64,000 nt of DNA from Saccharothrix syringae (GTDB lineage Bacteria > Actinomycetota > Actinomycetes > Mycobacteriales > Pseudonocardiaceae). Positions 1 through 64,000 of this stretch are shown here, one piece after another. The stretch is taken from the NCBI RefSeq assembly GCF_009498035.1, contig NZ_CP034550.1, forward strand, positions 7,502,001 to 7,566,000, in the 5' to 3' direction. The translations under genes were made by a program, and so were the position numbers. Positions within the stretch are counted from its first letter, which is position 1. Each line of letters starts with the position of its first letter. The notes below the pieces were generated by a model. The model saw nothing but the letters and a program-made list of their open reading frames with translations, searched no databases and was not told the DNA's origin.

Positions 1-405
1 GCCGAGCTCGGTGACGACGCGATCGCCGCCCTGGTCCGCCACGCCGGCGCCGCCGTGTCACCGCTGTGCCTGGTCGAGCTGCTGCACCTCGGGGGCGCCG
101 TCGCCCGCGTCGCCGAGGACGACACCGCCTTCCCCGGCCGGGACGCCCGGTTCTTCTGCATGTTCCAGTCCACCTGGAGCGACCCCGCGGGCACCGCGGC
201 CCACACCGGGTGGACCCGGGAGGGCTGGGACGCCTTCGCGCGCTTCTCCGACGGCCGCACCCACCCCGGTTTCCTCGACGCCGACGAGCCCGCGCGCCGC
301 GTCGCCGACGCCTACGGCGAGCGGAAGACGGCCCGGCTGGCCGCGCTCAAGCGCCGGGTCGACCCGGCCAACTTCTTCCACCTCAACAAGAACATCCGGC
401 CGTGA
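1..405 (+). CDS. FAD-linked oxidase (BBE family), C-terminal fragment cut by window edge
   Basis: The reading frame is open from base 1, so the gene begins upstream of the window and only its last 134 codons are visible. The end of the protein, with AYGERKTARL followed by RRVDPANFFHLNKNI, matches the C-terminal berberine-bridge domain of PCMH-type FAD oxidases, in which an Arg-Leu-x-x-Lys-x-x-x-Asp-Pro-x-Asn segment closes the substrate domain. These enzymes oxidise sugars, alkaloids or polyketides using covalently bound FAD. The FAD-binding half is outside the window, so flavin attachment and substrate cannot be judged. Confidence 0.85.
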   Translation, partial: AELGDDAIAALVRHAGAAVSPLCLVELLHLGGAVARVAEDDTAFPGRDARFFCMFQSTWSDPAGTAAHTGWTREGWDAFARFSDGRTHPGFLDADEPARRVADAYGERKTARLAALKRRVDPANFFHLNKNIRP

Positions 406-650
406 CCGCGGTCGAATCGGATCGGGCCCACACGCCGGCAGAGCCCAGCGGGTCAACGAGCCGTTCGCACCACGCGGCTCGTCCGGCGACGACACCCGCG
501 CCGTCGGCAACGACCCGGGTCCGGGCGGTCCCCCAGGAGCGGGCTTGACCGCTTCGCACTACGACGATCGGGTCCGTTCGGCGCAACAGGCCCTCTCGTT
601 CGGGTGAACACCGTGGGCGTGTCGCGATCCCCGGGCGAAAACTCGTCCCC

Positions 651-1016
651 GTGGGGTACCAGGGAAGCGATGAGTTCGCCCCTGCACGGGTGGCCGACCT
701 CCGGGCACGCGGCCTGGCGGCGGCCTACCGGACCAGGGAGGCCCGGCACTTCAGCCGGGTCGCGGCGTTCGCGGCCGCGGAGGCCCGGCGTCGCAGCCAG
801 GCCGCCAGCGCCCGCACCCGGGCGGCCCGGCTCCGGCACATGGACGCGGTCTGCCGCCTGGAGTCGGCCCTGACCCGCAAGCACCGCGCGACCGCGCACC
901 TGGAGGACGTCGTGCTGAGCACGGCCCTGGCCGTGCCGCCGCGGCCGTGCAACCGGGCGCTGCTGGACTGGTGGTTCCGGCGGTACGCCGACACCGCCCG
1001 GCCGGCACTCGTGTGA
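651..1016 (+). CDS. Hypothetical Arg/Ala-rich small protein
   Basis: A 121-residue frame with a GTG start and strong GC bias at third codon positions, so it looks like a real gene. The protein is very basic (many Arg-Ala pairs, residues 20-75) and helical, with a Trp-Trp-Phe-Arg-Arg-Tyr patch near the C-terminus. There is no signal peptide or membrane segment. I do not recognise the family. The 245 bases upstream of it hold no convincing gene. Confidence 0.5.
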   Translation: MGYQGSDEFAPARVADLRARGLAAAYRTREARHFSRVAAFAAAEARRRSQAASARTRAARLRHMDAVCRLESALTRKHRATAHLEDVVLSTALAVPPRPCNRALLDWWFRRYADTARPALV

Positions 1017-1021
1017 GCCGC

Positions 1022-1080
1022 GCGGCGCCGGTTCCCCGGACGCGGGCGGCGCCGGTTCCCCGGACACGCGCGGCGCCGGT
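1022..1080. repeat. 24-bp tandem repeat, about 2.5 copies
   Basis: The 20-mer gcggcgccggttccccggac occurs at 1022-1041 and 1046-1065, and its first half again at 1070-1080. It fills the gap between two convergent genes. Each copy carries the palindrome ggcgcc, so it may help end transcription, but there is no long stem. Confidence 0.7.
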
Positions 1081-1083
1081 CCC

Positions 1084-2094
1084 TCACCGCTCCAGGCGGA
1101 CCAGCACCTTCCCGGTGTTCAGGCCGCGCAGCACGGCGAGGAACGCCTCCGGTGCCCGCTCCAGCCCCTCGTAGACGGTCTCCTCGGTGCGCAGGCCGGT
1201 GGCGAGCCAGGTCGTGGCGCGGGACCGGTACTCGGGGAACCGGTGCCGGTGCGCGGTGACCAGCAGCCCGCGCAGGGTGAGCTGCTTGCGGGCCGCCTCG
1301 TGCAGGTTGGTGGGTCCGGGCACGGGGCCGGTGGCGCCGTACTCGCTGATCGCGCCCACCAGGGCGACCCGGCCGCCCTCGCGCAGGGCGCCGATCGCGA
1401 CCTGCAGCTGGTAGCCGCCGACGAGGTCCAGGTACACGTCGACGCCGTCGGGCGCGGCCTCGGCCAGGCGCGCGGCGATGCCGCCGGCGTGGTGGTCCAG
1501 GCCCGCGTCGTAGCCGAGGTCGTCGAGCAGCTTCCCGACCTTGACCGGGCCGCCGGCGGAGCCGATGACGCGGGAGGCGCCGAGCCGGGCCGCGACCTGC
1601 CCGGCGACGCTGCCCACCGCGCCCGCGGCGGCGGAGACGAACACCACGTCGCCGGGCCGCACCGGGGCGGTCTCGGTCAGGGCGACGTAGGCGGTGAGGC
1701 CGGGGGTGCCCAGCACCCCCAGGTACGCCTGCTCGGGCGCGACGGCGGTGTCCACGGCGGTGACGGCGGCGGCGTCCAGCACGGCGTGCTCGCGCCAGCC
1801 CAGGTGGTGCGCGACGGTCGCGCCGACCGGCACGTCGGGCGAGGCGGAGGCGACGACCCGGCCGACCGCGTCGCCCGCCGGCGGTTCGCCGGGCCGCAGC
1901 GGCGGCAGGTGCGAGGGCGCGCCGCCCACCGGGGCGCGCAGGTGCGGGTCGACCGACATCCACGTGTTGCGCACCAGCACCTGCCCGGGGCCGGGGTCCG
2001 GGACCGCGGTGGTGACCAGGGCGAAGTTCTCGGGCGCGGGGAAGCCGACCGGGCGCGAGGCGAGTCGGACCTCCCGGCTGGTGGTCTCGGGCAT
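1084..2094 (-). CDS. NADP-dependent medium-chain (MDR) oxidoreductase
   Basis: A 336-residue zinc-free medium-chain dehydrogenase/reductase of the leukotriene B4 dehydrogenase / CurA-like group, which reduces alpha,beta-unsaturated ketones with NADPH. The N-terminal GroES-like domain has the SVDPHLR segment typical of the group. A Rossmann motif, SAAAGAVGSVAGQVA, sits near residue 175, followed by DLVGGYQLQ and RVALVGAISEY. No structural zinc Cys cluster is present. It is divergent from the AfsR-like regulator, with 64 bases between starts that must hold both promoters. The physiological substrate is unknown. Confidence 0.85.
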   Translation of the reverse strand: MPETTSREVRLASRPVGFPAPENFALVTTAVPDPGPGQVLVRNTWMSVDPHLRAPVGGAPSHLPPLRPGEPPAGDAVGRVVASASPDVPVGATVAHHLGWREHAVLDAAAVTAVDTAVAPEQAYLGVLGTPGLTAYVALTETAPVRPGDVVFVSAAAGAVGSVAGQVAARLGASRVIGSAGGPVKVGKLLDDLGYDAGLDHHAGGIAARLAEAAPDGVDVYLDLVGGYQLQVAIGALREGGRVALVGAISEYGATGPVPGPTNLHEAARKQLTLRGLLVTAHRHRFPEYRSRATTWLATGLRTEETVYEGLERAPEAFLAVLRGLNTGKVLVRLER

Positions 2095-2158
2095 GGCGCC
2101 ATGGTGGGCGCGGCCTGTTCGGGTTCGGTTCGGATCTTGTTGTGGCTACGGTGTGGGC

Positions 2159-5100
2159 ATGCGCTTCGGGGTGCTGGGGCCACTGGACGTGCGGACCGCG
2201 GACGGCGCGGCGGTCCGGGTGCCCGAGCGCAAGGTCCGCGCGCTGCTGGCGGCGCTGCTGGCGCACCGCGGGCGGGCGGTGTCGGCGGAGCGCCTGGCGG
2301 CCGACCTGTGGGGCGGCGCGGGGCCGGGCAACCCGACCAGGGCGCTGCACGCGAAGGTGTCGCAGCTGCGGCGGGCGCTGGCCGGGGCCGAGCCGGGCGG
2401 GCGCGGGCTGGTCGAGTCCCGGGTGCCGGGCTGGCTGCTGCGCGCGGCGGCCACCGACGCCGACCGGTTCGCCGAGCTGGTGGAGCGGGCGCGCGGTGCG
2501 GCGGACCCGGCGGCGCGGTCGGCGCTGCTGGGCGACGCGCTGGGGCTGTGGCGCGGTCCGGCCTTCGCCGGGTTCGCCGAGCTGGCCCTGGTGCGCGCGG
2601 AGGTCACCCGCCTGGAGGAGCTGCGGCTGGTCGCGCTGGAGGACCTGGCCGAGGCGCGGCTGGAGCTGGGCGGGCACGCCGAACTGGTGCCGGAGCTGGC
2701 CGAGGCGGTGCGGCGGCACCCGCTGCGCGAACGGCTGCGCGCGGCGCACCTGCGCGCCCTGCACCGGTCGGGGCGGCGGGCCGAGGCGTTGGCCGGCTAC
2801 GAGGAGCTGCGGCGCAGGCTGGCCGAGGAGCTGGGCGCGGACCCCGGCCCGGAGCTGGTGGCGCTGCACCGGGCCGTGCTGGCGCAGGACCCCGGCCCTG
2901 CCCGGCCCGCGGACAACCTGCCCAGCCCGCTGACGCCGCTGGTGGGCCGGGACGCCGAGGTGGCGCGGGTGCGGGGGCTGCTGGGCGCGCACCGCCTGGT
3001 CACCCTGACCGGGCCGGGCGGGGTGGGCAAGACGCGGCTGGCCGTGGCGTCCGCGCGGCGGCTGCTCGACGCCTTCCCCGACGGGGTGTGGCTGGTGGAG
3101 CTGGCCGCGCCGGGGTCGCCGCCGGAGCTGCCCGAGCTGGTGGCCGCCGTGCTGGGCGTGCGCGACGACGGCGCACCGGGCCTCGGCGACGTGGTCGCCC
3201 GGCTGGTGGGCGCGGTGCGGGACAAGCGGCTGCTGCTGGTGCTGGACAACTGCGAGCACGTGGTGGCGCGGGTGGTGGCGCTGCTGGCGGCGCTGCTGCC
3301 CGCCGCGCCGGGGCTGCACGTGCTGGCCACCAGCCGGGAACCGCTGGCGATGGCGGGCGAGGTGCGCCGGCCGGTGCCGCCGCTGGACCCCGACGCGGCG
3401 GTCGAGCTGTTCCTGGCCCGGGTGGCCGCGGCCGCGCCGGACGCGGTGGTGGACCTGCCCGCGGCGCGGGCGGTCTGCGCCCGGCTCGACGGCATCCCGC
3501 TGGCGCTGGAGCTGGCCGCGACCAGGGTGCCGGTGCTGGGCCTGGCCGCGCTGCCGGCCGCGCTGGACGACCGGTTCCGGGTGCTGGCGGGCGGCTACCG
3601 GGACGCGCCGCCGCGGCAGCGCACCCTGCGCGCGGTGCTGGACTGGAGCTGGGAGCTGCTCGACGACCGGGCGCGCGAGGTGCTGCGGCGGCTGGCCGTG
3701 CACGCCGAGGGCTGCGACCTGGCGGCCGCCGAGCGGGTCTGCGGCGGTGACGACGTGCTCGGCGTGCTGGCCGGGCTGGTGGACCGGTCGCTGGTGCTCG
3801 TGGCGGCACCCGGCGGGCGCTACCGGCTGGCGGAGTCGGTGGCCGCCTACTGCCTGGAGCGGCTGGAGGAGGCCGGCGAGCTGGACGAGGTGCGGACCCG
3901 GCACGCCCGCCACTACGCGGACCTGGCCGAGGAGGCCGCGCCGCACCTGCGGGGGCCGGGCCAGCGGGAGTGGCTGGACCGGCTGGACGCGGAGTCGGCG
4001 AACCTGCGCACCGCGCTGGACCACGTCGTGCGCCGCGGGCTGGGCGCGGTGGCCACCCGCCTGGTCGACGCGCTGGCCTGGTACTGGGTGCTGCGCGGCA
4101 GGCTCGGCGAGGCCCGGCGCCGGCTGGAGGCCGTGCACACCGTGGCCCGCACGCCCGCCACGGTCGCCTGGCACACCGGCGTCACCGTCCTGATGGGCGA
4201 CGGCGCCGACCGCGACGAGCGCGTCGCCGAGGTGCTGGCCTCGTGCGACGGGCCGCACACCTGCTGGCTGCTGGGCCACGCGCTGTACGCGGTGGGCGAC
4301 GTGCCCGCGGGCGAACCGCTGGTCGACCGGGCGCTGGCCGGGTTCACCGCCACCGGGGACCGCTGGGGCACCGCGGCCGCGCTGGGCGACCGGGCGTTCC
4401 AGTGGCTGCTGCGCGGCGACCTCGACGCGAGCGCCCGCGACGGCGAGCGCAGCGCCGCCCTGTTCGGCGAGCTGGGCGACACCTGGGGTCAGCTGCGCGT
4501 GGTGGGCATCCTCGCCTCGATCGACGAGGCCCGCGGCGACTACGCGGCCGCCGCCGGGCGCCTGCGGGCGGCCCTGCACCAGGCCGAGCGGCTGCGGCTG
4601 TGGTCGCACGCGGCCGACCTGACCGGCGAGCTGGGCCGCGTCGCGCTGCTCACCGGCGACCACGAGCGGGCGCGCGAGCTGCACGAGCGGTCCCGGGACC
4701 TGGCCCGCCGGCACGGCTACCCCATCGGCGAGGCGCACGCCGAGATGGGCCTGGCCCTGGGCGCGCGGCGCACCGGCGACCTCGACGGCGCCGAACGACA
4801 CCTGCTGGCCGTGCTGGACCGGCACCGCCACGCGGGCCTGGTCGGCGCCAACGCGCTGCCGCTGGCCGAACTCGGCTTCGTCGCCGAACTGCGCGGCGAC
4901 CGGCAGCGCGCCCTGGCCCTGCACCAGGAGGGCTACCGGGCGGCCCTCACCAGCGGCGACCCGCGCGCGACGGCCCTGGCGCTGGAGGGCCTGGCGTGCG
5001 CCCGGGCAGCCGACGAACCCGAGCTGGCCGCGACCCTGCTGGGCACGGCGGACGCGGCCCGCCGGTCCCGCGGCGCGCCCCTGCCGCCCGCCGAGCGCGG

Positions 5101-5227
5101 CGACGTCGACCGCGCCACCACCGCGCTCGTCGAGGTGCTGGGCGGGGACTTCGCCCGGCACTTCGCCCGCGGCGCGGCCCTGACCCCGCGACAGGCGTTC
5201 CGGCTCCGACCGCGAGCACGGCGCTGA
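2159..5227 (+). CDS. AfsR/BTAD-family transcriptional regulator with NB-ARC ATPase and TPR repeats
   Basis: A 1022-residue multidomain regulator. Residues 1-90 form an OmpR-like winged helix beginning MRFGVLGPLDVR, which fixes the ATG start although the frame is open further upstream. About 95-245 is a BTAD domain (EELGADPGPELVALH). About 255-560 is an ATPase with Walker A GPGGVGKTRLAV near 284 and Walker B LLLVLDNCEH near 357. The rest is TPR-like helical repeats. Related proteins (AfsR and large SARPs) activate secondary metabolism or stress genes. No biosynthetic cluster touches it, so its target is unclear. Its last 281 bases overlap the converging MFS gene. Confidence 0.9.
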   Translation: MRFGVLGPLDVRTADGAAVRVPERKVRALLAALLAHRGRAVSAERLAADLWGGAGPGNPTRALHAKVSQLRRALAGAEPGGRGLVESRVPGWLLRAAATDADRFAELVERARGAADPAARSALLGDALGLWRGPAFAGFAELALVRAEVTRLEELRLVALEDLAEARLELGGHAELVPELAEAVRRHPLRERLRAAHLRALHRSGRRAEALAGYEELRRRLAEELGADPGPELVALHRAVLAQDPGPARPADNLPSPLTPLVGRDAEVARVRGLLGAHRLVTLTGPGGVGKTRLAVASARRLLDAFPDGVWLVELAAPGSPPELPELVAAVLGVRDDGAPGLGDVVARLVGAVRDKRLLLVLDNCEHVVARVVALLAALLPAAPGLHVLATSREPLAMAGEVRRPVPPLDPDAAVELFLARVAAAAPDAVVDLPAARAVCARLDGIPLALELAATRVPVLGLAALPAALDDRFRVLAGGYRDAPPRQRTLRAVLDWSWELLDDRAREVLRRLAVHAEGCDLAAAERVCGGDDVLGVLAGLVDRSLVLVAAPGGRYRLAESVAAYCLERLEEAGELDEVRTRHARHYADLAEEAAPHLRGPGQREWLDRLDAESANLRTALDHVVRRGLGAVATRLVDALAWYWVLRGRLGEARRRLEAVHTVARTPATVAWHTGVTVLMGDGADRDERVAEVLASCDGPHTCWLLGHALYAVGDVPAGEPLVDRALAGFTATGDRWGTAAALGDRAFQWLLRGDLDASARDGERSAALFGELGDTWGQLRVVGILASIDEARGDYAAAAGRLRAALHQAERLRLWSHAADLTGELGRVALLTGDHERARELHERSRDLARRHGYPIGEAHAEMGLALGARRTGDLDGAERHLLAVLDRHRHAGLVGANALPLAELGFVAELRGDRQRALALHQEGYRAALTSGDPRATALALEGLACARAADEPELAATLLGTADAARRSRGAPLPPAERGDVDRATTALVEVLGGDFARHFARGAALTPRQAFRLRPRARR

Positions 5228-6353
5228 GCAGCGTCACCCCGCACGCGCCCCACGCCACCACCCGCACCGACGCGACCCCGGCCAGCGCGGGCCCCGCCAG
5301 CGCGCCCGCGAACGTCGCCACCGCCTCACCCGCGAACAGCACCGACCCGACCCGGCCCAGCAGCGGCGCCGGCGTCGCCCGCTGCACCGCGGTCTGCACC
5401 CCGACCAGGACCGCGGACCCCGCGCACCCCACCACCACCGCGGCCACCACCGGCGCGGTCGGGGCGAACAGCAGCGCGAAACCCGCCGAGGTCACCACCA
5501 GCGCACCCGCCACCAGCGGCCCGACCCGCACCCGGTCCACCAGGTGGCGGGTCGGCGGCACGCCCAGCAGGAACCCCGCGCCCAGCCCGGACATCACCAG
5601 CCCCACCGCGCCGGGCCCGCCCAGCTCGGCCATCCCGAACGGCACCAGCAGCGCGCCGAGCGCGGCGTTCGCCGCGAGGAACACGGTGCTCGCCCGCAAC
5701 AGCACCCACACCGTCCGCTCCGACCGCAGGAACCGCAGCCCCTCGGCCATCCCCCCGCCGGTGCCCGGCGCGCCGGCCGCCCCCGTCGACACCAGCGCCA
5801 CCAGCCCCGCCGACACCAGGTGGCTCACCGCGTCCACGACCACCAGCACCGGGAACCCGACCGGCACCAGCAGCGCGCCGCCCAGCGGCGCGCCCACCAG
5901 CCGGGCCACGCCGTCGGTGAGCGAGTTCACCGCGTTCGCACCGCTCAACGACGGGCCCGTGCCCACCACCACCGGCGTGTGCGCCTGCACGGCAGGCCGG
6001 AACAGCACCGTCCCGGTGCTCTCCACCACCAGCGCCACGTACACCAGCCACAGGTCACCGGGAGCGCGCACGAACAGCAACCCCGCCACCGCGCCCGCCC
6101 GCACCAGGTCGGCCGCCACCATCACCCGCCGCCGGTCCCACCGGTCCACCAGCACCCCGGCGACCGGCCCCAGCACCGCGGGCGGCAGGAACTCGGCCGC
6201 CAACGCCGCGCCGGCCAGCGCGACCGAACCGCCCGAGAGCCGGTAGACGTGCGCGGGCACCACCACGACGAGCAACCAGGAGCCCAGCGAGCTGACCGCG
6301 CGGGCGCCCCACAGCAACCGGAAGTCCCTGATCCGCAATGCCTCCAGCACCAC
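4947..6353 (-). CDS. MFS transporter with unusual Arg/Pro-rich tail
   Basis: The first ~380 residues form a 12-helix MFS permease that starts VLEALRIRDFRLLWGARAVSSLG, like the MdtH/EntS-type drug exporters of actinomycetes. A GTG start at 6353 or 6350 is chosen because an aggggg ribosome site lies just upstream and longer starts would run into the divergent XRE gene. After the last helix the frame continues about 90 codons as low-complexity Arg/Pro sequence, antisense to the end of the AfsR-like gene. This may be a true overlap or the result of a lost stop codon. Substrate unknown; the paired XRE regulator suggests local control. Confidence 0.85.
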   Translation of the reverse strand: MVLEALRIRDFRLLWGARAVSSLGSWLLVVVVPAHVYRLSGGSVALAGAALAAEFLPPAVLGPVAGVLVDRWDRRRVMVAADLVRAGAVAGLLFVRAPGDLWLVYVALVVESTGTVLFRPAVQAHTPVVVGTGPSLSGANAVNSLTDGVARLVGAPLGGALLVPVGFPVLVVVDAVSHLVSAGLVALVSTGAAGAPGTGGGMAEGLRFLRSERTVWVLLRASTVFLAANAALGALLVPFGMAELGGPGAVGLVMSGLGAGFLLGVPPTRHLVDRVRVGPLVAGALVVTSAGFALLFAPTAPVVAAVVVGCAGSAVLVGVQTAVQRATPAPLLGRVGSVLFAGEAVATFAGALAGPALAGVASVRVVAWGACGVTLLSAVLAVGAGTPVAGSGPRRGRSAGRSPRPAPRRARWWRGRRRRARRAAGARRGTGGPRPPCPAGSRPARVRRLPGRTPGPPAPGPSRAGRRW

Positions 6354-6411
6354 GACACCCCCTATCCCGTGAAGATAACCATCGGGGGATGTCTTCTGAC
6401 AAGATAGAAGC

Positions 6412-6894
6412 ATGGGACACCTGCTCGGACCACGCCTGCGCGCGCTGCGCGCCGCGAGCGGACGCACCGTCGCCGCCGTCGCCACCGACGCGGGCCTGTC
6501 GGTGCCCTACGTGGCCAACCTGGAGAACGGCCGCGGCAACCCGACCGTCGACGCCCTCACCCGCCTGGCCGAAGCCCTCGGCACCACGCTCACCGTCGAG
6601 TTCGCCGAGCACGTCGCGGAACCGGCCGAACTCCCCGCCGCCCTGGTCCGCCTGGGCCGCACCACCGCGTTCCGCCGGGACGCCGCCGCACTGGCCGAGG
6701 CCACCGGCCAGGACCCCGCCGAACTGCCCGGCCGGCTGCTCGACGTGCTCGCCCGCCTGGCCGCCCTCACCGGCCGCGACCTCGCCGAACCCGACTGGCT
6801 CCGCCTGCTCGACGCCCTGCTGCTGATCACCCTGCACCCGCGCGGGCGCGGACGGGCCCCGGCCGACGACGCGACCGGGGCCCGTCCGGACTAG
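6412..6894 (+). CDS. XRE-family helix-turn-helix regulator
   Basis: A 160-residue protein whose N-terminal ~65 residues form a Cro/C1-type HTH (RTVAAVATDAGLSVPYVANL, then ENGRGNPTVDALTRLAEAL). The C-terminal part is helical and of unknown function. It is transcribed divergently from the MFS gene. The 60-base gap holds two direct aagata half-sites, in gaagataacc and caagatagaa, that could be its operator. The ATG start lies right after the second half-site, so the mRNA leader must be very short. Confidence 0.85.
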   Translation: MGHLLGPRLRALRAASGRTVAAVATDAGLSVPYVANLENGRGNPTVDALTRLAEALGTTLTVEFAEHVAEPAELPAALVRLGRTTAFRRDAAALAEATGQDPAELPGRLLDVLARLAALTGRDLAEPDWLRLLDALLLITLHPRGRGRAPADDATGARPD

Positions 6895-7017
6895 GTGATC
6901 GATCCCGTTGCAGGACGCGGGCGATCACGCCGGGTGTGGTGCGTCCGGTCGGTGGCGCAGGACCGGGCCTCGGAGCTGAATCCGGACAAGACCTGGACCA
7001 CCGCCAGGGTGACCAGT

Positions 7018-7068
7018 CGCGAGGGTGTCCCTGTCGGTCGTCACAACCCGTACGACGACACCCTCGCG
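7018..7068. terminator. Convergent-gene terminator or cruciform, 12-bp perfect arms
   Basis: The arm cgcgagggtgtc at 7018-7029 and its exact reverse complement at 7057-7068 are separated by 27 bases. It lies between the converging XRE and phytase-like genes. There is no U-tract, as is usual in actinomycetes. Confidence 0.55.
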
Positions 7069-7105
7069 CCACGTCTCCAGCCGCCTACCCCTGGGGCTTA
7101 CCCAT

Positions 7106-8299
7106 CTAGCGGCGGCGCAGCACCCGCGGGTCCGCGCCCAGGGCGCCGTCCAACCGCAGCGTGATGAACTCGTTGTCGTCCGGCTTCCCCGGCGTGCGCC
7201 CGGACGACGACGGGAAGTTGTTGTCGTTCAGCACGCCGATCGTCCGGTCGTCCAGCAGCACCACGTCCTCGATCGTGGTGAACGGGAACGTGAACCGCTC
7301 CCCGAACCCACCCACACCACGCGGGTTCGCCACGTCCAGCAGGTCCGCCACCAGCGTCTTGTCCAGCACCCCGTCCCGGTCGCGGTCCCGCTTGTCCACC
7401 AGGTACACCCGCTTCACCCGCGCGTCCACGCCCTGCGCGCCGTCCCGCTCGATCACCAGCAACCGGTTCCGGTCCACCGTGATCGCGTCACCGATCGCGT
7501 GCTCCGGCCGGTCCAGCCGGTAGGTCCACCGCGTCCCGGTGTACCGCCCGGACCGCACGTCGAACTCGTTCAACCGCAGCGTGCCCGGCTCGTCGCCCGC
7601 GACCGTGCCCTCCAGCAACGCGTCCAGGGTCCGACCGTCCGCCGACAGCGCCAGCCCCTCGAACCCCTTGCTGCTCCCCAGGTTCGGCGCACCCGCCGGG
7701 TTCTCCGGCGCGAACACCCCCGGCAGCGGCACCGGCGGCGCCGACAACCGTCCCGCCCGGTCGAAGTGCAGCAGGTACGGGCCGAACTCGTCACCCACCC
7801 AGTACGAGCCGTCCTCCGCGCGCACCATCGACTCCACGTCGAAGTCCGCGCCGGTCAGCACCCGGTCCGACCGCGTCAGCGGGAACGGCACGTGCCCGTG
7901 CGGGTCCGTCAGCGTGATGCCGCCGACCACGTCCACCGCACCCGAGCCGAAGTCCGGCGCCACCCGGTGGATGCGCAGGGTGAAGTCCGCGCTGTTGGCC
8001 TTCGTGCCGAACCCGTTGTCCGACAGCACGTCGTAGGTGCCGTCGGCGTTGCGCAGCACCCCGCTGAACCCCTGCACCGGCTGGTCCGCGAACGGCGGCA
8101 CCACCCCGTTGACGGGCGCCGTGCCCAGCGCCGCCCCCGACGGCTCGCTGGCGGGCACGAACGTCGACGCCGGGAGCGCCGCGAACCCGGTCAGCGTCGC
8201 CCGCCCCCAGCTCCGGCGGTCCTGCGGCGACGCCGCCCCGGGCACCGCGACCGACACCGACACGAGCACGGCCAAGCCGACGAGCAACGTTTTCCTCAT
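7106..8299 (-). CDS. Secreted esterase-like phytase-family protein
   Basis: A 397-residue exported protein with a classic signal peptide (MRKTLLVGLAVLVSVSVAVP, cleaved near AAS). The mature part is a beta-propeller of the 'esterase-like activity of phytase' family. Diagnostic stretches are GFSGVLRNADGTYDVLSDNG, DSYWVGDEFGPYLL-like and KGFEGLALSADG. In this family acidic loops bind calcium. It probably acts on phosphate or other esters outside the cell. It is monocistronic and convergent with the XRE gene. Confidence 0.85.
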   Translation of the reverse strand: MRKTLLVGLAVLVSVSVAVPGAASPQDRRSWGRATLTGFAALPASTFVPASEPSGAALGTAPVNGVVPPFADQPVQGFSGVLRNADGTYDVLSDNGFGTKANSADFTLRIHRVAPDFGSGAVDVVGGITLTDPHGHVPFPLTRSDRVLTGADFDVESMVRAEDGSYWVGDEFGPYLLHFDRAGRLSAPPVPLPGVFAPENPAGAPNLGSSKGFEGLALSADGRTLDALLEGTVAGDEPGTLRLNEFDVRSGRYTGTRWTYRLDRPEHAIGDAITVDRNRLLVIERDGAQGVDARVKRVYLVDKRDRDRDGVLDKTLVADLLDVANPRGVGGFGERFTFPFTTIEDVVLLDDRTIGVLNDNNFPSSSGRTPGKPDDNEFITLRLDGALGADPRVLRRR

Positions 8300-8380
8300 G
8301 CGCGCACGCTAGGAGCGCCCGGTGAACGCGAGGTGGCGCGCTCCTCCACGGCCGGTTTCCCGCAGCCGTCCAGGACGAGC

Positions 8381-8493
8381 GTTGCTTTTGGGCAACACTG
8401 AAGCGACGAAGAGGATCACCAATAGTCGCTGCGGCGCCTGAAGACCTGTCCACCGAACCACGACGCAGGTGTTGCTTTCGAGCAACACTGAAG
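8381..8493. repeat. Pair of GTTGC-(n6)-GCAAC palindromic direct repeats
   Basis: Two near-identical 23-mers lie 90 bases apart in the gap between the phytase-like gene and the HAD gene: gttgcttttgggcaacactg at 8381 and gttgctttcgagcaacactg at 8471, both followed by aag. Each is a hairpin or palindrome; the second has perfect arms GTTGCT/AGCAAC around TTCG. They may be operators or repeat-protein sites. Confidence 0.6.
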
Positions 8494-8508
8494 CCATCGG
8501 GGACACCG

Positions 8509-9150
8509 TCACACCGGCTCGGCCAGCAACCCGCTGATCGCCAGGTGCGTGTCCTCGACCACCCGGTCCGGCTCGGCCAACCCGCCGGGCCAGGGCCGCC
8601 CCGCCCCCACCCAGCACGTCCGCAACCCCGCGGCCCGCCCGCCCACCACGTCCAGCACCGGGTCGTCCCCCACCACCCAGCCGACCCCGCCCCGCCAACC
8701 GCACCGCCGGGCCGCGAGCCGGAAGAGCGACGGGTCCGGCTTGCGCACCCCCGCCTCGCCCGACGCGCACCACCCGTCCAGCAGGTCGAGCAGGCCGGTG
8801 CCCCTCAGCTTGCCCACCTGGTTGTCCACCTGCCCGTTGGTGACCACGCCGACCAACCACCCCGCCGAGCGCAGCGCCGCCACCCCCTCGACCACCCCGG
8901 GCCGCGGCACCACCAGCTCGGGCATCCGCGCCCGGTACGCCGCCCACAGCTCCCCCGGCGCGGCGAGCCCGAAGCGGGCGCCGACCGCGGCGAAGAACCG
9001 GTCCTTCGGACCCCGCCGCCCGGCGTCGACCAGCCACGGCACCGCACCGCCCGGCAGGCCGTGCGCCGCCGCGAACTCCACCGCCCACCGCCGGAAGGCG
9101 CCGGCCAGGTCGACCAGCGTGTCGTCCAGGTCGAACAGGACCAGCCTCAG
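8509..9150 (-). CDS. HAD-superfamily hydrolase
   Basis: About 213 residues with HAD motif I at the extreme N-terminus (VLFDLDDTLVDL), motif II VVTNGQ, motif III Lys in RKPDPSLF, and motif IV VGDDPVLDVVGG. All catalytic positions are present, so it is probably an active small-molecule phosphatase with a C1 cap. No ATG or GTG lies just before motif I. The plausible start is CTG at 9150, overlapping the stop of the upstream F420-type gene (CTGA), which implies translational coupling. Substrate unknown. Confidence 0.8.
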   Translation of the reverse strand: MRLVLFDLDDTLVDLAGAFRRWAVEFAAAHGLPGGAVPWLVDAGRRGPKDRFFAAVGARFGLAAPGELWAAYRARMPELVVPRPGVVEGVAALRSAGWLVGVVTNGQVDNQVGKLRGTGLLDLLDGWCASGEAGVRKPDPSLFRLAARRCGWRGGVGWVVGDDPVLDVVGGRAAGLRTCWVGAGRPWPGGLAEPDRVVEDTHLAISGLLAEPV

Positions 9151-9608
9151 TAGGCACCGCCGAGCTTGCGGTGGTCCCACGACACCACCGACGTCGGCGC
9201 GAACCGCAGCCCCACCCGCTTGACCGCCTGCCGCGCCACCAGCGCGTCCAGCTCGGGCCCGCCGTACCCGCCGGAGTACCGCGCCGCCACCGCCGCGCCG
9301 ATCCGCGCCACCTCGGCCGGCTCCTCCACCAGCCGCACGTCGCACTCCATGCTCACGCCGCGCAGCTGGTCGTAGGTCTCCCCCGCCTCCAGCTGGAGCG
9401 TCGCCTCCGGCTGCCGCCGCAGGTTGCGGACCTTCTGGGACGACCGGTAGGTCCACCCGCACAGCTCGTCGCCCTCGACGACGAACCACAGCGGCACCAG
9501 GTGGGGGCGGCCGTTCGGGCCGATGGTGGCCACCGTGACGACCCGCTGCTCCGCCAGGAAGGCCGACACCTCGTCGGGGGTCATGGTGATCAACGCGCGC
9601 CGGGACAC
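9147..9608 (-). CDS. F420/FMN-dependent pyridoxamine-oxidase-fold protein
   Basis: A 153-residue split-barrel protein. The GTG start gives VSRRALITMTPDEVSAFLAE, the usual opening of actinobacterial PPOX-class F420-dependent enzymes, followed by TVATIGPNGRPHLVPLWF and YRSSQKVRNL. Such proteins bind a deazaflavin or flavin and reduce small molecules or degrade biliverdin-type substrates. It is coupled to the downstream HAD gene by a 4-base overlap. Confidence 0.8.
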   Translation of the reverse strand: MSRRALITMTPDEVSAFLAEQRVVTVATIGPNGRPHLVPLWFVVEGDELCGWTYRSSQKVRNLRRQPEATLQLEAGETYDQLRGVSMECDVRLVEEPAEVARIGAAVAARYSGGYGGPELDALVARQAVKRVGLRFAPTSVVSWDHRKLGGAY

Positions 9609-9613
9609 GCGCG

Positions 9614-11797
9614 TCAGGATAGGCGGCTGCCCTCGCGCGGCGCGGTCGGGCCCGCGGTCAGGTCGCCGACGGCACCCTCGTCCAGCAGCTCCAGGAACAC
9701 GTCCACCAGGTGCGGGTCGAACCGGGCGCCGCGGCCGGCGCGCAGCTCGCGCACTGCCTGCTCGTGGGTCAGCGCCCGCCGGTGGGGGCGGTCGGCGCGC
9801 ATCGCGGCCCACGTGTCGCACACCGACAGGACGCGGGCTTCGAGGCGGATGCGCTCGCGGGCCAGGCCGTTGGGGTAGCCGGCGCCGTCCCAGCGCTCGT
9901 GGTGCTGGCGGATGACCTCGGCGACCTCGGCGTGGTCGGGCAGCACGCCGACCATGCGGGCACCGCTGTCGGGGTGCTCGTGCAGCAGGTGCCACTGCTG
10001 GTCGGTGAGCGGGCCGGACTCGGTGAGCAGGTCGTCGGGCAGCACGATCATGCCGACGTCGAGCAGCCTGCCCGCGCGGTGCGCGGTGGCGACCTCCTCG
10101 GCGTCGCGCCCCAGCCGCAGCGCGACCGCCCGCGCCCACTCGGCGATGGCCAGGCTGCGGCCCGGGCTCGCCACCCGCAGGTCCACCAGGTCCGCGACCT
10201 GGTCCAGGTAGTCCACCGCGACGTCCTCCCGGTGCTCGGCGACCGCTGTCCCACCGGCCACCGCGCGGTCGCGGCCGAGGTCCTTGGCCAGGTACAGCGC
10301 GCGGTCGGCCGCCGACACCAGCGCGGACGCCGTGCCGTGGTGCGGGGCGAACGCGGCGGTGCCGGCGGAGAGCGTAACCGTCACCGACGCGCCGTCGCCC
10401 ACCTCGATCGGCCGGTGGCCGACGGCGTGGCGCAGCCGCTCGGCCAGCCTGGTCGGGTGCTCGGCGTCGGCACCCGCCGCGATCAGCGCGAACTCCTCGC
10501 CGCCGTAGCGGGCCAGCACGTGGCCCGGTCCGACGGCGGCGCGCAGCCTGGCCGCCACCTCGACCAGCACCCGGTCGCCGCCGGGGTGCCCGAACCGGTC
10601 GTTGATCTGCTTGAACCGGTCCACGTCCAGGATCACCACGGCCAGCGGGCCGCCCGTGCGCCCGGCCCGGGCCACGTCGTCGGCCAGGTGCGCCTCGAAG
10701 TAGCGGCGGCTGCGCAGCCTGGTGAGCCCGTCGGTGATGGCGATCCGGCGCTGGTCGACGGCGAGGCCGGCGAGCCGGGTGGTGGTGAGCGCGAACAGCG
10801 CCGCGCAGCCGACCGCGATGACCGGCACGTCCCGCTGCACGCCCTGGGCGTGCTGGAGGAGCAGCAGCAGCGGACCGACCAGCGCGCCGACGCACAGCAC
10901 GGCCAACCGGGTCCAGCCCAGCCGCCACGCGGGCACCTCCGCGGTGTGCGTGATGCGCCCCATGGACGGGTGCAGGGCGCACGCGCCCAGCGCCAGGTTG
11001 CCGGTCAGCCAGACCGCGTCGAGGAAGTTGCCCGCCTCGTAGGTGCCGGCCAGGCGTTGCAGCACGTAGACGGTGTCGGCGGTGAGTATCGCCGCCAGCC
11101 AGACGTTGAGCAGCAGGAACGACCCGTCGCGGCGGCCCGCGCCGAACAGCAGCCGCAGCGCGGCCAGCAGCACCACCAGGTCCATCAGCGGGTAGGCCAG
11201 CGACGCGACCTCCACCAGCACCGGCGTGCCCAGGCGGGTCTGCGGGCCGATGACGAACACCCACGACAGCAGGCCCGCGCCCACGGTCAGCGACGCCGCG
11301 TCGAGCAGGCCGGGCAGGTCGCGGTCGGAGCGGCGGCGGCGGATCAGCACGACCAGGCCGACGACGACCAGCGGGTAGTGGCCGATGTAGAAGATGTCGG
11401 CGACCGACGGGTAGCGCGTCTCGTTGAGCACGTAGTGCGAGACGTAGAACGTGGCGTCGGCCAGGGCGTAGACCACCTGCCCGAGCCCGAGCACGACCCA
11501 CGGCGCGCGCGGAACGGGCCGGTTGCGGCGCACGCCCCACCACACGGCGACCGCGGCGGACGCGCTGACCGCGCAGTAGACGACCACGCGCAGCGGCACG
11601 GTGCCCACGAAGATCGGCAGGGTGTAATAGGCACCCACGGATAACAGGCCGAAGAGCAGGTAACCGAGCCACAGCCGGTTCGGCCCCTCGCCCGGGATTC
11701 CGCGGTTCTCGACCGGTGTGTCCCCCGCGACGCGCAATCCCGGCACTCCTTCTGCGGCTCGGCTCGGCTCCGCTGCGACAAGGCCCGGCCATGACAT
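9614..11797 (-). CDS. Membrane GGDEF protein with degenerate HD-GYP domain
   Basis: A 727-residue cyclic-di-GMP protein. About eight transmembrane helices (residues 40-345) precede a GGDEF domain with an intact active site, GGEEF at 432-436, and LDVDRFKQINDRFGH. This half should make c-di-GMP. An HD-GYP-type domain follows (~530-690). It keeps HEHPDSGARM (606-615) and HHERWDGAGYP (632-642), but the metal-binding HD of the usual LLHDIGK motif is read as LLDVGM (578-583): His is replaced by Leu and Lys by Met. The phosphodiesterase half may therefore be inactive or regulatory. The membrane part is not a sensor I recognise. Confidence 0.9.
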   Translation of the reverse strand: MSWPGLVAAEPSRAAEGVPGLRVAGDTPVENRGIPGEGPNRLWLGYLLFGLLSVGAYYTLPIFVGTVPLRVVVYCAVSASAAVAVWWGVRRNRPVPRAPWVVLGLGQVVYALADATFYVSHYVLNETRYPSVADIFYIGHYPLVVVGLVVLIRRRRSDRDLPGLLDAASLTVGAGLLSWVFVIGPQTRLGTPVLVEVASLAYPLMDLVVLLAALRLLFGAGRRDGSFLLLNVWLAAILTADTVYVLQRLAGTYEAGNFLDAVWLTGNLALGACALHPSMGRITHTAEVPAWRLGWTRLAVLCVGALVGPLLLLLQHAQGVQRDVPVIAVGCAALFALTTTRLAGLAVDQRRIAITDGLTRLRSRRYFEAHLADDVARAGRTGGPLAVVILDVDRFKQINDRFGHPGGDRVLVEVAARLRAAVGPGHVLARYGGEEFALIAAGADAEHPTRLAERLRHAVGHRPIEVGDGASVTVTLSAGTAAFAPHHGTASALVSAADRALYLAKDLGRDRAVAGGTAVAEHREDVAVDYLDQVADLVDLRVASPGRSLAIAEWARAVALRLGRDAEEVATAHRAGRLLDVGMIVLPDDLLTESGPLTDQQWHLLHEHPDSGARMVGVLPDHAEVAEVIRQHHERWDGAGYPNGLARERIRLEARVLSVCDTWAAMRADRPHRRALTHEQAVRELRAGRGARFDPHLVDVFLELLDEGAVGDLTAGPTAPREGSRLS

Positions 11798-11909
11798 CGG
11801 TGAACGGCGGGCGGCGTCAACCCCGCTGCCCGGAACTCGCCCCGCGCCGCGCTCACACTACGGCACGAGAGGATAGGGTTCCGCGCACAACAGTCGCCAT
11901 GGGGGACGC

Positions 11910-12566
11910 ATGTCGGACGAAGCACGCGAACTGCTGGAGCGGGTTCGCGAGGAGGTGCGCCGCGACGGCGGCGCCAACGAACTGGTGCCGCTGGTCGCGG
12001 AGGGGCGGGCGTCGCTGGACGCGATCAAGGCCCTCGCCGCGGAGGAGCACCACATCGTGCGCAGCGACTGGCGAGCGTTCCTCACCTTGGCCGCGCAGGC
12101 GACGGAAGCGCCGCAGCGCGAGTTCTTCGCGACCGTCGCCGCGGGCGAGGGCCTGGCCCTGGCCAGGCTCGGCGACTTCGCGGCCGGCTGCGGCCTGACC
12201 GCCGACGACCTGGCCGCCCACCGCCCGCTGCCGGGGTGCCAGGCATACCCGTCGTACGTGGCCCGGCTCGCCCTGGACGGCAACCCGCACGACGCGCTGC
12301 TGGCGATCCTCGCGAATTTTGCGGAATGGGGCGGTTATTGCGCGACGATCGGCGCGGCGTTGCGCGAGCACTACGGTTTCGACGACGCGGCCTGCGCGTT
12401 CTTCGACTTCTTCGCCGCCCCGTCGCCCGAATTGGACGCCCTGTCGCTGGCCGCCCTGGACGCGGTGCTGGCCACCGGGTGGAACCCGGAGGGTGCTTTC
12501 CCGGCGGCGCGGCTGCTGCACTCGTACGAGCTGATGTTCTGGAACACGCTGGCCGCGCTGGGCTGA
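11910..12566 (+). CDS. TenA/PqqC-like (heme-oxygenase fold) protein
   Basis: A 218-residue all-helical protein, starting ATG and MSDEARELLERVREEV. The pattern of an HHIVRSDWRAFL segment, NFAEWGGYCATIG near residue 130-145 and a helix with FFDFFAA resembles the TenA / heme-oxygenase-like superfamily, including transcription-linked and iron-oxidase branches. Metal or thiamin-binding residues cannot be assigned with confidence, so the function stays open. It is divergent from the GGDEF gene; the ~110-base gap carries both promoters. Confidence 0.55.
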   Translation: MSDEARELLERVREEVRRDGGANELVPLVAEGRASLDAIKALAAEEHHIVRSDWRAFLTLAAQATEAPQREFFATVAAGEGLALARLGDFAAGCGLTADDLAAHRPLPGCQAYPSYVARLALDGNPHDALLAILANFAEWGGYCATIGAALREHYGFDDAACAFFDFFAAPSPELDALSLAALDAVLATGWNPEGAFPAARLLHSYELMFWNTLAALG

Positions 12567-12589
12567 TCCCCCGCGCCTAGGATGGCCCC

Positions 12590-13411
12590 GTGCCCGAAGT
12601 GCGCGTTGCCGAACAGGCCGGCGTCGGCGTCACGGGGGCGACGCGGCCGAGCGAGGACCACGTGGTGGTGCTCGACCACGCGGTCGTGGTGCTCGACGGC
12701 GCGACGAACCTGACGCCCGGCGCGCGCAGCGGCGGCTGGTACGCGGGCGTGCTCGCCGACGAGCTGGCGCGGCGGCTGGGCGCGGCGCCCGGGGCGGACC
12801 TGGCCGACGTGCTCGCCGGGGCGATCCGGGCGGTGGCGGCGGCCGAGGGGCTGGTGCCGGGCGCGTCGCCGTCGAGCACGGTGGCCGTGGCGCGCTGGAC
12901 CGACGAGCGGGTCGACGCGCTGGTGCTCGCGGACAGCCCGGTCGTGGCGTTCGGGCCGGGCGGGGTGCGGGTGCTCGCCGACGACCACCTGCGCCGGCTG
13001 CCGCGGTCCCGGCACACCTACCGCGACCGGTTGCGCACCGGCGGCGGGTACGGCGACGCGCACCTGGAGGCGTTGCGCGCGGGCATGACCAGGACTTCGC
13101 GGTACCGCAACACGCCCGGCGGCTTCTGGGTGGCGGAGGCGGACCCGGGCGCGGCGCGGCACGCGAGCCGCGCGAGCTGGGCCCGCGACGAGGTCGACGC
13201 CCTGCTGCTGGCCACCGACGGGGTGTCGTGCGGCGTGGACGACTACGGGTTGTTCGACTGGCCGCAGGCGCTCGACCTGGCGCGGCGCGAGGGGCCCGCC
13301 GCCGTGCTGGCGGCGGTCCGGCAGGCCGAGGCCGACGACCCCGACGGGGCGCGCTGGCCCAGGGCCAAGCGGCACGACGACCAGGCCCTGGTGCTGGTGG
13401 ACGGGCTGTAG
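12590..13411 (+). CDS. PP2C-like protein phosphatase domain protein
   Basis: A 273-residue protein with a GTG start 23 bases after the TenA-like gene, probably the same transcript. It keeps the PP2C skeleton: SEDHVVVLDHAVVVLDGAT (in place of the usual DG motif), SSTVAVARW, LATDGVS and KRHDDQALVLV near the C-terminus. The Asp residues that bind two metals are partly present, so it is likely a Ser/Thr phosphatase-fold protein, possibly with reduced activity. Partner kinase unknown. Confidence 0.7.
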   Translation: MPEVRVAEQAGVGVTGATRPSEDHVVVLDHAVVVLDGATNLTPGARSGGWYAGVLADELARRLGAAPGADLADVLAGAIRAVAAAEGLVPGASPSSTVAVARWTDERVDALVLADSPVVAFGPGGVRVLADDHLRRLPRSRHTYRDRLRTGGGYGDAHLEALRAGMTRTSRYRNTPGGFWVAEADPGAARHASRASWARDEVDALLLATDGVSCGVDDYGLFDWPQALDLARREGPAAVLAAVRQAEADDPDGARWPRAKRHDDQALVLVDGL

Positions 13412-13440
13412 CCCACGCGCACGGCACCGAACCGACGCGC

Positions 13441-13481
13441 GTGTCCTCCACTCCGACACCGCGTGTCCTCCACTCGGACAC
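13441..13481. terminator. Two tandem GTGTCC/GGACAC hairpins
   Basis: The motif gtgtcctccactcngacac occurs twice with a 22-base period (13441 and 13463). The second copy is a perfect GTGTCC-(7)-GGACAC hairpin and the first has one mismatch. They lie between the end of the PP2C-like gene and the converging small gene, where a bidirectional terminator is expected. Confidence 0.55.
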
Positions 13482-13503
13482 CGCGCCCCCGTTCGAACCG
13501 CGC

Positions 13504-13680
13504 TCAGTTGGCCGGCGTCCCGTCCTCCTCCGGCGGCTCGGACTCGGGGAACGGGTCGGGGTTGGTGTCGCGCAGGTCGGCCGCGTCGGCCTTGGCCTCG
13601 GCGATCTCCTGCCGCACCTCGGCCAGCCGCTCGCCCTGCTCCGGCATCTCCACCTCGCGCACCTCGTTCTCGTCGACCAT
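13504..13680 (-). CDS. Small acidic hypothetical protein
   Basis: A 58-residue protein (MVDENEVREVEMPEQGERLA...) with a short predicted coiled coil (residues 12-36) and a Pro/Glu/Asp-rich tail. Composition and codon bias look natural and it is not a shadow of another gene. Function unknown. Confidence 0.5.
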   Translation of the reverse strand: MVDENEVREVEMPEQGERLAEVRQEIAEAKADAADLRDTNPDPFPESEPPEEDGTPAN

Positions 13681-13789
13681 GCGCCCAGGGTTGCCGCCGG
13701 CCGGGTCGGCAAACCGCTTTGGACAGCCCCCGGCACGACGGCTACCCTCGATAAGAGACCACCGGTTCGTAAAACCGCCGAGGAGCCCC

Positions 13790-14956
13790 ATGTCGACCAC
13801 CGCGCCACCCCGCCCCTCCGCGCGGCGGCGGATCACCTTCACGGCGGTCCTGCTCACCCTGACCGCGCTGCTGTTCTGGGTGCCGTGGTTCGGCCTGCTG
13901 CCGCCGAGCGCGCGGTGGCCGTGGCCGGTGCAGGTCGCGGGCACGGCGTTCTTCGCGGTCACCTCGGTGGCGTTCCCCCTGCTGCTGGTCCGCGCGCACG
14001 GCCGCCGGCACTCCGACCGCGCCTCCCGCGCCGCGCACGCGATGCTCGGCGTGGCCTGGGTGTTCTTCGCCTGGACCCTGGTCACCGACGTGGTGCGGCT
14101 CGCCCTGGCCGTGGCGGGCGTGGAGAACCCCCTGCGGGCCCGGGTGGTCGCGGTGCTGCTGCTCGCCACCGGCCTGGCCCTGACCGCGCACGGCGTCCGC
14201 GAGGCGCGCCGCGTGCCCCGGGTCCGGCGGACCGACGTGGTGCTGCCCCGGCTCGCCCCGGCGTTCGACGGGCTCACCGTCGCGGTGCTGGCCGACACCC
14301 ACTACGGCGCGATCGACCGCACCCGCTGGTCCCGCGACACCGTCGCGGCGGTCAACGCCCTGGGCCCGGACGTGGTGGTCCACGTCGGCGACATCGCCGA
14401 CGGCACGGTCGAGCAGCGCCGGGGCCAGGCCGCGCCGCTGGGCGACGTGCGCGCGGCGCACCGGTTCTACGTCTCCGGCAACCACGAGTACATCAGCAAC
14501 GCCCAGGCGTGGCTGGACCACATGGCCGAGCTGGGCTGGACCAGCCTGCACAACCAGCACCGGGTGCTGGAGCGCGACGGGGCGCGGCTGGTGTTCGCGG
14601 GCGTGGACGACGTCACCGGCGCGCACTCCGGCGAACCCGGCCACGGCGCGGACCTGGCCGCCGCGCTGGCGGGCACCCGGCCCGACGACCCGGTGGTGCT
14701 GCTGGCCCACCAGCCCAGTGAGGTCGCCAAGGCCGCCGCCGCGGGCGTGGACCTCCAGCTGTCCGGCCACACCCACGGCGGCCAGATCTGGCCGTTCCAC
14801 CTGCTGGTGCGGCTCCAGCAGCCGGTGCTGGCCGGGTTGAGCGACCACGGCGAGCGCACCCGCCTCTACACCAGCCGCGGCGCCGGGTTCTGGGGTCCGC
14901 CGCTGCGCGTGTTCGCGCCCAGCGAGATCTCCCTGCTGACCCTGCGCACCGCGTAG
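13790..14956 (+). CDS. Membrane-anchored metallophosphoesterase (YaeI-like)
   Basis: A 388-residue protein. Four transmembrane helices occupy residues ~15-140. A calcineurin-type phosphoesterase follows with every metal motif: ADTHYG, VGDIADG, SGNHEY, LLAHQPSE and SGHTHGGQIWP. The order and tail (RLYTSRGAGFWGPPLRVFAP) match the YaeI/YkuE phosphodiesterases that act on lipids or nucleotides at the membrane. ATG at 13790 follows an aggag ribosome site. The next gene begins 12 bases later, so the two are probably co-transcribed. Confidence 0.85.
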   Translation: MSTTAPPRPSARRRITFTAVLLTLTALLFWVPWFGLLPPSARWPWPVQVAGTAFFAVTSVAFPLLLVRAHGRRHSDRASRAAHAMLGVAWVFFAWTLVTDVVRLALAVAGVENPLRARVVAVLLLATGLALTAHGVREARRVPRVRRTDVVLPRLAPAFDGLTVAVLADTHYGAIDRTRWSRDTVAAVNALGPDVVVHVGDIADGTVEQRRGQAAPLGDVRAAHRFYVSGNHEYISNAQAWLDHMAELGWTSLHNQHRVLERDGARLVFAGVDDVTGAHSGEPGHGADLAAALAGTRPDDPVVLLAHQPSEVAKAAAAGVDLQLSGHTHGGQIWPFHLLVRLQQPVLAGLSDHGERTRLYTSRGAGFWGPPLRVFAPSEISLLTLRTA

Positions 14957-14968
14957 CATCCCCGCCCC

Positions 14969-15880
14969 ATGAGGGTCGTGGTGGTGGGTGCGAGCGGGTT
15001 GGTCGGGCAGCACGTGGTGGAGCGGCTGCGGGCATCGGGGCACGAGGTCACGACCGCGGCGCGGACCGCGCGCGACGGGGTCGACCACGCCGTGGACGCC
15101 ACGCGGGCCAGCGGCGCGGAGTTCCGGGCCCTGCTGGCCGGGCACGACGGCGTGGTGTTCGCGGCGGGCGTCGACGACCGGGAGGTGCCGCGCCGGCCCG
15201 CCTACGCGGTGTTCCACCGCGGCAACGTCGCGCCGGTCGTGCGGCTGCTCACCGCCGCCCGCGAGGAGGGCCTGACCCGCGCCGTGGTCCTCGGGTCGTA
15301 CTACACGCACTTCCACCGCGAGCGGCCCGAGTGGCGGCTGGCCGAGCGCCACCCGTACATCCGCAGCCGGGTCGAGCAGGCGCGCCTGGGCCGCGCCGCG
15401 GCGGGCCCGGACCTGCCGGTGGCGGTGCTGGAGCTGCCGTTCGTGTTCGGCCGCGCGCGCGACCGGCTGCCCAACTGGGCGGGGCCCCTGGACCGGTGGG
15501 TGCGCTCGCGCTCGCCGCTGCTCGCCCCGCCCGGCGGCAGCGCCGCGACGACGGCCGCGCGCGTGGCCGAGGTGGCGGTGGACGCGCTGGAGCGGGCCGG
15601 CGGCGAGGACCTGCCGGTCGCCGACGACAACCTGACCTGGTCGCGGTTCCTCGGCCTCGTCGCGGACGCGGCCGGCCACCCGCGGCCGGTGCGCGCGCTG
15701 CCGGGGGCGGTGGTGCGGGTGGCGCTGTGGCTGACCTGGCTCGCCCACTCGGCGCGGGGGCGGCAGTCCGGGTTGGACCCCAGGTACCTCGGCGACCTGC
15801 TGCTGCGGGAGCTGTTCGTCACGCCCGGCCGGCCGGGGTCGGTCGAACCCGCCATCGCGGAGACCTTCCCGCGCGAGTAA
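14969..15880 (+). CDS. NAD(P)-binding extended-SDR epimerase/reductase
   Basis: A 303-residue Rossmann protein starting MRVVVVGASGLVGQHVVE. The catalytic region has LGSYYTHFHRE in place of the usual YxxxK pair; a YIRSRVEQAR helix follows. It therefore belongs to the atypical extended SDR group whose active site is not canonical. The C-terminal part is a substrate-binding domain. Substrate unknown. Confidence 0.75.
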   Translation: MRVVVVGASGLVGQHVVERLRASGHEVTTAARTARDGVDHAVDATRASGAEFRALLAGHDGVVFAAGVDDREVPRRPAYAVFHRGNVAPVVRLLTAAREEGLTRAVVLGSYYTHFHRERPEWRLAERHPYIRSRVEQARLGRAAAGPDLPVAVLELPFVFGRARDRLPNWAGPLDRWVRSRSPLLAPPGGSAATTAARVAEVAVDALERAGGEDLPVADDNLTWSRFLGLVADAAGHPRPVRALPGAVVRVALWLTWLAHSARGRQSGLDPRYLGDLLLRELFVTPGRPGSVEPAIAETFPRE

Positions 15881-16069
15881 CGGCGATTCAAGATGTTTGT
15901 CCGTTGTGGACCGGTTCGAGGCGTCGGCAGCCGAGCGTGAACGTGCGGGCACACCTTCGGGTGTCCGCACGTCCCCACGGGATGGTTGTCCGCGCCACCG
16001 GTCGCAAGCCTCGCCGCGACGGGGTTACGTTCGGGTCGGTCCGGCCCGTCGCGGTGAGGAGGAAGGCGG

Positions 16070-16474
16070 ATGAAGGCCGTTCGAACCGCGCTCTGCGCCG
16101 TCTTCGCGGTGCTGGCGCTGACCGCGTCCACCGCGTCCACCGCGCACGCGAGCGCCGCGCCGGAGCCGACCTGCGCGGTGCTGGCGCCGTACGACTTCGA
16201 GTGCGTGTTCGTCGGCGTGGTCAAGGGGCGCGTCTTCCTCGACCCGGTCGCGCAGCGGGCCACCACCCAGGTCTACCTGGGGCACAGCCTGTTCGGCTGG
16301 CAGAAGGTCGCGGAGGCCACGTGGCCCCGGTCGCGCGTGCAGGCCGCCACGTGCGGCACCGCGTTCAACCACACGGCCTGCCTCTACACCGACTTCAACT
16401 GGTCCGAGCGCTTCGTCTCGCTGCGCGCAACCTATGACGAGCGGGAGATCGGGAACTGGCGCTTCACCTGGTAG
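16070..16474 (+). CDS. Small secreted Cys-containing protein
   Basis: A 134-residue protein with an N-terminal signal peptide (MKAVRTALCAVFAVLALTAS..., cleavage near AHA-SAA). The mature part is about 105 residues with four Cys (CAVL, ECVF, TCGT, ACLY), probably two disulfides, and several Trp/Tyr. Ribosome site aggaggaagg precedes ATG. No family recognised. Confidence 0.6.
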   Translation: MKAVRTALCAVFAVLALTASTASTAHASAAPEPTCAVLAPYDFECVFVGVVKGRVFLDPVAQRATTQVYLGHSLFGWQKVAEATWPRSRVQAATCGTAFNHTACLYTDFNWSERFVSLRATYDEREIGNWRFTW

Positions 16475-16513
16475 TGCCCGTCCCGCCGACCGGGTTGCCG
16501 CTACAGTCGTGCG

Positions 16514-16759
16514 GTGTCGGTACAACGGGACGGCAAGCGCGTGCCGCTGTGGTTGGTCGCCTCCTCAGCCGCCGCGGCGGTGGTCGTGCTGCTCGGTGCC
16601 TGGTGGTTCACGCGGCCCGGTGACGTTCACGAGGGCGACCCGCCGGAGGGGACCACGGTGATCAACCGGGTGGTGGAGGGGCCGCTCGACCAGATCTCGC
16701 GGACCGGTCCGGTGACGCTGTGGACGCCACTGACCACGCAACCGCCGAGGACCCCGTAA
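16514..16759 (+). CDS. Small single-pass membrane protein
   Basis: An 81-residue protein with GTG start and one transmembrane helix (residues ~12-32, PLWLVASSAAAAVVVLLGAW), followed by a short Pro/Thr-rich tail probably outside the cell. It follows the secreted protein gene by 40 bases. Function unknown. Confidence 0.55.
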   Translation: MSVQRDGKRVPLWLVASSAAAAVVVLLGAWWFTRPGDVHEGDPPEGTTVINRVVEGPLDQISRTGPVTLWTPLTTQPPRTP

Positions 16760-16760
16760 C

Positions 16761-16807
16761 CGGGTCGTCGGTCGCGCGCCTCGCGGGCGGGCGACCGACG
16801 AGACCCG
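16761..16807. terminator. Strong bidirectional hairpin terminator
   Basis: The arm cgtcggtcgc pairs exactly with gcgaccgacg, and an outer cgggt/acccg pair extends the stem past a two-base bulge. It lies exactly between converging genes. Confidence 0.75.
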
Positions 16808-16818
16808 ACGGGCGGTGA

Positions 16819-17238
16819 TCAGGTGGTCGTGGTCGCCGGCCACAGGCGCAGCAACCACTGCTCGTGGTCTTCGTCCGCCTGGTAGTGCGCCTCGAGCACG
16901 AAGTGCGGTGCTGGGAGCTCGAACTCCCACTCCTCGTCCATGGTGATGTCGAGTTGCTGGATGCGAGCCCTGGTCACGCGTTCCCAGCGCACGATCGCGG
17001 TGACGGACTCCTCCCAGGTCCGCGGTGACGGCGGTGCCGGACTGTCGTGCACCTCGATCGTGAGGTGCACCGGACCGTCTTCCCGGCCGGTGAGCAGTTC
17101 GACCTGGCCGGAGCCGGGATCGTTGACCAGGGAGCCGTACTCGGCCGGCACGCCTGTCTGCGGCAATTCCTCGGCTTCGAGCAGGAAGCACCCGCGGGAT
17201 GCCTCAACGGTCCCCGCACGCCGGTTGATCAAGGTCAT
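16819..17238 (-). CDS. Hypothetical protein, acidic
   Basis: A 139-residue cytosolic protein (MTLINRRAGTVEASRGCFLL...) of mixed beta character, acidic and rich in Trp and Glu near the C-terminus. It ends 18 bases after the terminator hairpin and starts 12 bases downstream of the nuclease gene's stop, so it is likely the second gene of that transcript. It might be an immunity or accessory protein for the nuclease; this is only a positional guess. Confidence 0.5.
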   Translation of the reverse strand: MTLINRRAGTVEASRGCFLLEAEELPQTGVPAEYGSLVNDPGSGQVELLTGREDGPVHLTIEVHDSPAPPSPRTWEESVTAIVRWERVTRARIQQLDITMDEEWEFELPAPHFVLEAHYQADEDHEQWLLRLWPATTTT

Positions 17239-17250
17239 GGTAGTCGCCGA

Positions 17251-18534
17251 TCAGCCAATCAAATTAACCCAGAAGGTGTCGTTGTCGATGATGCGGTCCC
17301 ATTGATACCAGTTGTTGAGCTGGATACCACCTTCCTTGTTCTGACGGGCGGCGATCAGCTTGCCGGAGACGGGCCCACCACTGGCACCGCCCTCCTTGGT
17401 CGAGGCGAACGGGTACTCGTCGCACTGCTGCACGCGTCCGTTCCAGCCACCCGGGTTGGCGGCACGGCACTGCGCCTTCGGCCGCGCCCTGTTCTGGTTC
17501 TGCGTCGGGGCGTGGCGCAGCCTGGTCAGCGGCGGCCCGTCCGGCGCACCGTTGCGCCAACGACCTGGCGCGCCCAGCACGTCCTGCGCATAGCGGATGT
17601 GGTCGACCAGTTCGGAGACCGGATAAGCGTTGTCGTTCTTGTCGTAGGTGAGGAAGGCGCTTACGTTGTTGAAGGTGCACGCCTGCTTGCTGCGGAGCCT
17701 GACCGAGTCGCACCGACTGGCGACCCGAGCGCTGACGGTGTTCAGCGAATCCGTCGGGTGAAGGGTCCCACCGGCACCGGTGAACCAGCTGTAGACCTCC
17801 AGCGGCGCGACGGCCTCGCCGGTCAAACCGACGTTGGGGATGCTGGTGTCGGTGAGCACCGTCTCGAACACGTTGTTGCGCCCGGCTTTGATGTCGGCCA
17901 ACGTCGCACGGGTGTCGGGTTGGTAACGCGCGCTGCAGGAAGATCTCCCGGGTGTGCCGGCGCAGTCGGCCCAAGCGGCCACGCGGGCGTCGTCGTCGAA
18001 CTCACCCTCGACCTCGATCACCTCCAAGGTCTTGCCCCAGATGTGGAACTTCCGATTGTGGGCGTCGGCGTAGCCCAGCCAGACCACCTGGATCAGGATC
18101 TTCGCGACCAGGCGGCACTGACCACTGCCGCAGATGAGCCGGTCCCAGTTGACCGTGACGCCGCGACACCACCGGTAGTGGTCCTTCGTCCACCCCTCGG
18201 CCGAAGAGGACTTCGCGGCGTTGGCCGGATCTCGGCACTCCTGCTCGAAGCCGACGTCCCAGCCGCTGGCCACCTCCGGCAAGGGGAGCGCGGGCTTGGC
18301 CGCACCGACCCCGCCCGGTGCGGCAACACTGAAATCGGCCGCGTTGACCTCGTAGTACTGCTGGCCTGCGCTTTTCAGCGCCGTTCCGTCGAGCGCGGTT
18401 TCGTAGAAGCGGTTGACAATGGTTTCACCGGCCGGGTCGGGCGCGGGCACCTGAGCGTTCGCCGCAGGAGCCGCGGTGGCGATCAGAACACTGCCGAGGA
18501 GAACAGACCACATTTTTCGGATGCGATGTTTCAT
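17251..18534 (-). CDS. Secreted NucA/NucB-type deoxyribonuclease
   Basis: A 427-residue exported protein. ATG at 18534 gives MKHRIRKMWSVLLGSVLIAT and a signal peptide ending at ANA-QVP. The middle (residues 40-330) is a Cys-containing extracellular domain I do not recognise. The C-terminal ~100 residues carry the NucA/NucB nuclease signature: PGGWNGRVQQCDEYPFAST followed by KEGGASGGPVSG and, later, NNWYQWDRIIDNDTFWV. NucB enzymes cut extracellular DNA using a conserved Asp-Glu pair in CDEYPF. Possible roles are biofilm lysis, nutrient DNA or killing of competitors. Confidence 0.85.
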   Translation of the reverse strand: MKHRIRKMWSVLLGSVLIATAAPAANAQVPAPDPAGETIVNRFYETALDGTALKSAGQQYYEVNAADFSVAAPGGVGAAKPALPLPEVASGWDVGFEQECRDPANAAKSSSAEGWTKDHYRWCRGVTVNWDRLICGSGQCRLVAKILIQVVWLGYADAHNRKFHIWGKTLEVIEVEGEFDDDARVAAWADCAGTPGRSSCSARYQPDTRATLADIKAGRNNVFETVLTDTSIPNVGLTGEAVAPLEVYSWFTGAGGTLHPTDSLNTVSARVASRCDSVRLRSKQACTFNNVSAFLTYDKNDNAYPVSELVDHIRYAQDVLGAPGRWRNGAPDGPPLTRLRHAPTQNQNRARPKAQCRAANPGGWNGRVQQCDEYPFASTKEGGASGGPVSGKLIAARQNKEGGIQLNNWYQWDRIIDNDTFWVNLIG

Positions 18535-18611
18535 CTGGACCACTGCTCCGGAATGCATCGACGACCACGAGGACGAGAATTCCCAGAAAGGCGGAAGCAC
18601 CGCTTCCGGGT

Positions 18612-19652
18612 TCAGGCGATGAGGTTCATCGTGTTCCACCCACCGCCGAGCCCCGTGGGGCTGTGGAAGGTGAAGTCACCGTTGTAGCCACCGGCGTTGC
18701 GGTAGACCACGAGTTCACCGGTCGACCGCCGGGCCACGACGTCGGTGAAGTCGTCCAGGGTCACGGTGACCAGGCTCATGATCTCCACGGAATGCCACCC
18801 CGTGCCCACCTGGACCGGCCCGACGAAGGTCGCCGTGCCGTCGTACCACCGGTTGTGCGGGTACATCTGCAGGGTGCTGTCACCGGCCCTGCGCCCGACG
18901 ACGTCGACCCGCGAGTCGTCGGAGGTCAGCTCGGCCACGCCGATCCAGTCCATGATGTTCCAGCCCGTACCGATCAACTCGGGCGACGCCCAGGTGTTGG
19001 TGCCGTCGAAGATCCCGGTGTGCGGGTAGACGTGGAGGCTGCCGTCACCCCACCGGGCGACGATGTCCTGGTCCCCGTCGTCGGTCACGTCGGCCACCGA
19101 CAGCGCCGTGACCCCGCCCCACCCGGTGCCCACGAGCACCTCCTCACCGAAGGTCGAGCCACCTTGCAGCTGCCCGCTGCCCGGGTAGACCACGAGGGTG
19201 CCGTCGCCGCGTCGCGCGATGAGGTCCGCGGCGAAGTCACCGGTCACCTCGGAGACGGCAATCCAGTTCAGCGCCTGGGCGCCGAACAGCACCGCGTGGC
19301 GGGTGGGGTAGGTGCCGGCGCCGTTGAACACCCCGCTGTGCGGGTAGGCGTAGACGGTGCCGGTTGCCGCTTCCCGGGCCACCAGATCCGACCTGCCGTC
19401 ACCGTTGAGGTCGTGCCACTGGGCGGGCAGGGGATCAGCCGCCGCCCCCACGTCGGCGATCCTCTCGACGGCGCCGGCGGACGAGTCGTCGACCCACCTC
19501 GGCGTCCCTGCCCCGGCGCCGACCGGCGCACCCGACAGCACGACTACCACCAGCACCACCGCCGCGGACGCGAACGTCCGCACCCTCGTGCGCACCCAGC
19601 GCGGGAAGACATGTTTCACGCAACGATTCCCTCTGCTCGTGACGGAAGGCAA
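18612..19652 (-). CDS. Secreted FG-GAP/VCBS-repeat beta-propeller protein
   Basis: A 346-residue protein with a hydrophobic export signal (residues ~24-46). The mature part is a beta-propeller of about six FG-GAP-like blades, each with a metal-binding acidic loop (for example LNGDGRSDLVAR and VTDDGDQDIVAR) and a YPHSGVFNG-type turn. Such propellers bind carbohydrate or cell surfaces. It lies 77 bases upstream of the nuclease on the same strand, so the two secreted proteins may work together. Confidence 0.8.
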   Translation of the reverse strand: MPSVTSRGNRCVKHVFPRWVRTRVRTFASAAVVLVVVVLSGAPVGAGAGTPRWVDDSSAGAVERIADVGAAADPLPAQWHDLNGDGRSDLVAREAATGTVYAYPHSGVFNGAGTYPTRHAVLFGAQALNWIAVSEVTGDFAADLIARRGDGTLVVYPGSGQLQGGSTFGEEVLVGTGWGGVTALSVADVTDDGDQDIVARWGDGSLHVYPHTGIFDGTNTWASPELIGTGWNIMDWIGVAELTSDDSRVDVVGRRAGDSTLQMYPHNRWYDGTATFVGPVQVGTGWHSVEIMSLVTVTLDDFTDVVARRSTGELVVYRNAGGYNGDFTFHSPTGLGGGWNTMNLIA

Positions 19653-20082
19653 AAAGCAGGAGCGAACCTAAAACGAAAGAGGTGGACAGAATGAGCCGCC
19701 GGATCGACACCGCCAGCCAACTCGGCGACCGGAACCGACAGCGGGATCCGCGTTTTGCGTCACCGATGACAGCATTGCCGCAACGCGCGGAACGAATCCC
19801 CCTCGAATCACTCCCGCAAATTACGTTAGCGCCCTCCGACGGCAACGCCAAGCAGTTCGATCCCTGTCATCGGGATGCCGAGCGCAGGGCGTCCGGTTTC
19901 ACATTTCACCGAACTGATGAGGGGCCACACAGCTACAGCGTGGGATAGGTCTCACTCAATCGTCCTGTTGACCGGACGGATTGATCACACGGCGTGCGTC
20001 GTGCCGCAGGGGCGAGCACACGGGAAAACCGGCGGTCGAACCGGAAGAGGCGGGCCGGTCACCCGGTCCCGCGGGAAGGACA
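19653..20082. other. Intergenic stretch, no convincing gene
   Basis: About 430 bases, relatively AT-rich for this genome, upstream of the minus-strand FG-GAP gene. Short open frames exist but have no ribosome site or GC3 bias. It most likely holds the promoter of the secreted-protein operon. Confidence 0.5.
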
Positions 20083-20118
20083 GTCCGCGACCACCCGTCC
20101 GGGCGGGTGATCGCGGAC
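20083..20118 (-). terminator. Hairpin terminator
   Basis: The arm gtccgcgaccacccg and its partner cgggtgatcgcggac pair at 14 of 15 positions around a 6-base loop, just past the stop of the small membrane-protein gene. Confidence 0.65.
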
Positions 20119-20124
20119 GCGGAC

Positions 20125-20382
20125 CTACCGCCGCCGCCCGGCCGACGGCGGTTCGTCGTAGTCGTAGTCGTAATCGCCGTCGTCCGGCACGTCGAACGGC
20201 AGCGGTCGGTTCGTCCACGAGTCCAGCAGCACCAGCAGCGCGGCGAAGACGATGACGACCACGCCGCCCCACGCCAGGTTCCCCCAGATCAAGACGCCCG
20301 CGATCAACAGCAGCGGCAGGACGGTGAACAGGATGAAGGGGTCCACCCGCCCCAACCGCCGCCGTCGCCCCGTACTCGCCAT
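20125..20382 (-). CDS. Small two-helix membrane protein
   Basis: An 85-residue protein with a basic N-terminus, two transmembrane helices (about 16-35 and 38-54) and an acidic DDGDYDYDYDE tail. Natural codon use. Function unknown. Confidence 0.6.
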   Translation of the reverse strand: MASTGRRRRLGRVDPFILFTVLPLLLIAGVLIWGNLAWGGVVVIVFAALLVLLDSWTNRPLPFDVPDDGDYDYDYDEPPSAGRRR

Positions 20383-20454
20383 CTACGCCCTCCCAGTCAA
20401 GCGCCTCCCGGGGTGAACTTACGCGACCGGGTCGGCGGGGGCGTCAACCGGGCG

Positions 20455-20934
20455 TCACCGGCCCCGCTGCTCCCGGCCCGGGTACTGGCCGCGGGAGCGC
20501 TCCAGGGCGGTGGCGAGCACGGCGAGCAGGATCATGCCCGCGCCCAGGCCGAGGTGCAGCAGGTTGTCGGCGGAGTTGAACGGCGCGAAGTTCACCGCGC
20601 TGTCCACGTCGATGATCGACCCGTAGACCCACAGCAGCAGGTAGAGGAAGCCGCCGACGACCAGGAACGCCCGCGACGCGCCCGCCGCCCTGGCCGCCGC
20701 GACGCCGAGCACGCCGAACAGCAGGTGCAGCAGGTTGTGCAGCACGGAGACCTCGAACACGCCGAACAGCTCGGCGTCGGAGCCCGGCCCGGCGAAGCCC
20801 AGGTGCTCGTAGTGGTCGGTGACGCCCGGGATGAACCCGAGCACGCCCACCAGCAGGAACACCGCCCCGACCAGCAGGGAGAAGGACTGGACGGGACGGC
20901 GGCGGGTGTCGACGCGGTCGGCCGAGGTCGTCAT
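20455..20934 (-). CDS. DUF4383-type four-helix membrane protein
   Basis: A 159-residue membrane protein with four helices (residues ~18-38, 62-82, 88-106, 124-144). The ELFGVFEVSVLHNLLHLLFG and NSADNLLHLGLG stretches are hallmarks of the actinobacterial DUF4383 family, which carries buried His residues of unknown purpose. It is divergent from the molybdate operon, with ~130 bases between starts. Confidence 0.8.
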   Translation of the reverse strand: MTTSADRVDTRRRPVQSFSLLVGAVFLLVGVLGFIPGVTDHYEHLGFAGPGSDAELFGVFEVSVLHNLLHLLFGVLGVAAARAAGASRAFLVVGGFLYLLLWVYGSIIDVDSAVNFAPFNSADNLLHLGLGAGMILLAVLATALERSRGQYPGREQRGR

Positions 20935-21063
20935 GGCGGTCCTCCGATCGGGCTCACTGGGCCCTGGCGTACCCGGCGGGTCGGGGGCGAAACCAAGATC
21001 ACCCCCCTCGGTCGACGGATTCGGAATTCACTTCTCCGCGGATGCGGAACTAAGCTGCACGAC

Positions 21064-21462
21064 GTGCCGAATCTGCGGATCAGTGAAGCGGCCGCCCTGC
21101 TCGGCGTCAGTGACGACACCGTGCGCCGGTGGATCGAGCAGGGCCGGTTGACCGAGGTGCAGCTGGACAGCGGCCGCAAGGGCGTCGACGGTCGCGAGCT
21201 GGCCGAGCTGGCCCAGCGCCTGGCCGAGGCGCCCGAACCGGGTGCGACCGTCGCGGCGTCGGCGCGCAACCGGATGCGCGGCATCGTCACCAGGGTGGTC
21301 AAGGACGGGGTGATGGCCCAGGTCGAGATGCAGGCCGGGCCGTTCCGGGTGGTGTCGCTGATGAGCCGCGAGTCGGCCGACGAACTGGGCCTGGACGTCG
21401 GCCGCGTCGCGGTCGCCTCGATCAAGTCCACCCACGTCGTCGTCGAGATCCCGGGGAGCTGA
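21064..21462 (+). CDS. Molbindin-type regulator (MerR-like HTH plus TOBE domain)
   Basis: A 132-residue protein. GTG at 21064 gives VPNLRISEAAALLGVSDDTV, an excisionase/MerR-type helix-turn-helix (residues 1-55). Residues 66-132 form a single TOBE/Mop domain (RNRMRGIVTRVVKDGVMAQV, ending IKSTHVVVEI) that binds molybdate or tungstate oxyanions. It directly precedes modA, so it probably regulates the transporter according to molybdate supply. Confidence 0.9.
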   Translation: MPNLRISEAAALLGVSDDTVRRWIEQGRLTEVQLDSGRKGVDGRELAELAQRLAEAPEPGATVAASARNRMRGIVTRVVKDGVMAQVEMQAGPFRVVSLMSRESADELGLDVGRVAVASIKSTHVVVEIPGS

Positions 21463-21465
21463 CCC

Positions 21466-22236
21466 GTGCGCAGGACCCTCGCCGTGCTGTCCCTGCTCGC
21501 CCTGACCGCCTGCGGCACCGAGAGCGCCGACAGCGCCGAGAACACCGACAGCGGCGGCAACGGCGGCAGCGCCGAACAGACCGTCATCGTGTTCGCCGCG
21601 GCCTCGCTGACCGAGGCGTTCACCGAGCTGGGCGCCGAGTTCGAGGCCGCCAACCCCGGCACGGACGTCACCTTCAACTTCGGCGGCAGCTCCGCCCTGG
21701 CCCAGCAGATCGGGCAGGGCGCGCCGGCCGACGTGTTCGCCGCCGCCTCCCCCGCCGCCATGGCGCAGGTCCCCGACGCCCCGTCACCGGAGGTCTTCGC
21801 CCGCAACCGGCTCCGCATCGCCGTGCCCGGGGGCAACCCCGGCAGGATCACCGGGCTGGCCGACTTCGCCCGGGACGACGCGGTGATCGCGCTGTGCGCC
21901 GAGCAGGTGCCGTGCGGCGCGGCGGCGAAGGCGGTGTTCGCGGCCGCCGGGATCACCCCGCGGCCCGACACCCTGGAGCAGGACGTGAAGGCCGCGCTGA
22001 CCAAGGTGCGGCTGGGCGAGGTCGACGCCGCGCTGGTCTACCGCACCGACGTCCTCGCCGCGGGGGACGAGGTGGAGGGCCTGGACTTCCCCGAGGCCGA
22101 CCGGGCGGTCAACGACTACCCGATCGCGGCGCTGACCGGGGCGCCCAACCCCACCGGCGCGCGGGCGTTCGTCGAGCACGTCCGGTCCGGGCGGGGGCGC
22201 GCGGTGCTCGCCGAGGCGGGGTTCGACCTGCCGTGA
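21466..22236 (+). CDS. modA: Molybdate ABC transporter, substrate-binding lipoprotein
   Basis: A 256-residue lipoprotein with lipobox LLALTAC (Cys16), then a Ser/Gly/Asn-rich linker and a periplasmic-binding fold beginning TVIVFAAASLTEAFTELGAE. NFGGSSALAQQI is the ModA oxyanion-binding loop and VDAALVYRTDV the hinge. GTG start three bases after the regulator's stop codon; its own stop overlaps modB (GTGA). Confidence 0.95.
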   Translation: MRRTLAVLSLLALTACGTESADSAENTDSGGNGGSAEQTVIVFAAASLTEAFTELGAEFEAANPGTDVTFNFGGSSALAQQIGQGAPADVFAAASPAAMAQVPDAPSPEVFARNRLRIAVPGGNPGRITGLADFARDDAVIALCAEQVPCGAAAKAVFAAAGITPRPDTLEQDVKAALTKVRLGEVDAALVYRTDVLAAGDEVEGLDFPEADRAVNDYPIAALTGAPNPTGARAFVEHVRSGRGRAVLAEAGFDLP

Positions 22237-23021
22237 CCCGAGGCAGGCTGCCCCTGGTCCTGCTGCTGCCGGCGGTGCTGGGCCTGGCGTTCCTGCTCGT
22301 CCCGCTGGTGGGCCTGCTGGTCCGCACGCCGTGGGCGGCGCTGCCGGAGCGGCTGTTCAGCGCGTCGGTCGGCGAGGCGCTGCGGCTGTCGCTGGTGTGC
22401 GCGTCGCTGGCCACGGTGCTGTGCGTGGTGCTGGGCGTGCCGCTGGCCTGGGTGCTGGCGCGCGGCGACGTGCCGGGGCGCGGGCTGCTGCGGGCGCTGG
22501 TGACCGTGCCGCTGGTGCTGCCGCCCGTGGTGGGCGGGGTGGCGCTGCTGTTCGTGCTGGGGCGGCGCGGGCTGGTCGGGCAGTACCTGGACGCGTGGTT
22601 CGGCGTGTCGCTGCCGTTCACCCCGGCCGGGGTGGTGCTGGCGGAGGCGTTCGTGGCCATGCCGTTCCTGGTGATCTCGGTGGAGGGCGCGCTGCGGGCC
22701 GCCGACCCGCGCTACGAGGAGGCCGCCGCGACGCTGGGCGCGTCGCGCTGGCTGGCGTTCCGGCGGGTGACGCTGCCGTCGGTGCTGCCGGGCGTGGTGG
22801 CGGGCACGGTGCTGTGCTGGGCGCGGGCGCTCGGGGAGTTCGGCGCCACCATCACGTTCGCGGGCAACTTCCCCGGCGAGACGACCACCATGCCGCTGGC
22901 GGTGTACCTGGCCCTGGAGACCGACCCGGACGCGGCGCTCGTGCTGAGCGCGGTGCTGCTGGTGGTGTCGGTCGCCGTGCTGGCCGCGCTGCGCGACCGG
23001 TGGGTGAGCGGGCCGTCGTGA
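22233..23021 (+). CDS. modB: Molybdate ABC transporter permease
   Basis: A 262-residue permease with about six transmembrane helices. The EAA loop (EEAAATLGASRWLAFRRVTL) that docks on the ATPase and the GEFGATITFAGNFPGET segment are diagnostic of ModB. GTG start overlaps the modA stop, and the next overlap is the same (GTGA), so the three genes are translationally coupled. Confidence 0.95.
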   Translation: MTRGRLPLVLLLPAVLGLAFLLVPLVGLLVRTPWAALPERLFSASVGEALRLSLVCASLATVLCVVLGVPLAWVLARGDVPGRGLLRALVTVPLVLPPVVGGVALLFVLGRRGLVGQYLDAWFGVSLPFTPAGVVLAEAFVAMPFLVISVEGALRAADPRYEEAAATLGASRWLAFRRVTLPSVLPGVVAGTVLCWARALGEFGATITFAGNFPGETTTMPLAVYLALETDPDAALVLSAVLLVVSVAVLAALRDRWVSGPS

Positions 23022-24067
23022 CGCTGGACGCGCACCTGGAGTTCTCCCGCGACCGCTTCCGGCTCGCGGTGGGGCTGACCGTCGAACCTGGCGAGGTCGT
23101 CGCCCTGCTCGGCCCCAACGGCGCGGGCAAGACCACGGCGCTGCGCGCGCTCGCCGGGCTGCTGCGGTTGACCGGCGGGCACATCCGGCTGGGCGACCGG
23201 ACGTGGGACGCGCCGCCGGGGGTGTTCCTGCCCGCCGAGCGGCGACCGATCGGCGTGGTGTTCCAGGACTACCTGCTGTTCGCCCACCTGAGCGCGCTGG
23301 AGAACGTCGCTTTCGGCCTGCGGGCGCGGGGCGCGGGGCGGGCGCGTGCGCGGGCGGAGGCGGCCCGCTGGCTGGACCGGGTGGGCCTGGCCGGGCACGC
23401 CGAGGACAAGCCGCGGGCGCTGTCCGGTGGCCAGGCGCAGCGCGTCGCCCTGGCCCGCGCCCTGGTCACCCGCCCCGACCTGCTGCTGCTGGACGAGCCG
23501 CTGGCGGCGCTGGACGCGGCCACCCGCCTGCACGTGCGCGCCGAGCTGGGCGGGCACCTGCGCGACTACCCCGGCCACACCCTGCTGGTCACGCACGACC
23601 CGCTGGACGCCATGGTGCTGGCCGACCGGCTGGTGGTGCTGGAGCACGGCCGCGTGGTGCAGCAGGGCCCGCCGACCGAGGTCGCCCGCAGGCCGCGCAC
23701 CGACTACGTCGCCGACCTGGTGGGCCTGAACCTCTACCGCGGCACCGCGGACGGCACCACCGTGGCCCTCGACGGCGGTGGCGCGCTGACCGTGGCGGCG
23801 CCGGTGACCGGGCGGGTGCACGTGGTGTTCCCGCCGAACGCGGTCGGCCTGCACCCCGAGCGGCCCACCGGCAGCCCGCGCAACGCCTGGCGGGTGCGGG
23901 TGTCCGGGGTGGAGCAGCACGCGCACACCACCCGGGTCCGGTTGGACGGCGCGCCGCCGGTGCTGGCCGACATCACCACCGCGACCGTGGCCGACCTGCG
24001 GCTGCGGCCGGGTGACGAGCTGTGGGTGGCGGTCAAGGCGACCGAGGTGACGGCCTACCCGGCATGA
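23018..24067 (+). CDS. modC: Molybdate ABC transporter ATPase
   Basis: A 349-residue ATPase. Walker A GPNGAGKTT (near 34), Q-loop VVFQDYLLF, signature LSGGQAQRVALARAL, Walker B LLLLDEPLAALD and the H-loop THD are all present. The C-terminal ~120 residues form a TOBE-type regulatory domain, as in ModC. The stop codon touches the first of the twin palindromes at 24066. Confidence 0.95.
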   Translation: MTLDAHLEFSRDRFRLAVGLTVEPGEVVALLGPNGAGKTTALRALAGLLRLTGGHIRLGDRTWDAPPGVFLPAERRPIGVVFQDYLLFAHLSALENVAFGLRARGAGRARARAEAARWLDRVGLAGHAEDKPRALSGGQAQRVALARALVTRPDLLLLDEPLAALDAATRLHVRAELGGHLRDYPGHTLLVTHDPLDAMVLADRLVVLEHGRVVQQGPPTEVARRPRTDYVADLVGLNLYRGTADGTTVALDGGGALTVAAPVTGRVHVVFPPNAVGLHPERPTGSPRNAWRVRVSGVEQHAHTTRVRLDGAPPVLADITTATVADLRLRPGDELWVAVKATEVTAYPA

Positions 24068-24150
24068 GTGATTGACCAATCACACTTGTTGACAAGGCAG
24101 AACCAAGCCTGTTTACTTCACCCCAGAGAGTGAGTGATTGACCAATCACA
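24066..24150 (+). promoter_or_regulatory. Sigma70-like promoter bracketed by two identical palindromic operators
   Basis: The 19-mer gagtgattgaccaatcaca occurs at 24066-24084 and again at 24132-24150. Its core GTGATTG-AC-CAATCAC is a perfect palindrome. Between them lies TTGACA (24089-24094), 17 bases, then TTTACT (24112-24117), a well-spaced promoter reading into the quinone oxidoreductase. A dimeric TetR- or MarR-type repressor bound at both sites would lock the promoter. No such regulator gene is adjacent. Confidence 0.8.
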
Positions 24151-24163
24151 GTTGGAGGAAGTC

Positions 24164-25189
24164 ATGGAGACGTCGGTGCTGGAGGTCGTGCTGCCCGGTG
24201 TGGTCGAGCCGGACGGGCTGGTGCTGCGCCGCGGGCCGCGCCCCACCCCCGGTCGAGGCCAGGCCCTGGTGCGGGTCGAGGCGACGGGCGTGTCGTTCGC
24301 CGAGCAGCAGATGCGCCGGGCCAAGTACTACGACCAGCCGCCGTTCCCGTTCGTGCCGGGCTACGACCTGGTCGGCACGGTGGCCGAGGTGGGCCCGGGC
24401 GTCGACCCGGCCCTGGTCGGCGGTCGCTTCGCCGCCCTGACCAAGACCGGCGGCTGGGCCAGCCACGCCCTGGTCGCGGCGGCCGACCTGGTGCCGGTGC
24501 CCGCCGGCGTCGACCCGGCCGAGGCGGAGACGTTCGTGGTCAACGGCATCACCGCGTGGCAGATGCTGCACCGCGTCGCCCGGGTGACCGAGGGGCACAC
24601 CGTGCTGGTGCACGGCGCGAACGGCGGCGTCGGCTCCACCCTGGTGCAGCTCGCCCGCCTGGCCGGGGCGCGCGTCATCGGCACCGCCTCGCCGCGCCAC
24701 CACGACGCCGTGCGCGCGCTGGGCGCCACCCCGGTCGACTACCGCGACCCCGACCTGCCCGCGAAGGTGCGCGCCCTGGCACCCGGCGGCGTGGACGCGG
24801 TGTTCGACCACGTCGGCGGCCCCGGCATCGTCGACTCCTGGCGCCTGCTGGCCCCGCGCGGCGCGCTGGTCGCCTACGGCACCGCGTCAACGCGGGACGA
24901 GGGCGGCAACTCGCGGCTGCCGGTGCTGAGGCTGTTCGCCCGCCTGCTGTGGTGGGACCTGCTGCCCAACGGCCGCACGGCGAAGTTCTTCAACATCTGG
25001 GCGGGCAGGCGCCGGGCCGCCCGGTTCCGCGCGCGGCTGGCGGACGACCTCGGCGCGGTGCTGGCGCTGCTGGCCGAGGGGCGGCTGCGCCCGCAGGTGG
25101 CCGCGCGGGTGCCGTTGGCGGAGGTGGCCCGGGCGGTGGAGCTGGCCGAGTCCGGCACGGTGGCGGGCAAGGTCGTGCTGGTGCCTTGA
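24164..25189 (+). CDS. Zinc-free quinone-oxidoreductase-like MDR enzyme
   Basis: A 341-residue MDR protein of the quinone oxidoreductase group. Motifs include GVSFAEQQMRRAKYY, FVPGYDLVGTVAEVG, the NADPH motif VLVHGANGGVGSTLVQLA, and FDHVGGPGIVDSW. ATG at 24164 is preceded by ggaggaa. The tightly controlled promoter suggests induction by a toxic electrophile or quinone. Confidence 0.88.
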   Translation: METSVLEVVLPGVVEPDGLVLRRGPRPTPGRGQALVRVEATGVSFAEQQMRRAKYYDQPPFPFVPGYDLVGTVAEVGPGVDPALVGGRFAALTKTGGWASHALVAAADLVPVPAGVDPAEAETFVVNGITAWQMLHRVARVTEGHTVLVHGANGGVGSTLVQLARLAGARVIGTASPRHHDAVRALGATPVDYRDPDLPAKVRALAPGGVDAVFDHVGGPGIVDSWRLLAPRGALVAYGTASTRDEGGNSRLPVLRLFARLLWWDLLPNGRTAKFFNIWAGRRRAARFRARLADDLGAVLALLAEGRLRPQVAARVPLAEVARAVELAESGTVAGKVVLVP

Positions 25190-25231
25190 GCGCCCCCGGG
25201 CCGGGCGCGGCGGGCCGCCCCGCGGTCGGCC

Positions 25232-25725
25232 TCACAGGCGGTCGGGCGCCTCGATCCCCAGCAGCTCCGGCCCCAGCGCCAGGACCCGCGACGTGAGCCG
25301 CGCCGGCGCCGACAGGCCCAGGAGCCTGAGCGCCAGCGCCCGCTCGGCGGCCTCGGCGAGCACCACCGGGGTGCCGGGGCCGACCTCGCGCCCGGCCCGC
25401 CCGAGCACCGACCGCGCGCGGGCGTTGGCGTACTGGAGGTACACCGAGGTGTTGCCCTCCACCGCCGGCATCCGGTCCCACGCGAACACGTAGTCCTTCT
25501 CGCGGTCGCTCGACAGGTCGGCGTACTTCACCGCGCCGGTGCCGACCGCCCGCGCCACCGCCTCCCGCAGCAGCTCGACCGGCTTCACCGACGCGCCCGC
25601 GCGGGTGCGCAGCAGCTTGCCGTCCTCGCCGAGCACCGAGCCGAACCCGACGTGCTCGGCGCGGCGCCCCTCCCCCAGCCACCCGGCGGCGGTCGCGGTG
25701 GCGAAGACCATCCGGAAGTGCGGTT
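25232..25725 (-). pseudogene. Resident argS, decayed 3' fragment
   Basis: The frame reads as the C-terminal third of an arginyl-tRNA synthetase: HFRMVFATATAAGWLGEG, GEDGKLLRTRAG, GAVKYADLSSDREKDYVFAW, GNTSVYLQYANARARSVL, ending LLGIEAPDRL. Homology begins abruptly near 25725. Against the intact ArgS at 26.0 kb it lacks about 20 residues before GAVKYADL and about 45 in the anticodon-binding region. It cannot make a working enzyme. It is the other half of the fragment at 56.74-57.23 kb: same strand and compatible order. Confidence 0.88.
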
Positions 25726-25922
25726 CCGGTGACGCCCGAACGATCGATGCCCGAAGGGGCGCCGTGGGCCGGCCGGCGGGTCGTGTTGCGGCGCCCCTCG
25801 TTGGGCCCGGTTCCGAGGGAACTCTCAACAGCGTTATTCACTGGCTGCCGGCATCAGAGGCCGGGATGATCCATCCGTAAGCGGTCTGCCGTGCCCGGTT
25901 GTCGGGGATGAAGGAAACCGAC

Positions 25923-26054
25923 ATGACCGTTCCGGGCGGCCGCGGCTGCATTGTGCCTGCGATGTGCGCGGTGGCGACTCGCACGGCGGCCGGGGTTCGA
26001 GACGGGCAAACGCTGCGGCAAGCGCATTTCGATGAAGGAGGACGTGCCGGGTGA
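25923..26054 (+). CDS. Possible 43-residue upstream ORF coupled to argS
   Basis: ATG at 25923 opens a 43-codon frame (MTVPGGRGCIVPAMCAVATR...) whose TGA overlaps the argS GTG as GTGA. It contains five Arg codons. It could be a leader peptide sensing charged tRNA-Arg, or coincidence. No ribosome site is obvious. The rest of 25726-25922 shows no gene. Confidence 0.3.
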   Translation: MTVPGGRGCIVPAMCAVATRTAAGVRDGQTLRQAHFDEGGRAG

Positions 26055-27829
26055 ACGACCACCACGAGGTTCCGTCGCTGCTGGAAGGGATCGCCACGGC
26101 GATGTCGGAGGCGATCGGCCGGGTCCGTGAGGACCTGGCCGGGGCGAATCCGGTGGTGCGACGATCCGAGCACGCCGATTTCCAGTCCAACGCCGCGCTG
26201 GCACTGGCCAGGCGCGTCGGTGCCGGGCCCCGCGACCTGGCGGCGGACATCGCGGCCGCGCTCGATGGCGAAGCCGACGGGCCGATCGCGTCGGCGGTGC
26301 CGTCCGGGCCGGGGTTCCTCAACCTCACCGTCGCCCAGGACGCGCTCTGGGCGCAGGTGGCGGCCCGGCTGGCCGACCCGCGGCTGGGCGTGGGCACGCC
26401 CGAGCGGGGACGTCGGACCGTGATCGACTACTCCGCGCCCAACATCGCCAAGGAGATGCACGTCGGGCACCTGCGGACGACGGTCATCGGCGACAGCCTC
26501 GCCCGCGTGCTGGGCTTCCTCGGCGCGGACGTGGTGCGCCAGAACCACCTGGGCGATTTCGGCACGCAGTTCGGCATGCTGATCCAGTACCTCGACGAGC
26601 ACCCCGACGCCGCCTGGCACCAGGACGAGCTGGACGGCGGGACGTCCGCGGTCTCGGCGCTGGACGGCCTGTACCGGTCGGCGCGCGCGGAGTTCGACGC
26701 CGACCCGGCCTTCGCCGACCGGGCCCGCTCCCGGGTCGTCGCACTGCAGTCCGGCGAGCCGGCGACCGTCGCGGCGTGGAAGGACATCGTGGCCGAGTCC
26801 GAGCGGTCCTTCCGCGCGGTCTACGACCGGTTGGGCGTGCTGCTCACGCCGGAGGACTCGGTCGGGGAGTCGTTCTACCACCCGATGCTGGGCGACACCG
26901 TCGCGGAGCTGGTCGACGCGGGCCTGGTCGTGGAGAGCGAGGACGCGTTGGTGTTCTACTCCAGCGAGGTGTCCGGTCCCGAGGGCAGGCCGGTGACCCT
27001 GATGGTGCGCAAACGCGACGGCGGGTACGGCTACGACGCCACCGACCTGGCCACCATCCGCTACCGCATCCGCGACCTCGAGGCGGACCGGTTGGTCTAC
27101 GTCACCGACTCGCGTCAGGCGCTGCACTTCCGGCTCGTGTTCGAGGCGGCCCGTCGCGCCGGGTGGCTCACCGGCGGGGTCGGCGCGGAGCACGTCGCCT
27201 ACGGCACGATCCTCGGCCCGGACGGGCGGCCGTTCAAGACCAGGGCGGGCGGCACCGTGCGCCTGACGGATCTGCTCGACGCCGCCGTGTCCCGGGCCCG
27301 CGCCGTCGTCGCGGACAAGAACCCCGACCTCGACCCCGCCGAACTGGACCGCATCGCCGAACAGGCGGGGATCGCTGCGGTCAAGTACGCCGACCTGTCG
27401 ACCTCGCGGGTCAAGGACTACTCCTTCGACGTCGACCGGATGGTCTCCTTCACCGGCGACACCGGCGTCTACCTCCAGTACGCCCACGCCCGGATCAGCT
27501 CGATCCTGCGCCGCGCCGGCGACCCGGACACCGCGGTCGACAGCGTCGACAGCACCGTGCCGCTCCAGCCCGCCGAACGGACCCTCGCCCTGGAGCTCGA
27601 CGCCTACGGCACCGTCCTCGACGAGGTCGCGACCACCCTGGAACCGCACCGGCTCTGCGGCTACCTCTACGACCTGGCCCGCGCCTTCACCGCCTTCTAC
27701 GAGGCGTGCCCGGTCCTCAAGGCCGAAGACCCCGTCCGCGGCAACCGGCTGGCCCTGTGCCGGCTCGCGGTGCGCACCCTGGGCCACGGACTCGACCTGC
27801 TGGGGATCGTCGCACCGGACCGCATGTGA
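26051..27829 (+). CDS. argS: Intact arginyl-tRNA synthetase carried by the island
   Basis: A 592-residue class I synthetase that charges tRNA-Arg with arginine. The N-terminal tRNA D-loop domain occupies ~5-110. The HIGH motif is HVGH at 137-140 (NIAKEMHVGHLRTT) and the catalytic core continues QNHLGDFGTQFGM. As in most ArgS there is no canonical KMSK (GPDGRPFKTRAGG instead). The anticodon-binding DALR domain ends LLGIVAPDRM. GTG start is fixed by aaggagg 8 bases upstream. It is only moderately similar to the broken resident copy, so it was not made by local duplication. It may replace the lost argS, give resistance, or both. Confidence 0.95.
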   Translation: MNDHHEVPSLLEGIATAMSEAIGRVREDLAGANPVVRRSEHADFQSNAALALARRVGAGPRDLAADIAAALDGEADGPIASAVPSGPGFLNLTVAQDALWAQVAARLADPRLGVGTPERGRRTVIDYSAPNIAKEMHVGHLRTTVIGDSLARVLGFLGADVVRQNHLGDFGTQFGMLIQYLDEHPDAAWHQDELDGGTSAVSALDGLYRSARAEFDADPAFADRARSRVVALQSGEPATVAAWKDIVAESERSFRAVYDRLGVLLTPEDSVGESFYHPMLGDTVAELVDAGLVVESEDALVFYSSEVSGPEGRPVTLMVRKRDGGYGYDATDLATIRYRIRDLEADRLVYVTDSRQALHFRLVFEAARRAGWLTGGVGAEHVAYGTILGPDGRPFKTRAGGTVRLTDLLDAAVSRARAVVADKNPDLDPAELDRIAEQAGIAAVKYADLSTSRVKDYSFDVDRMVSFTGDTGVYLQYAHARISSILRRAGDPDTAVDSVDSTVPLQPAERTLALELDAYGTVLDEVATTLEPHRLCGYLYDLARAFTAFYEACPVLKAEDPVRGNRLALCRLAVRTLGHGLDLLGIVAPDRM

Positions 27830-28025
27830 TCCGCCGAGCAGGTGGTCGAGCGGGTCCGCGGACTCCGGCGGTGTGGCGAACCGCCGACACGGACGAGCCC
27901 GCCCTCGCGGTCCTGCTCGGCACCGGCCTGGTTCGTCGCTGTGCGGGTGCGGAGGCGGGGGCCGACGACCGGTTGGCGGCGTCCGAGAAGAGGTGTCGGG
28001 CGTCCGAACGGCAGGTGGACAATGC

Positions 28026-28448
28026 GCCGTGGAGGTGGTGGTTGGTTCTCGTGCCCTGTACTCCACCGACCCGTCCGACGCGCAGCGGAAACGGCTGGCC
28101 CGGCTCGTTCCGGCGGTGGAGCCGGGTGGTCGTCCGCCGGTGCGCTCGCGGCGGGAGATCGTCAACGCGCTGTCCTACCGGGTGCGGTCCGGGTGCGCCT
28201 GGCGGCTGCTGCCGCACGATCTGCCGCCGTGGCAGGCGGTGTACCACTACTGGTGGACCTGGCGACAGGCAGGGCGGTGGGAGCGGATCTCGTCGGCGTT
28301 GCGCCGACGGGACCACCGTCGGGTGGGCCGAAACCTCGTGCCCAGTGTCGGGGTGATCGGCGGTCGGAGCGTGCGGGGCATCGACGGTGGCGGGTGGCAC
28401 GGCCACGACGGTGACCAAGCGGCATCGGGGTCAAGTCCCGAGCGCATC
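28026..28448 (+). pseudogene. Truncated IS5-family transposase
   Basis: About 140 codons match the N-terminal region of IS5-type transposases: ALYSTDPSDAQRKRLARLVP, then LSYRVRSGCAWRLLPHDLPP and WQAVYHYWWTWRQAGRWERI, then a worn VGVIGGRSVRG (usually VIDSQSVK). The DDE domain after this point is missing. 27830-28025 and 28449-28712 on either side hold no gene and are probably further worn IS sequence. Confidence 0.8.
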
Positions 28449-28712
28449 ATCCGGGTTCCGGTGGCTGCCGGGGAACACCGCGCAGCGCGACGCGCTGGTA
28501 TCAGCGCACGTGGTAAACGGCGGCCGCGTCCGTGCGGCAGCGTGGATCAACGGCCGCGTCCGCAGTCGGATGATCCGCGCGCCGACTGCGGGACTCCTGG
28601 CGGAGCGACGCTCTACGACGTCCGATCCGCCAGAAGTTCCCTCGTCCCGTCATCACGGCCCTCGGCCGCCGCGGTCCGCGATGGGCTCGCTCACGCCCCG
28701 TCGGTCGGGCGG

Positions 28713-29975
28713 TCAGGCGCCTGGACTCGCCCACCGCACGATGGCCGGCATCGGGAGGCACACGGCCGCCAGGACGCCGCCCAGCACCAGCCAACCGGGG
28801 AGGCCCTGCTCCAGGCACACTGCCGCCAGGATCGCCGGACCGGCGGCGTTGGCCGCGCCTTGGCCCAGTCCGAAGATGCCGGCGTACTGGCCCTGGGCGT
28901 GCGGTTGGGCCAGGCTGAAGGCCAGTTCGAACGACGCCGCCGCGTGCCACAGTTCGCCGAAGGTGTAGCTCACCACGGCGACCAGGAGCACCACGACCGC
29001 CGGCCACGTGGGCAGGGTCGCCGTGGCGCCGATCAAGGCCGAGGCCACCAGCAGCGCCAGCCCTGCCCAGCGCATTCGCCTGCCGGCGGACCGGGGGTCG
29101 ACCACGCCTCGGCTCAGGCGGACCTGGAGGCCCACCACCAGGGCACCGTTGAGGATGAAAACCGCGGTGATGGCGGCCCGGGGGACGGTGGTGCTGTCCA
29201 CGATCCACAGCGGCAGGGCGAAGGCCGGGATGGCCAGGTGCACCGAGATCAGACCGTTGACGAGCGCTACCGCGAGGTACGGACGGTCGGTCAGGGCCAC
29301 CCAGCGGCGTTGGGCCGGCTCCACCGGCAGCGGGTCGACGTGGGGCAGCCTGGTCAGGATCGCGCACGCCAGCAGGAAGGTGAACGCACTGCTCAGGATC
29401 AACGCCACGTAGACCGGGCCGGTGTCCAGCTGGATGCCGATGGTGGCGATGAGGATGCCCGCCATGACGCCCACGTTGGTGACGGCGCGTTGGTAGGACA
29501 GGAACCACGTCGAGCGGTCACCGGCCAGTGCCCTGATGAGCGGGGCGCGGCTGGCCGAGCCCGCCGCCCCCACCAAGGCCGTCAGCAGTGAGACCAGGGC
29601 CAGGGCCCAGAAGGTGCGGGCCACGACGAAGCCCGCGGTGGCCGCCGCGCCGCAGAGCATGACGCCGATGTGGACCTGTTTGGGACCTCTGCGATCGGCT
29701 ACGTGGCCGACCAGGGGTCCGGCGACGAGCCCGGCCGCCGCCCCCACGGTCAGCGCCAGCCCCACCTCCACCGCGGACATGCCGACGATGCGGGTCAGGT
29801 ACAGGGTGGAGCTCCCGAGGAGGATGCCGCCGCCGACGGTCACCACGAGGACGGAGCCGACCAGTGCGCGTTGCGGACCCGGTGGGGGTAACAGCTGGTT
29901 GAGCAGGCGCCGGGCCCTGGTCGGCGGTTCGGGGTCGAGGGCGCGGGGCCGGCCCGCGCCCGTCCGCTCGCTCAT
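28713..29975 (-). CDS. MFS exporter of the island
   Basis: A 420-residue major-facilitator permease with 12 predicted helices, a cytoplasmic ADRRGPKQVHIG loop after helix 2 and no long soluble insert. ATG at 29975 overlaps the ATP-grasp stop (ATGA), so pump and ligase are made together. This supports export of the ligase product. It most resembles drug-efflux MFS proteins. Confidence 0.85.
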   Translation of the reverse strand: MSERTGAGRPRALDPEPPTRARRLLNQLLPPPGPQRALVGSVLVVTVGGGILLGSSTLYLTRIVGMSAVEVGLALTVGAAAGLVAGPLVGHVADRRGPKQVHIGVMLCGAAATAGFVVARTFWALALVSLLTALVGAAGSASRAPLIRALAGDRSTWFLSYQRAVTNVGVMAGILIATIGIQLDTGPVYVALILSSAFTFLLACAILTRLPHVDPLPVEPAQRRWVALTDRPYLAVALVNGLISVHLAIPAFALPLWIVDSTTVPRAAITAVFILNGALVVGLQVRLSRGVVDPRSAGRRMRWAGLALLVASALIGATATLPTWPAVVVLLVAVVSYTFGELWHAAASFELAFSLAQPHAQGQYAGIFGLGQGAANAAGPAILAAVCLEQGLPGWLVLGGVLAAVCLPMPAIVRWASPGA

Positions 29976-31294
29976 TCGCCGGCGTAGAGCCAGTCGCGGT
30001 ACTCGCGGTCCGGCGACTGGCGGCGCTGCCACGCCCACCGTTCGCCGCTGGTGAGCCCCGGCTCGGCGACGAAGAGGCGGTCGCGGAACCAGTCGCGCAG
30101 CTCGGCCACCCGGATCTCGAACTCCTCGACGGTCCCGGTGACGACCAGCAGGGCGCCCAGCATGTCGGCGGACGCCGAGAAGTTGGAGTTGAGGTTCGCG
30201 CCCGGCGGCACGTACATCTGGGCGAACGCCACGTTCGGCTGAGCGACCAGTTCGTCCGCGGTCGGGTAGCCGAACACGGTGCCCTCGGGGCCGTAGAGGG
30301 CGGCGCAGCCGACGACGTCGGGGTTGACCTTGACCACGAGTTCCGGCTTGTGGCCCAGCGCGCCGAGCAGGGCGGCTTCACCCATGTCGACGTTGAACTT
30401 GGCCATCACCTGCTCCTGCGTGAGGGCGCCACCGCGGCGGGCGGCGCACTCGCTGAACACGATGCGACCGGTGCCCTCCTCCTGGAACAGCTCCATGTGG
30501 AAGACGCCGTCCTGGAGGCCGAGCGCGGCGATCGCGTCGCGGACCACGGGGTCGGCGGCCCGGTAGGCGTCCGACTCCTGGACCGGGTCCAGGCGCCGCA
30601 GCGAGATCGGCACCTGGCCGGTGATCGCGTCCAGGCACGGCTGGGTGTACGCGCCCAGGCCGTAGAACAGCACCTCACCGCCGAAGACGACACCCTCGGC
30701 CATCCACTCCGAGCCGGGGATGTACTCCTCCAGCAGGAACGTCCGGTTGGTCTCCTTCTTCTCCCGGGCGGTGCGGCTCGCGGCCTCCAGGTCCTTGCGC
30801 TCGCGGACCACGCTGGTGGAGGTGGTGCCGCCGCCCGCGATGGGCTTGAGCACGGCCTGCTCGAACTCGAACTTGACGTCCTCGACGTGGTAGATGTCCT
30901 CGATGACCTCGCAGCGGGCGACCGGGACACCCGCTTCCCGCAACCTGGCCTTCTGCAACGACTTGTCGCGGAACAGCAGCGCCGTGGTCGGGTCGATCGA
31001 CCGGCAGCCCAGGGCGCGGCCCAGCACGGCCGCGGTCACCACGGAGAACTCCCAGGTGGTCTGCACCGCGTCGAACTTCTTGTCGCCGAAGCCCGCCCGG
31101 TGCAGCGCCGCGAGGCAGTCCTCCGATTTGGTCACGTCGTCGACGCGAATCATGGTGCCACCGGGTGGCACCTGGATGCGACCGGAGTCATATGCCCCCG
31201 AATTGCACAGCAACACCGCTTCGACGTTGCGCCGTTCGCACGCCCGCAACACATACGGGTCGGCGCCGATCAACAGAACGGACGTCCCAGTCAC
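29972..31294 (-). CDS. ATP-grasp ligase (carnosine-synthase / dipeptide-ligase type)
   Basis: A 440-residue ATP-grasp enzyme. A preATP Rossmann half (SVLLIGADPYVLRACERRNV) precedes the ATP-grasp core: DKSLQKARLREAGVPVARCE, AVLKPIAGGGTTSTSVV, FLLEEYIPGSEWMAEGVVF, and metal-binding GRIVFSECAARRGG. The C-terminal ~100 residues are extra. Such ligases activate a carboxylate as acyl phosphate and join it to an amine. In this cluster the obvious use is to couple the unusual amino acid to a second amino acid. GTG at 31294 is preferred because ggagggg sits just upstream. Confidence 0.85.
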   Translation of the reverse strand: MTGTSVLLIGADPYVLRACERRNVEAVLLCNSGAYDSGRIQVPPGGTMIRVDDVTKSEDCLAALHRAGFGDKKFDAVQTTWEFSVVTAAVLGRALGCRSIDPTTALLFRDKSLQKARLREAGVPVARCEVIEDIYHVEDVKFEFEQAVLKPIAGGGTTSTSVVRERKDLEAASRTAREKKETNRTFLLEEYIPGSEWMAEGVVFGGEVLFYGLGAYTQPCLDAITGQVPISLRRLDPVQESDAYRAADPVVRDAIAALGLQDGVFHMELFQEEGTGRIVFSECAARRGGALTQEQVMAKFNVDMGEAALLGALGHKPELVVKVNPDVVGCAALYGPEGTVFGYPTADELVAQPNVAFAQMYVPPGANLNSNFSASADMLGALLVVTGTVEEFEIRVAELRDWFRDRLFVAEPGLTSGERWAWQRRQSPDREYRDWLYAGE

Positions 31295-31897
31295 GTACCC
31301 CTCCAGAGTTCTGTTCACTTCCAATATTCGGAAGCCGCGTCATGCTATCGCCCGCGGAGCCCGCGGTGAGCGAATATTCCGCGCCGCGCAAACGATGAAC
31401 GCACAGTGACGCACTCGCCGGTCACCGTGGGCTCTATTCACCCGAATGTCCGTACCCCCTCGTTCGATGTTCACGACGGGTGTCCGCCATGCCCCCTCAA
31501 CAGGAACGTTCGCCACGAACGCGCCGATCGGGCGATCGGGGACGCGCAGTGCACTTCGGCACACCGAAACGGTTCCGACGAAAACCCGCGCCGACCCGCC
31601 ACCCGGACTTCACGCCGCAGCGGGCGCACGTGCGCGCACACCGCCGCCGGACCTTTCGGACATTCGGGTAAGCAACTCGCCGATCAGCTCATCGTACGAC
31701 GCTCCCGCGTCGGAACGGCGAGGTTTCGACAGACCGTGGAATCATCTGCCGAAAGATTGCCCGTTGATGGAAGATTTTACCCGGCTTGTCGACGCGACTG
31801 TTGGACGGGGGGCAATTCCTGCTACTTGTAGGACGTGCGCGCGGTCCCGCGGGCACCCGGCAGGGCATTCGGGGAGCCCACGTGCACCGGGGGCAGG
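31295..31897. promoter_or_regulatory. Divergent promoter region with AATATTCG inverted repeat
   Basis: 600 bases between the divergent ATP-grasp and aldehyde-dehydrogenase genes, lower in GC than its surroundings. AATATTCG at 31323-31330 and CGAATATT at 31371-31378 form an 8-bp inverted repeat near the ATP-grasp start. AT-rich palindromes of this kind suit an Lrp/AsnC protein, and one is encoded next door. No gene is supported in the stretch. Confidence 0.45.
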
Positions 31898-33337
31898 ATG
31901 ATCTCCTTCGACAACTTCGTGGACGGCAAGCGATGCGCGGCCGCCGACGAGCGGCGCCTGGACGTCGTGGACCCGACCACCGGAGAGGTCTACGCGACGT
32001 CGCCGCTGTCGGGCCGGGCCGACGTGGACGCGGCCGTGGACGCCGCCGCGCGGGCCTTCGAGTCGTGGCGCTGGACGACGCCGTCGGAGCGCCAGCTCGC
32101 CCTGCTGCGGATCGCGGACGCGGTCGAGGCGCGGGCCGCGGAGCTGGTCGACGCCGAGTGCGCCGACACCGGCAAGCCCCGTGCCCGCACGGCCGCCGAG
32201 GAGATCCCGCCGTGCGTCGACCAGCTCCGCTTCTTCGCCGGCGCAGCCCGGTTGCTGGAGGGGCGTTCGGCGGGCGAGTACCTGGCCGGGCACACCTCGT
32301 ACGTGCGGCGCGAGCCGGTCGGCGTGTGCGCGCAGGTGACGCCCTGGAACTACCCGTTGATGATGGCCGTGTGGAAGATCGCCCCCGCGTTGGCGGGGGG
32401 CAACACGGTGGTGCTCAAGCCGTCCGAGACGACGCCCGCCACGACCACCCTGCTCGCCGGGATTTGCGCGGAGTTCCTGCCGCCGGGGGTGTTCAACGTG
32501 GTGTGCGGCGACCGGGACACCGGACGTGCGCTGGTGTCGCACCCGAGGCCGGACATGGTGGCCATCACCGGGTCCGTCCAGGCGGGCATGGCGGTCGCCG
32601 AGGCGGCGGCGGCGAACCTCGCGCGGGCCCACTTGGAGCTGGGCGGCAAGGCGCCGGTGGTGGTCTTCGCGGACGCCGACATCGCCGCCGCGGCCGAGGG
32701 CATCGCGGCCGCCGCCTACTACAACGCCGGCCAGGACTGCACGGCGGCGAGCCGCGTCCTCGTCGCCACCGAGGTGCACGACGAACTGGTCGCCGCGCTG
32801 ACCGGACAGGCGCGCGCCACGCGGACGGGCGCGCCCGACGAGCCGGGCGTGGTCTACGGGCCGCTGAACAACGCCGCACAGCTCGACCGCGTGTCGGCGA
32901 CAGTCGACCGGCTGCCCGACCACGCCACCGTGCACCACGGCGGGTCGCGGGTCGGCGAACGGGGTTACTTCTACGCGCCGACGGTCGTGTCCGGGGTGCG
33001 CCACGACGACGAGGTCAGCCAGAACGAGATATTCGGGCCGGTGATCACGGTGCAGTCCTTCAGCGGCGAGGACGAGGCCGTGCGGTGCTCCAACGCAGTC
33101 CGGTACGGCCTGGCGTCGTCGGTCTGGACCAGGGACCACAGCCGGGCGATGCGGATGACCGCGCGGCTGGACTTCGGCTGCGTCTGGGTCAACACGCACA
33201 TCCCGTTCGTCGCCGAGATGCCACACGGCGGGTTCAAGCACTCCGGATACGGCAAGGACCTGTCGCTGTACGGGTTCGAGGACTACACCCGGATCAAGCA
33301 CGTGATGAGCGCGGTCGAGGGCCTCCCCGGCAGCTAG
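31898..33337 (+). CDS. NAD-dependent aldehyde dehydrogenase (betaine-aldehyde type)
   Basis: A 479-residue ALDH. The oxyanion loop TPWNYPLMMAVWKIAPALAG, general base Glu247 in LELGGK and nucleophile Cys281 in YYNAGQDCTAAS are all intact. It groups by sequence with betaine-aldehyde and aminobutyraldehyde dehydrogenases, which oxidise small cationic aldehydes. In plants a betaine-aldehyde-type ALDH makes DMSP from DMSP-aldehyde, and the Burkholderia bur cluster has an ALDH (BurE) for the same step. That role is therefore inferred here. It is divergent from the main operon. Confidence 0.9.
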   Translation: MISFDNFVDGKRCAAADERRLDVVDPTTGEVYATSPLSGRADVDAAVDAAARAFESWRWTTPSERQLALLRIADAVEARAAELVDAECADTGKPRARTAAEEIPPCVDQLRFFAGAARLLEGRSAGEYLAGHTSYVRREPVGVCAQVTPWNYPLMMAVWKIAPALAGGNTVVLKPSETTPATTTLLAGICAEFLPPGVFNVVCGDRDTGRALVSHPRPDMVAITGSVQAGMAVAEAAAANLARAHLELGGKAPVVVFADADIAAAAEGIAAAAYYNAGQDCTAASRVLVATEVHDELVAALTGQARATRTGAPDEPGVVYGPLNNAAQLDRVSATVDRLPDHATVHHGGSRVGERGYFYAPTVVSGVRHDDEVSQNEIFGPVITVQSFSGEDEAVRCSNAVRYGLASSVWTRDHSRAMRMTARLDFGCVWVNTHIPFVAEMPHGGFKHSGYGKDLSLYGFEDYTRIKHVMSAVEGLPGS

Positions 33338-33384
33338 CGGCGGGCGTCCGACCGCCGGGCGCACCGACCGGGGGGCAGCCCGCC

Positions 33385-33532
33385 GCGGACCGCACCGACC
33401 ACCACCCCGCCACGCGGACCGCACCAACCACCACGCCGCCACGCGGACCGCACCGACCACCACCCCGCCACGCGGACCGCACCGACCGCCGCCCCGCCAC
33501 GCGGACCACCAACCACCACGCGGACCGACCCG
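33385..33532. repeat. 29-bp tandem repeat, four full units plus shortened copies
   Basis: The unit begins gcggaccgcaccgaccacca and recurs at 33385, 33414, 33443 and 33472 with one or a few changes, then degenerates at 33501 and 33520. It has no unique spacers, so it is a minisatellite. It lies between the ALDH and the Lrp gene; the remaining ~115 bases before the Lrp gene hold its promoter. Confidence 0.85.
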
Positions 33533-33649
33533 GCCACCGCCCGCAGCGCGGGCCGGTCGGGTCGGTTGGTGGAGCACGACACTGCCCGTCTGGGCCCGGA
33601 GGGATGGTGTATTATCGCGGCATCGCCCTTCAATAGAAGGATCTGCCAC

Positions 33650-34108
33650 ATGGACGCCATCGACCGGAAGATCCTTGCCGCGCTCCAGGACGACGGTCGG
33701 TTGACCGTCACGGAGCTGGCTTCCCGGGTCGGGCTGAGCGTCTCGCCGTGCCACCGTCGCTTGCGCGAACTGGAACGCGTCCGGACGATCCGCGGCTACC
33801 GGGCGGTGGTGGACGCCGCGGCCCTCGGGTTGACCTTCCAGGCGCTGGTGTTCGTGACCATGCGGCAGGAGGACCGCAACACCCTGCTCGGCTTCGAGGC
33901 GGCGGTCGCCTGCATCCCGGAGGTCGTCCAGGCGCAGCGGCTGTTCGGCGACCCCGACTACCTGCTGCGCGTCGTCACCGCCGACCTCGCCGCCTACCAG
34001 CGCCTGGAGGACGACCACCTGGCGGCGTTGCCCGGCATCCAACGGCTGACGTCCACGCTGGTGATGAAGGACGTGGTCGACAGCCGCCCCCTGTCCGCCC
34101 CCGCGTAG
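33650..34108 (+). CDS. Lrp/AsnC-family regulator
   Basis: A 152-residue protein: MDAIDRKILAALQDDGRLTV, the usual Lrp opening, with the HTH in LASRVGLSVSPCHRRLRELE (residues 18-45) and a RAM ligand-binding domain (~65-145, with FGDPDYLLRVVTADLAAYQR). Lrp proteins sense amino acids. The likely ligand is an amino acid of the pathway, such as methionine, arginine or the product. It is the only regulator in the island and lies 45 bases from the end of the main operon, convergent with it. Confidence 0.9.
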   Translation: MDAIDRKILAALQDDGRLTVTELASRVGLSVSPCHRRLRELERVRTIRGYRAVVDAAALGLTFQALVFVTMRQEDRNTLLGFEAAVACIPEVVQAQRLFGDPDYLLRVVTADLAAYQRLEDDHLAALPGIQRLTSTLVMKDVVDSRPLSAPA

Positions 34109-34152
34109 GCCCCGTGCGCCGCGGCACGGGGCGTGCGCGGAGTGCACGCGGT

Positions 34153-34929
34153 CTAGTTCAGCAGGTCGACGACCTCCCCGTGCAGCACCAGATCGCCGGC
34201 GGCGAGGACGCGGGACCGCGAGCCGAGGTGCAGTTCCGCGCCCGACCACTCGGTGACGATGCCGCCCGCGCCGCTGATGACGGCGGCCGGGGCGAAGACG
34301 TCGTAGACCTTCAGGCCGCTGTCCACCGCCAGGTCCGTGCGACCGGCGGCGAGCATCCCGTAGGCGTACGAACTGGCCCCGTACAAGGTGTACCGGACGG
34401 CGTCGCGGACCGTCGCGAACGCGGCGTGCTCCTGCGGTTGGAAGAAGTCCGGGTTCGAGCACGTGGCCAGCGCGGTGGCGAGGTCGGCGCAGGGCCGGGT
34501 CCGCACCGGGACGTCGTTGCGCGTGGCGAACACGCCGCTCTCCCCCACCCAGCGGTCCCCGGTCGCGGGGTAGTCCAGGACGCCCAGCCACGGCCTGCCG
34601 CGCCGGCTGAGGCCGATCAGCGTGCCGTAGACCGGGATTCCGGCGATGAACGGCGCGGTGCCGTCCAGCGGGTCGAGCACCCACACGAACTCGGCGTCGA
34701 GGTCGTGCGAGCCGAACTCCTCCCCCAGCACGCCGTGGTCGGGGTAGTGGTGCGCGATCAGCTCGCGCAGCCTGGTCTCGATGGCGCGGTCGGTCGCGGT
34801 GACGAAGCTGTTGTCGGCCTTGGTGTCGACCGAGGCGGGCTCCGCCACCGCGCGGCCCAGCAGGTGCCTGCTCTCGTCGGCCAGGCGTTCGGCGAAGCGG
34901 ATGAGCTCGGCGGTGGAAGTGTCGGCCAT
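34153..34929 (-). CDS. Inositol-monophosphatase-family phosphatase (HisN-like)
   Basis: A 258-residue metal-dependent phosphatase. Metal ligands are in LGEEFGS, the core motif VWVLDPLDGTAPFI and the second motif VYDVFAPAAVIS. The sequence is closest in style to HisN histidinol-phosphate phosphatases, which remove phosphate from a 2-amino-3-carbon phosphate ester. That shape matches phosphoserine-type compounds. It is the last gene of the ~19-kb minus-strand operon, 54 bases after the SerC-like gene. In the proposed route it removes the phosphate from the phosphorylated amino acid. Confidence 0.88.
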   Translation of the reverse strand: MADTSTAELIRFAERLADESRHLLGRAVAEPASVDTKADNSFVTATDRAIETRLRELIAHHYPDHGVLGEEFGSHDLDAEFVWVLDPLDGTAPFIAGIPVYGTLIGLSRRGRPWLGVLDYPATGDRWVGESGVFATRNDVPVRTRPCADLATALATCSNPDFFQPQEHAAFATVRDAVRYTLYGASSYAYGMLAAGRTDLAVDSGLKVYDVFAPAAVISGAGGIVTEWSGAELHLGSRSRVLAAGDLVLHGEVVDLLN

Positions 34930-34983
34930 GGTGATCCATCCCCCCAGGTGGTGCACCCGTGACCCGGTCGGCCACCGACCGGG

Positions 34984-36147
34984 TCAGGTGAACTCGGTCA
35001 GCGTCTCGGACAACGCCCAGTCGATCCACGGCAACAACTTCTCGATGTCGGCGGTGTCGACCGTGGGGCCGCCCCAGATCCGGAGCCCCGGCGGGGCCTC
35101 CCGGTGTGCGCTCAGATCGTAACCTGCGCCGTTGTCCTCGACCTTGCGGCACAAGCTCTTCACGAACTCCCACCGCGGTGCGCGGATGCCGTCCAGCAGG
35201 CCGTCGTCGAACTTCAGGCAGATGCTGGTCGGCGATATCGTCTCCTTGCGCTCGGCCAGGAACTCCAGGTGCGGGTGGGCTCGGACCCACTGCTCGACGG
35301 CGGTGAAGTTCCGGTGCGTGCGCGCGACCAGCTCGGCGCCACCGCCGATGTCGGCACACCAGCGCAACGCGTCGAGCGCGTCCTCGACGGCGAGCATCGA
35401 CGGCGAGTTGATGGTGAAGCCCTCGAACAGCTCGTCGATCAGCCGTCCGTCGCGGACGAGGCGGAAGACCTTCGGCAGGGGCCGGTCGGGTCGGAACGCC
35501 GCCAGGCGCTCGACGGCCGCCGGGGACAGCGCGATCATGCCGTGCGCGCCCTCACCGCCCAACGCCTTCTGCCACGACCACGTGATGACGTCGAGCTTGC
35601 GGTAGTCGATCTCCATGCCCAGCACGGCCGAGGTGGCATCGCAGATCGTCAACCCCCGGCGGTCGTCCGGTATCCACCCGGCTCCGGGCACGCGGACCCC
35701 GGACGTCGTGCCGTTCCAGGTGAAGACCACGTCGCGGTCGAAGTCCACCCGGCTCACGTCGGGGAACGCGCCGTACCGCTCCGCCCGGTGCACGGTCACG
35801 TCGTCGAGGCGCAACTGGTCGGAGATGTCGTGCAGCCAGGTGAACCCGAAGTTCTCCCAGCAGCACACCTCGACACCGGTGTACCCCAACAGGTTCCACA
35901 TGGCCATCTCGATCGCCCCGGTGTCGGAACCGGGCACGATCGCGACGCGGTAGTCGGCAGGCAGGCCGAGCACCTGCTTCGACCGCTCGATGACCTCGAA
36001 CAGCCTCGCCCGGCCGGCCGGGTCGCGGTGGGAGCGCCCGACGAACGCCTCCCGCAGCGCGTCCGGGTCCCAACCCGGGCGCTTGGCGCACGGCCCGGAG
36101 GAGAACCACGGCCGTGCCGGTTTGAGGGTGGGTTTCTCGGTGCGCAT
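34984..36147 (-). CDS. Phosphoserine-aminotransferase-like enzyme (SerC family)
   Basis: A 387-residue fold-type I PLP enzyme of the proteobacterial SerC type. The phosphate-binding SHR is kept (FVGRSHRDPAGRARLF), as are the PLP-binding Asp170 in ICDATSA and the Schiff-base Lys194 in WSWQKALGGE. SerC converts 3-phosphohydroxypyruvate and glutamate to phosphoserine. As a cluster copy it probably aminates a phosphorylated 2-keto acid analogue. Its neighbours (kinase, FAD dehydrogenase, phosphatase) supply the other steps of a serine-like route. Confidence 0.9.
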   Translation of the reverse strand: MRTEKPTLKPARPWFSSGPCAKRPGWDPDALREAFVGRSHRDPAGRARLFEVIERSKQVLGLPADYRVAIVPGSDTGAIEMAMWNLLGYTGVEVCCWENFGFTWLHDISDQLRLDDVTVHRAERYGAFPDVSRVDFDRDVVFTWNGTTSGVRVPGAGWIPDDRRGLTICDATSAVLGMEIDYRKLDVITWSWQKALGGEGAHGMIALSPAAVERLAAFRPDRPLPKVFRLVRDGRLIDELFEGFTINSPSMLAVEDALDALRWCADIGGGAELVARTHRNFTAVEQWVRAHPHLEFLAERKETISPTSICLKFDDGLLDGIRAPRWEFVKSLCRKVEDNGAGYDLSAHREAPPGLRIWGGPTVDTADIEKLLPWIDWALSETLTEFT

Positions 36148-36244
36148 GGTTCTCCTCGCCCCGGGGACGCGAGGAGCGCCGACCGGTTCTCACGTGGTGG
36201 GCAGGTGTGCCCCGCGGTGGCACACCTGCCCGGTTGCCCCGGTT

Positions 36245-37285
36245 CTACCGGGTGAGGCTGACGAAGTGCCTGCGCGGCCCGTCGAAGGCGAAACGCCCGT
36301 GCTGGAGCACCTGGTTGTCCAGCACCAGCACGTCGCCCGGCGACATCCGCACCGCCCGGGTGGTCCGCCACAGCGCGCCGCGCAGGAACGAGATCAGCTC
36401 CTCGTCGATCGGGGACCCGTCGCCGTACGCGGTCGTCGCCGGGTACTCGTGGTCGGGCAGGCCGGGCGGGAAGTGCGGGTGCGACCGCCAGTACGAGCAG
36501 TGCAGTTCGGTGACCTGGTTGAACCACAGCTCCTCCCCGGTCTCGGGGTGAGCGGTGAACGCCTCCCGCCTGTAGTGGTACCGCAGCTCGTCCTCCCCGC
36601 CCCACTCGAAGTCGAAGCCCGACGCGGTGAGGTGCTCCTCGATCGCGCCCTTGTCCTCGGTCCGGAACGTGGCGACCCACCCCATCTCGCCGTTGGAGTT
36701 CTCCCGGGCGAGGTTGCGGTGGTACCGGATGCCCTTGTCCCGGAAGGTGCGCTTGACGTCCTCCGGGATGATCGCGCCGGTCTCGCGGATGTCGTTGACG
36801 GGCACCTCGCCGCCGCTGGTCGCCGCGCTCTCGCAGAAGAACAGGATCCGGCGCGGGTAGTTCGGCAGGTACGCCATCTCGTTGTGCGGCGACAACGTGA
36901 TGCGGTGGTCCTCCTGGCTGGCGTTGAGCGCCACGCCCGCGTCGTTCGCGCGGACCGCGATGCCGCCCTCGTACCCGGTGCGGTCATACCCCAGGTTCGC
37001 CACGAGGTGCTCGAACCCGGCCTTGGCGGTCAGCGGCAGGCCCCGCAGCAGGACCCCGCCGTACCGGGGCAGCGCCTCGTCGACGGCCGCCCGGACGGCG
37101 GCGGGTGAAACCGAGCCGTCCGCGCCGAGCACCGGGATCATGTCGCCGATGTCCGGGACGCTGTCCGGGAAGTTCTCGTGCTCCGAACCGGCCAGGAACT
37201 CGCGGTGCCGGACCGGGACCTCGAAGTGCGGGCCGTGCTCGATCCGGCGGAAGGCCGACCCGCCCGCACCTGGACTCGTGTTCAC
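36245..37285 (-). CDS. Fe(II)/2-oxoglutarate oxygenase (TauD/SyrP/clavaminate-synthase type)
   Basis: A 346-residue jelly-roll oxygenase. The iron triad is His134-x-Glu136 (SPHNEMAYLPN) and His329 (LQHGRFAFDG), with Arg residues following for 2-oxoglutarate. The HxE variant (in place of HxD) is shared with clavaminate synthase and arginine hydroxylase VioC. The overall style, including LRGLPL and FCESAATSGGEVPVND, is SyrP-like. It hydroxylates an unactivated C-H. In the proposed pathway it would add the C2 hydroxyl that turns gonyol into gonydiol; hydroxylation of an amino acid is the alternative. Confidence 0.88.
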   Translation of the reverse strand: MNTSPGAGGSAFRRIEHGPHFEVPVRHREFLAGSEHENFPDSVPDIGDMIPVLGADGSVSPAAVRAAVDEALPRYGGVLLRGLPLTAKAGFEHLVANLGYDRTGYEGGIAVRANDAGVALNASQEDHRITLSPHNEMAYLPNYPRRILFFCESAATSGGEVPVNDIRETGAIIPEDVKRTFRDKGIRYHRNLARENSNGEMGWVATFRTEDKGAIEEHLTASGFDFEWGGEDELRYHYRREAFTAHPETGEELWFNQVTELHCSYWRSHPHFPPGLPDHEYPATTAYGDGSPIDEELISFLRGALWRTTRAVRMSPGDVLVLDNQVLQHGRFAFDGPRRHFVSLTR

Positions 37286-37343
37286 CTTGTGCCCCCATGG
37301 CTCGTCCGATCCTCAAACGCGCGTCGCGGTACCGACATCGCGC

Positions 37344-38261
37344 CTACTGCTGTTCGGGGTGGCCCCGCAGCACGCAGACCTCGTGGTAGACCGGCACGGT
37401 CGGGTCCTGGGCGGACAGGTCCCGTGCGGTGGTGGCCGAGATCGGCACCTCGCCGTCCGGGTCGGCGTAGAACTCGCACACGAAGTCGCGTTCGAAGCCC
37501 GTGCCGCGCATCGCGGCCTCCAGCGCCACGAAGAACGAGATGTCGGTGCGCGCGTTCTGGCGGATGATGCGGGACGCCAACTGCTCCGGTCGGTAGCCGT
37601 TGGCCCGGAACAGCCGCAGCAGCGCTTCCTTGCCGACCCGGCAGGCGAACATCAGCACCACCTCCGCCTTGGGCGCGTACGCCTTGGTGCTCCGCAACAG
37701 CGCCTCGATCAGTCCCAGGCCCACGGTGTTGAACGGGTACTCGTTGAACGCCGTCCACGGGTAGTAGTGCGCGATGTGGTCGTCGGTGCGCTGCCCCGGC
37801 CGGACCACGATCTTCAGCTGCGCCGTGTGGAACCGGGCGTACATCGCGTCCTCCGGGTCGGGCACCTGGGGCAGGCAGCCGACGACGACGTCGGCCAGTG
37901 CCACCTCCGCCCGCGCCACCGGCGTGTCGATCAGGTTCACCGAGCCGTCGATCGGGCGGAACCGGTCGAGCAGGTCGGGCTCCGCCTCCCCGACGAACCG
38001 CTGGGCCAGCGCCGGCAGCCGCGGGTCCAAATCGCTGCCCAGGACCAGGGATGCCGAACACCTCCGCAGCATGAACGCCACGTTCGTGCCGGTGCCGATG
38101 CCGACTTCGTAGACGCGCCTGCCGTTCAGCCCGGCGCGTTCGAGACCGGCCTGGAACGTGGTGGTCCAGGGATCGGTCGGGTCGAACACAAAACTGGGGA
38201 TGGCACTGACCGCGCCGTCCAGGGTGTGGCTCAACTGCGGCAGCGTGCTCTCCGAGCGCAT
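37344..38261 (-). CDS. SAM-dependent methyltransferase, methionine S-methyltransferase-like (MmtN/BurB type)
   Basis: A 305-residue class I methyltransferase. SAM motif I is VYEVGIGTGTN (50-60). The post-motif VVVGCLPQVPDPEDAM resembles the GCIPQILNPNPEAM of plant methionine S-methyltransferase, and FNTVGLGLIEALLRS followed by LFRANGY fits the same family. These enzymes make S-methylmethionine, the first step of DMSP synthesis by MmtN bacteria and by BurB. Azetidine-carboxylate synthases (AzeJ/VioH) are relatives: a Tyr-Tyr pair at 166-167 is of interest, so SAM cyclisation is the main alternative. The surrounding genes favour the DMSP reading. Confidence 0.72.
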   Translation of the reverse strand: MRSESTLPQLSHTLDGAVSAIPSFVFDPTDPWTTTFQAGLERAGLNGRRVYEVGIGTGTNVAFMLRRCSASLVLGSDLDPRLPALAQRFVGEAEPDLLDRFRPIDGSVNLIDTPVARAEVALADVVVGCLPQVPDPEDAMYARFHTAQLKIVVRPGQRTDDHIAHYYPWTAFNEYPFNTVGLGLIEALLRSTKAYAPKAEVVLMFACRVGKEALLRLFRANGYRPEQLASRIIRQNARTDISFFVALEAAMRGTGFERDFVCEFYADPDGEVPISATTARDLSAQDPTVPVYHEVCVLRGHPEQQ

Positions 38262-38299
38262 CTCTTCAACCCCCAAGCTCGCGCAGCCTGCGGCCGGCG

Positions 38300-39724
38300 T
38301 CAGTCGATTAAGAGGACTTCGTTCGCCTGGCCCCGCAGGCAGTGGTCGGAACGCATCGAGGCGGCGTAGCCACCGGAATTGATCAAGGCGACGTGGTCGC
38401 CCTCCCGCAGGCGGGGCATGGTGTGGTCCACCGCCCACCGGTCCAGGGCCTCGTTCACGTTGCCCACGACGGTGTAGGTCTCCACGCCTTCGGTCCAGCG
38501 GGGCACGACCGCGACGGGTTCGCAGGGCAGGCCGTAGAACGCGGGCTCCACCGCCAGGTTGAACCCCGCGTCGAGACCTGCGAACAGCACGTCGCGCCGC
38601 CGCTCGACGTAGCTGACCGTGGTGAGCAGCAGACCGGCGTCCTTGACCAGGTAGTCGCCCGGCTCGACGCTGACCACCAGGCCCCGGCCGGCGAACCGGC
38701 GCGCGATCGCCCCCGCCCACCGCCGGAGGTCCAGCGGCTCGTCGGCCGGGCCGTGCGGTAGCCCCAGCCCTCCGCCGAGGTTGATCTCCCCCAGCTCGGG
38801 GAACTCCGCGGTGAACGCGTTGGCGGCGTCGAGTGCCCGTTCCAGCTCGTCCAGCTGCGCGTCCAGGTAGCCGCAGCCGACGTGCAGGTGCAGCCGGACG
38901 ATCCGCAGGCCCCACTTCGCGGCCACGGCCTTCGCCTCGTCCACGTGCTCGCGGTAGATGCCGAACTTCGTGGTCGGCGCCCCGCTGTAGTTGAGCCGGT
39001 CGTTGCCCTGGTAGCCCACGCCGACGCCGGGGTTGATCCGCAACCCGACCTCGCGCCCGGGGTTCAGCCGCCCCAGGGCGTCCAAGGAGGACACCGAGTC
39101 GAGGTTGACCTTGACGTCCTCGAACCGGGACAGGACGTCGAGGTCCGCTCGGGACAACGAGGTGCCGGTGAACGAGATGTCCCCGGCGGAGAACCCGCAG
39201 CCGAGCACGTGCATCAGTTCGCCCGGGGAGCAGACGTCCACGCCACACAGGTCGAGGGTGCGCAGGTAGGTCAGCAGCGCGGGCAACCGGTTGGCCTTGA
39301 CCGCGTAGTGCACCCGGTGATCGATACCGGCCGAGGACATGGCCACGGCCAGGCGTTCGACGTTCTCCCTGACCCGCGGCGCCCGGCACACGTACGCCGG
39401 CGTGCCCACCCTGGTCGCCAACTCGTCGACGTCGACCGGGCCGATGTGCAGGCGGCCGTCCTGATAGGCGAGGTCCGGCCGCTCCCACCACGGCGTGGCC
39501 GCCTCCGCCGGGCTCGGCGCCACCGGTTCCGGGGTCACCTGCTGGAGCCGGTTCGCCACCTCGCCGAGCGCGCCGGCCAGGAGGTCCCAGTCGCACTCCG
39601 CGCCGAGGGCCACGCGCAGCGGCCCGTCGGCGTGCTCGGCCGTCGAGGCGGCCTGCTTGATGCGCAAAACGGCCAGCGCCATCGTCAGCCCGTGGCAGTC
39701 AATGATGGCCGGGGATGTTTCCAT
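38300..39724 (-). CDS. PLP fold-III amino-acid decarboxylase (DAP/ornithine decarboxylase family)
   Basis: A 474-residue alanine-racemase-fold decarboxylase. Residues ~1-75 are an extra N-terminal region I do not recognise. The barrel begins near 95 with Lys143 in HYAVKAN, followed by HLHVGCGYLD and VSVEPGDYLVKDAG. The C-terminal active-site motif, normally CESGD, reads NEALD (424-428), so the conserved Cys that protonates the quinonoid is Asn. In ornithine decarboxylase, loss of that Cys favours decarboxylation-dependent transamination. A role on S-methylmethionine to give DMSP-amine, or directly the aldehyde, is inferred. Confidence 0.85.
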   Translation of the reverse strand: METSPAIIDCHGLTMALAVLRIKQAASTAEHADGPLRVALGAECDWDLLAGALGEVANRLQQVTPEPVAPSPAEAATPWWERPDLAYQDGRLHIGPVDVDELATRVGTPAYVCRAPRVRENVERLAVAMSSAGIDHRVHYAVKANRLPALLTYLRTLDLCGVDVCSPGELMHVLGCGFSAGDISFTGTSLSRADLDVLSRFEDVKVNLDSVSSLDALGRLNPGREVGLRINPGVGVGYQGNDRLNYSGAPTTKFGIYREHVDEAKAVAAKWGLRIVRLHLHVGCGYLDAQLDELERALDAANAFTAEFPELGEINLGGGLGLPHGPADEPLDLRRWAGAIARRFAGRGLVVSVEPGDYLVKDAGLLLTTVSYVERRRDVLFAGLDAGFNLAVEPAFYGLPCEPVAVVPRWTEGVETYTVVGNVNEALDRWAVDHTMPRLREGDHVALINSGGYAASMRSDHCLRGQANEVLLID

Positions 39725-39824
39725 GCCGTCACCTCCAGGTTGTTCCGAGTCGGTGTCGTCCTTGCTGCTGCCCCCTGGTGGTCGCTACGGCGCCGGCGGC
39801 GCCGCCGTGAGGTGTGGCGCCGTG

Positions 39825-41246
39825 CTACTCCGGCGCGCCGGCGCCCAGGTCGCGCTCCGCACGCGCGAGGGACTCGGCCATGATGTCGACGATCCGGTCG
39901 ATCCCGCCCTTGGTGACGACGAGCGGGGGCGACATGATGCACAGGTTCTCGTAGGGCCGCACCAGCAGACCCGCCTCCTCGCAGTAGGCGTCGACGCGGC
40001 GCGCCATCGCCTGGTTGCGCGCCGTCGGGCCGACCTCGCCCGGCACGTGGCACTCGACGCAGGCCATCAGGTGATCCCCGCGCACGGCGGCCACGATCGG
40101 CGAGGACCGCAGCTCGCGCAGGCGCCGGATGAAGTACGGGCCCACCTCGCGGACGTGGCCGCAGATGTCCTCGCGCCGCATGATCTCGATGTTGGCGATG
40201 GCCGCCGCGCACGCGACGGGGTGGCCCGAGTAGGTGAAGCCGTTGGAGAACACCGGCTTCTCCGGGTTCGCGGCCTCGGCGATGGCGTTGGCGACGCGGT
40301 CGGACACCAGGACCGCGCCCAACGGCTGGTAGCCCGACGTGAGTCCCTTCGCGGTGACGATCATGTCCGGCACGATCCCGAACTTCGCCTCCGAGGCGAA
40401 GAAGTGGCCCAGCCGCCCGAAACCGGTGACCACCTCGTCGGAGATGTAGAGGATGTCGTGCCTCCGGCAGACCTCCAGGGCGGCTTCGTGGTACCCGGGC
40501 GGCGGGACGAGGACACCGCCCGACGCGAGCACCGGCTCGGCCACGTAGCAGGCGATGTTCCCGGCCCCGATCCGGGCGATGGCCGCCTCCATGCCCGCCG
40601 TGAGGGCGTCGACCCGCTCCTGTGCCGACACCTGCGCGTTGTCCGGGTCGTGAACCGGGTTCTCCAGGTGGTGCACCCAGTCGCTCTCGTAGTGGAACGT
40701 GGTGCGGTCGACCGCCTTGCCGGACAGCGAGGCCGCGAGAAACGTGCTGCCGTGGTAGGAGTTCACGCGCGCCAGCACGTGGTGCTTCTCCGGACGTCCC
40801 TGGGACGCGTAGTAGTAGTGCGCGATGCGGACTGCGGACTCCACGGCGGTCGAGCCGCAGGTGGTGAACTGCACCCGGTTCAGGTCGCCCGGTGACAGCT
40901 CCGCCAGCATGGCCGCCAGCTTGGCCGCGGGTTCGCTGGAGACGTCCCCGAACGGCGTGAAGTACGCCATCTTCAGCGCCTGGGCCGCGATGGCGCGGGT
41001 CAGCTCCTCGTTGCCGTAGCCCACGGTGACGCACCACATGCCGCCGATGGCGTCCAGGTACTTCTTGCCCCGGCTGTCGGAGACCTCGACGCCGTTCGCC
41101 TCGGAGATGATCAGCGATTCCTGCTTGCCGAGGACGGTGAGGTCCGCCCACGGGTGCAGCACGTGGCGGGTGTCCTGCGCCACCGGATCGTCGGGTGCCA
41201 CCGAGCCGCGTCCGGCGTCGGTGCTGTCCTGGATGTCCTGCCGCAA
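39825..41246 (-). CDS. Class III (omega) aminotransferase
   Basis: A 473-residue PLP enzyme of the omega-amino-acid:pyruvate family. Motifs: YLDAIGGMWCVTVGYGNEEL, NSYHGSTFLAASLSG, the Asp-Glu pair in LYISDEVVTGFGRLG, and the Schiff-base Lys in VTAKGLTSGYQPLGAV. These enzymes deaminate terminal amines, which suits conversion of DMSP-amine to DMSP-aldehyde. The start looks like TTG at 41246 and is uncertain; the conserved part begins around HPWADLTVLG. Confidence 0.88.
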   Translation of the reverse strand: MRQDIQDSTDAGRGSVAPDDPVAQDTRHVLHPWADLTVLGKQESLIISEANGVEVSDSRGKKYLDAIGGMWCVTVGYGNEELTRAIAAQALKMAYFTPFGDVSSEPAAKLAAMLAELSPGDLNRVQFTTCGSTAVESAVRIAHYYYASQGRPEKHHVLARVNSYHGSTFLAASLSGKAVDRTTFHYESDWVHHLENPVHDPDNAQVSAQERVDALTAGMEAAIARIGAGNIACYVAEPVLASGGVLVPPPGYHEAALEVCRRHDILYISDEVVTGFGRLGHFFASEAKFGIVPDMIVTAKGLTSGYQPLGAVLVSDRVANAIAEAANPEKPVFSNGFTYSGHPVACAAAIANIEIMRREDICGHVREVGPYFIRRLRELRSSPIVAAVRGDHLMACVECHVPGEVGPTARNQAMARRVDAYCEEAGLLVRPYENLCIMSPPLVVTKGGIDRIVDIMAESLARAERDLGAGAPE

Positions 41247-41294
41247 CGTTTCCAGCCCTTCCTGCCGTGTGCCGTTCGCCGACCCGGGTCCCGG

Positions 41295-42275
41295 CTACGC
41301 CGTGCCGAGCGCGGCCCGCAGTCCGTCGTGCGTCCTGGTGACCTCGCTCGCCCGGTACATCGCGGTGTAGTCCGCGAGGGACGGGTAGCCCGCCGCCGCC
41401 TCTTTCCCCAGTGCGGCGACGAACCCGCCGTTGCGGATCTCCTCCAGGATCTCCCGGCCCCGGGCCCTGACGTCCTCGCCGAGCAGCTTGCCGAGGTAGC
41501 GCTGGACGCCGAACCGGCACGTCGGGGAACCCTGCTGCTCGATCACCTCGTACAGGCCGGTGGAGGCCGCCTCGACCATCATCTCCGCCATCTCGCCGGA
41601 GGCGTGCATGTCCAGCAGTACCGGTATGCGCTCGTAACCGGCCTCCACCAAGACCTCGAACGCCATCCGGAACGCATCGAGCAGCAGCGGCGTGAGGAAC
41701 TGCTCCTGGAACAGGTCCAGCTCCGTCTCGGTCGCGTGCGACACCGGCATGACGCCGTAGCGGGTGAAGCCCATCGCCTTGGCGATCGCCAGCGTCCGGT
41801 CCAGCGCGTGCCCCGACGCGTCCTGGATGACGTCGACGAAGGCCAGGACGCCGGAGCCCTCGGTGTAGTGCTGCCGGATCGGCTTGCCGAACATCTTCGG
41901 CGCCAGCAGCACGACGTCCGCGGTGGGCGGTGGCGTGATCCGGCCGTACCGGATCGAGAAGCCGTGTGCCAGCACGAACAGGTCGCCGTCGTCGAGGTTG
42001 GGTGCGATGTGCGACTCGAAGACCTCCGGGTGCGCGTCGTCCGGGATCAGCAGGATGACGACCGAACCGGCCGCGGCGGCCTCGCCGATCGACCGGGTGT
42101 CGAAGCCGTCGGCGACCGCGGTCTCCCGGTACTCGTCGTCCCGGTTCCCCACGATGACCGCGACGCCGCTGTCGCGCAGGTTCGCCGCGAACGCCTTTCC
42201 CTGGATGCCGTAGCCGATGACGGCTACCGTCCGGCCTTCGACGTGCTGGAGACTCGCGTCGGATTCGAAGTACAT
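41295..42275 (-). CDS. Ketol-acid-reductoisomerase homolog (BurG-like)
   Basis: A 326-residue KARI-fold protein. The Rossmann motif VIGYGIQGKAFAANLRDSG differs from IlvC (GYGSQGHAHALNLRDSG) at cofactor and substrate positions. The knotted C-terminal domain keeps ETELDLFQEQFL, like the metal-binding ETETDLFGEQ of IlvC, but the second acidic cluster (ECLHE) is replaced around LLDMHASGEMAEMM. It lies among sulfonium-type genes with no other branched-chain gene nearby. BurG of Burkholderia is an NAD-dependent KARI relative that closes a cyclopropanol ring from gonydiol with loss of dimethyl sulfide; the same reaction is inferred. ATG is preceded by gggagg. Confidence 0.85.
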   Translation of the reverse strand: MYFESDASLQHVEGRTVAVIGYGIQGKAFAANLRDSGVAVIVGNRDDEYRETAVADGFDTRSIGEAAAAGSVVILLIPDDAHPEVFESHIAPNLDDGDLFVLAHGFSIRYGRITPPPTADVVLLAPKMFGKPIRQHYTEGSGVLAFVDVIQDASGHALDRTLAIAKAMGFTRYGVMPVSHATETELDLFQEQFLTPLLLDAFRMAFEVLVEAGYERIPVLLDMHASGEMAEMMVEAASTGLYEVIEQQGSPTCRFGVQRYLGKLLGEDVRARGREILEEIRNGGFVAALGKEAAAGYPSLADYTAMYRASEVTRTHDGLRAALGTA

Positions 42276-42306
42276 GCATCGCCTCCCGGGGCGTGGTGTC
42301 GCACGG

Positions 42307-44187
42307 TCACCCGATCCCACTTGCGTTGTACGCGCGGACGTCGTCGCCGTCCCGGCGGTGGTCGCGCAGCCGGTCACCGAGGTCGCAGAACGCCATGTTG
42401 CGCTCGTAGACCTCCGCGAACAGCTCCCACTCGCGCCGGCACCGGGCCTGGTCCCACCCCAGCAGGGATCCCATCTCGGCCAGGACCAGGTCGAGCACGG
42501 CCCGGTCGACGTCGCACCGGCCCTCGGCGTCGAACACCACCGCGTCCCTGATGGCACCGGTGTTGAGCAGGTAGTCCGCGTAGCTGTAGGCCGCTTGGTA
42601 GTCGACGTAGTGCCGGACCTTGGCGCGGATGAACTCCAGGTCGCCGCGGGGGTGGTCGGCCCGGTGGATCGCGAACCGCTCCTCGCCCGCGACCGGCCGC
42701 AGCGCCATCCGGTGCGTCGTGGAGGGGCCGAGGTTCTTGACCCCCCTGCGCCGCAGCTCGCGGGCGATCGACTCGCCCACCTCCCGACCCGCCCACCGGA
42801 ACTCGGTGAGCTTGACGTTGATCAGGTCCAGGACGAGGCCGCCACCGCGCTCGTGCCGGTTGATCCGGAACATGCGGGAGATGTCCTTGACGGCGATCGT
42901 CCCGCTCTCGTTCGCGGCCAGCGGCCGGATGCCGCAGAAGACGTTGAACACGTCCCGCCGGTCGATCTTCCAGCGGTCCTCGACGAGTTCGTTGTAGGAG
43001 TGCAGCAGCTCCTCGACCTCGTCCTCCACCGGCGCCACCAGGTCCGGGTCGGTGTGCGCCCGGTCGGTGGTGGTGAGCTGGATGTACCAGATCCCGTTCT
43101 GGTGGAACGGCCGCAGGTAGTGCTGCCGCTCGGGGTTGAGCGGCACCAGCCCCACCTGGAAGCGGGGGTCGCGGGCCAGGCTCTCGTGGATGAACCGGTT
43201 GGTCGCCTCCAGGTGCGTGCCGCGCGAGTAGACCACCGACGTGCGCCCGTCCGGCCGGGCCGTCCGGTTGCGCGTGCGGTCCAGCCACGGACCCGCCGCG
43301 TTGGTGATCGTGCGGGCCTTGACGGTCACCTTCTCCGGCAGCTCGTCGTGGTCGAAGCGCCGCGCCAGGGTGACCAGGAAGCAGCCTTCCTCGGGCCGCC
43401 ACTCGTAGCTGTCGAACTCCACGTGGCACAGGGCGCGGATCGGGTGGGCGGCGGTGCCGCGGTAGTACGCGTCGCGGATCGCCTTGAGCACCAGGATCTT
43501 GTCGTTGTTCGCTTTGCCGTCCCAGTACTCGATGCCGCCCAGCACGTGCTCCGCGGCGAGGTGCGGCAGCTCGCGGTGCACCGATCTGCCGTTGAGGAAC
43601 AACCTGACCTTGCCGAACCTCGGTGCGAGGCCGCTCCACGCCCACACCGTGGTGAACAGGTCGTAGAGCGTGATGCCGAAGAACACCGCCCACTTCTTCT
43701 CCGGGCTGTCGGGGAAGACGAACACCACGTTGGGGATTTCCTCGACGGTCGTCCCCGTGGTGTCGATCAGGATCCTCCGCTCGCGGGTGCCGTACCAGAC
43801 CAGCTTCAGGTCCAGCCACGCCGACCGCAGGTTCTCGGTGAACGACTGCTGGATCTTCGGGTCCTTGCGCAGACCGAACGCCAGCAGGAGCCGGTGGAAG
43901 CCCATCCGCAGGTACCTGATGCCCGGGTGGATGGCCTTGCCGGTCTTGCTCGACGTCTCACCGCCGAACGCGCCGCGGTCGACCAGGATCGCGCTGGCGT
44001 TGCCCCGGGAGGCCAGATCGCGGAGCACTCCCGCGCCCGCGGCGCCGCCGCCGGCGATCAGGGTGTCGTGGACGAACCCGGAACCCGACTCCTCGACCAG
44101 TTCGCGGTACTGGCGCACCACGTCCGCCATGGCGAACGACTGGGGAGCCGCCGGTTCGGCGGAAGACGCCCTCGGGTGCTGCGTCAC
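42307..44187 (-). CDS. GlpD-like FAD-dependent glycerol-3-phosphate dehydrogenase homolog
   Basis: A 626-residue flavoprotein. The FAD motif LIAGGGAAGAGVLRDLASRG and SSKTGKAIHPGIRYL match GlpD. The substrate domain (~200-450) and the C-terminal helical cap (~480-626) are both present. GlpD oxidises the C2 hydroxyl of a 3-phosphate ester to a ketone. In this cluster it would oxidise the alpha-hydroxyl of a phosphorylated 2,3-dihydroxy acid, the job done by SerA in normal serine synthesis. GTG overlaps the kinase stop (GTGA), and an aggagg site precedes it, so kinase and oxidase are coupled. Confidence 0.85.
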   Translation of the reverse strand: MTQHPRASSAEPAAPQSFAMADVVRQYRELVEESGSGFVHDTLIAGGGAAGAGVLRDLASRGNASAILVDRGAFGGETSSKTGKAIHPGIRYLRMGFHRLLLAFGLRKDPKIQQSFTENLRSAWLDLKLVWYGTRERRILIDTTGTTVEEIPNVVFVFPDSPEKKWAVFFGITLYDLFTTVWAWSGLAPRFGKVRLFLNGRSVHRELPHLAAEHVLGGIEYWDGKANNDKILVLKAIRDAYYRGTAAHPIRALCHVEFDSYEWRPEEGCFLVTLARRFDHDELPEKVTVKARTITNAAGPWLDRTRNRTARPDGRTSVVYSRGTHLEATNRFIHESLARDPRFQVGLVPLNPERQHYLRPFHQNGIWYIQLTTTDRAHTDPDLVAPVEDEVEELLHSYNELVEDRWKIDRRDVFNVFCGIRPLAANESGTIAVKDISRMFRINRHERGGGLVLDLINVKLTEFRWAGREVGESIARELRRRGVKNLGPSTTHRMALRPVAGEERFAIHRADHPRGDLEFIRAKVRHYVDYQAAYSYADYLLNTGAIRDAVVFDAEGRCDVDRAVLDLVLAEMGSLLGWDQARCRREWELFAEVYERNMAFCDLGDRLRDHRRDGDDVRAYNASGIG

Positions 44188-45455
44188 GTTGCCCGACCTC
44201 CTCGTTGCACTGCGATCACACGGTGATTCGTATCCCGCCAGGCCCTGAAGGTGACCGCCTGCTCGGGTGGGACGGGCGAGGTGGTCCGCCAGTCCCAGGA
44301 CCGCTCTACCATGTACGACATGAACGCGCGAACGCCTTCGCGGCTCATCCCGCGCGTGCCCCGGCGTTGCTCCACCAGGCGCTCCTGGGCTTCGCGTTCC
44401 CGCGTCATCCGCTCGAACGAGGGCCAGTCGAAGGCCCACAGCCCGTCCAGCCGCTCGAAGACGGGCCGCCACCGGCGCAGGTGCTCCGCGACGCGACGGC
44501 CCAGGCCGTCCGGCACCACCATCGGGTCGACGTCGGTTCGCGCCCCGGCGAACCACAGGTCGAACAGCAGCACCCCGACCTTGCCGCGCACCTCGAAGAA
44601 CCGGTCGTCGCCGGTCGGCTGGTCGTCGATCCGCTTGTCGAAGTTCCCCATGCGCACCACGGAACCCGGTGTGCTCCGCTCCAGTTCCGCCAGGTTGCGC
44701 AGCAGCCAGTCGAGGTCGTGCGTGCCCGGTAACGACCGGTTCGTCACACCCGGCACGCCGGGGTCGTACCCGAGCGCCCGCAACGGTTCCCGGTCGGCGC
44801 GGCCGAGGTACCAGTCGTCGCCGCTGCGGGCGATCGCCCGCCCCTCGGTCGCCACGTCCAGCAGCTGGTCCACCACCACGGTCAGCGCCGTGGTCAACAC
44901 GGTCTTGCCCGCGCCGGGGCTGCCGTTGAACCCCATGACGAACAGCCCGTCCGGGCGGCGCGAGCGCTTCTCCCGCACGATCCACCGGGCGAAGGGCAGG
45001 TACAGCTGCCACAGGTCGACCACCGGCGCGTCCGACGTGTCCGCGAAGTAGTCCCGCCACCACCGGCTGAACGGCGTCCACACGCTCGCCAGCAGCCTCA
45101 ACCGCTCCAGCACGACGTCCGGTGACGGGTCGGCCCCGAACGCCGCCTGGACGGGGTCCACGCGCGTGGTCTCCGCGAGCATCCGCAGCTCGTCCGCGCT
45201 CGCCGGACGTCCCTCCGCGATGTCCCGCAACACCGGGGCGAGGTGCCGCTCGACCGCCGCCCGGTGGCACGTCGACCCCGCGGTGAACCGGTCGTCGTCC
45301 CCGTGGAGGGCCCGCAGCGCGGCGTACGCCTCGGCGGACAGCAGGAAGGGCGGTGCGTCGAGGCTGGGCTCACTCCTGCTCCACCGGTCGATCTCGTCCA
45401 GGACGTCCTCGTCCCGCACCACGTCACCCGACAACACGGCTCGCCTTCCCAGCAC
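44184..45455 (-). CDS. D-glycerate 3-kinase-like P-loop kinase
   Basis: A 423-residue kinase. The N-terminal ~165 residues are helical. The P-loop is GFNGSPGAGKTVLTTAL, followed by SGDDWYLGRADREPLRALGY, LPGTHDLDWLL, GNFDKRIDDQPTGD and LLFDLWFAGARTDVD, the ordered signature of bacterial D-glycerate 3-kinase. Glycerate kinase phosphorylates the 3-hydroxyl of a 2,3-dihydroxy acid. Start uncertain: GTG at 45455 overlaps the megasynthase by 32 bases; GTG at 45437 or 45422 is also possible. Coupled to the FAD enzyme downstream. Confidence 0.87.
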   Translation of the reverse strand: MLGRRAVLSGDVVRDEDVLDEIDRWSRSEPSLDAPPFLLSAEAYAALRALHGDDDRFTAGSTCHRAAVERHLAPVLRDIAEGRPASADELRMLAETTRVDPVQAAFGADPSPDVVLERLRLLASVWTPFSRWWRDYFADTSDAPVVDLWQLYLPFARWIVREKRSRRPDGLFVMGFNGSPGAGKTVLTTALTVVVDQLLDVATEGRAIARSGDDWYLGRADREPLRALGYDPGVPGVTNRSLPGTHDLDWLLRNLAELERSTPGSVVRMGNFDKRIDDQPTGDDRFFEVRGKVGVLLFDLWFAGARTDVDPMVVPDGLGRRVAEHLRRWRPVFERLDGLWAFDWPSFERMTREREAQERLVEQRRGTRGMSREGVRAFMSYMVERSWDWRTTSPVPPEQAVTFRAWRDTNHRVIAVQRGGRAT

Positions 45456-48400
45456 CTCGACGTCCTGACAGCAACGAGTGGAGTTCGTCCAGCCGCCGGT
45501 CCGGTCGCGCGATCTCGGCGAGCGGCACGTCCTCGCCGAACGCCCGCGCGAAGTCGCCCCGGATCCGCACGAAGTCCAGCGAGTCCAGGCCGAGGTCGGC
45601 GAGCAGTTCGGACTCGTCCCACCGGTACACGTAGGCGCTCAGGAACTCGCGGACGGGGTCCACCTCGGTGACCGGCTCCGCGGCCAACCCCACCACCTTC
45701 TCGGCGACTTCCCCCGCAGCTCGCCCCGGCGGGCGCGAGTCCGCCCGCGGCGCCCCGTGCCACGTCGGGAGGCCGACGACCAGCGGGAGCCCCACCCAGG
45801 GCTCACGGCTCCAGTCGACGTCGCACGCGGCGAACACCCGGCCCGAAGCGCCGGACAGCACGGCCGCCACGACCTTCCCGAGCAGGTTGAGCGCCGTCTC
45901 GGACGCCAGCGGCGCCTCGCCGGCCGCGCGCGCCGAGTTCAGGGCCTTGGCGCTGCGGGCGGCCATGCCGACCTCGCCCCATGTGCCCCAGTCGACCGTC
46001 ACGACGCCCGGGGCGTCGGCGGTCCACCGGGCGTAGGCGTCCATCCACGCGTTCGCCGCCGCGTAGTTCGCCTGACCGGCCGCGCCGAGCAGCGCGCTGG
46101 TGGACGAGAACGCGACCGTCCACGGCGCGCCCAGCCCGGCCAGGTCTGCCAAGGCGAGCTTGGGCGCGAGCACCGCGTCGAACCGGGACGCGTCCAGGTT
46201 GCGCAGCACACCGTCGTCCAGCGCTCCGGCGAGGTGGAAGATCCCCGCGAGCGGCCCGATGTCGTTGGCGAGCACGGGCACGTCGAGCGGGCGGGCGAAG
46301 TCGATCGGCACGAACCGCACACCGGGCCTCAGGACGCCGGGATCGGTGCGACCCGACACGACGACCCGCTCGGGCGCCACGTGCTGGTGGTGGATCAGCC
46401 AGTCCACGACGACCCGGCCGATACCGCCGGTGCCGCCCGTGACCAGGTAGCTCCCGGTCGCACCACCGAGCGTGCCGGGCGGCAGGTCGGGTGAGGGGAC
46501 GGGCAGGAGCCGTTGGGCCAGCAGGTGTCCGCCTCGCCACACCAGGTCCGTCTCGTCCGGGTGGGAACGCGCGGCGCGCAGCAGTGGTCCCACCCACGCC
46601 GGCCGGTCGGCGGGCCAGTCCTGGACGTAGACCCGTTGCACGGTCAGGCCCGGTTCCTCGTGGGCCAGCGACCGGGTGATGCCGGTGGCCAGCCCGCTGT
46701 CGGCGTCCGCGGGCAGGACCAACACGAGCCTGCCGCGCGACTCGGCCCGCAGCAGGGACTTCAGCAGCTCCAGGAGCACCGCGCACCGCTCTGTCGGCGG
46801 CGCGTCCGCCGACGGCGGGCACAGCAGGGCAGCATGCGCCCGAGGACCCGTCAGGTGGTCGCGGAAGAACCGCGCCGCGTCGGGTGCGAGTTCGGTCCAC
46901 GGCACGTCGGGCGCGTCGGCGGCTCGACCCGCGGGCACCCAGCGGACCTCGTGCAGCCCCGGTCCGGGGTCCACCGGGTCGAGGCGGCCGAGGAACGCGG
47001 TGATCCTCTCCAGGACCGCGTCCCGCCGGTGCAGCATGAAGTCGTGCGCCCCGGGGTGGGTGTGCACGTCCACGACGGGGCTGGTGGTGATCGCGGCCCA
47101 TTCCGTCGCCGACGCCAGGGGGAACGACGGGTCGTCGGTCGCGCAGTGCACCTGGAGCGGGCATTCGAGCACCTGCCCGCGATCGGCGGCGCGCCGGGCG
47201 GACCGGGCGTCGAAGGCGAGGTCCGCGCGCAGGACCGGCAGCACGGACCGCCGCCACGCCGGGTCGTCCCGCAGTTCGTCGGGAACCATCAGGTACGACT
47301 CCGGCTCCGCCGGATCGGCCCCGCCGGCGAGCGGCGCGCGGCCGACCGCGACGACGGCCGTCACCCGTCCCTGCCGGGCCCAGTCCGACAGCGGGCCGCC
47401 CAACAGATCCAGGGCGAGCGACGCGCCGAAGCTCAGGCCGCAGAACGCGACCGCGCCTGATCCGGCGTCCGCGCGGATGTGCCGGGCCAACTCCTCCAGC
47501 ACCGCGGCGTCGTCTTCGGCAGCACCGGCGGCGGCGTCACGTCCGGGCAGTTCCACGGCGATGACGTCCAGCCACGACGGCGCCGTGCGCGCCCACGACC
47601 GGAACGCACCGGAATTCCCACCCGCGTAGGGGAAGCAGTAGAGCCTGACCCGTGCGTCCGGCTTAGCGGCGAACCGCACCAGCGGGGTCGGCGCGGGCGC
47701 GGTCTCCTGCGGTCGCGGGTCGACGTGGATCGACGCCGACGGGTTGGTCCAGTAGCTCGTCGGCTCGAAGCTGTAGGTCGGCAGCAGGCGGCGGATCGAG
47801 CGCTCCCCTTCGTGGAAAGCCGCGAAATCCAGGTCCACCCCGCGGCACCAGAGCTCACCGAGCACCCTCAGGAACGCGACCTCGTCGTCCCGGTCCCCGT
47901 TCTTCACGTCCGGCATGGTCGCGACCGGCAGCGGCCGGGTCTCACCGCGGTGCCGGAGAATCTTCGCGGTCAACGAGGTGAGCACGTTCCCGGGGCCGAT
48001 CTCCAGGACGACGTCGGGTTCCCACTTCAGCAGCATGGCGACGTCCTCGCGCCACCGGACCGTCGACGTCACGTGCTTCGCCCAGTAGGTCCGGGGCCGA
48101 TACCGGGAATCGAGCCACGTGCCGGTGAGGTTGGCGGCCAGCGGAACAATTGGCGACCGCGCTTCCAGGCCGGACGCCGCCGCGTCGAGCCGTTCCGCGA
48201 CGGGAGCCATCAGGTCGCTGTGGAACGGGTGGGACACCGGCACGCGGCGGACGGTGAAACCCAGTGCGGGCAACGCTTCCGCGGCTTCCAGCAGTGCACC
48301 CTCTGTCCCCGACAGAACTATCCGCCCAAATGAATTCTCCACGGCCCACCACAGGTTTTCGCGCCCGTCCAGCCAGTCCGCGAGGAGGTCTTCGTCGCCG

Positions 48401-51400
48401 ACGACGCTGAGCATCCCGCCGACGCTCCCCCCGGCGAGCATGTCCTCCGTCGCCCGCGCCCGCACGGCCACGAGGGCGGATGCCTCGTCCAGTGCCAGCA
48501 CCCCAGCCGCCACCGCGGCGGCGTACTCGCCGATGCTGTGCCCGGCGACCGCCACCGGCCGCACCCCGATGTCGGTCAACGTCATCGCGAGCGCGTACTC
48601 CACGGCGAACAGCCCGCACTGCGTGGTGACGGGCCGCTGCACCGACTCGTCGTCCGCGCCGAGGATCAGCGCCACCGGGTCCTCCGGCAGGTGTCGCGCC
48701 AGGCTCGCGCCGACCGCGTCGAAGTGCCACCGGAACCGGCCGCCGTCGCCGCGGCCCCGGTACAGGCCGCGCGCCATGCCCGCGGCCTGCGAACCCTGGC
48801 CGGAGAAGCTGAACGCCACGGTGGCGACGTGACCGGGCGGCAGCGTCACGTGCGGCGGGTGCTCGGCCAGGGCGCGCAGTTCGTCCAGGGAGCCCGACGC
48901 GATCACCGCACTGCCGCGCAACGGGTGCGCTTCGCGGTCCACGTGCGAGGAACGGATCGCGGGGGCGACGTCCGGTTCCGGGACCCCTTCCAGGAAGCGC
49001 GCCAGCGCGGTGGCGTTGCGGTGGTAGGGGCCCTCGCCGCGCGCCGACACCGTCACCAGGTGCAGCGACCGCGACGACGGCTCGTCGGGCGCGCGTTCGG
49101 GGGCTTCTTCGAGGATCACGTGGGCGTTCGTGCCGCCGATGCCGAAGCTCGACACCCCGGCCCGCCGGGGCAACTGGGTCCGCGGGTCGGTGACCGCCCA
49201 CTCCCGGCAGGTCTCCTGCACGGTGAACGGCGACCCGTCGGCGTCGACGAAGTCCACCAGCTTCGGGTTGAGCGTCCGGTAGTTCACCGTCGGCGTGAGC
49301 ACCCGGTGGTGCAGGCACAGCACGGTCTTGATGAAGCCGGTGATCCCGGCCGCGCAGTTGGCGTGGCCGATGTTGCCCTTGACGCTGCCGATGGCGCAGC
49401 TACCCGCGGTGAACCCGTCGCCGGCGCGGTGCGCGGTGAACGCGTCGAGCAGTGCCTTGACCTCGATGGCGTCGCCCACGTGGGTGGCGGTCGCGTGGCA
49501 CTCGACGTAGGAGATCCGCTCGGCGTCGATGCCGGCCATCTCGATGGCGTCGGAGATGCACTGCGCCTGCGCGCGGGCGCTCGGCGCGGCGTAGCCCGCC
49601 TTCATCCGGCCGTCATTGGACACCCCGAACCCGGTGAGCACGGCCCAGACGTGGTCACCGTCGGCGAGCGCGTCGTCGAGCCGCTTCAGCACGACGGCGC
49701 CGACCGAGTCCCCGAACAGGGTGCCGCTCGCGCCGTCGTCGAACGGCCGGACGCGGCCGTCGGCGCTGCCCACCAACCCGTCCGCGTAGCGGTACCCGAA
49801 GTTGGGGAACGTGAGCGAGGAGCCGCCCGCGATCGCCATGTCGCACTGGCCGGACGTGATCGCCTGCGCGGCCTGCGCCACGGCCACCAGCGCGCTGCTG
49901 CACGCCGAGGTGACGGTCATCGCCGGGCCGCCGAGGTCGAGCAGGTAGGCGACCCTGGTGGCGATGTAGTCCTTCTCGTTGCCGATCTCGGTGAGGAACA
50001 GGCCCGTCGGGTCCAGCGGGTCCTTCAGGCCGCCGCCCGCCAAGTGGTGGATCAAGTACCCGTCGATGCCGCACGCCGCGAACACCCCGGTGCGCCGCCG
50101 ATAGGGGTTGTCCCTGCGCGCGTAGCCAGCCTGTTCGAGCGCGGACCACGCGGTTTCCACGAAGACGCGGTGCTGCGGGTCCATGATGACGGCCTCGCTG
50201 CGACCGATGCCCCAGAACTGCGCGTCGAACTTGTCCGCGTCCGCCACGACCTGGCCCGCCGCGACCCACTCGGGGTGGTTGACGATGTGCTCCGGGACGC
50301 CCTTGTCGCGCAACCGCTCCGACGAGAACTCGGTCAGGGAGTCGGTGCCGTTCTTCAGGTTCTCCCAGAACTCCTCGATCGTCGAGGCGCCCGGGAAGCG
50401 CCCGGCCATCCCGACGACGGCCAGCTTCGTCGTCCCCGCCCCGGAGGGGCGTCGCGCCGGGACGGCATCGCCGTCCGCCTCGCGGCGGGAGCAGTGCGCG
50501 GCCATCGCGCTCAGCGTGCTGAACTGGAAGACGTCGACGACCGCGAGCGAGATGCCGAACCGCTCGGCCAGCACGCCCGACAGGCGCGCCGCGCTGAGCG
50601 AATCCCCGCCCACGTCGAAGAAGTTGTCGTCAGCCTCGACGCGCCGCAGCCCCAGGACCTCCTGCCACGCGCGGGCGATGCGCCGCTCCATGGTGGTCAG
50701 CGCGTCCGCCGGCCCATCCTCGTCCTCCTCCGCCGGTGGTGGGGGCAGCGCCGACAGGTCGAGCTTCCGCGAGTCGCTCTTGCTGATCGGCAGGCTGTCC
50801 AGGCCGATGAAGTGCCGCGGACGCGCGTACTCCGGCAAGTCGCGCTTCGCCTTGAGCCGGGACCGCGCCAGCATGGTCTCCGACGGCCGGCCTTCCTCAC
50901 CGAGGAGGTAGGCGAGCAGGCCGGTCGGCTGGTTCGTGCGGCTGTCCAGCACGGCGCGCACGACCACGCGGGCGATGCCGGGCTGGTCGGCCAGGACGTG
51001 TTCGACGGCGCGCAGCGACACCTTGAAACCCCGTACCTTGACCACGTCCCCGGCGCGGCCCAGTACTTCCAGCTCGCCGTCGGGCAGGAACCGGGCGCGG
51101 TCGCCGGTGCGGTAGAAGGTGGCGTCGGCGAACGCGGTGTCGCGCAGCGCGTCCGGGCAGGGCACGAACCGCTCCGCGGTTTTCCGCGGGTCGTTCAGGT
51201 AGCCCTCGCCGACACCCGGACCGGCGAAGTGCAGCTCGCCCACTCCCCCGAGCGGGACGGGTTCGCCGTCCGCGTTCAGCAGCACCGCCGCACTGCCGTC
51301 CAGGAGGCGACCGACGCGCGCGAACGGCGAGCGGACGGTCTCGTCGGGTCGTGCGGGCAGCAGGTCGGCGAAGGAGATGTCCAGGCATTCCCACGTGCTG

Positions 51401-53124
51401 TAGGAATTCACCAGCCGCACGTGCGGCGGCAGCAGGGCGGCGGCTTTGTCGACGATCCGGTTCGGCACAACCTCGCCCATCAGGAACCACACTTCCATGT
51501 GGGCAAGGCGCTCGGCGAGGCTCGGGCCGACGAACGGGTGGTCGAGCACGCTTTCGAACAGCGAGGGCGGTACCACTACACGGGTAATGCGGGATTCCAC
51601 GATCGTGTCGATCAGCCGGACCGGGTCGACGATGTGGTCGTCCGGGATGACCACCGCCGGTCTGCCCTGGAGGAGCGGCCGAATGCACTCCCACGCGAAG
51701 AACGCGTTCAGGCCCTCGCAGGACGATTCCTGGTACGGGTAGAGCTCGTAACGCGCGTCGAAGCAGTAGAGGCAACCCAGGTGGGTGTTCAGCACCGCTT
51801 TCGGCGTGCCCGACGTGCCGCTGGTCATCGAGATCAACGCCGTGTCGCCCGGCGCGACATCCGGGAACTCCACCGGCGGCGGGTCGCGCCGGCGGTCCGC
51901 GGTGAGCACCAGGTGCCGGTCCGGGGTGCGGAACGAGAGCGGGAGGAGTTCGGCGAGTTCGGCGGTCGTCAGCACGATCTCGACACCGGCGTTCTCCAGG
52001 AACTCGGCGAGCAGCGATGTCGGCCAGTTCTTCTCCAGCAGGCAGGCGGGGGAACCGGTGCCGAGGCACGTGAGCAGGCTGACGCAGTACTCGGCCGAGC
52101 GGGGGAACAACAGGCCCACCACATCGCCCTTGCCGACACCGAGCGCCGCCAGTTCCGAGGCGAGCGCGGTCGCGCTGTCGGCGAGTTCGCGATAGGTCCA
52201 GCGGCGAGGGTGGTCGACCAGCGCGAGGGCGTCCGGCGCCGACGCCACCTGTTCGCGGAAACGCGCCCAGATCGAGCGGCCCGGGTCGGGGTAAGGGCTT
52301 CCGGGCAGGGTGATCGACGGGCCGATCCGGGTCTTGGCGCGGTCGAGGTGCCGGCCGATGCTGTCGAGCAGGGCGGGGCGCGCGCTGATGGTGTAGAAAT
52401 GGCCGCCTGGGAAAAGTTCGAGGTCGAACGGGATGTCGGCGGAGAAGTGCTCGCGCCACGCCTGGAGTTCGTCCACGTCGACCGTGCGGTCATCGGCTCC
52501 GCCGTACACGACGCACGAGACGGGCAGTGTTCGACCGGTCACCGCGCCGGTTTCGGCGACGTATTCGTCGTCCAGCTTCAGATCGGCGCGCAGCGGCGGG
52601 AGGACGATGCGGAGCAGTTCCTCGTCGGCGAGCGTTCCCTCGGGCACCAGGCCCCAGGCCCGCACCAGGTCGAGGAACTCCGACTCGGGGAGGGAGAACC
52701 TCGCCCGGTCGCGCCCGGAGAGGTGCGGGGCGCAGTGCGCGGAAACGAACAGCACTTCAGGTGTCCGCCGGCCCTGGTCGGCCAGGCGGCGGCACACCTC
52801 GAACGCGACCAGTGCGCCGAAGCTGTGCCCGAAGAACGCGAACGGCGTGCCGTCCCAGTGGCGGAGGACGAGGTCGGCGAGGTCGTCCACCAGGTCGTCC
52901 CACCGCTGGTGGGGGGACTTGTCCCAGTCGCGACCCCGCCCGGGTAAGGAGTACGCGACCACCTCGACGTCCTCCGGCAACCCCGACGGCCAGTCGGCGA
53001 AGGCGTGGTGGTCGCCGCCCGCGTGCGGGAAGGCGAATAATCGGAGGGCCACGTCTTCCCGGCGCGCGACAACAATCGACTCGATGCCTCGATGCCCGTT
53101 CGCCTCTTCCTCGGAGCGCAGCAC
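45424..53124 (-). CDS. NRPS-PKS megasynthase TE-A-PCP-KS-AT-TE-KR-ACP
   Basis: 2566 residues. TE1 ~25-260 (GHSFG, Ser101); adenylation ~295-790 (SMTSGTSGTPKAVL, YRTGDRARFLPDG, Lys in SKSDSRKLD); PCP Ser842; KS ~899-1345 (Cys1075, His1210, His1254); AT ~1435-1780 (GHSIGEYAA, Ser1530; malonyl-type HPFH 1632-1635); TE2 ~1826-2045 (GLSFG, Ser1898); KR ~2050-2450 (TGGTGGIG, Tyr2354, LDD, B-type); ACP Ser2515. There is no condensation, dehydratase or enoylreductase domain. The adenylation A4 region reads NAFFAWEC where FDxSxWE is usual, so the amine-binding Asp is Ala474: an acid without alpha-amine is expected. One malonate extension and ketoreduction of DMSP would give gonyol. GTG start with agaggggg upstream. 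First gene of the main operon. Confidence 0.92.
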   Translation of the reverse strand: MLRSEEEANGHRGIESIVVARREDVALRLFAFPHAGGDHHAFADWPSGLPEDVEVVAYSLPGRGRDWDKSPHQRWDDLVDDLADLVLRHWDGTPFAFFGHSFGALVAFEVCRRLADQGRRTPEVLFVSAHCAPHLSGRDRARFSLPESEFLDLVRAWGLVPEGTLADEELLRIVLPPLRADLKLDDEYVAETGAVTGRTLPVSCVVYGGADDRTVDVDELQAWREHFSADIPFDLELFPGGHFYTISARPALLDSIGRHLDRAKTRIGPSITLPGSPYPDPGRSIWARFREQVASAPDALALVDHPRRWTYRELADSATALASELAALGVGKGDVVGLLFPRSAEYCVSLLTCLGTGSPACLLEKNWPTSLLAEFLENAGVEIVLTTAELAELLPLSFRTPDRHLVLTADRRRDPPPVEFPDVAPGDTALISMTSGTSGTPKAVLNTHLGCLYCFDARYELYPYQESSCEGLNAFFAWECIRPLLQGRPAVVIPDDHIVDPVRLIDTIVESRITRVVVPPSLFESVLDHPFVGPSLAERLAHMEVWFLMGEVVPNRIVDKAAALLPPHVRLVNSYSTWECLDISFADLLPARPDETVRSPFARVGRLLDGSAAVLLNADGEPVPLGGVGELHFAGPGVGEGYLNDPRKTAERFVPCPDALRDTAFADATFYRTGDRARFLPDGELEVLGRAGDVVKVRGFKVSLRAVEHVLADQPGIARVVVRAVLDSRTNQPTGLLAYLLGEEGRPSETMLARSRLKAKRDLPEYARPRHFIGLDSLPISKSDSRKLDLSALPPPPAEEDEDGPADALTTMERRIARAWQEVLGLRRVEADDNFFDVGGDSLSAARLSGVLAERFGISLAVVDVFQFSTLSAMAAHCSRREADGDAVPARRPSGAGTTKLAVVGMAGRFPGASTIEEFWENLKNGTDSLTEFSSERLRDKGVPEHIVNHPEWVAAGQVVADADKFDAQFWGIGRSEAVIMDPQHRVFVETAWSALEQAGYARRDNPYRRRTGVFAACGIDGYLIHHLAGGGLKDPLDPTGLFLTEIGNEKDYIATRVAYLLDLGGPAMTVTSACSSALVAVAQAAQAITSGQCDMAIAGGSSLTFPNFGYRYADGLVGSADGRVRPFDDGASGTLFGDSVGAVVLKRLDDALADGDHVWAVLTGFGVSNDGRMKAGYAAPSARAQAQCISDAIEMAGIDAERISYVECHATATHVGDAIEVKALLDAFTAHRAGDGFTAGSCAIGSVKGNIGHANCAAGITGFIKTVLCLHHRVLTPTVNYRTLNPKLVDFVDADGSPFTVQETCREWAVTDPRTQLPRRAGVSSFGIGGTNAHVILEEAPERAPDEPSSRSLHLVTVSARGEGPYHRNATALARFLEGVPEPDVAPAIRSSHVDREAHPLRGSAVIASGSLDELRALAEHPPHVTLPPGHVATVAFSFSGQGSQAAGMARGLYRGRGDGGRFRWHFDAVGASLARHLPEDPVALILGADDESVQRPVTTQCGLFAVEYALAMTLTDIGVRPVAVAGHSIGEYAAAVAAGVLALDEASALVAVRARATEDMLAGGSVGGMLSVVGDEDLLADWLDGRENLWWAVENSFGRIVLSGTEGALLEAAEALPALGFTVRRVPVSHPFHSDLMAPVAERLDAAASGLEARSPIVPLAANLTGTWLDSRYRPRTYWAKHVTSTVRWREDVAMLLKWEPDVVLEIGPGNVLTSLTAKILRHRGETRPLPVATMPDVKNGDRDDEVAFLRVLGELWCRGVDLDFAAFHEGERSIRRLLPTYSFEPTSYWTNPSASIHVDPRPQETAPAPTPLVRFAAKPDARVRLYCFPYAGGNSGAFRSWARTAPSWLDVIAVELPGRDAAAGAAEDDAAVLEELARHIRADAGSGAVAFCGLSFGASLALDLLGGPLSDWARQGRVTAVVAVGRAPLAGGADPAEPESYLMVPDELRDDPAWRRSVLPVLRADLAFDARSARRAADRGQVLECPLQVHCATDDPSFPLASATEWAAITTSPVVDVHTHPGAHDFMLHRRDAVLERITAFLGRLDPVDPGPGLHEVRWVPAGRAADAPDVPWTELAPDAARFFRDHLTGPRAHAALLCPPSADAPPTERCAVLLELLKSLLRAESRGRLVLVLPADADSGLATGITRSLAHEEPGLTVQRVYVQDWPADRPAWVGPLLRAARSHPDETDLVWRGGHLLAQRLLPVPSPDLPPGTLGGATGSYLVTGGTGGIGRVVVDWLIHHQHVAPERVVVSGRTDPGVLRPGVRFVPIDFARPLDVPVLANDIGPLAGIFHLAGALDDGVLRNLDASRFDAVLAPKLALADLAGLGAPWTVAFSSTSALLGAAGQANYAAANAWMDAYARWTADAPGVVTVDWGTWGEVGMAARSAKALNSARAAGEAPLASETALNLLGKVVAAVLSGASGRVFAACDVDWSREPWVGLPLVVGLPTWHGAPRADSRPPGRAAGEVAEKVVGLAAEPVTEVDPVREFLSAYVYRWDESELLADLGLDSLDFVRIRGDFARAFGEDVPLAEIARPDRRLDELHSLLSGRRGAGKASRVVG

Positions 53125-53489
53125 GCGACAACCCCCTCTGAGGCCGTCCGGCCTTCTCCGAGTACAGAGACGTCATCATGGAACCAGCGTACTGTTACCC
53201 TGGGGTTAATACCTGGAACCACGACTCCCAAGGCTTTCCGGCACATCGACAATCCTCGCACACACCATTCTTCGGGTATGCGAAGATTAGTCACATCAAG
53301 ATTTGAAAAGTATCAGCTCAACTGGGGTCCGTCAAGCCGCTGCCCAGCCCCGGACCAGCGGTCACCGAACGTGAACCGAACGGCGTCCGGACGGGTAGCC
53401 GGACGCCGGCATATCACTCGGTTGGCGGATACGGCATCGGGTGGAATATCGATCAAAAGAGCGATCAACCCAGGTCGACGCGGCTTTGA
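53125..53489. promoter_or_regulatory. Promoter region of the main biosynthetic operon
   Basis: A 365-base gene-free stretch upstream of the megasynthase, AT-richer than average. TGGAACCA occurs as a direct repeat at 53179-53186 and 53214-53221. Exactly between them is the near-palindrome TTACCCTGGGGTTAA (53195-53209), so a symmetric operator is likely 55-100 bases before the start codon. The remainder also contains the hairpin listed separately. Confidence 0.5.
53382..53407 (-). terminator. 9-bp perfect hairpin after the YbaK-type gene
   Basis: ggcgtccgg pairs perfectly with ccggacgcc around an 8-base loop (acgggtag). It lies 83 bases past the stop of the YbaK-type gene and upstream of the megasynthase promoter, so it should insulate the two units. 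Confidence 0.65.
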
Positions 53490-53978
53490 TCAGGTCTGAG
53501 AAATCGCCTCGACCTGGGGCTGGGCGATCATCTCGTAGTCCTTCGTGGCCAGGCCGATGGAACGATCAAGACGGGCCGCGTTGAAGAACACTTCGGGATG
53601 CTGGAGCACCTCGGGGTCCACCACCAGCGTCAGGCGCTCGTCGAACGAGAACGGCGGGATGGAACCCACGGGGCACCCCGCCAACTCCTCGGCGACCTCA
53701 CGGGGGGCGAACGACGCGTACGTTCCCCCGAACAGGGCCTTCACCTTGGCGAAATCGACCCGCTTCGGCCCGGGCAGGACGATCGCCGCGTAACGGGTCT
53801 CCTTCTTGCCGACCTTCACCATGACGACGATGCACTTGGCGGCCTGCCGCTGGTCGTACCCCGCGTGCAGGCTCACGGCCTCGGTGTTCCCCTCCGGAGG
53901 GTGTTCCATCACCCGATAGGCGGCACCCCGCTCGTCCAGCAGGGTGGTCAGCTTGCGGTAAGTGTCGTCCGAGGTCAT
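53490..53978 (-). CDS. YbaK/ProX-type aminoacyl-tRNA deacylase
   Basis: A 162-residue single-domain protein of the INS/YbaK superfamily, which hydrolyses amino acids wrongly attached to tRNA. The catalytic Lys is in QAAKCIVVMV; GGTYASFAPREVAEELAGCP and VGSIPPFSFDERL follow the family pattern. Standing next to a pathway for an amino-acid analogue, it could clear tRNA mischarged with the product. It has its own promoter space (154 bases to the MHS gene stop). Which tRNA it edits cannot be read from sequence. Confidence 0.85.
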   Translation of the reverse strand: MTSDDTYRKLTTLLDERGAAYRVMEHPPEGNTEAVSLHAGYDQRQAAKCIVVMVKVGKKETRYAAIVLPGPKRVDFAKVKALFGGTYASFAPREVAEELAGCPVGSIPPFSFDERLTLVVDPEVLQHPEVFFNAARLDRSIGLATKDYEMIAQPQVEAISQT

Positions 53979-54132
53979 CGTCGTCCGCGTTTCTCGTCGA
54001 TAGGGTTCGGGAATGCGAGCAATGGCCGAATGGTATCGCGGCTTTCCCGCCGGTCGAGTCGGGAGCGACCGGCGGGGCAGCGCCGTGCGTTCGGGCGCGC
54101 CGACGACCCGGTGCCGTCGCGGTCTCGGGTCC

Positions 54133-55398
54133 TCAGCGCAGTTCGCTCCCCTTGGTCTCCGGCATCGTGAGGATCACCAGGAAGGCGATGACGGCGGCAC
54201 CCGCGACGTAGAAGAAGAACGTGGTGCCGGGCAGCGCCTGGATCACCAGCGGCGCGGTACCGCCGAACAGGGCGACGGTCAGGTTGTACCAGGAGCCGAT
54301 GCCCAGGGCCCGCAGCTCGGTCGGGAACAGCTCGCTCATCACGGCGGGCGCGATGGACGTCATGGCCGTGTAAAGGCCCGCGCCCACGCAGAACACGACG
54401 AGCAGCTTGCCGATGTTCGGGCCGATCAGCGTGGACAGCGGCACCACGAGCACCGCCGTCGCGGCCGACCAGACGAGCAACTGCGGCTTGCGGCCGATCC
54501 GGTCGGCCAGCGCGCCCACCGGGTACTGGAGGGCGATGAACATGACCGTCGCGATGGACACCGCCAGGAACACGTCCACCGGGTCAGCGCCCCGCTTGGA
54601 CACCGCGAACGGCGTCAGTGCGCTGAAGAAGGTGTAGTAGCACAGCGTCGACAGCATGGTGAAACCCACGAGCCGCCCGACGGCCTTCGGGTGCTCGCGC
54701 AGGGTGATCAGCAGCGGGTTGCGGACCTGCCGGGCCTTCACCTTGTTCTGCTCGAACTGCTCGGTCTCCTCCAGGCTCCGCCTCAGCCAGAGACCCACCA
54801 GGCCGAGCGCCCCGCCGATCAGGAAGGGCACGCGCCACGCCCACGTCGCGAGCTGTGCCGGGTCGAGCGTGCGCGCCATGACGAACCCGAGCAACGACGC
54901 CGTCAGCACCGACACACCGGTGGAGGCGTAGAAGAACGACGAGTACCGGCCGCGTCGCTCCGGCGGCGCGATCTCCGCCAGGTATGCCGACGCGTTGGAC
55001 ACCTCACCGCCCACCGACAGGCCCTGCGCCACCCGGGCGAGCAGCAACAGGATCGGAGCCAGCCACCCGACGGCGGCGTAGGTGGGCAGCAGTCCGATGA
55101 CCACCGAACCGGCGGCCATCAGGATGATGGTCAGCAGCATCGCCGCCCGCCGGCCGCGCAGGTCGGCGAACCTGCCCAGCAGGTACCCGCCCAGCGGGCG
55201 GAAGAAGAACGCGAGCGCGTAGGTGGCTAACGTGTTGATCAAAGCCAGCTGGGGGTTGTCCTTGGGGAAGATCTGAGTCGCGAAGTAGATGCTGAACGTG
55301 GTGTAGATGGTCCAGTCGTACCATTCGATTGCATTGCCGATCGATGCTGCGACGAGTTTGCGGACTGGCAGGCGGTGGCGGGTCTCCACGATTGACAT
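54133..55398 (-). CDS. MHS-family metabolite:proton symporter
   Basis: A 421-residue MFS protein of the metabolite:H+ symport type (ProP/KgtP/ShiA): SIGNAIEWYDWTIYTTFSIY opens helix 1, FADLRGRRAAML is the signature loop, and LAEIAPPERRGRYSSFF follows. ATG at 55398 (MSIVETRHRLPVRK) starts right before helix 1. ProP relatives move betaines and other zwitterions, including DMSP-like sulfonium compounds, so import or export of a pathway zwitterion is plausible. Confidence 0.88.
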   Translation of the reverse strand: MSIVETRHRLPVRKLVAASIGNAIEWYDWTIYTTFSIYFATQIFPKDNPQLALINTLATYALAFFFRPLGGYLLGRFADLRGRRAAMLLTIILMAAGSVVIGLLPTYAAVGWLAPILLLLARVAQGLSVGGEVSNASAYLAEIAPPERRGRYSSFFYASTGVSVLTASLLGFVMARTLDPAQLATWAWRVPFLIGGALGLVGLWLRRSLEETEQFEQNKVKARQVRNPLLITLREHPKAVGRLVGFTMLSTLCYYTFFSALTPFAVSKRGADPVDVFLAVSIATVMFIALQYPVGALADRIGRKPQLLVWSAATAVLVVPLSTLIGPNIGKLLVVFCVGAGLYTAMTSIAPAVMSELFPTELRALGIGSWYNLTVALFGGTAPLVIQALPGTTFFFYVAGAAVIAFLVILTMPETKGSELR

Positions 55399-55784
55399 GC
55401 GGGGACGAAACCACATGGCCACCGAAGCCGGTAGGGCTGATACCAAACTGTCGTACTCAGATCCATCCGACCGAAATCCTGATCGACGCCGTGCCGGTCG
55501 AAGTGCTGTCGTCGCGCGCTCGTCGGCTGCGGTCCGCCCGGCTGTTCCCGGGGGTCCTGGGTGGCGGCGGACGACGGCGGTGACGGGCGCCCGGTCCGTC
55601 GTGACGCGGGGCGCGCGTTCCGGACCCCGATCGCCAAGGGGTGCCCACCGAGGACGGACCGTCGCGTGTGGCTTTTCGGGGCGGTGAATCGGCAGTGGTT
55701 CCGCCACCATGGCTGCCTCGTGCTACCGGTTGTGGTGCCCGGTGCATACCTGGGGTTCCGCGGTAGCCCGGAGCACAGCCCACG
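55399..55784. other. Gene-free stretch between transporter and IS remnant
   Basis: About 385 bases. It should contain the minus-strand MHS promoter. The right part is probably worn IS end sequence. No open frame with a ribosome site or codon bias is seen. Confidence 0.45.
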
Positions 55785-56571
55785 ATGCCCAAGCGGTACC
55801 CACCCGAGTTCCGACGCAAAGTGCTCGACCTGGTCGCGTCCGGCCGCCGTGTCGCCCAGGTCGCGGCGGACCTCGACATCAGCGACCAGACCACCTACGC
55901 CTGGCGCCGCCAGGAGCTCGTCGACACCGGCCAGGTGCCCGGTACCACCAGCACCGACAACGCCGAGTTGGTCGCCGCGCGTCGGTCGATCCAACTCGCC
56001 TGCCGCGTGCTCGGAGTGTCGGAATCCGGCTACTACGACTGGCGAGGCCGCGCTCCCTCGCCGCGGGATCACCGTCGGGCACAACACCGTCGCGCTTCTC
56101 ATGCGCCGCAACGCCAATCAAAGGGCTGCCCAACCGACGTCGGCCACGCCCGAAACACGACACGCCCACCGCGGCGGACCTGGTCGACCGCGACTTCGCC
56201 CGCGCCGCGCCGGGCCGGCTGTGGGTCACCGACATCACCGAACACCCCACCCGTGAAGGAAAGGTGTACTGCGCGGTCGTGCTCGACGTGCACTCCCGCC
56301 GCGTCGTCGGGTGGCCGATCGACTCCAGCCAGACCGCCGCCCTGGCCACCAACGCGCTCGGCATGGCCATCTCGAACCGGTCTCCGCTGTCGGACACGGT
56401 GATCCACTACGACCACGGAGTCCAGTTCACGTCATGGACTTTCACCAAGTGTGCCAAGGAATCCGGGCTTCTGTCGTCGACAACCGCCGTCGACGCCACA
56501 CCGCACTCGGCATGCTCACACCGATCGAGTACGAACTCCGACACGCCAGGATCGCTCCAGTAGCCTGAACT
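55785..56571 (+). pseudogene. Decayed IS3-family insertion sequence
   Basis: OrfA is intact at its N-terminus: MPKRYPPEFRRKVLDLVASG with HTH LDISDQTTYAWRRQEL. It runs into a fragment of OrfB (RVLGVSESGYYDWRGRAP). After a deletion and frame change the DDE domain continues in another frame: RLWVTDITEHPTREGKVYCA, VVLDVHSRRVVGW, VIHYDHGVQFTS. The final Glu region is lost. The element is dead. It marks the right inner edge of the island. Confidence 0.85.
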
Positions 56572-56742
56572 CCAGTAACCCGACTCCGCCAAACGGCGTG
56601 AGGATCAGTGACCGTGCCGGGTGACGTGTGTGGGACGCGTCCCCGGTGTACGGGCCCGCGTCACCGCTGCTAGGTTGCGCTCGTGACTCCCAACTTCCAC
56701 TCTGGAGGTGGGACGGGTCCCACGTTCGCGTGCTTGACAGGG

Positions 56743-57228
56743 CATCCCGAAGGGCGTGCCCCAGTCGCCGAGGTGGTTGTGCCGCAGCACCTCGTGGCCC
56801 TGGAACTCCAGCAGCCGCACCACCGCGTCACCGATGATCGACGACCGCAGGTGGCCGACATGCATCTCCTTGGCCACGTTCGGGCCGCCGTAGTTCACCG
56901 CGAACCGGCGCGGGGCGTCGGTGGTCGGCACGCCCAGCCGCGGGTCGTCGAGCAGTGCCGCGGTGCGCTCCTCCAGCCAGGCGCGCCGCAGGGTGAAGTT
57001 GACGAACCCCGGTCCGGCCACCTCGCGCGGCGCGCGGCCGAGCCGCTTGGCCGAGCCCATGGCGACGTTGCACCGGTAGTCGGCGCCGCGACCGGGCGCG
57101 GAGGGTCGGATCAGCGCCTCGACCTGGGTGATCCCCACGTCCAGCGCCGCCTTGAGCGCCCTGGCCACCCGCAGGCCGAGCTCCAGCCCGACATCCCCAC
57201 CCGGCACCGGTCTTACCTCCACGTCGGC
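56743..57228 (-). pseudogene. Resident argS, decayed 5' fragment
   Basis: The frame encodes the N-terminal part of an arginyl-tRNA synthetase: the D-loop domain, GPGFVNFTLRRAW, then PNVAKEMHVGHLRSSIIGDA (HIGH motif) and RHNHLGDWGTPFGM, where homology stops dead at 56743. About 20 residues between REVA and GPGFVNF are deleted. Start unclear (a GTG near 57220). It follows the glucosidase gene by ~60 bases on the same strand, the original operon position. Its 3' partner lies 31 kb away at 25.2 kb. 56572-56742 beside it holds a 16-bp palindrome (gtgggacgggtcccac at 56708) but no gene. Confidence 0.88.
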
Positions 57229-57286
57229 AACGATCCGGCGATCGTGGACCGGTGGGGGTGGGCGGGGCGAACGGGTTTGCGCCGGC

Positions 57287-58984
57287 CTACCGCTCCAGCA
57301 CCAGCGCCTCCCACGGCCCCAGCAGCGCCCGCCCGTCCGCCACCCGCACCCGCTCGGTGTTGGCCAGCACGACGTGGTCGGCGGCCCACCCCGGTTCCAG
57401 GTCGACGACCTCCTCGCCGGCACCCAGGTTGGCCAGCACGAGCAGCCGGGCGTCGTCCAGGGTGCGCTCGTAGCAGTACAGGCGCGGGTGGTCGGCGAGC
57501 AGCATCCGGAAGTCGCCGCGCGCCACCACGGGCCGGGTGTGGCGCAGCTCGACCAGCCGCCGGTAGTGGTGGAACACCGAGCGCGGGTCGTCGCGCTGGG
57601 CCGCGGCGTTGAGCCAGGTGTGGTTGGGGTTGACCGGCAGCCACGGCTGCCCGGTGGTGAAGCCGGCGTGCGGGCCCGCGTCCCACTGCACGGGCGTCCG
57701 GGCGTTGTCGCGGCCCATGGCGCGCAGGCCGGCCAGGACCACCTCGGGGTCGGCGCCGCCGGTGACGGCCTCGCGGTAGTGGTTGAGGGATTCGACGTCC
57801 CGCAGGTCGTCGACGGAGGCGAAGGGCGCGTTGGTCATGCCCAGCTCCTCGCCCTGGTAGACGTAGGGCGTGCCGCGGTGCAGGTGCAGCACGGTGCCCA
57901 GGGCGGTGGCCGACTCGCGCCACCACTCGCCGTCGTCGCCGTAGCGGGAGACCACGCGCGGCTGGTCGTGGTTGTTCCAGTAGAGGCTGTTCCAGCCGAC
58001 CTCGGCCAGCGCGGTCTGCCAGCGGCCCAGCGATGCCTTGAGGGCGCGCAGGTCCAGCGGCCGGGGGTCGAACTTGCCGCCGGGGCCGTGGTCGAGGGAG
58101 ACGTGCTCGAACTGGAACACCATGTCCACCTCGCGGCGGGCCGGGTCGGTGAACAGCCTCGCCTGCTCCCACGTCACGCCGGGCATCTCGCCGACGGTGA
58201 GCAGGCCGTCGCGCCCGTCGAACACCTCGCGGTGCATCTCCTGGAGGAAGTCGTGCACGCGCGGGCGGGTGCCGTAGTGCGGGTAGCCGTCGCCCAGGCC
58301 ACCGGTGCCGGTGATCGCGCCGTCGGGCAGGGCCGGGTCCTTGGCGATCAGGTTGATCACGTCCATCCGGAACCCGTCGACGCCCCGGTCCAGCCACCAC
58401 CGCATCATCTCGTAGACGGCCTGCCTGACCTCGGGGTTCTCCCAGTTGAGGTCCGGTTGGCGGCGGTCGAACAGGTGCAGGTAGTACTCACCCGTGGTCT
58501 CGTCGAGCGTCCAGGCCGGGCCGGAGAAGAACGATTCCCAGTTCGTCGGCTCCGCGCCCGGCTCACCGGCGGCGAAGCCCTCCCTCGGCGGGCGCCACCA
58601 GTACCAGTCGCGCTTCGGGGAGGCCGTGGAGGAGCGGGACTCCCGGAACCAGGCGTGCTGGTCGGAGGTGTGGTTGACCACCAGGTCCATGACCAGCTTC
58701 ATGCCCCGGGCGTGCACCTGGGCCAGCAGGGCGTCGAAGTCGGCGAGGGTGCCGAACGCGGGGTCGATCGCCTGGTAGTCGGAGATGTCGTAGCCGTTGT
58801 CCGCCTGGGGCGAGGCGTAGACCGGGGAGAGCCAGATGACGTCGACGCCGAGTTGTTCCAGGTGGTCCAGGCGTGCGGTGATGCCGTTGAGGTCACCGAT
58901 CCCGTCGCCGTCGGAATCCGCGAAGCTGCGCGGGTAGATCTGGTAGACGACGGCGGACTGCCACCACTTGGGCTCCTGCGGCAT
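57287..58984 (-). CDS. GH13 alpha-glucosidase / oligo-1,6-glucosidase
   Basis: A 565-residue glycoside hydrolase of family 13. It starts MPQEPKWWQSAVVYQIYPRS. Catalytic residues are in GVDGFRMDVINL (Asp nucleophile), LTVGEMPG (Glu acid) and NNHDQPR (Asp). DLVVNHTS is the conserved region I. It splits alpha-glucosidic links of malto- or isomalto-oligosaccharides in the cytoplasm; there is no signal peptide. aagga precedes the ATG. Confidence 0.93.
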   Translation of the reverse strand: MPQEPKWWQSAVVYQIYPRSFADSDGDGIGDLNGITARLDHLEQLGVDVIWLSPVYASPQADNGYDISDYQAIDPAFGTLADFDALLAQVHARGMKLVMDLVVNHTSDQHAWFRESRSSTASPKRDWYWWRPPREGFAAGEPGAEPTNWESFFSGPAWTLDETTGEYYLHLFDRRQPDLNWENPEVRQAVYEMMRWWLDRGVDGFRMDVINLIAKDPALPDGAITGTGGLGDGYPHYGTRPRVHDFLQEMHREVFDGRDGLLTVGEMPGVTWEQARLFTDPARREVDMVFQFEHVSLDHGPGGKFDPRPLDLRALKASLGRWQTALAEVGWNSLYWNNHDQPRVVSRYGDDGEWWRESATALGTVLHLHRGTPYVYQGEELGMTNAPFASVDDLRDVESLNHYREAVTGGADPEVVLAGLRAMGRDNARTPVQWDAGPHAGFTTGQPWLPVNPNHTWLNAAAQRDDPRSVFHHYRRLVELRHTRPVVARGDFRMLLADHPRLYCYERTLDDARLLVLANLGAGEEVVDLEPGWAADHVVLANTERVRVADGRALLGPWEALVLER

Positions 58985-59352
58985 CGGTGTCCTTCGCGTG
59001 GTCGTGTCCGATGTGGACTGTTGAGGTGGGTAGCGGCGGTGCTCTCGTTGACAGCCTAGCCGGCCGGGCTCACCCCGACAGCTCTGCTGCGCTTGGTCGC
59101 TGCGGGGTTGGGTGGATGTTCAGGGCGTGAGGGGAGGGCGAGAGGGCTGGAGGTGGGGCTGGGCGGGGCAGGGCGGCGGCGTGGGGCAGGGCCGGTGGGA
59201 GGCGCGGCGGGGCGAGCCGGGGACGGGCGGAGTGGGGTGGGGTGTGGCGAGCCGGGGGCAAGGCGGAGTGGGGTGGGGTGGGGCGCAGCGAGGTGGGGCG
59301 GAGTGCGGCGCGGGCGTGCGGATCGGTTCGGGGGTGCGCGTCCGGCCCGCGG
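58985..59352. other. G-rich gene-free stretch
   Basis: About 370 bases between the glucosidase start and the PPK2 stop. The plus strand carries many GGGG runs. The 18-mer gcggagtggggtggggtg occurs twice (near 59226 and 59264), and GGGGTGGGGTGGGG near 59271-59284 could fold as a G-quadruplex. No gene is supported. Confidence 0.55.
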
Positions 59353-60327
59353 TCAGGGGTGCACACCCGGCCCGTGGTCGGGGTCGTCGGCGGGCGCGAG
59401 GGGTGTTGGGCTGAGCGAGGACTCGTCCTCCCCCTCCTCCAGCAGCGTCGCGGCCGGGCCGACCACCTTCGAGTCGGGCTCGCCGACGACCTCCAGGTCC
59501 TTCTCGGCGTAGTCGACGCGGGCCAGCACGCTGCGCATCGCCTCGATCCGGGCCCGCTTCTTGTCGTTGCTCTTGACCACCGTCCACGGCGCGGCCTCGG
59601 TGTCGGTCGCCCGGAACATCGCCACCTTCGCCTCGGTGTAGGCGTCCCACCGGTCCAGCGACTTGATGTCGTTCGGGCTCAGCTTCCACTGCCGGACCGG
59701 GTCGACCTGCCGGATGAGGAACCGCGTCCGCTGCTCGGCCCGCGACACCGAGAACCACAGCTTGACCAGCAGGATGCCGTCGTCCACCAGCATCTTCTCG
59801 AACGTCGGCGCCTGCCGCATGAACCGCTCGTACTGCTCGTCGGTGCAGTACCCCATGACCCGCTCGACGCCGGCGCGGTTGTACCAGGACCGGTCGAACA
59901 GCACGACCTCCCCGGCCGTGGGCAGGTGGTTGACGTACCGCTGGAAGTACCACTCGCCCTGCTCGCGGTCGGTCGGCTTGCCCAGCGCCACCACCCGCGC
60001 GCCGCGCGGGTTCAGGTGCTCGGTGAAACGCTTGATCGTGCCGCCCTTGCCCGCCGCGTCCCGGCCCTCGAACACGATGACCATCCGGCCGCCGGTGTCC
60101 TTGATCCAGTACTGGAGCTTCAGCAGCTCGATCTGGAGGAGGCGCTTGGACAGGTCGTACTCCTCGCGCGTCATCCGCTCCGGGTACGGGTAGTTCTCGC
60201 GCCAGGTGTCCACGAGCGAGCCGTCCGGGCGGCGCAGCACCGGGTCGTCGCCGTCCTCGTAGTCCACCACCAGGTCGTTGACGTTGAGGTCGGGGAACCT
60301 CTCGGAGATGTCCAGCGCGTTGTTCAC
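59353..60327 (-). CDS. ppk2: Polyphosphate kinase 2
   Basis: A 324-residue PPK2 enzyme that moves phosphate between polyphosphate and nucleotides. Walker A FEGRDAAGKGGTIKRF, lid region KPTDREQGEWYFQRYV, Walker B VLFDRSWYNRAGVE and KLWFSVSRAEQRTRFL are all conserved in single-domain class I form. The GTG at 60327 (VNNALDISERF) is preferred because the frame upstream is low-complexity. The C-terminal ~45 residues are an acidic tail. Confidence 0.93.
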   Translation of the reverse strand: MNNALDISERFPDLNVNDLVVDYEDGDDPVLRRPDGSLVDTWRENYPYPERMTREEYDLSKRLLQIELLKLQYWIKDTGGRMVIVFEGRDAAGKGGTIKRFTEHLNPRGARVVALGKPTDREQGEWYFQRYVNHLPTAGEVVLFDRSWYNRAGVERVMGYCTDEQYERFMRQAPTFEKMLVDDGILLVKLWFSVSRAEQRTRFLIRQVDPVRQWKLSPNDIKSLDRWDAYTEAKVAMFRATDTEAAPWTVVKSNDKKRARIEAMRSVLARVDYAEKDLEVVGEPDSKVVGPAATLLEEGEDESSLSPTPLAPADDPDHGPGVHP

Positions 60328-60553
60328 GCACCTCGCGTACCCGTGCCCACGGCTCGACAAACGGTCACAAATGGTGACAAACCGCAGCACGGGCCGGGTG
60401 CGACGCAGAGGTGGGCGGCGCAGGGCAGGGCAGGCGCGAGGCAGGGCGGGCGCGAGTCCGGCTGCGCTCCGCCGCCCCCGAGGAGCCGAAGGGCGCGGGA
60501 GGCACACCCGGGGCACGTGACCCGGGCCACAGGAAAACCCCTTCCCGCCCGCC

Positions 60554-60578
60554 GGTTTGAGTCATATAGACTCAAACC
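60554..60578 (+). promoter_or_regulatory. 25-bp perfect palindrome overlapping a leaderless promoter
   Basis: GGTTTGAGTC-ATATA-GACTCAAACC is a palindrome with perfect 10-bp arms and a 5-base centre. It ends immediately before the ATG at 60579. A TATAGA hexamer in its centre (60565-60570) is spaced for a -10 box of a leaderless mRNA. A bound dimer would block the promoter. The shape resembles sites of Nudix-type NrtR repressors, and a Nudix protein is encoded at the end of the operon. Confidence 0.75.
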
Positions 60579-61577
60579 ATGTTCACCAGGCAGGAAGCCC
60601 TCGACCTCGTCGAGCGGGCACGCTCGGCGGCCGACCTGTTCGGCCCGGTCGACCCCGCCCGGCGGCACGAGGTCCGGCGGCGGTACCGGGCGCTGGCCGC
60701 GGTGCTGCACCCGGACCGGGTGGGCCCGGCGGACACCAGGGCGCACGCCGCCTCGGCCGAGCTGACCCGCCTGCACGACGAGTGGCGGCGCGGCACGTCC
60801 GTCGAGCTGCGCACGCCCCGGGCGGCCTACCGGGTCACCGACCTCCACGCGGTGGGCAGCGTCGCGAACGTCTACCGCACCGACGGCCCGCACGTGGTCA
60901 AGGTGGTGCGCAACCCGGCGCTCAACCCGCTGCTGCACGGCGAGTGGGCCGCCCTGGACGCCCTCGACCGCTTCACCCGCGCGCACCGCTGGCTGCGCCC
61001 CTACTACCCGCGCCTGGTCGACCGCTCCGGCGAGGTGGCCCGCGGCGAGCGCGCGTTCACCGTGCTCGAACCCCTGGTGGACGGGTTCGTGACGCTGGCG
61101 GACGTGCGGCGGGCGTTCCCGCGCGGCCTGGACGGGCGCGACTGGGCGTGGATGCACCGCAGGCTGCTGCGGGCGATCGCGGGCGCGCACCGGGCCGGCC
61201 TGGTGCACGGCGCGATCGTCGCCGAGAACGTCCTGGTGCACCCGGAGCAGCACGGCGTCGTGCTGGCCGGCTGGTCCTTCGCCGTGGAGGACGGGCAGCT
61301 GCCGCAGGCCACCAGCAAGGCCATCGCCTACCCGCCGGAGGTCCACGGCGGACGACCGGTCACCGCGGCGACCGACGTCCACATGGCGCACGCGCTGATG
61401 CTGGAGGTGCTGGCCGACGACGAGACCCGCCAGCGCACCTTCGCCCGCTGGTGCACGCAGGACGACCCCGAGCGGCGACCGGACGCCGTCGACCTGCTCA
61501 CCGAGTACGACGACCTGATCGAAGACCTCTACGGCGAGCGGACCTTCCGCCCGTTCGCCCTACCGACGGGAGCCTGA
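60579..61577 (+). CDS. J-domain-like / pseudokinase fusion protein
   Basis: A 332-residue protein. Residues ~5-65 resemble a DnaJ J-domain with its HPD tripeptide (44-46, YRALAAVLHPDR). Residues ~85-320 follow a protein-kinase fold with the ATP Lys in HVVKVVRN. The catalytic loop reads VHGAIVAENVLV in place of HRDxKxxN and the DFG is GWS, so catalysis is unlikely. No ribosome site: translation appears leaderless. First gene of a four-gene operon. Confidence 0.75.
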   Translation: MFTRQEALDLVERARSAADLFGPVDPARRHEVRRRYRALAAVLHPDRVGPADTRAHAASAELTRLHDEWRRGTSVELRTPRAAYRVTDLHAVGSVANVYRTDGPHVVKVVRNPALNPLLHGEWAALDALDRFTRAHRWLRPYYPRLVDRSGEVARGERAFTVLEPLVDGFVTLADVRRAFPRGLDGRDWAWMHRRLLRAIAGAHRAGLVHGAIVAENVLVHPEQHGVVLAGWSFAVEDGQLPQATSKAIAYPPEVHGGRPVTAATDVHMAHALMLEVLADDETRQRTFARWCTQDDPERRPDAVDLLTEYDDLIEDLYGERTFRPFALPTGA

Positions 61578-61579
61578 CC

Positions 61580-62560
61580 ATGGGACACGGCAAGTGGGAC
61601 GACAACGCCTACGCGGCGGCCCGGACCTTCCGCGCCGCGAAGGGCATCGACGACTTCGGCTACACCGCCGCGGTCCGCAACCGGCCCCGGCACGAGTGGC
61701 GGGCCGACCCCTCGATGGACCCGAAGGGCGTGGTGGCGCGCGAGTGCCGCGACTCGGCCGAGCACGCCGACTCCACCCCGATCGCGGTGCTGTTCGACGT
61801 GACCGGCTCGATGGGCTCGGTGCCCAAGGTCATGCAGCGCAAGCTCGGCAAGCTGCACGGCCTGATCCAGCGCAAGGGCTACCTCGCCGACCCGCAGCTG
61901 ATGTTCGGCGGCATCGGTGACGCCGACAGCGACCGCGTGCCGCTCCAGGTCGGGCAGTTCGAGTCGGACAACCGGATGGACGAGCAGCTGCGCACCATCT
62001 TCCTGGAGGGCAACGGCGGCGGGCAGAAGAGCGAGTCCTACGAGCTGGCCGCCTACTTCGTCGCCCGGCACGTGGTCACCGACGCGTGGCGGAAGCGCGG
62101 CCGCAAGGGCTACCTGTTCCTCATCGGCGACGAGCTGAACAAGCCGCGGCTGGAGGCGAAGCACGTCCGGCGGGTCATCGGCGACGACGTCCGGCAGGAC
62201 ATCGACCCCGTGTCGGTCTACCGGGAGCTGGAGCGCCGCTGGCACGTGCACTTCGTGCTGCCCAACCAGTCGGCGTACTACAACGACCCCGAGATCGCGG
62301 ACCACTGGCGCGGCATCCTGGGCCAGCGCTTCCTCAAGCTCGACGACCCGGGCGCGGTGTGCGAGCTGATCGCCGCGACCATCGGCCTGGAGGAGCGCGT
62401 GGTCGACCTGGACCAGGCGATGGTGGACCTGGCCGAGGTCGGGTCGGCCGCGGAGAGCGAGTCGGTCGGCAAGGCGCTGGTGGGCGTCGGCGCGGGCACC
62501 CTGGCGAAGTCGGCGGCTCCCCCGGCGCTCGACGGCCCCGACGACGTGACGCTGCGGTGA
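61580..62560 (+). CDS. von Willebrand A-like metal-binding protein
   Basis: A 326-residue protein starting MGHGKWDDNAYAAARTFRAA. The stretch AVLFDVTGSMGSVPKVMQRK has the DxTGS metal site of vWA-type domains, with GGIGDADSD and FLIGDELNK as further strands. Two bases separate it from the pseudokinase gene. I know no tested function; the family travels with kinases and chaperone-like proteins in actinobacteria. Confidence 0.75.
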   Translation: MGHGKWDDNAYAAARTFRAAKGIDDFGYTAAVRNRPRHEWRADPSMDPKGVVARECRDSAEHADSTPIAVLFDVTGSMGSVPKVMQRKLGKLHGLIQRKGYLADPQLMFGGIGDADSDRVPLQVGQFESDNRMDEQLRTIFLEGNGGGQKSESYELAAYFVARHVVTDAWRKRGRKGYLFLIGDELNKPRLEAKHVRRVIGDDVRQDIDPVSVYRELERRWHVHFVLPNQSAYYNDPEIADHWRGILGQRFLKLDDPGAVCELIAATIGLEERVVDLDQAMVDLAEVGSAAESESVGKALVGVGAGTLAKSAAPPALDGPDDVTLR

Positions 62561-63774
62561 ACGGGCACGTGATCGTCGTCGGCCTCGGGTTCGGCGACGA
62601 GGGCAAGGGGTCGGTGGTCGACGCGCTGTGCCACGACGGCCCGCCGGTGGCGTCGGTCGTCCGCTTCAACGGCGGCGCGCAGGCCGCGCACAACGTGGTC
62701 GCGGGCGGTCGGCACCACACGTTCAGCCAGTTCGGGTCCGGCACGCTCGCGGGCGTGCCGACCCACCTGTCGCGGCACGTGCTGGTCGAGCCGATCGCCC
62801 TGGCCGCCGAGTCGCGGGAGCTGGCCGCGCTGGGCGTGCGCGACCCGCTGGGGCTGCTGTCGGTCGACGCGGGCGCGCTGCTGACCACCCCGCTGCACGT
62901 GCGGGCCAACCGCGCCCGGGAGGACGCCCGCGGCGACGCCCGGCACGGCTCGTGCGGCAAGGGCATCGGCGAGACGGTGTGGTACTCGCTGCTGGCGGGC
63001 GCCCGGCCGGGTGACGTCGTGGAGCACCAGGAGGTCGTCGGCACGCCGGGCGCGGCGCCGCGGGTCGGCGACTGCGCGGACCCCGCGGCGCTGCGCCGCA
63101 AGCTCGACGCGCTGGCCCGGTTCTACGAGCCGCTGATCGGCGCGGGCACGTCGGTGGCCGAGCTGGTCTCGCTCTACCGCGACTTCGCCGACGCGGTCCG
63201 GATCACCCGCGGCGACGAGGTGGGCAGGCTGGCCGGGCGCGGGCGCCTGGTGTTCGAGGGCGCGCAGGGCGTGTGGCTCGACCAGCACCACGGCTTCCAC
63301 CCGCACACCACGTGGTCCACCACCACCCCGGCCAACGCGCGCGAGCTGCTGCGCGGCCGCCCGGCGACCGTGCTGGGCGTGACCCGGACCTACCAGACCC
63401 GGCACGGCGCCGGGCCGCTGCCCACCGAGGACCCGGCGGTGGCCGCCCGGTTCCCGGAGCGGCACAACGCCACCGGCCGCTACCAGGGCGCGTGGCGGGC
63501 CGGGCACCTGGACGCGGTGCTGCTGGAGCGCGCCGTGGCGCTGTGCGGCGGGGTCGACGGGCTGGCGGTGACACACCTCGACGCGACCGGGCTGAAGGTG
63601 GTGACGTCTCGTGGCGCGCCGCCCGAAGACATGCCGGACCCGCTGGACTGGTTCGCCCGGCGCCACCCGGTGCTGGTGACGGGGTACGGCCCCGACCGCG
63701 CGGACCACGCGGTCCTGGCTACCGGGCACGGCCCCGACCGCGCGGTCCGGACCTGCGCGACAATCGGGGCATGA
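62557..63774 (+). CDS. Adenylosuccinate synthetase (PurA) paralog
   Basis: A 405-residue PurA-fold protein. The GTP loop GLGFGDEGKGSVVDAL keeps the catalytic Asp and Lys, and GGAQAAHNV keeps the catalytic His of PurA (usually NAGHTV). SCGKGIGETVWY and VFEGAQGVWLDQHHG also match. It differs enough from the housekeeping enzyme (IMP-binding segments altered, C-terminus degraded to DRADHAVLATGHGPDRA repeats) that it probably joins another acid to another nucleotide. GTGA overlap with the vWA gene and ATGA with the Nudix gene. Confidence 0.8.
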   Translation: MNGHVIVVGLGFGDEGKGSVVDALCHDGPPVASVVRFNGGAQAAHNVVAGGRHHTFSQFGSGTLAGVPTHLSRHVLVEPIALAAESRELAALGVRDPLGLLSVDAGALLTTPLHVRANRAREDARGDARHGSCGKGIGETVWYSLLAGARPGDVVEHQEVVGTPGAAPRVGDCADPAALRRKLDALARFYEPLIGAGTSVAELVSLYRDFADAVRITRGDEVGRLAGRGRLVFEGAQGVWLDQHHGFHPHTTWSTTTPANARELLRGRPATVLGVTRTYQTRHGAGPLPTEDPAVAARFPERHNATGRYQGAWRAGHLDAVLLERAVALCGGVDGLAVTHLDATGLKVVTSRGAPPEDMPDPLDWFARRHPVLVTGYGPDRADHAVLATGHGPDRAVRTCATIGA

Positions 63775-64000
63775 TCGAGTCGACCCCGGTGTCGGTGGAC
63801 GTGCTGACCCTGCGCTTCGACCCGACCGCGCGCACCGTGCTGCTCGGCGTCGCACCGCGCGCCTTCGAGCCGTTCGCGGGCGCGCTCGCCCTGCCCGGCG
63901 TGCTGCTGGGCAAGGGCGAGCGGTTGCGGGAGGCCGCCCGGCGCGCCGTGCGCGACAAGCTCGGCGCGCCGGAGGAGGCGATCACCGCGTCCGGGCAGCT
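63771..64000 (+). CDS. Nudix-domain protein (NrtR-like), cut by window end
   Basis: The first 76 residues are visible. TPVSVDVLTLRFDPTARTVL and FAGALALPGVLLGKGERLRE follow NrtR-type regulators, but the Nudix box ends RRAVRDKLG where REXXEEXG is catalytic, so the site is probably dead and used for sensing. A C-terminal winged helix would make it a repressor; that part is outside the window. It could bind the palindrome at 60554. Confidence 0.75.
   Translation, partial: MIESTPVSVDVLTLRFDPTARTVLLGVAPRAFEPFAGALALPGVLLGKGERLREAARRAVRDKLGAPEEAITASGQ

Follow-up and report, generated by a model that had tools for sequence, protein, structure and literature searches.

A gene cluster of Saccharothrix syringae probably makes a small peptide containing cleonine, (1-hydroxycyclopropyl)glycine, by way of DMSP, trigonic acid and a phosphorylated, serine-pathway-like module, as judged from its encoded enzymes. 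The cluster lies in a window of 64,000 nucleotides (contig NZ_CP034550.1, positions 7,502,001 to 7,566,000; coordinates below are those of the window) in the 10.9-Mb, Saccharothrix-type genome of this soil actinomycete. Genes were called by third-position GC and identified by Pfam, NCBIfam and PDB comparisons, and the named enzymes were all found to be encoded within 29,972-53,124. The methyltransferase, decarboxylase, aminotransferase, ALDH, megasynthase, 2OG oxygenase and KARI listed in the original prediction are present, and its four serine-pathway-like enzymes are real genes. The cluster content was thus predicted correctly, but the left edge, placed at 30000, is better moved to about 28,713, since the MFS gene that lies there overlaps the ATP-grasp gene and both are found together again in other genomes that carry the cluster, either with it or at another place. 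The core gene set recurs in other genera and is therefore no chance neighbourhood.

The predicted route from methionine through DMSP, gonyol and gonydiol to trigonic acid is well supported, because the KARI is of the bur type, the methyltransferase resembles MmtN and the megasynthase can be aligned over its full length with a BurA-like protein. This DMSP, gonyol, gonydiol and cyclopropanol logic had been put forward in the original prediction and is strongly supported by the homology of each enzyme. The steps up to trigonic acid rest on homology to assayed Bur enzymes, and we infer the module, the peptide and the role of the YbaK protein.

In the proposed pathway, methionine would be converted to DMSP by S-methylation, decarboxylation, transamination and oxidation. 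The methyltransferase (37344-38261, minus strand) has a single PDB relative, 7vvv (377 bits, E 5.5e-112), which was deposited as "SAM-dependent methyltransferase" and which we take to be MmtN. This class I relative and a Pfam match limited to a weak hit to Methyltransf_25 rule against a SET-domain type, and the enzyme is MmtN-like, in agreement with its predicted methionine S-methyltransferase character. The PLP decarboxylase (38300-39724, minus strand; LysA/ornithine-decarboxylase family, Pfam Orn_Arg_deC_N E 1.2e-31) shares 50% identity with the Eleftheria decarboxylase and is proposed to be the S-methylmethionine decarboxylase, the role of BurI. The class III aminotransferase (39825-41246, minus strand; Pfam Aminotran_3, NCBIfam PRK07036 above its cut-off), with 61% identity to its Eleftheria counterpart, would take the role of BurD. 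The aminobutyraldehyde/betaine-aldehyde-type ALDH (31898-33337, plus strand; NCBIfam PRK13473, 691.6 bits against a cut-off of 615) is 52% identical to the Eleftheria bur-type ALDH and is the putative counterpart of BurE, converting DMSP-aldehyde to DMSP. It adjoins the cluster in Saccharothrix genomes only; the Nitrospirillum match reaches just 35%, and no ALDH was found beside the cluster in the stretches examined of genomes G709, G711, G712 and G533.

The megasynthase (45424-53124, minus strand) is of the BurA type and, by Pfam and the full sequence, has the domain order TE-A-PCP-KS-AT-TE-KR-ACP. The predicted A-PCP-KS-AT-KR-ACP domains are all there, but an N-terminal TE and an internal TE had been overlooked. 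Residues 27-2562 align to residues 16-2638 of the Eleftheria BurA-like protein with 48.7% identity over 2651 columns; the likeness to the BurA type runs through this protein, BurA itself being outside the comparison. The A4 region of the A domain reads FFAWEC, without an FD motif, and the Asp that binds the alpha-amino group (GrsA D235) is missing, the site being A or E depending on gap placement. The DMSP-loading A domain of BurA has likewise been described as lacking the FD motif (PMC7496086). We propose that the enzyme is a gonyol synthase, which would load DMSP, add one malonyl unit, carry out a reduction and release gonyol. The TauD-family 2OG/Fe(II) oxygenase (36245-37285, minus strand; Pfam TauD E 1.3e-32) has 52% identity over 328 residues to the TauD protein of the Eleftheria bur-type cluster and would act as the gonyol hydroxylase, the role of BurC, to give gonydiol.

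The KARI (41295-42275, minus strand) scores 317 bits to BurG structures and at most 196 bits to other KARIs; for comparison, the KARI of the Eleftheria cluster is BurG-like at 546 bits. In a tree of 27 selected rows, it fell into a 16-row group with the bur-type KARIs at 100/99, with both IlvC rows outside; BurG was not in the tree and was compared by score alone. Within this group, the sister relation of the bur-type rows and clade A, to which the window's enzyme belongs, is weak (82/54). BurG N48 and D51 exclude NADP (PMC9359912), and these NAD-selecting residues are kept here as N44 and D47; N and D occupy the two positions in 62 of 64 clade-A rows, the remaining two being gapped, whereas the corresponding residues in the IlvC of this strain are L and S. 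The position of the cation-pi residue Y133 of BurG is F129 here and F in all 64 clade-A rows, still aromatic. The catalytic E232 of BurG corresponds to E228, but this residue is not diagnostic of the BurG type because IlvC shares it. The separate IlvC is encoded elsewhere in the genome and scores 258 bits to KARI_N, compared with 181 for the cluster enzyme. The placement with IlvC that would have spoken against the prediction was thus not found, and on its sequence the cluster KARI is not IlvC. We propose that it is the cyclopropanol (trigonic acid) synthase, which would convert gonydiol to trigonic acid with expulsion of dimethyl sulfide.

Trigonic acid, 2-hydroxy-2-(1-hydroxycyclopropyl)acetic acid, is in effect glycerate with a cyclopropane ring at C3 and would be handled like glycerate. 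Because of this likeness, the phosphorylated serine pathway is probably re-enacted on it by four further enzymes, each suited to one step on such an analogue, to give cleonine. The first is a P-loop kinase of 417 residues (44184-45437, minus strand). Pfam assigned it to no family, and its relationship came from a PDB search, in which a profile of 21 homologues found the D-glycerate 3-kinases 6ckg (E 5.7e-14) and 7xpc (E 7.6e-12); the only solved structures related to it in sequence are those of D-glycerate 3-kinases and of one yeast relative. The relationship is distant, the single-sequence score to proven glycerate kinases being 38 bits. The P-loop GSPGAGKT is invariant or nearly so in the 21 rows, and GDDWYL is conserved. 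Its putative substrate and target atom are trigonic acid and the cyclopropanol oxygen. The FAD-dependent DAO/GlpD-like dehydrogenase (42307-44130, minus strand; Pfam DAO E 2.8e-25) matches glycerol-3-phosphate dehydrogenase and oxidase structures (E 9e-15 to 1e-9) and would oxidise the adjacent 2-hydroxyl of phospho-trigonate to a keto group. Amination of the phosphorylated 2-keto acid is assigned provisionally to a SerC_2-type phosphoserine transaminase (34984-36147, minus strand), which exceeds the cut-offs of both NCBIfam PRK03080.1-2 (569.7 bits, cut-off 477) and TIGR01365 (510.5 bits, cut-off 448.2). It is the second SerC of the genome; a serC_3 product encoded elsewhere is 24% identical. 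Finally, an IMPase-family, HisN-like phosphatase (34153-34929, minus strand; Pfam Inositol_P E 1.5e-44; HisN model 250.4 bits, below the cut-off of 275.15) is proposed to strip the phosphate from phospho-cleonine, leaving free cleonine. The phosphate may double as a protecting group on the cyclopropanol oxygen, because the ketone, with its 1-hydroxycyclopropyl group left free, could undergo ring expansion through an alpha-ketol shift or ring opening through one-electron oxidation.

All four module genes were present in each of the eight clade-A-KARI genomes examined, the window included, where the G533 set is split over two contigs of a genome that is 74% complete and a ninth locus is cut. When contigs were paired by equal base count, a clade-A KARI accompanied the kinase on 31 of the 40 kinase contigs that reach 6 kb, and not on the other nine. 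None of the four genes matched the 41-kb stretch of the Eleftheria bur-type cluster, and the kinase had no match at E 1e-5 in the whole Eleftheria plasmid; the absence of the module from bur-type clusters rests on this one cluster. The module follows the same proposed order as the phosphorylated serine pathway with D-glycerate 3-kinase, namely phosphorylation of O3, oxidation of C2, SerC transamination and dephosphorylation, with a cyclopropane at C3 of the proposed substrate. Neither a SerA dehydrogenase nor a SerB phosphatase was found within the cluster; a GlpD-like flavoenzyme stands in place of the NAD-dependent SerA and an IMPase-family phosphatase in place of SerB. The module would thus work like the phosphorylated serine pathway, yet it is not that pathway.

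Kinase/phosphatase pairs serve self-protection in other antibiotic pathways, and the DAO family includes 2-hydroxyacid dehydrogenases. Cleonine could accordingly arise without phosphorylated intermediates, the flavoenzyme oxidising trigonic acid directly and SerC aminating the free keto acid, which we consider unlikely; that the kinase and phosphatase would then act elsewhere, for example in a self-protection cycle based on phosphorylation of the finished amino acid or peptide, seems to us similarly improbable. Against this stand the D-glycerate 3-kinases as relatives of the kinase, the two curated cut-offs passed by SerC and the likeness of the flavoenzyme to glycerol-3-phosphate dehydrogenases. 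That a single module has three enzymes whose relatives use glycerate or phosphorylated three-carbon compounds as substrates points to phosphorylated intermediates. The genes for DMSP, gonyol, gonydiol and the KARI are common to this cluster and the Eleftheria bur-type cluster, which speaks for a malleicyprol-like polyketide cluster. However, the Eleftheria cluster has a SET methyltransferase, an FkbH protein, a stand-alone AMP ligase and a thioester-reductase megasynthase, none of which was found among the window genes examined, and SerC, the kinase, the phosphatase and the ATP-grasp protein stand instead; on this comparison we rejected a polyketide product as highly improbable. DMSP and gonyol are also osmolytes (PMC7496086), but an osmolyte locus with a spare IlvC is hardly credible and was likewise rejected, given the placement of the KARI with the bur types and the separate IlvC.

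How the cleonine would be used is suggested by the genes at the cluster edges. The ATP-grasp ligase (29972-31324, minus strand, start uncertain) is of the L-amino acid ligase type; three of its four PDB matches are named L-amino acid ligase and the fourth biotin carboxylase. Its best PDB relatives, the L-amino acid ligases 4wd3 (E 6e-19) and 3vot (E 2e-7), are ATP-grasp enzymes too but distant. The MFS efflux transporter (28713-29975, minus strand; Pfam MFS_1 E 1.9e-20), whose gene overlaps that of the ligase by 4 bases, is a candidate exporter that would pump out the product. Together they suggest a cleonine dipeptide as the product here, the ligase linking cleonine with another amino acid; the cyclopropanol amino acid and its partner may form a small antibiotic-like dipeptide. 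A possible but less favoured reading is another cyclopropanol end product, such as free cleonine, the decarboxylated amine or cleonine for a distant NRPS, with the ATP-grasp protein unrelated. An orthologue of the ligase was found in five of seven cluster-bearing genomes searched (70-78% identity). At E 1e-40 the search found none in Nitrospirillum, whose core has NRPS/PKS genes next to it instead, or in Agrobacterium vitis, which has a LysE-type exporter gene there. In G437 and G438, the genus's two other KARI-bearing genomes, the ligase lies 86-99 kb away from the core, and the neighbour of YbaK is a gene with a weak match to the PLP decarboxylase family. On the other hand, the genes for the ATP-grasp protein and the MFS transporter come after YbaK in G709 and G711 and after SerC-HisN-Lrp in G533, and 11 contigs of equal base count are common to 57 close ATP-grasp entries and the clade-A KARI, although the 6463-base one has differing sources and could be coincidental. 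The MFS gene adjoins the ATP-grasp gene in G437, G438, G533, G709 and G711 (67-79% identity). Because the ligase is unmatched in Nitrospirillum and A. vitis and remote in G437 and G438, the dipeptide step counts as a local ending and not as part of the core. A YbaK-family aminoacyl-tRNA editing domain (53490-53978, minus strand; Pfam tRNA_edit E 2.3e-23) adjoins the cluster in G437, G438, G709, G711 and G712 and on Rhizobium p_4, and was not found in the 60 kb examined of Nitrospirillum. We propose that it confers self-protection by trans-editing, clearing tRNA mischarged with cleonine.

In the Burkholderia pseudomallei group, the bur/mal cluster for malleicyprol uses the chemistry proposed here, from DMSP through gonyol and gonydiol to trigonic acid (PMC7496086, PMC9359912). 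Like bur (BurA/B/C/D/E/G/I), the present cluster encodes a BurA-type megasynthase, a BurG-type KARI, a TauD hydroxylase, a decarboxylase, an aminotransferase and an ALDH, and the Eleftheria counterparts other than the KARI match at 49-61%. In contrast, bur has a SET-domain methyltransferase and channels trigonic acid into a polyketide, whereas an MmtN-like enzyme is found here, with four extra genes that would steer trigonic acid toward an amino acid. Orthologues of burG with all gonydiol genes have been described in nine other organisms (Trottmann et al. 2022, PMC9359912). For Streptomyces mobaraensis and A. vitis, the available part of PMC9135737 reports NRPS-linked Group I mmtN loci; the paper expects DMSP to be an intermediate there, perhaps together with gonyol, and in that part proposes no amino acid branch. 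Both organisms carry a clade-A KARI and the kinase, and their loci belong to the same family as the present one. The cleonine of valgamicin C from Amycolatopsis was reportedly traced by Little et al. in 2024 to DMSP by a malleicyprol-like, BurG-like route. That pathway is alike in its DMSP-derived cyclopropanol, and its product differs from the ATP-grasp dipeptide proposed here: valgamicin is a cyclic depsipeptide, according to the accessible text of PMC13194151. Because the DMSP origin of cleonine is reportedly already in print, and burG/gonydiol loci are known (PMC9359912), the original claim of an undescribed pathway was only partly right and too strong overall. What is new is the kinase/flavoenzyme/SerC/phosphatase module, which the one bur-type cluster examined lacks. 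A literature search covering few subscription papers returned no relevant title on a glycerate kinase with a phosphoserine aminotransferase in natural product clusters and no paper on the trigonic acid route.

More broadly, the loci may represent a portable cleonine cassette that occurs in actinomycetes through to alphaproteobacteria. In it, a copy of the phosphorylated serine pathway would have been turned to a cyclopropane analogue of glycerate, phosphate would guard the strained 1-hydroxycyclopropyl ketone against rearrangement, the endings (ATP-grasp dipeptide, NRPS/PKS or amino acid export) would be interchangeable and YbaK would usually provide self-resistance; we hold this joint claim to be evenly balanced between right and wrong. 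If true, serine synthesis would have lent its logic, with phosphate as a protecting group, to the making of a usable amino acid from a reactive cyclopropanol, and the DMSP chemistry of soil bacteria would be linked to peptide antibiotics. A BurG-type KARI with a glycerate-kinase-like protein and SerC_2 could then serve as a genetic signature for finding cleonine peptides.

Two neighbouring genes were also considered. An intact ArgRS (26051-27829) was rejected as a self-resistance gene because it is common in the genus, with matches at E <= 1e-60 in 15 of 25 genomes (its own included; among the other 14, eight at 78-87%, one at 58% and five at 49-52%), and has no match at this threshold in the KARI-bearing G437 and G438. 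An MHS-type transporter (54133-55416) was dropped from the core because it had no match in the cluster loci searched. Within the cluster, an Lrp/AsnC-family regulator is encoded at 33656..34108 (plus strand, start uncertain; Pfam AsnC_trans_reg and HTH_AsnC), and a homologue with 42-86% identity adjoins the cluster in G437, G438, G533, G710, G712 and L040.

The genome of Saccharothrix syringae is a single contig of 10.93 Mb, of which the window covers positions 7,502,001-7,566,000, and gene calling revealed ten co-directional genes, with intergenic gaps of at most 100 bases, running from position 53,124 down to 34,153 of the window. In order, they encode the megasynthase (45424-53124), a glycerate-kinase-like protein (44184-45437), an FAD dehydrogenase (42307-44130), a KARI homologue (41295-42275), an aminotransferase, a decarboxylase, an MmtN-like methyltransferase, a 2OG oxygenase, SerC (34984-36147) and a phosphatase (34153-34929). 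The run is preceded by a YbaK gene (53490-53978); behind it, on the opposite strand, lie an Lrp regulator (33656-34108) and an ALDH (31898-33337), followed by an overlapping ATP-grasp/MFS pair (29972-31324 and 28713-29975). The cluster for which the original prediction proposed a sulfonium-acid route to cleonine, i.e., (1-hydroxycyclopropyl)glycine, is real and well conserved, and was read correctly in outline. None of the cluster loci searched matched an MHS-type metabolite/H+ symporter gene beside YbaK (54133-55416), which is therefore probably not core.

In the PDB, the methyltransferase matched a single entry, 7vvv (377 bits over 283 residues), which is deposited simply as a SAM-dependent methyltransferase and which we take to be MmtN of Roseovarius indicus. 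A bur-type cyclopropanol polyketide cluster, named after the Burkholderia malleicyprol (bur) cluster, lies on a 737-kb plasmid of Eleftheria terrae P9846-PB (L039); it encodes a SET methyltransferase as well as a KARI that closely resembles BurG, the KARI-related cyclopropanol synthase. The decarboxylase, aminotransferase, ALDH and 2OG oxygenase match this cluster at 50%, 61%, 52% and 52%, respectively, and their Burkholderia counterparts are BurI, BurD, BurE and BurC according to excerpts of PMC7496086 and PMC9359912. The three Saccharothrix genomes were the only ones in which the ALDH was found next to the cluster; the Nitrospirillum match is 35%, and none was found in the examined stretches of genomes G709, G711, G712 and G533. 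This patchiness is against a fully conserved gene set, but is tolerable because loss of burE merely lowers production in Burkholderia (excerpt of PMC7496086). The megasynthase (2566 residues, TE-A-PCP-KS-AT-TE-KR-ACP) aligns over residues 27-2562 with the Eleftheria BurA-like protein (48.7%). Its A4 motif region reads FFAWEC(I/L)RPL, as in Nitrospirillum, Saccharothrix G438, Actinacidiphila G711 and Eleftheria, and this pattern was not found in the A. vitis translation. Like DMSP-loading BurA-A, as described in part of PMC7496086, the A domain lacks the aspartate typical of domains activating alpha-amino acids.

The KARI homologue matched BurG structures at 317 bits and every other KARI at no more than 196 bits. 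Among the 8000 candidates with most shared words, 117 homologues had E <= 1e-60. They were split into clade A, which holds the window's KARI (64 rows; apart from that KARI itself and a partial row at 83%, identity is 64-79%), and a remainder of 53 rows. N48 and D51 of BurG exclude NADP (excerpt of PMC9359912); N and D occupy these sites in 62 of the 64 clade A rows, the other two being gapped. In the remainder, D was found in 53/53 rows and N in 43/53; L and S take their place in the IlvC of the strain itself. Two residue patterns speak against a simple picture: IlvC shares E232 of BurG, and the position of its Y133 is F throughout clade A. A tree was built from 27 selected rows, including 10 of clade A and two of IlvC; BurG was left out, and the Eleftheria KARI, which matches it at 546 bits, was included. 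Clade A formed one group (support 100/99). Together with bur-type KARIs from Eleftheria, Paraburkholderia and Pseudomonas, plus two further rows, it made up a 16-row group (100/99), within which the exact sister order is weakly supported (82/54). Both IlvC rows fell outside this group, agreeing with the predicted kinship to BurG rather than to IlvC. Given the established chemistry of BurG, the product is expected to be trigonic acid, 2-hydroxy-2-(1-hydroxycyclopropyl)acetic acid, and we consider the route very likely up to this compound.

A four-gene module of kinase, flavoenzyme (the FAD dehydrogenase), SerC and phosphatase accompanies the clade A KARI in all eight genomes whose neighbourhood was examined: the window's own, G437, G438, G709, G711, G710 (Nitrospirillum), G712 (A. 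vitis) and G533. In G533, whose genome is 74% complete, the four genes are split between two contigs and were counted as co-presence, not linkage. A contig labelled 'Candidatus Melainabacteria' (L005, CAJCJE010000753.1) is probably mislabelled; its genome, G708, agrees in place and E-value with G533, of the window's own family. The module comprises the four of 16 window proteins without a match at E 1e-5 in the 41-kb Eleftheria stretch, the one bur-type cluster compared, and the kinase had no match anywhere in that plasmid record. When contigs were equated by identical size, of the 40 kinase contigs with a length of 6 kb or more, 31 were also listed for clade A KARI and nine were not; kinase contigs and non-clade-A KARI contigs had none in common, save a coincidental one of 1461 bases, too short for both. 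The Rhizobium lusitanum plasmid copy (p_4, L040:11809-24919) is a decaying cluster, with KARI, aminotransferase and megasynthase in pieces, together with kinase, flavoenzyme and, where the stretch ends, SerC residues 2-54. The cluster is rare, occurring in 4/390 genomes of the family (own included) and 1/394 of the class sample (own); the kinase occurs in 2/397 genomes of the order sample, one being the strain's own and the other a weak match (E 5.6e-4).

The kinase (417 residues) had no Pfam match. D-glycerate 3-kinases were retrieved by a single-sequence search (E 1.1e-8) and a 21-row profile (E 5.7e-14 and 7.6e-12), and the P-loop and GDDWYL stretch are nearly invariant. The flavoenzyme is similar to glycerol-3-phosphate dehydrogenases and oxidases, with scores under NCBIfam cut-offs. 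SerC exceeds two phosphoserine-transaminase cut-offs and is 24% identical to serC_3, also encoded in the genome (at 560,010). The phosphatase belongs to the IMPase family, its HisN score lying under the cut-off. Since trigonic acid can be viewed as a glycerate carrying a cyclopropane at C3, the four enzymes would map one to one onto four steps: phosphorylation at O3 by the kinase, oxidation at C2 by the flavoenzyme dehydrogenase, amination by SerC, and dephosphorylation by the phosphatase, yielding cleonine. We infer this assignment from enzyme families and chemistry; the phosphate may act as a protecting group that prevents the free keto acid from ring-expanding by an alpha-ketol shift. Cleonine is the likely product, and its formation probably involves phosphorylated intermediates.

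Three of four PDB relatives of the ATP-grasp protein are L-amino acid ligases. Orthologues occur in 5/7 cluster genomes, adjoining cluster genes in G533, G709 and G711 and 86-99 kb distant in G437 and G438. Nitrospirillum and A. vitis had none at E 1e-40; instead, NRPS/PKS genes (identified by similarity to the window megasynthase and by eye) and a LysE-type exporter gene, respectively, adjoin the core. A dipeptide ending is plausible. Near the separate ATP-grasp/MFS pair of G438, a 1052-aa protein (L056:5030-8188) resembles, by eye, a fused GlyQ/GlyS glycyl-tRNA synthetase. YbaK adjoins the cluster in G437, G438, G709, G711, G712 and p_4 (36-77%), and was not found in the 60 kb of Nitrospirillum examined or on the two G533 contigs. 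In cleomycin, cleonine replaces threonine; tRNA mischarging is therefore plausible, and YbaK would be a putative self-protection factor. In two other Saccharothrix loci (L023:15370-17794 and L025:15662-18086), 559-aa and 243-aa proteins adjoin YbaK; in L023, the former has a weak PLP-decarboxylase match and the latter no Pfam family. This pair could possibly serve further cleonine tailoring.

The description of the pathway as new holds in part. According to Little et al., cleonine reportedly derives from DMSP, and this idea is not new; BurG-mediated cyclopropanol formation from DMSP is established. Cleonine is a component of valgamicin C in an excerpt of PMC13194151 citing Little et al., nine other organisms carry burG orthologues and all gonydiol genes in one of PMC9359912, and S. 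mobaraensis and A. vitis are named in one of PMC9135737. Our literature searches turned up neither the phosphorylated mimic of the serine pathway nor the ending with a dipeptide ligase, and Little et al. may contain the mimic.

The cluster is bracketed by two pieces, on the same strand, of an arginyl-tRNA synthetase gene of a second type (25232-25711 and 56605-57423). Just inside them is an intact ArgRS of a different type (26051-27829), sharing about 45% identity with the pieces. Both amylase and ADH genes adjoin argS in three other Saccharothrix loci, of the intact type in L061 and L065 and of the type of the pieces in L070; further loci, being short stretches, show argS with one of the two. 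Apparently the island inserted into a resident argS and disrupted it. A transposase-like gene with an rve integrase core domain (55709-56563), located between the cluster and an argS piece, is a possible trace of the island's arrival.
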